From IMG/VR virus record IMGVR_UViG_3300025057_000045, positions 1-22,728 of that record: a DNA stretch of 22,728 nucleotides. One strand, given 5' to 3'. A program made the position numbers and the translations under genes. The stretch comes from a virus. Below are positions 1 to 22,728 of this stretch, piece after piece; the first letter of the stretch is position 1; each line of letters opens with the position of its first letter. The notes under the pieces were generated by a model. The model made no database searches. It was given only the letters and a program-made list of their open reading frames with translations, and was not told the DNA's origin.

Positions 1-1311
1 CATATCATTAGCCCATTCTTCCTCACTTTCATTTTCTTCATCTACATCTCTAATATCTACCATTTCCCATTCATCACTATCAATTACTTCACCTTCTAAA
101 CCGTGTAGTATTTCTTCAAATATATCTTCAGGTAAATCTTTGCTTTGTGCTAATTGTAATTCAAAATCAAAATCACTATCTTCTTGTTTGATACCTGTTT
201 CTTCTTCAATAGCTTCTGCATCTTGTAAACTCTTATCTACTTCTATAAATTCTAATGGTTGTAGTGTTTTAAAGTATAGATTAAGTGTAATATCATTAAC
301 TGCTAGTATTTCATCTAGTGCATCTATAATTAAATCTTGATAAGGTTTAATAACAATATTATCAAATAATAGTGTAGCAGTTTCTATTTCTTCACTATTG
401 TTACCCAATCCATTGTTTCCATCTCTCAATCCAAGTAATAATGGTGATGTTACACGATGTGTTAAAAGTATCTTTCTTTGGCATTCTTCACTTAAATATT
501 CATAATGTTGTGGTGCATCTGGTAATGGTATATCTTCAATAGTTGTTTTCTGTTCTGCATTGTTGTTAAATGCTACTATAACCTTTTCACCATAAGAACC
601 TGTAAGTTTACCCATTACCTGTTCTTTAATTTCTAACTGTTTAGTTCTATCAGGTATTCCACCATTAAAGTTAATTACTTTTGTTCCTGAAAATGAACAT
701 TGTGCATCATTAATCAAAAAATCTGCAATTTCTTTTTCTAGTACTGCATATGATATTTGATAATCTGCTGGTGAGTAATAATAATAACCACTCACAAATC
801 TTTTTATAATATATATTTCATTTTTAGCACCACTACCAAAAACAGGAAATTTAGTTAGTTTACTATTTCTAGTTACTTTAGTCCAATCAGGTGCATAGTA
901 ATAATTCTTAATATCACCATTAGCATCCATCTTTTCAGCTCTTAAAGTTTCTCTAGGAAAGTGCGTTAATGAACCTACTTTATTTCCTTTATATGATACC
1001 TGAATAGCAGCTTCACCTAATAACTTTAAATCATTACAAACCTTTCTCATACAGCTAGGTGTAAGTAGCTGCTTCATCTGTGCATATTCTTCAGGTTTTT
1101 CATTACTATCTGTAGCATCTAAACCTTTACCATAAATCATATTTACAATACCATTAATAGTAGCTTGGTTTGTTGTGCTTTCCATATATGCATCTATCAA
1201 ACATTGATAGTAATCATTGTTATCACCTATTCCTACCCAATCTCTGTTTCTTTCCTCTGTGATAGCAGGCCTTTCATATTGATTTAATTGTATTAAATGT
1301 AAATTATCCAT
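1..1311 (-). CDS. Phage portal protein, 3' end cut off by the left edge
   Basis: The frame opens at ATG 1311-1309 (MDNLHLIQLNQYERPAI...) and stays open for 437 codons to base 1 with no stop, so the C-terminus lies outside the window. The portal forms the dodecameric ring at the capsid vertex through which DNA is packaged and the tail attaches. Seen: an N-terminal acidic/aromatic segment, a central region with YYYSPADYQISYAVLEKEI and a RVTSPLLLGLRDGNNGLGNNSEE stretch typical of the HTxxSPxxxG region of portals, and a very acidic C-terminal part (EENESEEEW). The start overlaps the stop of the upstream 117-aa gene by 8 bp. The family call rests on the SP-x-L-x-G region, size and head-gene context. 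The position far from the terminase is unusual. Confidence 0.78.
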   Translation of the reverse strand, partial: MDNLHLIQLNQYERPAITEERNRDWVGIGDNNDYYQCLIDAYMESTTNQATINGIVNMIYGKGLDATDSNEKPEEYAQMKQLLTPSCMRKVCNDLKLLGEAAIQVSYKGNKVGSLTHFPRETLRAEKMDANGDIKNYYYAPDWTKVTRNSKLTKFPVFGSGAKNEIYIIKRFVSGYYYYSPADYQISYAVLEKEIADFLINDAQCSFSGTKVINFNGGIPDRTKQLEIKEQVMGKLTGSYGEKVIVAFNNNAEQKTTIEDIPLPDAPQHYEYLSEECQRKILLTHRVTSPLLLGLRDGNNGLGNNSEEIETATLLFDNIVIKPYQDLIIDALDEILAVNDITLNLYFKTLQPLEFIEVDKSLQDAEAIEEETGIKQEDSDFDFELQLAQSKDLPEDIFEEILHGLEGEVIDSDEWEMVDIRDVDEENESEEEWANDM

Positions 1312-1657
1312 AGGTTACAAATTCATTATCTCCTGTACTTTGTTCTATATAAACACCATTACTAATTTCATAATCTGATAGTGTTTGATCTGTACAGTAC
1401 ATTTTATCTTTAAATATAACAATTCCATCTGTAGTGTTTGTTATGGTAATTGTATAATAGTTGTTTTCTTTTAGTGTTTGTGTAGTGCTATATTGATAAT
1501 AGTAATCCAATTCTGTAAATGTTGCTGCTGTATCTTCTAATATCACTTTATTTTGTCCTTCAGATTTAATCACTAACTTATAAACTTTTGTACCACTTAT
1601 TGTTTCACGTGGTATAAAGTTAATGTTTCTTGTGCCTGTTTCAGTTAGTATCTGCAT
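1304..1657 (-). CDS. Putative head-tail or minor structural protein, 117 aa
   Basis: A 117-residue protein rich in Thr, Tyr and Ile, with alternating hydrophobic/polar stretches (VYKLVIKSE, NYYTITITNTTDGIVIF) that predict a beta-rich fold. It has no signal peptide or membrane segment. It sits between a tail-tube-like gene and the portal, and its last codons overlap the portal start by 8 bp, so the two are probably co-translated. A terminator-like hairpin lies 9 bp upstream of its ATG. Context suggests a small virion or neck protein, but I do not recognise a named family; the function is inference from location only. Confidence 0.6.
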   Translation of the reverse strand: MQILTETGTRNINFIPRETISGTKVYKLVIKSEGQNKVILEDTAATFTELDYYYQYSTTQTLKENNYYTITITNTTDGIVIFKDKMYCTDQTLSDYEISNGVYIEQSTGDNEFVTYG

Positions 1658-1665
1658 AATTTTTT

Positions 1666-1698
1666 AAAAAAAGAAGGTGAGCTATTAAACCCACCCTC
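1666..1698 (-). terminator. Rho-independent terminator-like hairpin before the 117-aa/portal pair
   Basis: Read on the minus strand, GAGGGTGGG and CTCACCTTC can form a 9-bp stem with two G-U pairs around an 8-nt loop, followed directly by seven T residues. This is the classical intrinsic terminator layout. It lies in the only sizeable gap in this block, after the 182-aa structural gene and just before the 117-aa gene, so it would reduce read-through into the portal unless it is leaky or the portal has its own promoter. Confidence 0.6.
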
Positions 1699-1720
1699 TA
1701 CAATCAACTATATATTATGA

Positions 1721-1735
1721 ATCACACTCTGTGAT
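1721..1735. repeat. Perfect 6-bp inverted repeat ATCACA-N3-TGTGAT
   Basis: ATCACA, the spacer CTC, then TGTGAT. It lies about 12 bp beyond the stop of the 182-aa gene and 22 bp before the terminator-like hairpin. It could be an operator half-site pair, or a short RNA hairpin protecting the 3' end of the upstream message. Nothing in the sequence decides between these. Confidence 0.35.
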
Positions 1736-1747
1736 GAAGTGCCTATA

Positions 1748-2296
1748 TTAGCTATTAGTTCCTACTGTTACTGTTACAGTTGCACTACTCATTCCTGCAT
1801 AAGGGTCAGCAGCAGTACCACCAGAAATAAAGTTAGCAGGTTTAGCTTCTTGTGCTGTAAAGGTTAATGTGTAACCACTTAAATCACCAAATGCAGAACC
1901 ACTAGCAATAGTACCACCAGTTACTTCACATCCGTGAACCAAACCAAATTGCATAAAATTACCATTTCTATCTTCTACACAGATATGTGGCCTACCATAA
2001 GCCATTAACTTTAATTCAGCATTATCTTCTTTAGATAGTTTAGGAAATTGTAAACTAATACTTTGTTCAAAAAATGTAGTACCATTTTCTCTTGAACTTG
2101 TAATTGTTTGTTCAAAAGAATTAGCACCGTGTAAATCATATTGATATGCAGTAAAAGTACCTGATAAATCAGTTATTTCATCAGCAGTTTCTGTTACTGT
2201 TCCTAAATCACCAAAATCTACGAACCAAGCTCTAACTAAACCACCAACAACATCTTTACAAGGAACTTTTCTACCTCTTGTTAAATCGCAAGCCAT
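1748..2296 (-). CDS. Tail-tube-like or major structural protein, 182 aa
   Basis: A 182-residue protein starting MACDLTRGRKVPCKDVVGGL, an opening I associate with Bacteroidota phage structural (tail-tube-like) proteins. It is beta-rich, with many Thr/Gly/Ser residues, and ends in a Thr/Val-rich strand (ATVTVTVGTNS). Size and composition fit a tail tube subunit, which polymerises around the tape measure. It lies directly after the major capsid gene, separated by a 56-bp gap with a hairpin. Alternatives are a capsid decoration protein or other abundant virion protein. The tail-tube call is moderate because most other tail genes lie on the far side of the head block. Confidence 0.55.
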   Translation of the reverse strand: MACDLTRGRKVPCKDVVGGLVRAWFVDFGDLGTVTETADEITDLSGTFTAYQYDLHGANSFEQTITSSRENGTTFFEQSISLQFPKLSKEDNAELKLMAYGRPHICVEDRNGNFMQFGLVHGCEVTGGTIASGSAFGDLSGYTLTFTAQEAKPANFISGGTAADPYAGMSSATVTVTVGTNS

Positions 2297-2314
2297 AATC
2301 TTTAAATTTAAATT

Positions 2315-2336
2315 AAGGAGGCATTTCAGCCCCCTT
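2315..2336 (-). terminator. Hairpin after the major capsid gene (weak or leaky terminator)
   Basis: On the minus strand, AAGGGGGC and GCCTCCTT can pair over 8 bp (one G-U) around the 6-nt loop TGAAAT. The sequence after it is AT-rich but lacks a clean U-tract, so it is better read as a leaky terminator or a stabilising 3' hairpin for the capsid message. It is in the gap between the capsid and the 182-aa gene. Confidence 0.45.
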
Positions 2337-2352
2337 GTTATTAATTAGTTAA

Positions 2353-3288
2353 TTAGGCGTGGTATAATACTATATCAGAACCTATTCCATATTGTACACC
2401 TGATGTATATCTCATAATACATCTTACATTTTGTGAACCATCAAGATCACTCATATCAAGAAGTTTAACTTCGTTGTGATCAGAAAGTAAACCTGTACCA
2501 AAGTAAAGGTTAGATTTCTGTGCAGCCATTGCAGTATCATCATTCATACCTTGTGCAACAAATAATTTAACACCATCAAATGTTAATGCACCATTATTCC
2601 ACCATTGTGTTCCTTGATTGTTAACACCATTAGCACCTAATCCAGATGAACCAAATCCACCTAATGCTCTAACATATGCTCTAGCAATGTTTTGTGATAC
2701 GTAAATGTACATATCTTCTTTACCGTAAAGTGCAGAAGGAATAGCATCTACAATAGAACCTAATTTATCAATTACGTTTGCAGCAGTTACAGCAGCGTGT
2801 GAAGCAACATCAATTACATCAGCATCAGCTAGTGCAAGTGTTACTAAACCATCGTGCTCACCAGCATTAGCGTTTACACCTTCCCAGATATTTTGCTCTG
2901 TTTTTTCTGCTACCAAACCAGCAACGTGGCCAATGATAAAATCAGAAAATTTAGGTGGCATATTATCGTATGCTGAATATCCCATTTGTACAGCTTCCCA
3001 ATCATCTCTAAAATCTTGACGGCAAAACTCTAGGTTTACTTGAAATTCTTCAGGTTGTAATATTCTTTCAGTTAATGTAACAGTACCTGTAGCTGTAAAA
3101 TCACAAGTTGCATCCTTGATGATATTAGCATCAGTAGCAGCTTTCTTAATTACACTTTTATACTTTACATTTGGTTTTACTTCAATTCCACCATTCTCAA
3201 TAGTAGAACCAGAAAGTAATGCAGCAGCAATATACTTACCAGCAAATTCTCCTGCATATGTACTTGTTATACTTGTAGTAGTAGCCAT
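2353..3288 (-). CDS. Major capsid protein, 311 aa
   Basis: A 311-aa protein in the position and size range of HK97-fold capsid subunits. Seen: an Ala/Gly/Thr-rich N-terminus (MATTTSITSTYAGEFAGKYI), a segment with VTLTERILQPEEFQVNLEFC, a long amphipathic region and a C-terminal strand-rich end (RYTSGVQYGIGSDIVLYHA) resembling major capsid proteins of Bacteroidota phages. It follows the acidic scaffold-like gene by 10 bp, as scaffold-capsid pairs commonly do, with an XkdF-like protease further upstream. The ATG has an A-rich leader (AATAAAAA) and no Shine-Dalgarno sequence. The fold assignment is from pattern and context, not structure. Confidence 0.78.
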   Translation of the reverse strand: MATTTSITSTYAGEFAGKYIAAALLSGSTIENGGIEVKPNVKYKSVIKKAATDANIIKDATCDFTATGTVTLTERILQPEEFQVNLEFCRQDFRDDWEAVQMGYSAYDNMPPKFSDFIIGHVAGLVAEKTEQNIWEGVNANAGEHDGLVTLALADADVIDVASHAAVTAANVIDKLGSIVDAIPSALYGKEDMYIYVSQNIARAYVRALGGFGSSGLGANGVNNQGTQWWNNGALTFDGVKLFVAQGMNDDTAMAAQKSNLYFGTGLLSDHNEVKLLDMSDLDGSQNVRCIMRYTSGVQYGIGSDIVLYHA

Positions 3289-3298
3289 TTTTTATTGT

Positions 3299-3907
3299 TT
3301 AGTTATTATTAAATATTTTGTTATAAACTCTATCTTTTGTTGTTTCAGTTCTTTTACCAGCTATTGTAAAATGAACATTCTTTGTTTCTGCTTCAGGATT
3401 GTGTTTAATTGGTTCAGCAACCTCTGCAGATAATTCTTCTTTAGTTTCAACAACTTCTTCTTTGGACATTTCTTCTTCTTTGTCCTTGTAACCTAATTTT
3501 TCAATCATTGCTTTGATTTCTTCAAATGCTAGCGCAAATTCTTCTCTAGTTACATATTGCATTTCTTCTTCTTCTAATTCAGTTTCTACTTTTTCTTCAG
3601 TAGTTTCTTCAACTGTATCTTCAGAAAGTTCTTCTTCTGCTTCTTCAGCAGCAGCTTCTCCAATACTATCAATGATACCTTCTTCAATTACAAAAAGTGT
3701 TCTACCATCTTCTAGTTCATATTCACCTACTGGTAATGCCATTTCACCATCTTCTGATTTGATAAATACTGCATTTCCTTTGGTAAATTCTTCTGATACT
3801 AATAATGTACCATTCTTTAAACTAATTTCAGCTAGTTCTACTTTTTCTTCAGAAAGTTCTACACCAACAATATTTTTGATTTTGTTTAGTATGTCGTTTG
3901 CTTTCAT
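3299..3907 (-). CDS. Scaffold-like acidic protein upstream of the capsid gene, 202 aa
   Basis: The N-terminal third (residues about 18-75) is beta-rich, with ALPVGEYELEDGRTLFVIEE. The middle is extremely Glu-rich (about 80-115) and is followed by a predicted coiled coil (VTREEFALAFEEIKAMIEKL). The basic C-terminus ends KDRVYNKIFNNN. An acidic, helical protein directly before the major capsid fits a scaffold that fills the procapsid and is later removed by the protease. The start is 15 bp downstream of one of the two 30-bp promoter-like elements, so this gene probably opens its own transcription unit with the capsid gene. A minor capsid role is the alternative. Confidence 0.65.
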   Translation of the reverse strand: MKANDILNKIKNIVGVELSEEKVELAEISLKNGTLLVSEEFTKGNAVFIKSEDGEMALPVGEYELEDGRTLFVIEEGIIDSIGEAAAEEAEEELSEDTVEETTEEKVETELEEEEMQYVTREEFALAFEEIKAMIEKLGYKDKEEEMSKEEVVETKEELSAEVAEPIKHNPEAETKNVHFTIAGKRTETTKDRVYNKIFNNN

Positions 3908-3922
3908 AATAAGATTTATTAG

Positions 3923-3952
3923 TAATGTAGAAAAATGTGCAAAGTGTTATGT
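3923..3952 (-). promoter_or_regulatory. 30-bp promoter-like element, copy 1 (before scaffold/capsid genes)
   Basis: On the minus strand it reads ACATAACACTTT, G, CAC, A, TTTTT, then CTACATTA. It matches the element at 13173-13202 at 28 of 30 bases. It lies in the 61-bp gap between the 157-aa gene and the scaffold-like gene, ending 15 bp before that ATG. TACATT could be a -10-like hexamer, which would give a very short leader. It does not fit the usual Bacteroidota -33 TTTG / -7 TAnnTTTG spacing, so I infer a phage-specific factor. Confidence 0.6.
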
Positions 3953-3968
3953 GTTTTTGCAAAAAAAA

Positions 3969-4442
3969 TTATGCTTTAGCTTGTATTATAAACCACTCTG
4001 TACCATTACACCATATTTTTATACCTTCATAAGCTCTATTTATTCTATAAGCACTTGAACTTCCATCTAATGTTTGACCAGCTCTAGGTGTTAAATCAGC
4101 GTGAGTAGCAGTTGCAAATGTTGAATCTGAAATAATTCTTTTAGCTCTGTTTAAATTTTTACTATCAGTTGCATCAGGCAAAGTTAATTCTACTGTGCCA
4201 TTTGCTCCACTCCAACTTAATACAATAATTTCAGCTTCATCATAAGTTGAATCATTTAAATCTATTGTTCCACCTGATACACTTACTGTTAATGGTGTTG
4301 GATCTAAATGATTTACTATATAGTGCTGTAATTCATTTGCACTTACTTTTTTAGTTTCTGATGAATGTACTAATGCTATTGGTTCACTACCATCTAAACT
4401 TGATGCAGTTACTGCTGTTAATTGACTTATTTTTTTTCCCAT
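3969..4442 (-). CDS. Minor virion protein with a fiber-type N-terminus, 157 aa
   Basis: The N-terminus MGKKISQLTAVTASSLDGSE resembles the short leader of many phage fiber and appendage proteins (KISxLTxxTxxxxxD). The rest is Thr/Ser/Asp-rich and probably beta-structured, ending with a KIWCNGTEWFIIQAKA strand. No enzyme motif is visible. It lies within the head block between the Cys-rich 68-aa gene and the scaffold, so a head decoration or head-fiber role is the best guess. The family is not confidently recognised. Confidence 0.6.
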   Translation of the reverse strand: MGKKISQLTAVTASSLDGSEPIALVHSSETKKVSANELQHYIVNHLDPTPLTVSVSGGTIDLNDSTYDEAEIIVLSWSGANGTVELTLPDATDSKNLNRAKRIISDSTFATATHADLTPRAGQTLDGSSSAYRINRAYEGIKIWCNGTEWFIIQAKA

Positions 4443-4444
4443 TT

Positions 4445-4651
4445 TTATAAATTTATATTTTGTTCATTTTCTTGTAATAAATTACCGCCTGCTTCAGTAA
4501 GCAGTACACCTAAACCTGTAATTGAACCTATGCCTTGTGCTTGTAATGAACCATCACAACATTTTCTACTATATCTTCTACCATCTGCACATAAACAACC
4601 TCTTTTAGTTCCTTTAGGTGAAGTTCTACTTGGTGTTTTCCATTTTTTCAT
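4445..4651 (-). CDS. Small Cys-rich basic protein of the head region, 68 aa
   Basis: I place the start at the internal ATG at 4651 (MKKWKTPSRTSPKGTKRGC) because the longer frame from 4675 would overlap the protease gene. Four cysteines lie in a compact C-x-C ... C-C pattern (GCLCADGRRYSRKCCDG), followed by QGIGSITGLG. I recall similar short CxC/CC proteins in flavobacterial phages but know no function. Metal binding or disulphide use is possible. It is co-linear with the protease and the 157-aa gene. Confidence 0.6.
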   Translation of the reverse strand: MKKWKTPSRTSPKGTKRGCLCADGRRYSRKCCDGSLQAQGIGSITGLGVLLTEAGGNLLQENEQNINL

Positions 4652-4656
4652 ATTAT

Positions 4657-5856
4657 TTATTTTATAGGTACGCAATTAGGTACTCTTTTACCATTCTTCA
4701 TTTTAAAACCTATCATTTCATACCCTGCCTGACAAGGTTTTTTCATTTCGTGCTTTTCACAAGGCATATACCATTCTTTACCTTCATATTCGTGAACGTG
4801 AAAACCTTCACAGCCTATGTTCTTTGCCATTTCTTCTGCCTTTTCTTGTGTGCTGTATGCTAATCTATCATCTAGTATTGCAAAATCTTCATTAACTACC
4901 ATTGATGCTAAATTAATTTCACCTAGTTCTTTTAATTTACTTTCTGCCCATCTTAAACCAGCTTTACCACCCCATAGTAAATAGCTAATTGTACCACAAG
5001 CAGTACTATCACTTTCATCATAGTATTCTTGAGCTCTAGATAAATAGCTATACATTCTTTTAATGGTTTCTAAACTTATATTCTCTTTGTTTGCTAATTG
5101 TTGCGCTCTGATTTTTCCAACTTGTGTTGCGCATTTGTTATTAACCTTTTCATTAAGTTCAATGCCACGTTTAGCATTATTTGATACTCCTGAAGGATAA
5201 TCTTTGTATGTTTCAAGTGTAATCTTCTTGCCATTTTTAGTTCTTTTATCTTTTCTAATTAGTGCCTTAATATTACTTAACATATATTCAGCTTCTTCTT
5301 CTTCTATAGCTTGCATTTCTGCTTTTAGATTAGGTTTCTGTATTTTAGCTTTATCTGCAAAGTATCCTTCTATACTAAATCCTTTTACTTTACCTTCCTT
5401 TACATAATCATTCCAAACCTCATCATTTTCCACTTTCATACTAATCATCCAAGTGCCTTCTGGTACTTCAAAACCATACATTTTGCTTTTATCCATTTCA
5501 GGATTCTCTACTATCCAAGATTCTACAACAGTTAAACCATTGATTTCCATATTGTGTTCTAGTGTTGCATTATTTTGATTACCATTCATAAAAAACAATT
5601 CACTTGCTCTTTTTACTGTATCCTTACTGAAATACACATAGAACATTGTATCATTTCTTTTTCTAAATATTGGCTTATTAGGTATCAATGCAGCACCCAT
5701 TAGTATTTTCTTATCTTCATCCACTTTTGCAAACTTTACTTCTTGTTTGCTTAATGCTATAAAATCTGATTCTATAGCTGGATTCTCAACAATGCTAACC
5801 GCTTCTATACCTGTTAGTTCATCATTTTCATCTAGTAATAATTCTATTATATCCAT
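4657..5856 (-). CDS. XkdF-like phage prohead serine protease with an extra C-terminal region, 399 aa
   Basis: The N-terminal 170 residues look like the XkdF-type putative prohead protease: the opening motif IVENPAIESDFIAL (22-35), NATLEHN with His101, ESW with Ser113, the pair PEGTWMISMKV and VKGFSIEGYF (Ser161). Such enzymes cleave scaffold and capsid during maturation. A second part (about 205-315) is Lys/Asn-rich and contains TLETYKDYPSGVSNNAKRGI and STACGTISYLLWGG. The last 70 residues carry Cys/His-containing segments and end with NGKRVPNCVPIK. The gene lies upstream of scaffold and capsid, as expected. The catalytic residues are guesses from family pattern; the length is greater than the protease domain alone. 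Confidence 0.68.
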   Translation of the reverse strand: MDIIELLLDENDELTGIEAVSIVENPAIESDFIALSKQEVKFAKVDEDKKILMGAALIPNKPIFRKRNDTMFYVYFSKDTVKRASELFFMNGNQNNATLEHNMEINGLTVVESWIVENPEMDKSKMYGFEVPEGTWMISMKVENDEVWNDYVKEGKVKGFSIEGYFADKAKIQKPNLKAEMQAIEEEEAEYMLSNIKALIRKDKRTKNGKKITLETYKDYPSGVSNNAKRGIELNEKVNNKCATQVGKIRAQQLANKENISLETIKRMYSYLSRAQEYYDESDSTACGTISYLLWGGKAGLRWAESKLKELGEINLASMVVNEDFAILDDRLAYSTQEKAEEMAKNIGCEGFHVHEYEGKEWYMPCEKHEMKKPCQAGYEMIGFKMKNGKRVPNCVPIK

Positions 5857-5866
5857 TTTATTTATT

Positions 5867-7792
5867 TTATCTACCTACTGTTGCAGCAGATATTATATTA
5901 TTATTTAATTGTTGTGCAGTAGTTACATCTTGTGCTACTACATATGCTTGTACAGGTTGCTGTTGGCCTAATGCCTGTGCAACTTGGTTAATACCACTTT
6001 GGCCTACTATATTAAACTGTGGTGCTTGTGGTTGTGCTGCACCTCCTGTAGATACACTAGGTGTTGTACCACCTCCACCATTACCTGAAGGTTGAAATTT
6101 CTGTGAAGCAATAGCAGCTACCTGTGCTGCACCAGCTACACCCATTGCTACCATATTTGCAACCCTTAATGCTTGTGGTGGTGTGAAATCTGTAGTTTCT
6201 GCTGCTGCTTTCATAATAGCTCTAGAAGTATCTATTAATACAGTTGTAATGGCTAATGCTTTATTTAATTGAAATGCTCTTTTTGCATTCTTTTCATTAC
6301 TAGCTTCAAATGCATTAATTAACTGTTGCATACCATTTAAAACATTTTGTTCTGTTTCTAGTTTATAGGCATCTAAATTTTCTTTATCCTTTTTAATTTG
6401 TTCATTAGCTTGGTTAAATATATCTACCATTGCATCACCAACTCTTTCATTTTCAGCTATTATCTCATCTGCTAATGCTTTTTCATTTTCTAACCTTTTA
6501 AAGTGTATTTCTTGCTGAAAGTTTAATAGTTCTTCATTAGCATCTACAAATGCTTGTGTACCTTGCTCATATTGATCTCTTTGGTTTGTTAACCTTTCTA
6601 CACCTAGTTCTTCTTCTAAATCTATTGCATCTCTTTCTAGTTGTAACCTTTTTATTATATCATCTTCTAGTGATGCTGTAAATTCTGCTTCTGCTATCTT
6701 TCTTTCATCAATGCCATCTATAACACTTTGCTCTAATTCTATCTTTTCTCTTAATAGTGCATTTGCATTACTATCTTGTTCACTTCTAAAACCTTCTATT
6801 TGTGCTAGTACTGCTTGCTTTTCATTTCTAGCTTCTAATAGTGCAATATAGTTTTCTTGGTTATCATTTAAATTGTACTGTTCTTGTGCTTGCCTAATTT
6901 GAATATTAACCTGCCTTAACATTGCTTTTTCTTGCTTATCTAATACATCTTTTAGATCATTGTTGGCCTGTATTCTTTCTTCAATAGTTTTAAATTCATT
7001 ATCTCTAATTTGTCTTAACTGTTCTGCTTGTATATCATACTTTTCAATTAAACCTTGTTGTTTAACAGCAGCTATTTCAGCTTGCTTGGCTAATTCTACA
7101 TTTGCTTTTGCTTGCTCATATGTTTCTGTAACTGATTCTGCAATATCCTGAACAAAACCTTTAACTGCATTGTTTGCTTCTTCTACAGCACCCATCATTT
7201 TTTTGTAGCCATCTGTCATTTGTTTAGTAGCTGCATCTAAATCTTTAGTTAATGATTCTGCTTCTTCTGTATCACCTGTGAATTCATTCCACGCAATACG
7301 CATTTCAAGTATTATTCTTTTAAAGTTTCCTGCTACTAAATCAAACTGACCACTTAACTGATCTACTAGATTATTCTTTATTTTTTTAGCACCATCAGCT
7401 ATACTACTAGTAAATGTATCCCAAGTAGCAAACATAGAACCACTATCATCTTCAAACTTCTTTGCAAACTTTGAAAAACCTATTTTCATTGATTCTACAG
7501 AAGTATTAAAGAAATCTGTTACTTCTTGTGATGCACCAATAACATCTTTTAAACCATTAAATGCTGCAATAGCCAAACCTATACCTGCTGCCTTTAATGC
7601 TAAACCTACACTTTTAATACCACCAGCTAAACCTTTTGAGGCCTTGTTCATATCCTCAAATCCTTTGGTAGCTTTATCTGTAGATACTTTTACTTCATTC
7701 TTTAAATCCTTTATTTCAGATTGTAAACTTTCTACTTGGCTAACTGCTTTATCAGTTTTTAATATTAATTCAATTATTTCTTGCCTTGCCAT
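5867..7792 (-). CDS. Tail tape-measure protein, 641 aa
   Basis: This long, mostly helical protein sets tail length and later helps DNA passage. Seen: N-terminal coiled coil (about 10-50), an Ala/Gly-rich hydrophobic stretch (about 54-80, GLALKAAGIGLAIAAF) of the type common in tape measures, long Glu/Gln/Lys heptad-rich coiled coil from about 220 to 500, a second hydrophobic helix (MVAMGVAGAAQVAAIA, about 548-563), then a Gly/Pro/Gln-rich C-terminus. At roughly 1.5 angstrom per residue it would specify a tail near 0.1 micrometre, a rule-of-thumb estimate. It starts inside the 51-aa upstream ORF (23-bp overlap). It follows the hub-like gene instead of preceding it. Confidence 0.8.
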   Translation of the reverse strand: MARQEIIELILKTDKAVSQVESLQSEIKDLKNEVKVSTDKATKGFEDMNKASKGLAGGIKSVGLALKAAGIGLAIAAFNGLKDVIGASQEVTDFFNTSVESMKIGFSKFAKKFEDDSGSMFATWDTFTSSIADGAKKIKNNLVDQLSGQFDLVAGNFKRIILEMRIAWNEFTGDTEEAESLTKDLDAATKQMTDGYKKMMGAVEEANNAVKGFVQDIAESVTETYEQAKANVELAKQAEIAAVKQQGLIEKYDIQAEQLRQIRDNEFKTIEERIQANNDLKDVLDKQEKAMLRQVNIQIRQAQEQYNLNDNQENYIALLEARNEKQAVLAQIEGFRSEQDSNANALLREKIELEQSVIDGIDERKIAEAEFTASLEDDIIKRLQLERDAIDLEEELGVERLTNQRDQYEQGTQAFVDANEELLNFQQEIHFKRLENEKALADEIIAENERVGDAMVDIFNQANEQIKKDKENLDAYKLETEQNVLNGMQQLINAFEASNEKNAKRAFQLNKALAITTVLIDTSRAIMKAAAETTDFTPPQALRVANMVAMGVAGAAQVAAIASQKFQPSGNGGGGTTPSVSTGGAAQPQAPQFNIVGQSGINQVAQALGQQQPVQAYVVAQDVTTAQQLNNNIISAATVGR

Positions 7793-7925
7793 TTTCTATT
7801 TTTATTTGGTTCAATCCTTCTCTAATGCTTAATGGTACTTTGTTAATACCTAATGCTATATTAATATGTTTATCATATAGCTTATTCTCTTTACAAAATT
7901 CTAATGCTTCTAATATTATTTTCAT
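7770..7925 (-). CDS. Small protein between tail hub and tape measure, 51 aa
   Basis: The frame starts at ATG 7925-7923, which shares ATGA with the stop of the 728-aa gene, and ends with TGA inside the start of the tape measure (23-bp overlap). The product starts MKIILEALEFCKENKLYDKH and is mainly helical, basic towards the end. The exact coupling on both sides and the otherwise unfilled gap argue that it is translated. I know no family. It could be a small tail assembly factor, or translation through it may simply couple the two large tail genes. Confidence 0.55.
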   Translation of the reverse strand: MKIILEALEFCKENKLYDKHINIALGINKVPLSIREGLNQIKIENGKARNN

Positions 7926-10108
7926 ATTTTATTAATTAGTTCTAATTCTGTTTCACCACTTTGTAATTTTGTTTTCATACTGTTAATAGTATAAGACCTT
8001 GTGCCAATTATTATAGTATCATCTAAAGACAAATTAATTAAAACTTTTAGTGGTAAAATAGCTTTAAATTTAAAAATCCTTGATTCCTTTTTATATAATC
8101 TTGTAATATAATTTGTATAATACTTTTGAAATAAAGAATTATTTATTCCTCCAAAATCAGTATAATCATAGCTGTTTACTTCACTACCAAAATTTAAATT
8201 ATAGGTTGGAGGTGTTGTTGTACTTCCTACACTATTATAATTATGTGGCATCCAATAGTTAGAAATTGAATATCTTGTGCCTGCTGGACATAAAGCATTT
8301 TTAGTATCAGGTCTAGTAGTATCTACAAAATTCATCCCAAAATATCCTGTAGTTTTATAAACTCCATAAAATATAACAGGTTTACTAATTACTGGTTCTT
8401 CATTGCTATCTACGTGATATCCATATTGAGTATCTATTGGAGTATTATTTAAACCTATATTAGTAAGTCGTTCATAAAGTATGTGTTCTAAATCAGCTTT
8501 AACATTAAATTTATTATTAGTAGTTAAATCACTTTTAAATTCTAAACTGCCAAATTTTCTATTGTTTGTGTTATTAAATGCATCAGCTAAAATTGTTTTT
8601 TGTTCTGCATATTCAAAATCTATTTCATTATAAGGTATAACACTTAATACTGTATGCTCATTAGTTTTTACATATTCTGTAATATCGTGAGTATCTCCGT
8701 TATTATAAAAATCATCTAAAGTTTTAACTACTATCTCACCATTAAAATCAACAAATGCTGTTAAATTGTGCATCTTAAATAAAGTGTTTAGAAAATCTAA
8801 CACTTTCATATCTGGCATTTGATCTGTAATAACTACTTGTCCAGTTTGTGGTGTTAAGTTTGACGCAGTAGAAGTAAAAGTTGCAGTATAATTTGTGGTC
8901 GTTGGTGTAGGATTGGTGTCTATTGTAACAGTATAGTCTAAATCATATTGTGCTTGAAATTCAAATGCTTCTTCAGTTGTTACCCTTCCAACAATATCAC
9001 CAGTAAAAAATTCACCATCTTCAAAAGTGTAAGAAATTGTATTTGTTCCTGTTTGATTTGTTTTTTTAGCTAATGTTGTCCAATTTGATGCATCTAATAA
9101 TTCAATAGTATAAGGAACAGAAGCAAATCCAGTATTTGGAGTAACTTGAAAATCAATAGTAAATTCTATAAATAAAGTACTAGCATTTGGAGTATAATTG
9201 TATGTTATAATACCATTCCCTAGAGTAAATCTTGGACTATTATTTGGATCTGTAAGTTCAGTACAATTAGAACCTGAACAAGTATAAGAATCAGAATTTC
9301 CTATCCACGTTCCTGCTAAAGCTAATTTACCTTTTCTTCTATGTAGCCACATATAAAGATTATCCATAGCAGCAGAATCAAAAAATTCACTTGTTTTAAA
9401 TGTTAATGAATATTGTTCTTCTATTGCTTTTATAATATTTTTTACTAATATGGCTGGTTTTAAATCTTCTGGAACAACACCTCTCTGTGTTCTATTAGTT
9501 ACATTTACTGATATATTACCACCGTGATCAAGATTAGCTTGTGAATCTGCTATGTATTGCTGTGAATGTGTTATTAATGGATATATAATAGCATCATTAT
9601 ATGTAACAGAATCAACTGTAAAATTTAAACCACTTTCTAAACCTGATTTAACATTTGCAGTATTATTAATATGATCAAAGTTATTAAGCCATTCTAATTG
9701 ATTTAACTTATCTTCACCTATTAAATCATTTAATGTGATTGTATTACCAAAGAATGTAACCTTGTACATTGATGGTTGGTTATTTCTCATTGTAACACTT
9801 TCTAATCTAATCTTGCCATCTTTAAATGCAAAGTGATTTAATTCTATTCTAGCATTAGCTAGTAGTTGATTATCAAAACTCTCCACATCTGGATTATACC
9901 ACCACTTAAATATTTTATTATTGGTTTTGCTTGCAGGTAAATTAAATGTCTGTGAATAATCAGTAAAAACCTTATCAATGCTTTTAACATCTTGTATTAC
10001 TTGTGTTAAGGTTATTAATTCTTCCTCCATCAAATCAACTCTTATATAGTCTTGATCTGTGCTATCATTTCTTAACTTGGGTTGTATATATAGTATTACT
10101 TTTTGCAT
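7922..10108 (-). CDS. Large tail-tip or baseplate hub-like protein, 728 aa
   Basis: The N-terminus (MQKVILYIQP...YIRVDLMEEELITLTQVIQD) and the C-terminus (INLSLDDTIIIGTRSYTINSMKTKL, then SGETELELINKI) match the style of baseplate hub/tail-tip proteins, whose last domain carries a Y-x-I-N strand and an L-x-x-G-E-T-E-L-E-L ending. The middle (about 260-410) is Thr/Asn-rich and beta-structured. It is translationally adjacent to the 378-aa gene (shared base) and to the 51-aa ORF (ATGA). It probably sits at the distal tail end and contacts the host surface. No hydrolase motif is obvious. Confidence 0.6.
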   Translation of the reverse strand: MQKVILYIQPKLRNDSTDQDYIRVDLMEEELITLTQVIQDVKSIDKVFTDYSQTFNLPASKTNNKIFKWWYNPDVESFDNQLLANARIELNHFAFKDGKIRLESVTMRNNQPSMYKVTFFGNTITLNDLIGEDKLNQLEWLNNFDHINNTANVKSGLESGLNFTVDSVTYNDAIIYPLITHSQQYIADSQANLDHGGNISVNVTNRTQRGVVPEDLKPAILVKNIIKAIEEQYSLTFKTSEFFDSAAMDNLYMWLHRRKGKLALAGTWIGNSDSYTCSGSNCTELTDPNNSPRFTLGNGIITYNYTPNASTLFIEFTIDFQVTPNTGFASVPYTIELLDASNWTTLAKKTNQTGTNTISYTFEDGEFFTGDIVGRVTTEEAFEFQAQYDLDYTVTIDTNPTPTTTNYTATFTSTASNLTPQTGQVVITDQMPDMKVLDFLNTLFKMHNLTAFVDFNGEIVVKTLDDFYNNGDTHDITEYVKTNEHTVLSVIPYNEIDFEYAEQKTILADAFNNTNNRKFGSLEFKSDLTTNNKFNVKADLEHILYERLTNIGLNNTPIDTQYGYHVDSNEEPVISKPVIFYGVYKTTGYFGMNFVDTTRPDTKNALCPAGTRYSISNYWMPHNYNSVGSTTTPPTYNLNFGSEVNSYDYTDFGGINNSLFQKYYTNYITRLYKKESRIFKFKAILPLKVLINLSLDDTIIIGTRSYTINSMKTKLQSGETELELINKI

Positions 10109-11244
10109 TATCTTATATCATTCACTAAATTAAATGCCTTTTCAAAGTTCATTGTGTAGTTTATTAATCTATCATTTAAACCTGTTTTGTATGTAAAGTT
10201 ACTATCTTTTAATGTAACAGGATAAATTACATTTTCATCATCTGTTAGCCAGATATATTCACTTACCATTAGTTCTTCAAAGTACACATTCATTCTTTCA
10301 TCTACAAAACCACTATTTAATGATATTGATTCTGTACCATTAGCATTGTGTACCTTTTTAGAATGTGCATTTACATTGTAAGTATTGTATGTTATTGTTT
10401 CATCACATTCTTCTTCTCTTTCACTATAGGTTACTGTTCTAGGTTTAAATATACTTCTGTTAAAAGTTTCATTTCTAGTATCTAGTGTTTCAATTGATTT
10501 CTTATGAAAGAATAAATTCTGCAAAGCTCCCCACCTATTTAAAAAAGTTATTTTATGAACTGGATATTTACACTCCTCAATCTCTTTTAAAGTTATTGAA
10601 GTTGCCTCCTCGTCATCATATACAATATAAGCTTCATCATATTCTTGTGACGTTGTACTTCTAGTTGAATAAAGTATTTTTTGATTTGAATTGCCATTAT
10701 CACTAACATTATCTGTATATATTGTAGTTCCATTTAATTTCCAAGCAATAGAATTTACTCTTTCTTTATTAAAAGGTAGTACTAGATTACTTCCTTTGTG
10801 ATATTCATAATAATCACCACTAATCATTGCAATAGGTTCTGTAATATAATTTACACCTTCTTTAAACTTATTGAATCCTTCCTGTGCTAAATATGTGTTT
10901 GTTACAGCAGGTGATATAGCACTACCATCTGTTTCATATCCTGTTACAGTTACTTGTACCCACATTGATTGTGTTTGTGCAGATACACTAAATGTACCAT
11001 TAAATTTCTGTTCAAAGTGATCATTAACAATTTCACTAATATCAAATGTTACACTAGTTTCATTAGGCAATACTTTCTTCTTTAAAGTGTATTGACCATA
11101 TATACCACCGCAAGTAGGTAGTACACCACTTGTGCCTTCATAGATAGATATGTTCATCTGAAAGTAATCTATATCATATGTTGGTGATGTATAGTTTGTT
11201 GTTCTTATAAAGTATGGTGATCTTGTTCTAATAATTGTACTCAT
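10108..11244 (-). CDS. Tail structural protein, probably distal tail or tip, 378 aa
   Basis: A 378-aa, Thr/Tyr/Asn-rich, beta-strand-dominated protein starting MSTIIRTRSPYFIRTTNYTS and ending in MNFEKAFNLVNDIR. No catalytic motif, signal peptide or membrane helix is visible. Its ATG overlaps the stop of the gp10-like gene in an ATGA junction, and its stop touches the start of the 728-aa hub-like gene. In Bacteroidota phages a protein of this kind commonly precedes the large tail-tip protein, which suggests a distal-tail adaptor. The specific family is not certain. Confidence 0.55.
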   Translation of the reverse strand: MSTIIRTRSPYFIRTTNYTSPTYDIDYFQMNISIYEGTSGVLPTCGGIYGQYTLKKKVLPNETSVTFDISEIVNDHFEQKFNGTFSVSAQTQSMWVQVTVTGYETDGSAISPAVTNTYLAQEGFNKFKEGVNYITEPIAMISGDYYEYHKGSNLVLPFNKERVNSIAWKLNGTTIYTDNVSDNGNSNQKILYSTRSTTSQEYDEAYIVYDDEEATSITLKEIEECKYPVHKITFLNRWGALQNLFFHKKSIETLDTRNETFNRSIFKPRTVTYSEREEECDETITYNTYNVNAHSKKVHNANGTESISLNSGFVDERMNVYFEELMVSEYIWLTDDENVIYPVTLKDSNFTYKTGLNDRLINYTMNFEKAFNLVNDIR

Positions 11245-11723
11245 AATTCAAAATTATCTTCTATGTATCCTGCTACTATTTCATCACCATATAAATCTAA
11301 ACCTCTTTCAAATGGTTTGGTGAAAAACATTGTAGCTCTAATTCCTTTGTTATATATGCTTCTAGCTAGTAAATAGTTTAGTGATTTTCTATTAATAAAT
11401 CTACCTTGCTCATCTCTAGGTGCAATACCTTTTTTAATACTCCACTTATCAAACACACTACTAGGTGGCCTTTTGTTAGTGTACTTAAATGGTGATTTAC
11501 TACTTTCAGGATATGTAGATTTAGCACCTTTTACACCCTGATCTTGATAAACACCATATTCTTCACTTTCAAATTTTATCTTACTACCTTGTATTTTATA
11601 TCCTAAACTTTGGTACAGCTTACCACTAGATTTCTGTCCTTTTCGTGTAAGGTTGGCACGTGATTCTTTGATCACATACTTTGCATACTTTTCTAGTGCT
11701 TCTTTAAACTTACTCATTAGCAA
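11241..11723 (-). CDS. HK97 gp10-like head-tail or tail completion protein, 160 aa
   Basis: The protein is basic and begins with an amphipathic helix (FKEALEKYAKYVIKESRANL). It continues KSSGKLYQSLGYKI, then a strand-rich part (YGVYQDQGVKGA), then an R-rich helix and FFTKPFERGLDLYGDEIVAGY at the end. The early helix followed by a G-x-L-x-x-S-L segment and the late fragment resembling TKPFER fit HK97 gp10-type neck/completion proteins, which join head and tail. It overlaps the upstream 151-aa gene by 7 bp. Confidence 0.6.
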   Translation of the reverse strand: MLMSKFKEALEKYAKYVIKESRANLTRKGQKSSGKLYQSLGYKIQGSKIKFESEEYGVYQDQGVKGAKSTYPESSKSPFKYTNKRPPSSVFDKWSIKKGIAPRDEQGRFINRKSLNYLLARSIYNKGIRATMFFTKPFERGLDLYGDEIVAGYIEDNFEL

Positions 11724-12172
11724 TATGTCATTTCAGTAGTTGTACCTATATCAAATGTTACTGCCCAGCCAGCTAACATATTATCAAACCTTTCTGTAAA
11801 TGGTTCACAAGTTGCATCATTAATTAACTCAAAACCATTTCTGTAAGTATCCTTCTTCTGTAATACTCTCATTATTCTAGTTGCTAGTGCTAATTGTGTG
11901 TTTAGTATATCTTGCCTATTATCATTGCCTAGAAAGTAATCTCTTGTTTGCTCATTACTAATATCTACTAAATCCATTAAGAATATAGTCATATTATGTA
12001 CTACATAATTATCTTGTATTGTAGCACTATTTACTGTAATGTGGCAAAGTGGATATAAACTTTGTTTCTTTAAATCTACATCACCAATATCACCAAATGT
12101 TACTTCGTGATTAAATGGTTCTGCTTTAACTACATCTCTAATACTATCTATAACTTTGTAAAAACTTTTCAT
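11717..12172 (-). CDS. Putative tail terminator or completion protein, 151 aa
   Basis: A helix-strand protein, starting MKSFYKVIDSIRDVVKAEPF. It includes YPLCHITVNSATIQDNYVVHN and a late AGWAVTFDIGTTTEMTYC strand pair. An N-terminal helix followed by sheet, and its position just before a gp10-like gene, are typical of tail-terminator proteins that cap the tube next to the head. It overlaps the 88-aa gene by 4 bp (ATGA). The assignment is from size, order and fold impression. Confidence 0.5.
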   Translation of the reverse strand: MKSFYKVIDSIRDVVKAEPFNHEVTFGDIGDVDLKKQSLYPLCHITVNSATIQDNYVVHNMTIFLMDLVDISNEQTRDYFLGNDNRQDILNTQLALATRIMRVLQKKDTYRNGFELINDATCEPFTERFDNMLAGWAVTFDIGTTTEMTYC

Positions 12173-12435
12173 ATTGATTTTATATATAATGGTGCGTGCT
12201 TACCTAAATCTTCTTCAATGAATTCATCTAGCCAATCTATTGATTCATCAAAATCTGCATCTTCATCTAACATTAGTAATTCTAAACACTTCCAGTAATT
12301 GTAAACAGCTCTAATAGGTTTGCTACTAGTAACACCCATAAATGCTTCTTCAAAACCATCTGCAAGTATTACGTACTCGTGTTTATCTACTAGTTCCTGT
12401 TCCATTAGCTTTTCTAATATTTCTTCTCTTTTCAT
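12169..12435 (-). CDS. Conserved-looking acidic protein, 88 aa, unknown function
   Basis: A helical, acidic protein with a distinctive central motif (ILADGFEEAFMGVT) and an Asp/Glu-rich C-terminal half (LLMLDEDADFDESIDWLDEF) ending APLYIKSI. I recall near-identical motifs in other Bacteroidota phages, always among tail genes, but know no function. The start ATG shares ATGA with the stop of the -1 frame of the tail chaperone pair, which supports that -1 frame being translated. Confidence 0.65.
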   Translation of the reverse strand: MKREEILEKLMEQELVDKHEYVILADGFEEAFMGVTSSKPIRAVYNYWKCLELLMLDEDADFDESIDWLDEFIEEDLGKHAPLYIKSI

Positions 12436-12683
12436 TTCTTTTTAAACATCTGTTGTTGTAGATCAGCTTTATCTTTTTCAAAAGCTAGATACTGCAAACA
12501 ACTATGTAGCTTTAGTTGTGTAACCTCATCAAACCTCCTGACATCACCTTGCGCCAATCCATAGATTGATTGATACCAAGACCATTTTTCATTAAATCCA
12601 CTTTCTGCTGTGGCAAAACTATTTCCTCCTGTGTTGCCAAATAGTTCAGGATATGATTCAATAATTCTTTCCTTAAATTCCAA
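12432..12683 (-). CDS. gpT-like extension of the tail chaperone, reached by -1 frameshift, 82-83 codons
   Basis: This frame has no ATG start: it opens just after a TAG at 12701-12699 and can only be entered by TTG at 12683 or by a -1 slip on the T-run at 12690-12682. The product begins EFKERIIESYPELFGN, contains KWSWYQSIYGLAQGDVRRFDE and CLQYLAFEKDKADLQ, and ends basic (FKKK). The aromatic WxWYxSIYxLAxGDxRRF pattern looks like a real conserved domain. Its stop is coupled to the next gene by ATGA. By analogy with lambda gpG/gpGT I infer a fused product of about 240 residues made at a fraction of the rate. Confidence 0.65.
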   Translation of the reverse strand: MEFKERIIESYPELFGNTGGNSFATAESGFNEKWSWYQSIYGLAQGDVRRFDEVTQLKLHSCLQYLAFEKDKADLQQQMFKKK

Positions 12684-13165
12684 AAAAAAACTAATGCACT
12701 AAATACTATATCTAAACCTATACCTTGCATATCATAAACATCTGCACCTTCATAATCTTCTATTAAGTATTTATCTTTTCTAGTAAATGATATTGGCCTA
12801 TAAAGTACACACATAGCTTTATGCATTAAAGACCATTCAGATAGGTAATTATCAAGATCAACATATTCACCAAAAGTAATTTCATCTAGTTTAGGTATAA
12901 AACCAAATTCAACACCATTGTGTTTAAACCTATCAATAAATTTAGGTTCTTCTTTAAATAGGTTGTTTATGGTATTAGTAATACTATCTATATCTGTTGC
13001 TTTAATTTGCAGTACAGTTTTTAATGGTATGTTGCAGAATATTTCTATCATCTTCTGCTTTAAAAAATTATCATCTTCATTCTTATCACTAATCTTTAAC
13101 CACTTCTGGTATTGTGCTAATGATATTTCACTTAATGATTCAGGTATGTTAATTGTAACTTTCAT
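12512..13165 (-). CDS. gpG-like tail assembly chaperone, zero-frame product, 217 aa
   Basis: The N-terminus MKVTINIPESLSEISLAQYQ leads into a helical domain with a conserved-looking stretch (GVEFGFIPKLDEITFGEYVD), then MHKAMCVLYRPISF. The nine-T run falls at VFF near residue 160, after which the zero frame continues 56 more codons while the -1 frame is also open. Tail chaperones bind the tape measure during assembly and often come as G/GT frameshift pairs. The promoter-like 30-bp element ends 7 bp upstream of the ATG. In many phages the pair is directly before the tape measure; here about 4.5 kb separates them, which lowers certainty. Confidence 0.62.
   Translation of the reverse strand: MKVTINIPESLSEISLAQYQKWLKISDKNEDDNFLKQKMIEIFCNIPLKTVLQIKATDIDSITNTINNLFKEEPKFIDRFKHNGVEFGFIPKLDEITFGEYVDLDNYLSEWSLMHKAMCVLYRPISFTRKDKYLIEDYEGADVYDMQGIGLDIVFSALVFFWNLRKELLNHILNYLATQEEIVLPQQKVDLMKNGLGINQSMDWRKVMSGGLMRLHN
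12682..12690 (-). promoter_or_regulatory. Nine-T slippery site for -1 frameshifting
   Basis: On the message the zero frame reads GUU UUU UUU UGG. U UUU UUU is a canonical X XXY YYZ heptamer. A one-base slip back gives UUG GAA UUU, entering the frame that runs to 12432. A stop in the -1 frame sits 9 nt before the run, so the slip window is narrow. Transcriptional slippage on a nine-T tract, or a length error in the run, would have the same effect. Confidence 0.6.
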
Positions 13166-13172
13166 ATATATA

Positions 13173-13202
13173 TAATGTAGAAAAAAGTGTAAAGTGTTAT
13201 GT
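13173..13202 (-). promoter_or_regulatory. 30-bp promoter-like element, copy 2 (before tail genes)
   Basis: It differs from copy 1 at only two positions (A for G, T for A on the minus strand). It ends 7 bp before the ATG of the tail chaperone gene, in the gap after the large terminase. If CTACATTA contains the -10, the message would be nearly leaderless. The placement before a second structural block supports a late-promoter reading. Confidence 0.6.
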
Positions 13203-13215
13203 ACAAATTTTATAT

Positions 13216-13274
13216 TTCTTTTCTTTTCTTATCTCTTCTTATCTTAATGCTTTAGTAATGCTTAAGCAATGCTT
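13216..13274. repeat. Three 11-bp repeats plus C/T-rich tract, copy A
   Basis: Units TCTTAATGCTT (13242-13252), TAGTAATGCTT (13253-13263) and AAGCAATGCTT (13264-13274) stand head to tail next to a TTTC/TTAT-rich pyrimidine tract (13216-13241). The last unit overlaps the large terminase stop codon, and the rest is non-coding. Layout and first unit match copy B at 19444-19499. Possible iteron-type binding site, origin or packaging-related site. Confidence 0.55.
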
Positions 13275-14478
13275 AATAAATGTAGTATTCTCCACCACTT
13301 TGTAATTGATAACTAACTGCATACCTCAAAGCATCTAATGCGTGATTGTAATTGTCTACTGGTGTCTGGCTTTTACGTTCTAGCCATACATAGTTGTTTA
13401 GTTCTTTGATTAAATCAGTACTATCACTATCTATTACCAAATCATAATCTTGAATCATACTAATACCATATGTTACTGAACCTTGTCCTTTAATAGCTGG
13501 TACTATATTACAATGTCTTGATAACTCATTTATTAATCTAGGTTCTGCACTATCTGCTACTATCAAATCATTACCTGCATACTTTACATTTAATTGTGCC
13601 AGTTCACTTGTAGTTAGTTTAGCTTTATAATAACATAACTGCACATAAATGATCTTATTATTTTTATCTATTGAAATTTTGCAAAGCGTTGAAGGATCTT
13701 GAGCAAATCCAAAATCTTGGCCAAAAATTATTTTACCTACGTGTTTAAACTCACCTATACTCCAATTAGAATATATAACACCTTCAGCTTTATCTAGCCA
13801 AGCACCTTGTATAGTATGCTTAAATCTATCTGGCCTTCTTTGCTTCATACTTTCTATCTGCTGTATGTAGCTATCACTTAAGTTTTCTTTGTTATCTAAA
13901 TAGGTTGTGTGTATGTAAGTGGTATCACCTTTTGTTATGTTGCTGCCAGCTTCTACACCTCTAGCTTCATACCACCTTTGGTATATAAAATGTTCTTTAG
14001 TTGTTGGATTCAGTATTAATATTATTCTATTTTCTTGTGCTTTGTTTCTAACACTTAAATCAATCTTATCAAATGTATCTTCATCTACTAATTCTTCTGC
14101 TTCATCCATTACCCACGTTGTGATACCTTGCAATGATTTTAAGTTAGCTGTTTGATCACCTGATGAGGTTTTAATACCTCTAAATATTATCTTACTGCCA
14201 TTGCCTTTGTTTATGATTTCATCTTTGGTTATTTTAAAATCATCAACCTTATTAAGCATTTCAATCTTTTCAATAAATTCTGGTATAATAGATATACTAG
14301 CTGATCTTAATGTATATCTAGTAAACAGTATTGTGTGGCCTGCCTGATAAGTTAGAAGTAGCAGTATGGTATTTATTGCAAATGATTTACCTGAACCTCT
14401 ACCGCCTGTGATAATAAAATAACGTGCTTTAGATTCATCAAGTACTAGATACTTATTGTGTAGCTTTAATTCCTGCAA
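13273..14478 (-). CDS. terL: Terminase large subunit, 401 aa
   Basis: The packaging motor ATPase and nuclease that pumps DNA through the portal and cuts concatemers. Seen: Walker A GGRGSGKS at 25-32, Walker B with catalytic Glu in VMDEAEE at 123-129, the coupling-type motif ILNPTT at 155-160, and a RNase H-like nuclease with Asp255 (FGQDFGF), Asp309 (VADSAE) and Asp382 (NHALDALRY). The pattern resembles the PBSX/Terminase_3 group. The length is normal. It overlaps the small-subunit gene by 26 bp and is followed by the repeat and promoter gap. Confidence 0.95.
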   Translation of the reverse strand: MQELKLHNKYLVLDESKARYFIITGGRGSGKSFAINTILLLLTYQAGHTILFTRYTLRSASISIIPEFIEKIEMLNKVDDFKITKDEIINKGNGSKIIFRGIKTSSGDQTANLKSLQGITTWVMDEAEELVDEDTFDKIDLSVRNKAQENRIILILNPTTKEHFIYQRWYEARGVEAGSNITKGDTTYIHTTYLDNKENLSDSYIQQIESMKQRRPDRFKHTIQGAWLDKAEGVIYSNWSIGEFKHVGKIIFGQDFGFAQDPSTLCKISIDKNNKIIYVQLCYYKAKLTTSELAQLNVKYAGNDLIVADSAEPRLINELSRHCNIVPAIKGQGSVTYGISMIQDYDLVIDSDSTDLIKELNNYVWLERKSQTPVDNYNHALDALRYAVSYQLQSGGEYYIY

Positions 14479-14791
14479 TTAGTTTTCTAAAATCGTGGTT
14501 AACTTGTTCTGTAGTGTGCATATCTACAGTATCCTTTAACTTGCCATATACATTATCCATAATAGAATTAAAAGCTGCTACATCTTGCTTTTCAATAGCT
14601 TTGGTTATCATAGCTTGCACCATTCTGTATTCATTAGATTGCCATACATCATTGCCTTCATCATCTTTTACCTGCACCATCATATCTAACATTTCACGTA
14701 TTATTGTGCTTCTGTTCTTACTTCCTTTAGGCCTGCCAGCAGGATTTCCTGACTGTCCTTTCTTAAATGGTATTAGATCTTCTTTGCTCAT
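14453..14791 (-). CDS. Terminase small subunit-like DNA-binding protein, 112 aa
   Basis: The N-terminus carries the FKKGQSGNPAGRPKGSKNRS basic motif typical of DUF5681-type phage proteins next to terminases. A helical region follows (YRMVQAMITKAIEKQDVAAF and KLKDTV). It is placed directly before terL with a 26-bp overlap and would recognise the phage DNA end and load the large subunit. The call comes mainly from this motif and the position. Confidence 0.72.
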   Translation of the reverse strand: MSKEDLIPFKKGQSGNPAGRPKGSKNRSTIIREMLDMMVQVKDDEGNDVWQSNEYRMVQAMITKAIEKQDVAAFNSIMDNVYGKLKDTVDMHTTEQVNHDFRKLIAGIKATQ

Positions 14792-14909
14792 TTTCTTGTT
14801 CTGTATTTATTCTGTTTTTTATATCTTCTTCATATTGATTAAGATACTCTCTTAATTTATCTTCAGCTTCCTTCTTCAGCTTGTGTTTCTTGTTCGTATT
14901 CATACTCAT
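14763..14909 (-). CDS. Possible small charged protein overlapping two genes, 48 aa
   Basis: The frame starts at ATG 14909 (or the ATG at 14903) inside the 3' end of the 129-aa gene and ends inside the start of the small terminase gene. It bridges an otherwise empty 71-bp gap in a tightly packed operon. The product is highly charged and helical (EAEDKLREYLNQYEEDIKNR). Overlaps of 47 and 29 bp are longer than its neighbours use, so it may be chance. I know no family. Confidence 0.33.
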   Translation of the reverse strand: MSMNTNKKHKLKKEAEDKLREYLNQYEEDIKNRINTEQENEQRRSNTI

Positions 14910-15252
14910 TAAATAGTTTTCTCATTGTATCTACTAGTTCTTTTACACAACTACCACAGGTGCTCATTTCTCTATGTTGATTGAATATTCTATTATATAT
15001 TTTTAATAGTGCTGATTGTTCTGTTGGCCCTACTCTATTATTAATGTGTTTAAATATATCTTTAAGTGTTTCATATTCTTCTGCGTTTAAGCATTCTGGT
15101 TTCTTATATGGAAATAGTTTATTTAGTTTTTCTTTTCTTGCTTCACATCCACAATCTACACCTAGTTTATCAAACACATAATCTACACCAGCTTTTATGC
15201 CTGTTGCTTTAGTTATCTTCTCTATTGTATCTCCTAATCCTTTACTTTTCAT
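14863..15252 (-). CDS. Small Cys-containing phage protein, 129 aa, unknown function
   Basis: It starts MKSKGLGDTIEKITKATGIK, has GVDCGCEARKEKLNKLFPYK (about 32-51) and a second cysteine cluster MSTCGSCVKELVD (about 95-107). Two CxC/CxxC clusters could together bind zinc. I recall the GLGDTIEKITKATGI and CGC..R pattern as a recurrent protein just upstream of terminases in Bacteroidota phages. It may be a DNA-binding or packaging-related accessory. It overlaps the sigma-like gene by 11 bp. Confidence 0.62.
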   Translation of the reverse strand: MKSKGLGDTIEKITKATGIKAGVDYVFDKLGVDCGCEARKEKLNKLFPYKKPECLNAEEYETLKDIFKHINNRVGPTEQSALLKIYNRIFNQHREMSTCGSCVKELVDTMRKLFNEYEYEQETQAEEGS

Positions 15253-15763
15253 ATAATTTTTTTTTAATGTTCTTCTTTGCTCTTTTAATAGTATTGTATA
15301 CTGTTACGTGGCCTAATCTAGTTTCTTTCGCTAACTTTCTAATGCTATTGAACTGCTTAACGTATAACGTAAAAAGTTTACGATCAAACCAATACATACC
15401 ATTTAGTATATCTAGTACCTTATTATTAAATTCTTCTAGTTCAAATTCATTTTCTTCTACTATGTTTTTTATTACTGCGTTTTCATCTTTAGGTATTCTG
15501 TTTTCTATGTTAGCAGTTTCTTGTATTATTCTTTCTATAGTTCTTTTTATTATGCCAAAATGTGGTTTATCATTTATAATTAATTGCTGTGTTTCTAGCT
15601 TACCATCGTGTACTTGTTCATATAACTTAATATACATTTCTTGTACAACATCTTGTACAACTTTCTTATCTTTCTTATATAGTAAATTATTTGCAATTTC
15701 ACAAAAATCATTGTGGTAAAGTGCTAGATGTTCTAGTATATTATTTAGTTCTAGCTTCTTCAA
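15242..15763 (-). CDS. Sigma-70-like factor or related HTH transcription regulator, 173 aa
   Basis: Residues about 14-50 (CEIANNLLYKKDKKVVQDVV then QEMYIKLYE) look like sigma region 2, where DxVQExxxKLxE is typical. Residues about 134-168 (VKQFNSIRKLAKETRLGHVT, then VYNTIKRAKKNIKKKL) look like a region-4 helix-turn-helix with a basic recognition helix. Length suits a small ECF-type factor. It is encoded in the middle region just before the terminase, as expected for a late-gene switch. It could direct host RNA polymerase to the two 30-bp elements, an inference. A plain HTH regulator without core binding is the alternative. Confidence 0.55.
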   Translation of the reverse strand: MKKLELNNILEHLALYHNDFCEIANNLLYKKDKKVVQDVVQEMYIKLYEQVHDGKLETQQLIINDKPHFGIIKRTIERIIQETANIENRIPKDENAVIKNIVEENEFELEEFNNKVLDILNGMYWFDRKLFTLYVKQFNSIRKLAKETRLGHVTVYNTIKRAKKNIKKKLYEK

Positions 15764-16094
15764 CTTCTATTAATAAGTTTACAAAATCATCTAATTCTAA
15801 TGCCACATAATCTCTTTCAAAGTTTTTAGTAAAGCACACTACTGGCATCTTTGCATTACCTAAACAATCGTTACGGCTTTGTTCTAGTGCTTTCCATATG
15901 TTTAATTTTTCTTGGTTCTTGCACTCCCAATTGAATTTACTTAATATACTATTATCATCAATGCACAGTATATCACCTTTCATAGATAAACCACCACTAT
16001 TAGGTGTTCTTCTAATATTAGCTTGTAGCTTTTCAGCTAGGTATTTTGCTACTTTTAATTCAAACCTTTTACCTTTTTTATTAGCATTCATCAA
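15741..16094 (-). CDS. PD-(D/E)XK nuclease, resolvase-like, 117 aa
   Basis: It starts MMNANKKGKRFELKVAKYLA with Glu12 in the first helix. Then come RRTPNSGG, LSMKGDI with Asp41, and WECKNQ with Glu57-x-Lys59, the E...D...ExK signature of Holliday-junction-resolvase/VRR-NUC-type folds. The R-x-P-x-S-G-G before Asp is typical of small phage resolvases that clear branched DNA before packaging. It overlaps its neighbours by 14 and 23 bp. The substrate is not provable from sequence. The second Met is an equally possible start. Confidence 0.68.
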   Translation of the reverse strand: MMNANKKGKRFELKVAKYLAEKLQANIRRTPNSGGLSMKGDILCIDDNSILSKFNWECKNQEKLNIWKALEQSRNDCLGNAKMPVVCFTKNFERDYVALELDDFVNLLIEVEEARTK

Positions 16095-16734
16095 ATATAG
16101 ATTTTTGTTTTACATTCTCTTTTCTTGTAATACCCAAAGCAGTTTCTAATATTGTTCTGCCAGCTTCATAATCTACTAAATTTCTTAAAACATCTCTATA
16201 ACCACCAACACCAGCACTTACTTTTATATCGTGAAATACCTCAAGCTTCTTATGTTCTTCTTTCATTGTGCATAAAATGCCATCAAGTTTTCTTTCTTTT
16301 AAATTATTTGGCAAATTAAAGTTAGTCCAATATAAGTGTCTACCTCTTTTTTTTGCTGGTATTAATGGTTCATAGTAAGGAATTACATTTTCTACACAAT
16401 ACTTACCATTAAAATAATTATCTAAAAAAATAATCTCCTCATAAAGTTTTAAATCAGGATAAATAGCTTTAAATGTATCTCTTGATTTTTGTGTAATTCT
16501 AATTTTACTATGGCTTGGGCAAGGAGGGCTACTCCAAATAAAATCAAACTCTTTGTAATGGTCTAATAAATACTGGTGTGCATCTGCTACTATTACTTTA
16601 TCATTAGGAAATCTCTCTTGGTATAGTTTAGCTAAATCTTTATCCCACTCTACAGCAGTAACATCTACATCTGTAACTTCATCCCATTTGTATCTATTGC
16701 CACCAAGACAAGCATATAAATTTAATATCTTCAT
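16081..16734 (-). CDS. DNA cytosine-C5 methyltransferase, small, 217 aa
   Basis: It transfers a methyl group from S-adenosylmethionine to C5 of cytosine in DNA. Seen: motif I LNLYACLGGN (4-13), a motif II acidic residue (VEWDKD), motif IV SSPPCPSHS with catalytic Cys72, motif VI VENV (114-117), and motif VIII GRHLYWTNF (131-139). The C-terminal GYRDVLRNLVDYEAG segment may be the reduced motif X. At 217 aa it is shorter than most Dcm-type enzymes, with little room for a target-recognition domain. It starts at an ATGA overlap with the 53-aa gene. It may protect the phage from restriction; the target is unknown. Confidence 0.85.
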   Translation of the reverse strand: MKILNLYACLGGNRYKWDEVTDVDVTAVEWDKDLAKLYQERFPNDKVIVADAHQYLLDHYKEFDFIWSSPPCPSHSKIRITQKSRDTFKAIYPDLKLYEEIIFLDNYFNGKYCVENVIPYYEPLIPAKKRGRHLYWTNFNLPNNLKERKLDGILCTMKEEHKKLEVFHDIKVSAGVGGYRDVLRNLVDYEAGRTILETALGITRKENVKQKSIFDEC

Positions 16735-16892
16735 TTGTGTACTTGAAAGTGTTCTCTTATTGCTGCACCTAAATCAGCATTGTTAGGATATATAGCACAT
16801 AAGTATTTAATACCATTTACCACAGGTTCATAAGGATGAGTGTAGTACTCTTTGGTTTGCCTTAATTCATTCATTGATCTTTTCTTTGCCAT
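16731..16892 (-). CDS. Small phage protein MAKKRS-type, 53 aa
   Basis: It starts MAKKRSMNELRQTKEYYTHP and ends with NADLGAAIREHFQVHK. It is basic at the N-terminus, with a C-terminal helix. I recall a recurrent short phage family that opens MAKKRSMxExRQTK. The function is unknown. The stop couples to the cytosine methyltransferase by ATGA, so it may be translated with it. The start lies within the 3' end of the 39-aa membrane protein gene. Confidence 0.6.
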   Translation of the reverse strand: MAKKRSMNELRQTKEYYTHPYEPVVNGIKYLCAIYPNNADLGAAIREHFQVHK

Positions 16893-16990
16893 TTCTTAAT
16901 AAAATAAGTTATTAATGTTATTGGTAGCCATATAGGTGTTAATATTAAACCTATCAATACTGCTATGTAATCAAATATCTTTTCTTTCAT
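16871..16990 (-). CDS. 39-aa single-pass membrane microprotein
   Basis: It starts MKEKIFDYIAVLIGLILTPI. One hydrophobic stretch covers residues about 6-30 (including IWLPITLITYFI), followed by a basic tail KKWQRKDQ, which suggests a cytoplasmic C-terminus. It overlaps the 44-aa and 53-aa genes by about 20 bp on both sides. The small size and single helix are compatible with a holin-like or signalling peptide, but no lysis enzyme is visible here. The function is unknown. Confidence 0.5.
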   Translation of the reverse strand: MKEKIFDYIAVLIGLILTPIWLPITLITYFIKKWQRKDQ

Positions 16991-17105
16991 AGTAACTACT
17001 ACATATTGCTACTGCTTGTTCTTTGCTCTTACCTTCTTTTATAACTTCAGGTATACACCTCATCATAAAATCTTTTCTAGTTTCTCCTGCTTTTGGTTTT
17101 GGCAT
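16971..17105 (-). CDS. Small MPKPKAGE-type phage protein, 44 aa
   Basis: It starts MPKPKAGETRKDFMMRCIPE and continues VIKEGKSKEQAVAICSSYYE. I recall this short motif (KPxxGExxxDFxxRC, then QAxAICxSxY) in many phage genomes, free or as a domain of larger capsid-region proteins. Cys17 and Cys35 are the only cysteines. Its function is not known to me; a head or packaging accessory is possible. Confidence 0.65.
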   Translation of the reverse strand: MPKPKAGETRKDFMMRCIPEVIKEGKSKEQAVAICSSYYERKDI

Positions 17106-17109
17106 ATTC

Positions 17110-17217
17110 TTATCTATTAAATAAATAATGTGTTAACATACCACCAAAGAATGATACAACACACACTACAAACATTACATAATATATATAATCCATATTT
17201 ATCATATATAAATTCAT
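17110..17217 (-). CDS. 35-aa single-pass membrane microprotein
   Basis: It starts MNLYMINMDYIYYVMFVVCV and continues VSFFGGMLTHYLFNR. One membrane segment covers about residues 10-28, with a short basic C-terminus. It starts 2 bp after the stop of the 85-aa coiled-coil gene and ends 4 bp before the MPKPKAGE-type gene, so it fills its slot exactly. Later Met codons at 5 and 8 are alternative starts. The role is unknown. Confidence 0.45.
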   Translation of the reverse strand: MNLYMINMDYIYYVMFVVCVVSFFGGMLTHYLFNR

Positions 17218-17218
17218 A

Positions 17219-17476
17219 CTATACAAAATTACTAATTTTTTTCTTTAGTTGCTGATTCTGCCTGTATGCCTTGATGTTGTTCTGTTCTGCAATTAGGTTT
17301 TTCTTCTGTAAATTATCCAATGCAGCTTGCAAAAAGCATATAGTAGAATATGCATCTGTTAATGTATCTAATGCTTCTTTCTTGCTATTGGTTGCCTGTT
17401 TCTTAATGTTTTCTTGTGCTTGTAGTATTAGTATCTGCAGCTTGTTCTTTGTTATTGTTATATCTATTGTATCCAT
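17219..17476 (-). CDS. Helical coiled-coil protein, 85 aa, unknown function
   Basis: It starts MDTIDITITKNKLQILILQA and is almost wholly helical. The C-terminal half (AALDNLQKKNLIAEQNNIKA, then YRQNQQLKKKI) is a predicted coiled coil rich in Gln, Asn and Lys. The ATG overlaps the stop of the previous gene by one base (TAATG), so translation is probably coupled. Similar small proteins recur in flavobacterial phages, but I know no function. Confidence 0.62.
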   Translation of the reverse strand: MDTIDITITKNKLQILILQAQENIKKQATNSKKEALDTLTDAYSTICFLQAALDNLQKKNLIAEQNNIKAYRQNQQLKKKISNFV

Positions 17477-17715
17477 TATTGTTTTTTATCCTCCATATAT
17501 AGTAGTTCATCACCTAGCTTTTTATCTAGTGTTTTAATTAATCTATATATTATTAAACTTCTTCTTTTAGCTTCTTGCTTTTCTTCTGGTGTACTATCAG
17601 TACCTAGATTTGCATATAAGTTACAATCTATTCTTAATAACTCATCTATCTTTTGTTTATCACTCCAACTTTTATAACTCATAAAAGTATCTATGTTATC
17701 ATATCTATATTTCAT
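17476..17715 (-). CDS. Small helical protein, 79 aa, unknown function
   Basis: I prefer the start at 17715 (MKYRYDNIDTFMSYKSWSDK), as the longer frame from 17772 would overlap the PP-loop gene. It continues KIDELLRIDCNLYANLGTDS and a basic helix (KQEAKRRSLIIYRLIKTLDK). The SWSxKxKIDELLRIDCNxY motif is one I recall in other Bacteroidota phage genomes, with no known role. No enzymatic motif is visible. Confidence 0.62.
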   Translation of the reverse strand: MKYRYDNIDTFMSYKSWSDKQKIDELLRIDCNLYANLGTDSTPEEKQEAKRRSLIIYRLIKTLDKKLGDELLYMEDKKQ

Positions 17716-17725
17716 ATTTATTGTT

Positions 17726-18565
17726 TTATAATCCACAGTAACCAGAATCACATTCATTAAAATCAGTTTCAAATAGTTCTGTTTGTAGTTTATGTTGTTT
17801 TATATTATTATAAGTAATACCTGTTCTAAATGTACCTTTATTTTGTTGTTCTTGTTTATCAAACCAATTCATTTTATTAGGATGCAATTCAAACATTTTT
17901 TTTAATAATAATTCATTTCTCCACCAGCATCCAACACAATTATTTAAAGTGGCAAACCTAACATCTTTATCACTCCAATATTTTTCTATATTATCTCTAT
18001 ATATATTATCATTGATTAATGGAAATTCAGGTTTACAATATCTTACTTCTTGCCAACTATTTCTACCATCTTTAAGTTTAGTAAATGTAGCTTTAACATT
18101 TGTAAAACCTTCTTCATCAGTTTTTGCTAACATTGTTTTTGCTCTATTAGTTTCATTTGCTCTATATCCAAACCTCATTGTAACAGGTTCTTTAATTACA
18201 TCATACATCCAATATAAAATAGGCATAGTTTTCATTTCTGTGGTGCAATATCTTGCAATCTTATTTGGTAAATAACCACCTTTATATTTAATAACCTCAT
18301 CAAATGTTTTTCCACTTACCCAATGTATTTCTTGACCTATAAACTGCTCTAAATCTAATATGGTATTTATTATTACATCATCTTCTAAAGTACCTATAAA
18401 TTCAGTTCCTAACTTATCACTTACTAACTGCCTAACCTTTGCATCTTGATACATACAGCTTTTATCATCTGTTCTTACTAATGCAAACACATTATAATCA
18501 GCTGGATAATTAGCAGCTATATATGCTGATGTCTTGCCTCCTGATATACTATTTACTGTTTTCAT
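17726..18565 (-). CDS. PAPS-reductase-like PP-loop ATPase superfamily protein, 279 aa
   Basis: Residues 6-15 carry the PP-loop SISGGKTSAY, which binds ATP in the adenine nucleotide alpha-hydrolase fold. Cysteines occur at 107 (RYCTTEMKT), 177, 210/213 (NNCVGCWW) and 272/277 (ECDSGYCGL), enough for an Fe-S cluster or metal. Family members include PAPS reductase, DndC of DNA phosphorothioation and QueC-type enzymes. PAPS reduction has no obvious role here, so a nucleic acid or nucleotide modification is plausible, but this is inference. The gene is ATGA-coupled to the ATPase/helicase. Confidence 0.65.
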   Translation of the reverse strand: MKTVNSISGGKTSAYIAANYPADYNVFALVRTDDKSCMYQDAKVRQLVSDKLGTEFIGTLEDDVIINTILDLEQFIGQEIHWVSGKTFDEVIKYKGGYLPNKIARYCTTEMKTMPILYWMYDVIKEPVTMRFGYRANETNRAKTMLAKTDEEGFTNVKATFTKLKDGRNSWQEVRYCKPEFPLINDNIYRDNIEKYWSDKDVRFATLNNCVGCWWRNELLLKKMFELHPNKMNWFDKQEQQNKGTFRTGITYNNIKQHKLQTELFETDFNECDSGYCGL

Positions 18566-19410
18566 TTTAATACATTTAAACCACCTATTGTAAAACCTAA
18601 TCCTTTATTATAATCAAAGCACAAAGGTTTATCTAGTGTAGGTGTACCACCAGTTTCTTTATCCTTAATTTTTTCTACTCTAACTTGTGTTAGCATCCAA
18701 CTTTCAGGTGAATTAATAAACCTGTGAATAGATAGAAATGAATCACATCTATTAGCAAACACTTGGCCACCTTCAACATCACTCTTTCTAGGTGGTTGTA
18801 TGTAACCAGCATATTCGTGGTTTGGTGGATATACTCTTCTTGCACTTTCTGTCATTGGATGTGTCATTACATAAATAGCTTTACCGGTGGTGTTACAAAA
18901 TTCTCTAATATCATTACATATTAAATAGTTTCTTTCATATTGGTTTACCTTTCTATCGTGGTTTAATCCTGTAAATGGATCAATAGCACAAGCATCACAG
19001 TTACTTTCTTTAAATAACTTTAGTAAATCTTTATGGTTGTACATTTTTTTATTACTTACAAATGTGAACCATTCAGCTATTTTATTATTGTATTCTTCTA
19101 TTTCTAGTTTGTTTAAATCTACTAATTTACTTTGTGAATACATTTGTATTAAATCTCTAGTTAATTGTCCTGCACTATTTTCACCACTCCATATTAACCA
19201 CTTTACATTGTGCTTAACACTTAAACATAAAAAATACCACAACATAAAATTAGTTTTACCTACATTATCCAAGCCAACTATAACTGTGAATGTACCTTTT
19301 TTATGTACAAACCAATTATCTAATTCATTACCAATACCTAAACCTCTTTGTATTTTACCTTCTTTAAAAGCAAATAAGTATTTTAACTGTTCTTCTTGCT
19401 TTACTATCAT
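18562..19410 (-). CDS. RecA/DnaB-type replicative ATPase/helicase, 282 aa
   Basis: Walker A GLDNVGKT at 46-53, a conserved Glu after WLIWSG (77), Walker B-like CDACAIDPF with Asp144, and MTHPMTE (182-188) as a sensor-type segment. A DnaB-like helicase unwinds the fork, and no primase domain is attached. The C-terminal part includes QVFANRCDSFLSIHR, common in phage RepA/DnaB-like ATPases. The preceding gene is initiator-like and couples by ATGA, a typical initiator-helicase pair. A DnaB-loader-type ATPase is the alternative. Confidence 0.75.
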   Translation of the reverse strand: MIVKQEEQLKYLFAFKEGKIQRGLGIGNELDNWFVHKKGTFTVIVGLDNVGKTNFMLWYFLCLSVKHNVKWLIWSGENSAGQLTRDLIQMYSQSKLVDLNKLEIEEYNNKIAEWFTFVSNKKMYNHKDLLKLFKESNCDACAIDPFTGLNHDRKVNQYERNYLICNDIREFCNTTGKAIYVMTHPMTESARRVYPPNHEYAGYIQPPRKSDVEGGQVFANRCDSFLSIHRFINSPESWMLTQVRVEKIKDKETGGTPTLDKPLCFDYNKGLGFTIGGLNVLK

Positions 19411-19814
19411 TTTATAAAGGTTGTAGTTAGGTATGGATCAGTATTATCTTTTCTTATCTTATCTTTTCTTAATGCTTGAGCATTGCTTGAGCTTTGCTTG
19501 TTTTGTGTGGTTTTACCACCTTTTCTACCAGCATTAACTCTTTTAATGTGTGCTGCTTTTCTTTCTTCAAATTGTTCATCTAGCCATTTAATTCTAATGT
19601 TATCACCATCTATCTTAAGTAACTGGCTATCAAGTAATTCACTCCATTGTTTAGGTACAAGTGATTTTATTTGTTCTCTGCTTACATTACATTCTTTACT
19701 CCAGTAGTAGCAGCAGATTTTCATAAACGCACCTTGCACATCTAAATCTTTAAACATTATTGATCCTGTTATCCATTGGTTAGGATAAAATTTAAAGTAT
19801 GGTAGTTCTTTCAT
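19407..19814 (-). CDS. Replication-initiator-like winged-helix protein, 135 aa
   Basis: The N-terminal 90 residues (YFKFYPNQWITGSIMF, VQGAFMKICCYYWSKEC) resemble the DUF1376/DnaD-like N-terminal domains of phage replisome organisers that recruit the helicase to the origin. A basic, Ser/Gln/Lys-rich tail (GRKGGKTTQNK onwards) follows. The tail is encoded by the 11-bp repeats of copy B. It is directly upstream of the helicase gene with ATGA overlap. It is short, as many Bacteroidota versions are. The initiator role is inferred from context and fold impression. Confidence 0.55.
   Translation of the reverse strand: MKELPYFKFYPNQWITGSIMFKDLDVQGAFMKICCYYWSKECNVSREQIKSLVPKQWSELLDSQLLKIDGDNIRIKWLDEQFEERKAAHIKRVNAGRKGGKTTQNKQSSSNAQALRKDKIRKDNTDPYLTTTFIK
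19444..19499. repeat. Three 11-bp repeats plus C/T-rich tract, copy B (inside initiator-like gene)
   Basis: Units TCTTAATGCTT (19467-19477), GAGCATTGCTT (19478-19488) and GAGCTTTGCTT (19489-19499) abut a TATCTTTTCTTATC-type tract (19444-19466). Unit 1 is identical to unit 1 of copy A. Coding in this frame yields a low-complexity Ser/Gln/Lys/Asp tail. Origin-type iterons inside an initiator gene are known from lambda O. Confidence 0.55.
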
Positions 19815-19832
19815 AATTATATAGTTATTTTT

Positions 19833-20192
19833 TTATAAACTTAAAAAATTAATTAATTCTTGTTCTTTTATTTCTTTGTAATTCAAAAAACATTTACCAT
19901 CATCAAAATTTGTGTTTTCAAATTGTATTAAATGAAAACCTAAATAATTCCAATCATTATCTATTCCATTATCTATCCATTTATTTATATTTTGCCACAT
20001 AATTTTTTGGCCTGTTCTTGGTTTACTATTTCTTGTTTTGATTTCTAACATCATTACTTTTTTTGTTTTCCAATTCCATAAAATAAAATCTAAATCACTT
20101 ACACTAAAACCTGTTTCTGAATCTGGTAATTTTTCTCTAATCCAACCACTAAATGTTAAATCTCTTATTCCTGTAACTTCTTTACGTGTCAT
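19833..20192 (-). CDS. PD-(D/E)XK nuclease next to a DNA methyltransferase, 119 aa
   Basis: Asp33/Asp35 in SVSDLDFILW and Glu50-x-Lys52 in MMLEIKTRN form the D...ExK core of restriction-endonuclease-like enzymes. Upstream residues (FSGWIREKLPDSETGF) and a C-terminal helix-strand part complete a minimal fold. Its ATG overlaps the methyltransferase stop (ATGA), so the two are co-translated. It could be a restriction partner, a resolvase, or a host-DNA-degrading nuclease. No HNH or GIY-YIG motifs are seen. Confidence 0.62.
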   Translation of the reverse strand: MTRKEVTGIRDLTFSGWIREKLPDSETGFSVSDLDFILWNWKTKKVMMLEIKTRNSKPRTGQKIMWQNINKWIDNGIDNDWNYLGFHLIQFENTNFDDGKCFLNYKEIKEQELINFLSL

Positions 20193-21244
20193 AATAAACT
20201 TTTTGCTATATTATATGTATCAACTTCAATTTCAGATGCTTTAATTCTTCTTCCTTTTTCAATAGCTGCTTTAATTGTTGTACCACTTCCAGCAAAAGGT
20301 TCTAATATTAAATCATTTGGTTTAGTAAACATTTCTATTAGGTAACCTACTCCACTCTTACTTTGTTGCCAATCGTGACCTTGTTTTTCTCTATGTTTAG
20401 AAATAAAATAATCTTGAAATGTGTTGCTTAATTTTTTCTTTTGATTTTGATAAATTAATACTGGTTTCCATCTACATATTAAATTAACACCATTAACTAT
20501 TTGTGTTTGTCCTTCGTGATATACAGCAAAAGTCCAATAATAATCTAAATGTTCATTCATTCTTTTCATTACTTCTGGTAAATGCATTTGTCCACTATAA
20601 GCTATACAAAAACCATTAGGTTTTAATACTCTTTTTGCAAACCTTGATAATTTTGTCCAGCATTCTAAAAACTCTTTTGGATATGGTGGATCAGTAATAA
20701 TACAATCAATACTACCATCTTCTATGTCTGCAAATACTTCTTCAAAATCTCCTAATCTAAAATCTATTTCTATTTCTTTTTTACTACCTTCTTCTGCTAA
20801 AATTCTTCTTTCTTCTTGTATTGCTTCTTTTTTAATAATCTTTCTAATTTCAGATTGAACTTTATTAGGTGTTATTACTTCTCCTTTTTGTTCTATTTCA
20901 TCCATTACTTGATTAGATAATTCTTCTTCTCTGTTTATTAAACGTGCATTAGAAGATTCATCTTTTGTAACAGGCATTTTATGAAGGTTGGTTTGTTCTA
21001 CCTTCATCTTTGTATATTTATTTTTACCTCCTTGTGGATAGTTTTGATCTAACCAAGCACCTTTTTTTCTTTCTATATCAATTCTAAACTTTCCAATTTC
21101 ATTTTGTTTATCTAATGCTTCTTTATTGCGTTTAGCAAATTCTGCTGCGGCTGCTGCTGCAGATTCGTGTGTTTTAACTTCTTCAAAAGTTTCTGCAAGT
21201 GCAAGTTCTTTTTTCCAAGTTTTTAATAATTCAATTTGTTTCAT
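20189..21244 (-). CDS. Beta-class DNA N6-adenine or N4-cytosine methyltransferase, 351 aa
   Basis: Motif IV DPPYPKEF begins at 185 and motif I EPFAGSGTT (315-323) is near the C-terminus, the order that defines beta-class enzymes. The DPPY form is commoner in adenine-N6 methylases, but the base cannot be fixed. Residues 1-150 form an extra, highly charged N-terminal region with an Ala run (29-34), KKGAWLDQNYPQGGKNK, and VITPNKVQSEIRKI, which may bind DNA or be a ParB-like/regulatory segment. It overlaps the HTH-like gene by 14 bp and the nuclease by 4 bp. Confidence 0.88.
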   Translation of the reverse strand: MKQIELLKTWKKELALAETFEEVKTHESAAAAAAEFAKRNKEALDKQNEIGKFRIDIERKKGAWLDQNYPQGGKNKYTKMKVEQTNLHKMPVTKDESSNARLINREEELSNQVMDEIEQKGEVITPNKVQSEIRKIIKKEAIQEERRILAEEGSKKEIEIDFRLGDFEEVFADIEDGSIDCIITDPPYPKEFLECWTKLSRFAKRVLKPNGFCIAYSGQMHLPEVMKRMNEHLDYYWTFAVYHEGQTQIVNGVNLICRWKPVLIYQNQKKKLSNTFQDYFISKHREKQGHDWQQSKSGVGYLIEMFTKPNDLILEPFAGSGTTIKAAIEKGRRIKASEIEVDTYNIAKSLL

Positions 21245-21554
21245 AATATGCTTTGTGTTTTTGATTGTAATTATTATATGCTTCTATTTCTGATTTGCTT
21301 AATCTATCCCAAGTATAAACACCATCAAAGGTAAATGTGCTAGCACTCATTGGCACACCTACCTTATCAGGTGCTTGTACATAATCAAAATACTTAAAGT
21401 TTTTTTTTACAGGTTTAAATTCAAATGCTAACCTTTCAGGCCTCATATCTAATTCTTTAGCTATTTCTGGTAGTGTGTAACCTTCCATTAATAATCCTTG
21501 TATGACTGACATACTGAAACCCTTTTTCAATAAGTAATTTGATTCTTCTATCAT
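21231..21554 (-). CDS. HTH-like small protein, 107 aa, unknown function
   Basis: Residues about 14-50 (SMSVIQGLLMEGYTLPEIAK, ELDMRPERL) look like a helix-turn-helix. The C-terminal half is aromatic (FKYFDYVQAPDKVGVPMSAS, YTWDRLSKSEIEAY). It sits between the SSB-like protein and the methyltransferase. It could regulate the early operon, but the region has no palindromic operator that I can see. The family is not recognised. Confidence 0.58.
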   Translation of the reverse strand: MIEESNYLLKKGFSMSVIQGLLMEGYTLPEIAKELDMRPERLAFEFKPVKKNFKYFDYVQAPDKVGVPMSASTFTFDGVYTWDRLSKSEIEAYNNYNQKHKAYYETN

Positions 21555-21556
21555 TG

Positions 21557-21808
21557 CTAAAATGGTAAATCATTAGTAGTTGAACTTGTAGCTTCTTGCT
21601 TTTCTTCTGGTTGCCAAGTATCTACACTAATAGCTACATCTTTACCATATTGATCAGCTTCATCCTTTACATTGATATTAAGTTTAATAAACTTGTTACC
21701 ATTGTATTCTTGGATGTGTTCTTTTAGTTTATCAGGATTGATGGTTACTTTTAACCACTTTTCATTCATTACTTTTCCTGAACCACAGTATATTGTTTTT
21801 TCTTTCAT
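21557..21808 (-). CDS. Small SSB-like protein with acidic DLPF tail, 83 aa
   Basis: It starts MKEKTIYCGSGKVMNEKWLK, is beta-strand rich (FIKLNINVKDEADQYGKDVA, ISVDTW), and ends in a flexible Gln/Glu/Ser/Thr/Asp tail closed by DLPF. A disordered acidic tail ending in D-x-P-F/DLPF is the protein-docking tip of bacterial and phage single-stranded-DNA-binding proteins. It lies right after the exonuclease. At 83 aa it is shorter than a full OB-fold SSB (about 110 or more), so it is a minimal or divergent type. Confidence 0.6.
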   Translation of the reverse strand: MKEKTIYCGSGKVMNEKWLKVTINPDKLKEHIQEYNGNKFIKLNINVKDEADQYGKDVAISVDTWQPEEKQEATSSTTNDLPF

Positions 21809-21830
21809 TGTTGTTTGTTTTTATTTGTTA

Positions 21831-22556
21831 TTAATTAAATATTGGTTCTTCTACTTCTATTTCTATTACATCATCACTATAGCCAACTGGTTCACCATTC
21901 CATTCATTGTATTTAGCTACTAGGTTCTTATACTCTGCAAAACCTTGCAAGATTAAATTATGGCCTAATCTATAGACCTGAACATTAAAAGGTGAAGTAG
22001 TTTCTATTGCAATTATATAATAATCTACATCATCATAGTTTTCTAAATACATAGCTGCTTGCATTTTGTAATCATTATATAATAAATCACGTTGAAACCT
22101 TTTACCAGCATCTGTAGTGGTTTTTATATCACATACAATGGTTTTACCATCTACATAGCTTTCAAGGTCTACAAAACCTTTAAAACCTACTCCTGCGTGA
22201 TTCCAAGTTACTTCCTTTTCAGTATGTACCTTGTTCTGCATTAGTTTATTAAATATAGGATTGTTCATTGCATTTTGCATTATTGCATTAGCATCATCTA
22301 ATTCTGATAGTTTAATGATCTGTTTGTTATCATTAGCAGCTTTAAATTCTTGCCATTCTTTACCTGCTCTTCTTGCACCTTCAAATACTGCATAATCATC
22401 ATTAAATGAATCTGGTTCTAATAACAGCTTGTGTACTATACTACCAAACTGCATTGCATCAGTTACTTTAGTTTTACCTTCCCAGTATTTTAATAAGTGG
22501 TTAGGTGATTTCTTAAATGCACATAATGCACTATAACTTAATCTATTCTTTTTCAT
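21831..22556 (-). CDS. PD-(D/E)XK exonuclease, RecE/YqaJ-type, 241 aa
   Basis: Seen: an N-terminal helical motif with GSIVHKLLLEP (38-48), GFKGFVD with Asp130, CDIKTT with Asp143-x-Lys145, and the QxxxY-like YKMQAAMYL (163-171) that marks the RecB/RecE exonuclease group. It would resect DNA ends for recombination with an annealing protein. No RecT/ERF-like gene is in the window, but the tail of an upstream gene at the right edge could be such. It starts 14 bp inside the 44-aa ORF. Confidence 0.8.
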   Translation of the reverse strand: MKKNRLSYSALCAFKKSPNHLLKYWEGKTKVTDAMQFGSIVHKLLLEPDSFNDDYAVFEGARRAGKEWQEFKAANDNKQIIKLSELDDANAIMQNAMNNPIFNKLMQNKVHTEKEVTWNHAGVGFKGFVDLESYVDGKTIVCDIKTTTDAGKRFQRDLLYNDYKMQAAMYLENYDDVDYYIIAIETTSPFNVQVYRLGHNLILQGFAEYKNLVAKYNEWNGEPVGYSDDVIEIEVEEPIFN

Positions 22557-22677
22557 AATCTTCTAGTTTTTGTTGGTAAAATTTAGTAATGGCTGCATTC
22601 CATTGTTCTTCTATCTGCTGTTTTTCTCTTACTAGTTCTAACAGCTTTTCATATTCTGTTTTTATATCCTGTATCAT
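22543..22677 (-). CDS. Small coiled-coil protein, 44 aa
   Basis: It starts MIQDIKTEYEKLLELVREKQ, then QIEEQWNAAITKFYQQKLED. It is one long charged helix, likely a coiled coil. The start shares ATGA with the stop of the right-edge gene, and its end overlaps the exonuclease start by 14 bp, so it fills a packed slot in the operon. Function unknown. Confidence 0.52.
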   Translation of the reverse strand: MIQDIKTEYEKLLELVREKQQIEEQWNAAITKFYQQKLEDYEKE

Positions 22678-22728
22678 TTTGAATCTTTTTTAAATGAATC
22701 AGCTTCTACATCACTGTATATACCGTAT
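22674..22728 (-). CDS. 3' end of an unidentified gene cut by the right edge
   Basis: The last 17 codons (YGIYSDVEADSFKKDSK) of a frame that enters from beyond base 22728 and stops with TGA overlapping the next ATG. This is an acidic then basic tail only. By position next to an exonuclease it could be a recombination protein, but nothing in the fragment proves that. Confidence 0.45.
   Translation of the reverse strand, partial: YGIYSDVEADSFKKDSK

Follow-up and report, generated by a model that had tools for sequence, protein, structure and literature searches.

Why is the tetranucleotide CATG missing from this DNA, and what kind of cause could have removed it? The window, which is an entire IMG/VR virus record (22,728 bases; labelled G000 in the comparisons), belongs to an uncultured marine virus of bacteria, a tailed phage of a marine family. 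It is probably a fragment because relatives of 28–35 kb exist and, hence, phage genes lying beyond it are out of view. The genome is AT-rich and strand-skewed, and the minus-strand genes include those for the terminase and the tape measure protein, together with maturation protease-like, exonuclease VIII-like, helicase-like, resolvase-like, and sigma-factor-like proteins. The nearest isolates are the Nonlabens phages P12024S and P12024L, with an identity of 55% for the terminase and 30% for the capsid-type protein. The features considered are listed in Table 1.

Table 1. Genes, open reading frames (ORFs), and residual words of the window, in order of position.
Feature	Position	Strand	Basis or remark
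Probable major capsid/virion protein	2353..3288	-	phrog_11320, weak phrog_1623; second marker for finding relatives
Residual AGNCT word AGGCT	4812..4816	-	one of three
Residual AGNCT word AGACT	8935..8939	-	one of three
Residual AGNCT word AGACT	10048..10052	-	one of three
Terminase large subunit	13273..14478	-	Pfam PF04466/PF17288; marker to find and order relatives
PD-(D/E)xK protein	15741-16094		recombination-family match
Short C5-methyltransferase-like protein, accessory	16081..16734	-	only N-terminal part of PF00145
119-aa ORF, D...ExK-like pattern (by eye)	19833..20192	-	overlaps end of methyltransferase gene
Predicted phage N6/N4 DNA methyltransferase, accessory	20189..21244	-	PF01555 3e-13
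PD-(D/E)xK protein	21831-22556		recombination-family match
Lone remaining CASTG	22712..22716	-	13-17 bases from record end

A sequence-only reading of the window had noticed the absence of CATG, and our recount on both strands confirmed it, with 0 sites in 22,728 bp. Base composition predicted 57.8 sites, and a second-order Markov model, which represents trinucleotide composition, predicted 64.5; the Poisson probability of zero sites under the latter expectation was ~1e-28. When codons were shuffled with the protein sequences and codon numbers fixed, 34.2 ± 4.2 sites were expected in the coding sequence, and zero was reached in 0 of 1,000 shuffles. The deficit thus survived both the Markov (0/64.5) and the codon-shuffle (0/34.2) controls, indicating that composition or codon bias is insufficient to account for it, and such a near-zero ratio beyond composition and codon use is a criterion of Type II site elimination. 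The same reading had described a switching of His codons around the missing word. At all five His places quoted, the plus strand reads CGTG, corresponding to CACG on the coding strand, and CAC was used at 28 of the 28 His codons followed by G. Its statement that His is usually CAT held mildly, and only before A, T, or C (CAT 37, CAC 29), but not overall (CAC 57, CAT 37). Furthermore, none of the codons preceding a Met codon in the window ends in C. The four palindromes that it had listed as present were indeed found, GTAC (73/80, observed/expected), TGCA (141/152), and AGCT (112/105) at normal frequency, as was CTAG (88/87), and GATC at a mildly low one (32/51). GANTC was also normal, and CAWTG was in excess.

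CATG is, however, one among several eliminated words in the window. Over the whole window, the observed/expected values were 0/61.9 for CTNAG, 1/36.5 for CASTG, and 3/32.6 for AGNCT, and those in the codon-shuffle control were 0/34.6, 0/11.2, and 3/34, respectively, with AGSCT at 1/17.9 in the latter control. CCNGG (0/13) and GGNNCC (0/11) are weaker cases and were not counted as sure because they were also low in many related contigs and CCWGG was at 0/2.6 after codon shuffling; their lowness may be compositional. The deficits in these five words had gone unmentioned in the sequence-only reading. CATG is the NlaIII/FatI-type site, CTNAG the DdeI-type, and CASTG the TspRI-type, and these known systems recognise exactly three of the words missing from the window, for which enzymes of these types in the phage's own host would be candidates. 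To our knowledge, AGNCT corresponds to no known enzyme specificity, and no mention of it was found in a limited search of the literature, which is weak evidence.

The relatives of the window carry different absences. About 160 related loci were obtained from IMG/VR, and 46 contigs, the window included, were studied at length. The set of G001 and G026 (average protein identity of 96% over shared genes) was as in the window, and G002 and G004 lacked CATG and kept some CTNAG. CATG was kept in G003 (terminase, 93%), which was without GATC, CTAG, and CASTG, and also in G005 (terminase, 95%), in which CTAG was at 4/83, and G032 and G045 were each without about nine words or more. The word sets therefore differed between phages with terminases 92–95% identical, and the lineage-specific eliminated sets included CATG, CTAG, GATC, CTNAG, CASTG, AGNCT, and others. 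A terminase tree of 92 rows required a minimum of 10 changes for CATG, 10 for AGNCT, 9 for GATC, 8 for CTAG, and 5 each for CTNAG and CASTG, these counts being rough owing to the weakness of many inner branches. The sites left in some partly depleted contigs were clustered; in G034 (L192-L193), which spans 24 kb, all ten CATG lay within roughly the initial 8 kb in the coding orientation (P < 0.001). Such clusters suggest imported modules, in the case of G034 as from a CATG-tolerant phage.

Asymmetric words were also noted in a few relatives. CCAG/CTGG was nearly absent from G038 (1/101), G041 (5/94), and G045 (0/73), which correspond to L196-L197, L202-L203, and L207-L208, respectively, and several words neighbouring CCAG were in excess in them, a pattern that suggests an asymmetric specificity. 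G021 (L180-L181) had few eliminated words and was found with the asymmetric AAGAC at 0/19; the motif AAGACC has been reported for a Polaribacter type III homologue (PMC12570018).

Site-by-site alignment indicated how the difference in CATG is made up. Most genes of G025 closely resemble those of the window, yet none of its 17 aligned CATG sites was shared with the window. All 17 differed by exactly one base there (9 CACG and 8 TATG), with the protein unchanged at 15 of them, whereas the control words were shared in 34 of 52 cases for GTAC and 55 of 97 for TGCA (57–65%) and in 40 of 74 for AGCT (54%). The occurrence of CACG and TATG in similar numbers argues against a single mutational bias. 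As judged from these alignments, the minimal, mostly synonymous changes at homologous sites are of the kind that selection at the sites would produce, the direction being undecidable because either the window lost the sites or G025 regained them. In the comparison of G003 with the window, the aligned sites were 20 versus 0 for CATG, 0 versus 15 for GATC, and 1 versus 48 for CTAG.

The eliminated words in the family were also examined for their form. Among 86 related loci of at least 8 kb, 161 of 2,051 tests of palindromic words indicated elimination, compared with 3 of 9,218 for non-palindromic words. In a preceding test, which covered the 46 long contigs, the values were 83/523 for palindromic 4-mers and 6/4,976 for the others. 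In pelagiphage loci (L232-L311), which are marine and AT-rich and are matched in environment and composition, only 4 of 846 palindromic tests indicated elimination, all of CTNAG, and 12 of 3,880 non-palindromic 4-mer tests were also low. The edges of the words were defined to one base in pooled contigs, with CTNAG at 0/324 and CASTG at 2/167 while CAWTG was at 325/276. AGNCT was at 0/174, with all four middle bases absent, over the five contigs G007 (L211), G011 (L172-L173), G014 (L215), G015 (L216), and G042 (L153). Thus, palindromic or interrupted-palindrome words are missing while their neighbours are unaffected, which is another criterion of Type II site elimination.

Taken together, these results are very probably best explained by the escape of the phages from several Type II restriction enzymes of their hosts through site elimination. 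The sequence-only reading had proposed long pressure from a host restriction system. A cause of this kind finds strong support in the palindromic words, the one-base edges, the mostly synonymous differences, and the lineage-specific sets, but not in the form of a single CATG enzyme, at least three or four specificities being in play. The eliminated sites would be those of orthodox Type II enzymes in present or recent hosts, with CATG, CTNAG, CASTG, and probably AGNCT as candidate specificities. An incoming unmethylated genome with even one site would risk being cut and, therefore, site-free variants would survive. Single substitutions, for the most part synonymous, may have removed the sites until none remained, new sites being purged for as long as the pressure persisted. 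After a change of host or enzyme, the selection on a word would relax and its sites could return while other words are purged, and repeated turnover of this kind could give each lineage a barcode of its own.

The sequence-only reading had also considered a phage nuclease that spares the phage's own DNA, that is, one or more phage-encoded nucleases that degrade the DNA of the host or of rival phages at these words, so that the phage itself must lack them. Two PD-(D/E)xK proteins and the 119-aa D...ExK-like ORF beside the methyltransferase gene are candidates in the window. The two proteins, however, match recombination families, the family of the one at 15741-16094 was found in contigs of both states, and the 119-aa ORF, which was seen only in the window, was in no other contig studied; searches of PHROGs, Pfam, and PDB sequences, as well as of the related contigs, gave no relatives. 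None of 289 gene families tracked the absence of CATG, CTNAG, GATC, or CTAG, the best for CATG being present in 8 of 11 null and 1 of 5 rich contigs, and several words would require several nucleases. This proposal, therefore, was unsupported, and we consider it very unlikely. The methyltransferase genes, which are accessory, occur in too small a number to be linked with particular words. Enzymes related to the predicted N6/N4 methyltransferase were present in 8 of the 45 other contigs, and the C5-methyltransferase-like protein (~217 aa), which matches only the first 87 positions of PF00145, was in 4 of the 45. The size of the latter was conserved across five contigs, and it is possibly a different base-modifying enzyme.

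A reading system of the host other than orthodox Type II, such as a Type IV, Type I/III, or BREX-like system or the recognition of a CRISPR PAM, would be consistent with the few asymmetric words eliminated in relatives (CCAG, 6/268 pooled over three contigs). The words of the window, in contrast, each have the form typical of Type II sites, being either palindromes or interrupted palindromes, and elimination is reported almost only at orthodox Type II sites (PMC6286503); this explanation also appears to have little probability. A compositional origin, through high AT content, biased dinucleotides, or codon preference, or a mutational one, for instance through the deamination of methylated C, might be expected in an AT-rich, strand-skewed genome whose depleted GC-rich words, CCNGG and GGNNCC, are scarce in many other contigs as well. 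It is contradicted by the Markov and codon-shuffle controls and by relatives of the same composition that keep CATG but lack other words; non-palindromic words were hardly affected, and the similar numbers of CATG/CACG and CATG/TATG differences are unlike one deamination process. We regard this origin as extremely improbable, and likewise a technical artefact introduced with the library or the assembly, such as digestion by a CATG cutter, even though all the sequences are metagenomic contigs. Opposite patterns were found in one dataset (3300029309), in which CATG was at 0/37 in L008 and at 24/27 in L071, with CTNAG at 0/21 in the latter; homologous genes were present with single substitutions rather than missing, and pelagiphage contigs of similar datasets were without the pattern.

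For the host enzymes as agents of site elimination, candidates were sought in genomes of the order Flavobacteriales. NlaIII-family (PF05315) genes were rare, being found in 2 of 396 genomes, with neither linked to the phage, and they adjoined DNA methyltransferases in both. Of the PF05315 genes in L227 and L228, one adjoins a C5 methyltransferase and the other a methyltransferase with a DPPY motif. For the DpnII family, a single match above the cut-off was obtained in 196 genomes. A member of the order carrying HindIII- and MjaI-family genes (G059) was low in AAGCTT in its own genome (48/236); it was rejected as the host owing to its GC content of 50%, compared with ~30% in the phages, and to its having hardly any CATG deficit (0.83). 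The terminase gave only distant relatives (45–59% identity) in genome contigs in the host search, and the capsid-type protein had no match in the 396 Flavobacteriales genomes. The presence of NlaIII-, HindIII-, and MjaI-family genes in the order, thus, lends plausibility only to the candidate host enzymes, and the tie to FatI or Flavobacterium raised in the sequence-only reading is likewise a candidate only.

Elimination of sites by phages has been described almost only for orthodox Type II systems and is much stronger in non-temperate phages (Rusinov 2018, PMC6286503). In about one genome in ten, the elimination is total or almost total, and 7.1% of host Type II sites are eliminated in phages with known hosts (PMC6286503). 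Like the lytic dsDNA phages of that study, the present phages have completely lost (O/E < 0.1) palindromic Type II words, beyond the effect of composition, whereas, unlike in those with known hosts, about nine words are gone per genome at most and the sets turn over within the family. A limited search of the literature on CATG or on word avoidance in marine phages gave no closer precedent than that study. The Nonlabens phage P12024L (Inhavirus), with a host among marine Flavobacteriia, is also without Type II-like words, but its set consists of GGCC (0/32) and CCGG (2/35), not CATG. It carries genes for a 2OG-Fe oxygenase, an HMC-glucosyltransferase-like protein, and a methyltransferase (L226 16409-18674), a trio that suggests, from these gene assignments, modified DNA as another route against restriction. 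The strategy is, hence, already known, and the window is a new, heavy, and fast-changing instance of it; possibly new are the rapid turnover of the sets inside a family and words such as AGNCT and the asymmetric CCAG.

The family represents a natural experiment, in which dozens of close genomes have different, often complete, and precisely bounded absences, and it allows the speed at which restriction pressure is gained and lost to be measured. Such phages would also escape methods that rely on digestion at CATG or GATC. We tentatively propose, with somewhat less than even confidence, that the words lost from this family form a rapidly changing fossil record of the restriction exerted by uncultured marine Bacteroidota hosts, including specificities for which a limited search of the literature gave no description (notably AGNCT and CCAG). 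If so, the absences would predict the enzyme repertoires of uncultured marine bacterial hosts, and from the barcodes hosts could be named and enzymes discovered.

Follow-up and report, generated by a model that had tools for sequence, protein, structure and literature searches.

The window (the whole stretch of DNA that was analysed, an entire IMG/VR record of 22.7 kb) carries two 30-bp elements, one between the terminase gene and the tail block and one ahead of the scaffold/capsid block. All the genes concerned lie on the minus strand, a point missing from the first-pass annotation of this DNA. The genes and features at the two sites are the following.

13273..14478, minus strand: large terminase gene, whose end is closely followed by the intergenic region with copy 2
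13173..13202, minus strand: copy 2 (13202..13173, reading ACATAACACTTTACACTTTTTTCTACATTA), candidate late promoter of the tail block, also carried by relatives
13200..13196, minus strand: -35 box of copy 2, ATAAC
13195..13180, minus strand: spacer of copy 2
13179..13174, minus strand: -10 box of copy 2, TACATT, 8 nt ahead of the ATG at 13165
12512..13165, minus strand: first tail-block gene (phrog_32199), predicted target of copy 2; its orthologue comes after the element in relatives
3923..3952, minus strand: copy 1 (3952..3923, reading ACATAACACTTTGCACATTTTTCTACATTA), candidate late promoter of the scaffold/capsid block, with boxes kept at the equivalent position in relatives
3950..3946, minus strand: -35 box of copy 1, ATAAC
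3945..3930, minus strand: spacer of copy 1, 16 nt
3929..3924, minus strand: -10 box of copy 1, TACATT, 16 nt ahead of the ATG at 3907
3299..3907, minus strand: scaffold-like gene, first in the capsid block and predicted target of copy 1, matching the C-terminal part of phrog_24921
2353..3288, minus strand: major-capsid-type virion protein (phrog_11320 / phrog_1623), downstream of copy 1

The first-pass annotation had described the copies as 28/30 identical, in the same orientation, and 15 and 7 nt ahead of an ATG (those at 3907 and 13165, respectively), all of which we found to be so. Its description of the blocks was also correct: the terminase gene lies ahead of copy 2, and copy 1 precedes scaffold-like, capsid and head genes up to the portal. 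The claim that the copies occupy the only notable intergenic gaps of the structural region apart from 1658-1747 was roughly right, with a further gap of 56 nt at 2297-2352 to be added. A motif search over the rest of the window, which the annotation had proposed, returned only copies 1 and 2 at up to 3 mismatches, and 100 dinucleotide shuffles of the window gave 0 matches, so that none is expected by chance. Separately, the 1658-1747 gap contains a hairpin with a T-run resembling an intrinsic terminator at 1672-1699 (minus strand), ahead of the gene starting at 1657. The scaffold-like part (3299-3907) and the head protease (4657-5856) are two distinct genes in the window, and copy 1 and further genes lie between the two.

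Host promoters of the usual kinds were considered at both copies. The TAnnTTTG motif of Bacteroidota sigma-A promoters was not common to the two copies, and no exact occurrence lay just upstream of either. An ordinary sigma-70 promoter reaching outside the element (TTTRCA-N16/17-TAATAA or TATATA) was rejected, as a scan gave none with its -35 hexamer at the TTTRCA of the copies, and the TTTRCA stretch varies in relatives.

Relatives were gathered through the terminase (viral contigs), a scan for the element and relatives of the capsid protein. The first-pass annotation had named loss of the element from relatives with conserved coding sequence as grounds for refutation; the element is instead kept at both positions. 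In relatives, the 30-mer splits into two conserved boxes and a less conserved spacer. In the class to which the window belongs (class A), the element reads ATAAC(ACT)-N16-TACATT(A), the boxes are more conserved than spacer and flanks, and the arrangement is always AAC-N16-TACATT; when the pattern AACAC...TYTACATT was searched with gaps of 8 to 15 allowed, a single length was found. A second class, class B, has ATAAC-N16-CGTTTA at both places. Class C (L081-L084) is represented by one site only in the contigs examined. A more distant genome, G015 (loci L107 and L094; group D), carries AAC-N16-GGTTTT at 4 sites, each ahead of a gene, against 0.28 expected, and this motif was the top pair of an unguided dyad search. 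The same search gave no clear AAC motif in the more distant genomes G031, G033, G038 and G043. Some genomes have a third match to ATAAC-N16-TACATT; we attributed these matches to chance, as they are located in coding sequence, mostly in a terminase stretch present in both classes. In L088, a third class A-like element (ATAAC-N16-TACATTACTATT-ATG, at 18365) precedes another gene. Across these groups the elements show the features of promoters for extracytoplasmic function (ECF) type sigma factors, namely AAC in the -35 box, a spacer of about 16 nt and a short -10 box (TACATT, CGTTTA, GGTTTT or CGTTAA). The -35 box of sigmaE contains AAC.

A candidate reader of both elements is encoded in the window itself.

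15763..15242, minus strand: candidate ECF-type sigma factor of 173 aa, listed with a TTG start; matches phrog_1740 (sigma factor) at E=9.7e-8

The PHROG annotation of RNA polymerase sigma factor was matched by 23 of 27 homologues, while the window protein scored 12.1 bits against Pfam Sigma70_r2 (cut-off 24) and the sigma profile retrieved no sigma factor by sequence from the PDB. With the AlphaFold model (pLDDT 80.6), the top PDB matches in Foldseek were ECF sigma factors. The model has helices at 6-87 and 109-171 joined by a low-confidence linker (89-107); residues 3-97 superpose on sigma2 of ECF sigma factors (3.7 A over 84 aa) and residues 107-173 on region 4 of sigmaE, which reads the -35 box (2.3 A over 67 aa). 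The predicted protein thus consists of sigma2 plus sigma4, with neither sigma3 nor region 1.1. This two-domain fold is that of E. coli sigmaE (1or7, 2h27), from which the window protein differs in being phage-borne, in sharing only about 10-25% identity with ECF factors of that type in structural alignments, and in having no anti-sigma gene noted. Searches with the family profile detected the sigma gene in all records examined that were at least 27 kb long.

Judged by the terminase, the closest relatives of the window phage in culture are the Nonlabens phages P12024S and P12024L, at 55% identity, and from these we infer that its host is a flavobacterium. Since tblastn of the window sigma against cultured phages gave no match, the support from cultured phages comes from P12024S/L through profile comparisons. 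P12024S gp33 is annotated with Sigma-70 region 2, scores 25.2 bits against Pfam Sigma70_r2 (cut-off 24) and aligns to the family profile of the window sigma with probability 94. In the P12024S genome, AAC-N16/17-CGTTAATA occurs at six sites, all on the coding strand. This pattern, written AAC-N16/17-CGTTA(A/C)TA, has 0.10 matches expected in the shuffled genome, and its six matches end exactly 4 nt ahead of the annotated ATG of gp01, 05, 08, 41, 44 and 45 in the structural region. Furthermore, an unguided dyad search of P12024S returned AAAC-N17-CGTT as the best pair (p=1e-10, about 4,500 pairs tested). As a separate matter, P12024S gp01 (349 aa) matches both the head protease and the scaffold-like part. 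Promoters of single-subunit, T7-like phage RNA polymerases are likewise short near-identical repeats ahead of gene blocks, and the elements could be read as such promoters. Across relatives, however, they consist of two boxes with a diverging spacer and not of one unbroken conserved stretch of about 20 nt, and a phage RNA polymerase is absent from the P12024S annotation; we regard an origin of this kind as exceedingly improbable.

At the tail block the -10 box lies close to the start codon: 6-10 nt away at nearly all class A sites and, in class B, usually 5-8 nt away, a few class B entries having 11 or 30 nt. In P12024S the CGTTAA box is 6 nt from the ATG at 6/6 sites; at the capsid block the distance is mostly 16-18 nt across relatives. 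With transcription starts 6-8 nt downstream of the box, as in phiEco32, the class A tail-block and P12024S distances predict leaderless late mRNAs. Leaderless mRNAs account for only 5.5% of those mapped in Flavobacterium psychrophilum (PMC9723704), so that late phage transcription relying on such messages would be out of the ordinary.

The element classes were then compared with the sigma types. In all 12 records typed at both sites, one class was present at both (12/12), as a trans-acting factor predicts. Class A was divided into A1, the close kin of the window, and A2. Since terminase identity is 80% between A1 and A2 against 82% between A1 and B and 83% between A2 and B, A2 stands at least as far from A1 as from B. 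In contrast, sigma identity is 55% between A1 and A2 against 33% for A1-B and 31% for A2-B. The difference is largest in sigma2 (52% against 20% and 19%), whereas sigma4 is 72% identical between A1 and A2 and 56% between A and B. Between A and B the -10 box differs and the -35 box is the same. By these sequence comparisons, the putative promoter class tracks the sigma type and not the terminase, and the domain predicted to read the -10 box changes most where that box changes, while sigma4 diverges less and the -35 box is kept. Class B forms one clade in the terminase tree, so the change of sigma and element from A to B counts as a single event; independent support is given by the separate classes of P12024S and group D. 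One record, L012, combines a terminase only 79% identical to that of the window with a sigma at 94% identity, shares the tail-block element of the window, and looks like a recombinant or a chimeric record.

Two further readings were weighed against these data. The elements might be operators for a phage DNA-binding activator or repressor working with host polymerase, as near-identical copies ahead of co-regulated blocks would suit any trans-acting factor. They lack obvious dyad symmetry, however; boxes separated by 16 nt and set at a constant short distance ahead of the start codon have the geometry of a promoter, and a fitting sigma factor is encoded whose -10-reading domain diverges where the -10 box changes, so we consider operators very unlikely. 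Alternatively, the elements might be 5' leader sequences of mRNAs started just upstream by a host sigma-A promoter (TAnnTTTG at -7), acting at the RNA level, for example in translation. At the tail block, TAnnTTTG ends a few nt ahead of ATAAC in half of the class A sequences (10 of 20) and in most of class B (27 of 32), and flavobacterial TAnnTTTG lies at -12 to -5 (PMC9723704), a spacing that would let a leader begin inside the element. The motif accompanies only 1/14 and 0/10 capsid-block sites, however, though the boxes there are identical. Copy 2 of the window has no exact TAnnTTTG (AAAATTTG), the fixed AAC-N16 spacing and less conserved spacer are promoter-like, and the element class tracks the sigma type. 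An RNA leader is in our judgement improbable; the occurrence of TAnnTTTG just upstream of many tail-block sites means that an overlapping host promoter may exist there.

From the comparisons, the structural model and the analogy with known phages, we consider it very probable that both elements are ECF-type late promoters dependent on the phage sigma, working like those of phage 7-11. The interpretation offered by the first-pass annotation, that the copies are late promoters or sites bound by a phage factor, is thus the best-supported one; to it the analysis adds the bipartite structure, the candidate ECF-type sigma, a class that tracks the sigma type, and a cultured relative of the same layout. 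While the elements, their conservation, the sigma fold and the class tracking come from the data above, we infer binding, start sites and timing as follows. Host RNA polymerase carrying the phage sigma from 15763..15242 (minus strand) would bind each element, with sigma4 reading the -35 box ATAAC and sigma2 the -10 box TACATT 16 nt away. Transcription would start 6-8 nt past the -10 box and head to lower coordinates. The predicted 5' end lies at or within about 2 nt of the tail-block ATG for copy 2, a leaderless start, and about 8-10 nt ahead of the capsid-block ATG for copy 1. The sigma factor would presumably be made in an early or middle phase, so that tail and head genes turn on late.

A phage sigma factor with bipartite late promoters is already known from phage 7-11, and motifs that diverge with the sigma from phiEco32 and 7-11. 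In the passages of PMC8948821 drawn on here, the phage 7-11 sigma SaPh711_gp47 serves eight late promoters of the form GTAAtg-(16)-aCTA; as proposed for the window, host polymerase is steered by a phage sigma to late-gene promoters made of two boxes and a 16-nt spacer, and as in 7-11 one genome holds a phage sigma together with several matching promoters ahead of structural blocks. Phage 7-11 differs in infecting Salmonella, in its motif and in having eight promoters, and those passages do not mention near-leaderless placement. The same passages describe the phiEco32 sigma gp36, with middle/late promoters of the form tAATGTAtA and starts 6-8 bp downstream, and a related phage whose diverged sigma has another promoter motif. 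The phage sigma, the middle/late promoters, the start distance and the motif that differs with a diverged sigma parallel what is proposed for the window, whereas phiEco32 promoters have a single box and their sigma no recognisable region 4, both boxes and both domains being present here. In F. psychrophilum, the ECF promoter motif SM6 has a CGT -10 box (PMC9723704) similar to the CGTT boxes seen here in class B and in P12024S, and it belongs to a host and not a phage regulon, including type IX secretion components.

In relatives of flavobacterial phage, the near-leaderless layout and the natural set of swapped specificities look new. Our literature searches found no sigma-dependent late promoter in Bacteroidota phages, a weak negative given that most subscription papers lay outside their scope. 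We put at about even the chance that structural genes are expressed on leaderless or near-leaderless mRNAs from phage ECF sigma promoters in a widespread group of marine phages of flavobacteria, and that the -10 specificity of the sigma and all promoters of the genome switched jointly several times (TACATT, CGTTTA, CGTTAA, GGTTTT) with AAC retained at -35. If true, the joint switches would amount to a natural experiment on how a sigma factor is rewired together with its regulon. A late-transcription switch is predicted for uncultured marine phages related to flavobacterial phages, with P12024S as a cultured member; from the distance between promoter and ATG, late messages are predicted to be leaderless, in a host phylum without Shine-Dalgarno sequences; and the pairs of sigma and promoter class form a natural data set on the control of -10 specificity by sigma2 and on the rewiring of a regulon.

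Several minor observations concern the sigma gene and the surroundings of the elements. Class B sigma genes (L025:8939, L032:8933, L033:8683, L055:2227) hold a copy of the class B element within coding sequence, TATATAACGATTC...GCGTTTATATATAAG-ATG-ATG. Among 28 distinct class B sigma genes, the codons TAT AAC GAT and AAT AAA GCG TTT ATA TAT are invariant, including GCG for alanine, and the stretch has the highest synonymous conservation of the gene, its ragged N-terminal end aside. These invariant synonymous codons suggest selection on the DNA, and the intragenic element is possibly an internal promoter feeding the terminase region, or a site of autoregulation. After the terminase gene, at 13205-13285 (minus strand), the window carries an inverted repeat of the GCTTAAGC type followed by AAGATAAGA(AG)GAGATAAGAAAAGA. 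Where found in class A and B genomes (L024, L025, L032, L033, L055, L070, L079, L013), it occupies one place per genome, between terminase and tail block, and it is a candidate packaging (cos/pac) or replication site; a stretch 76% similar lies at 19444-19514 of the window. In L032, L033, L034, L055, L068 and L070, the gap between terminase and late promoter is a moron-like insertion spot with variable small ORFs, some of which have their own host-type promoter (TTTG-N19-TATATTTG) and a terminator-like hairpin. The early/middle region of the window holds a PAPS reductase-like gene and two DNA methyltransferase-like genes (17726-18565, 16081-16734 and 20189-21244).
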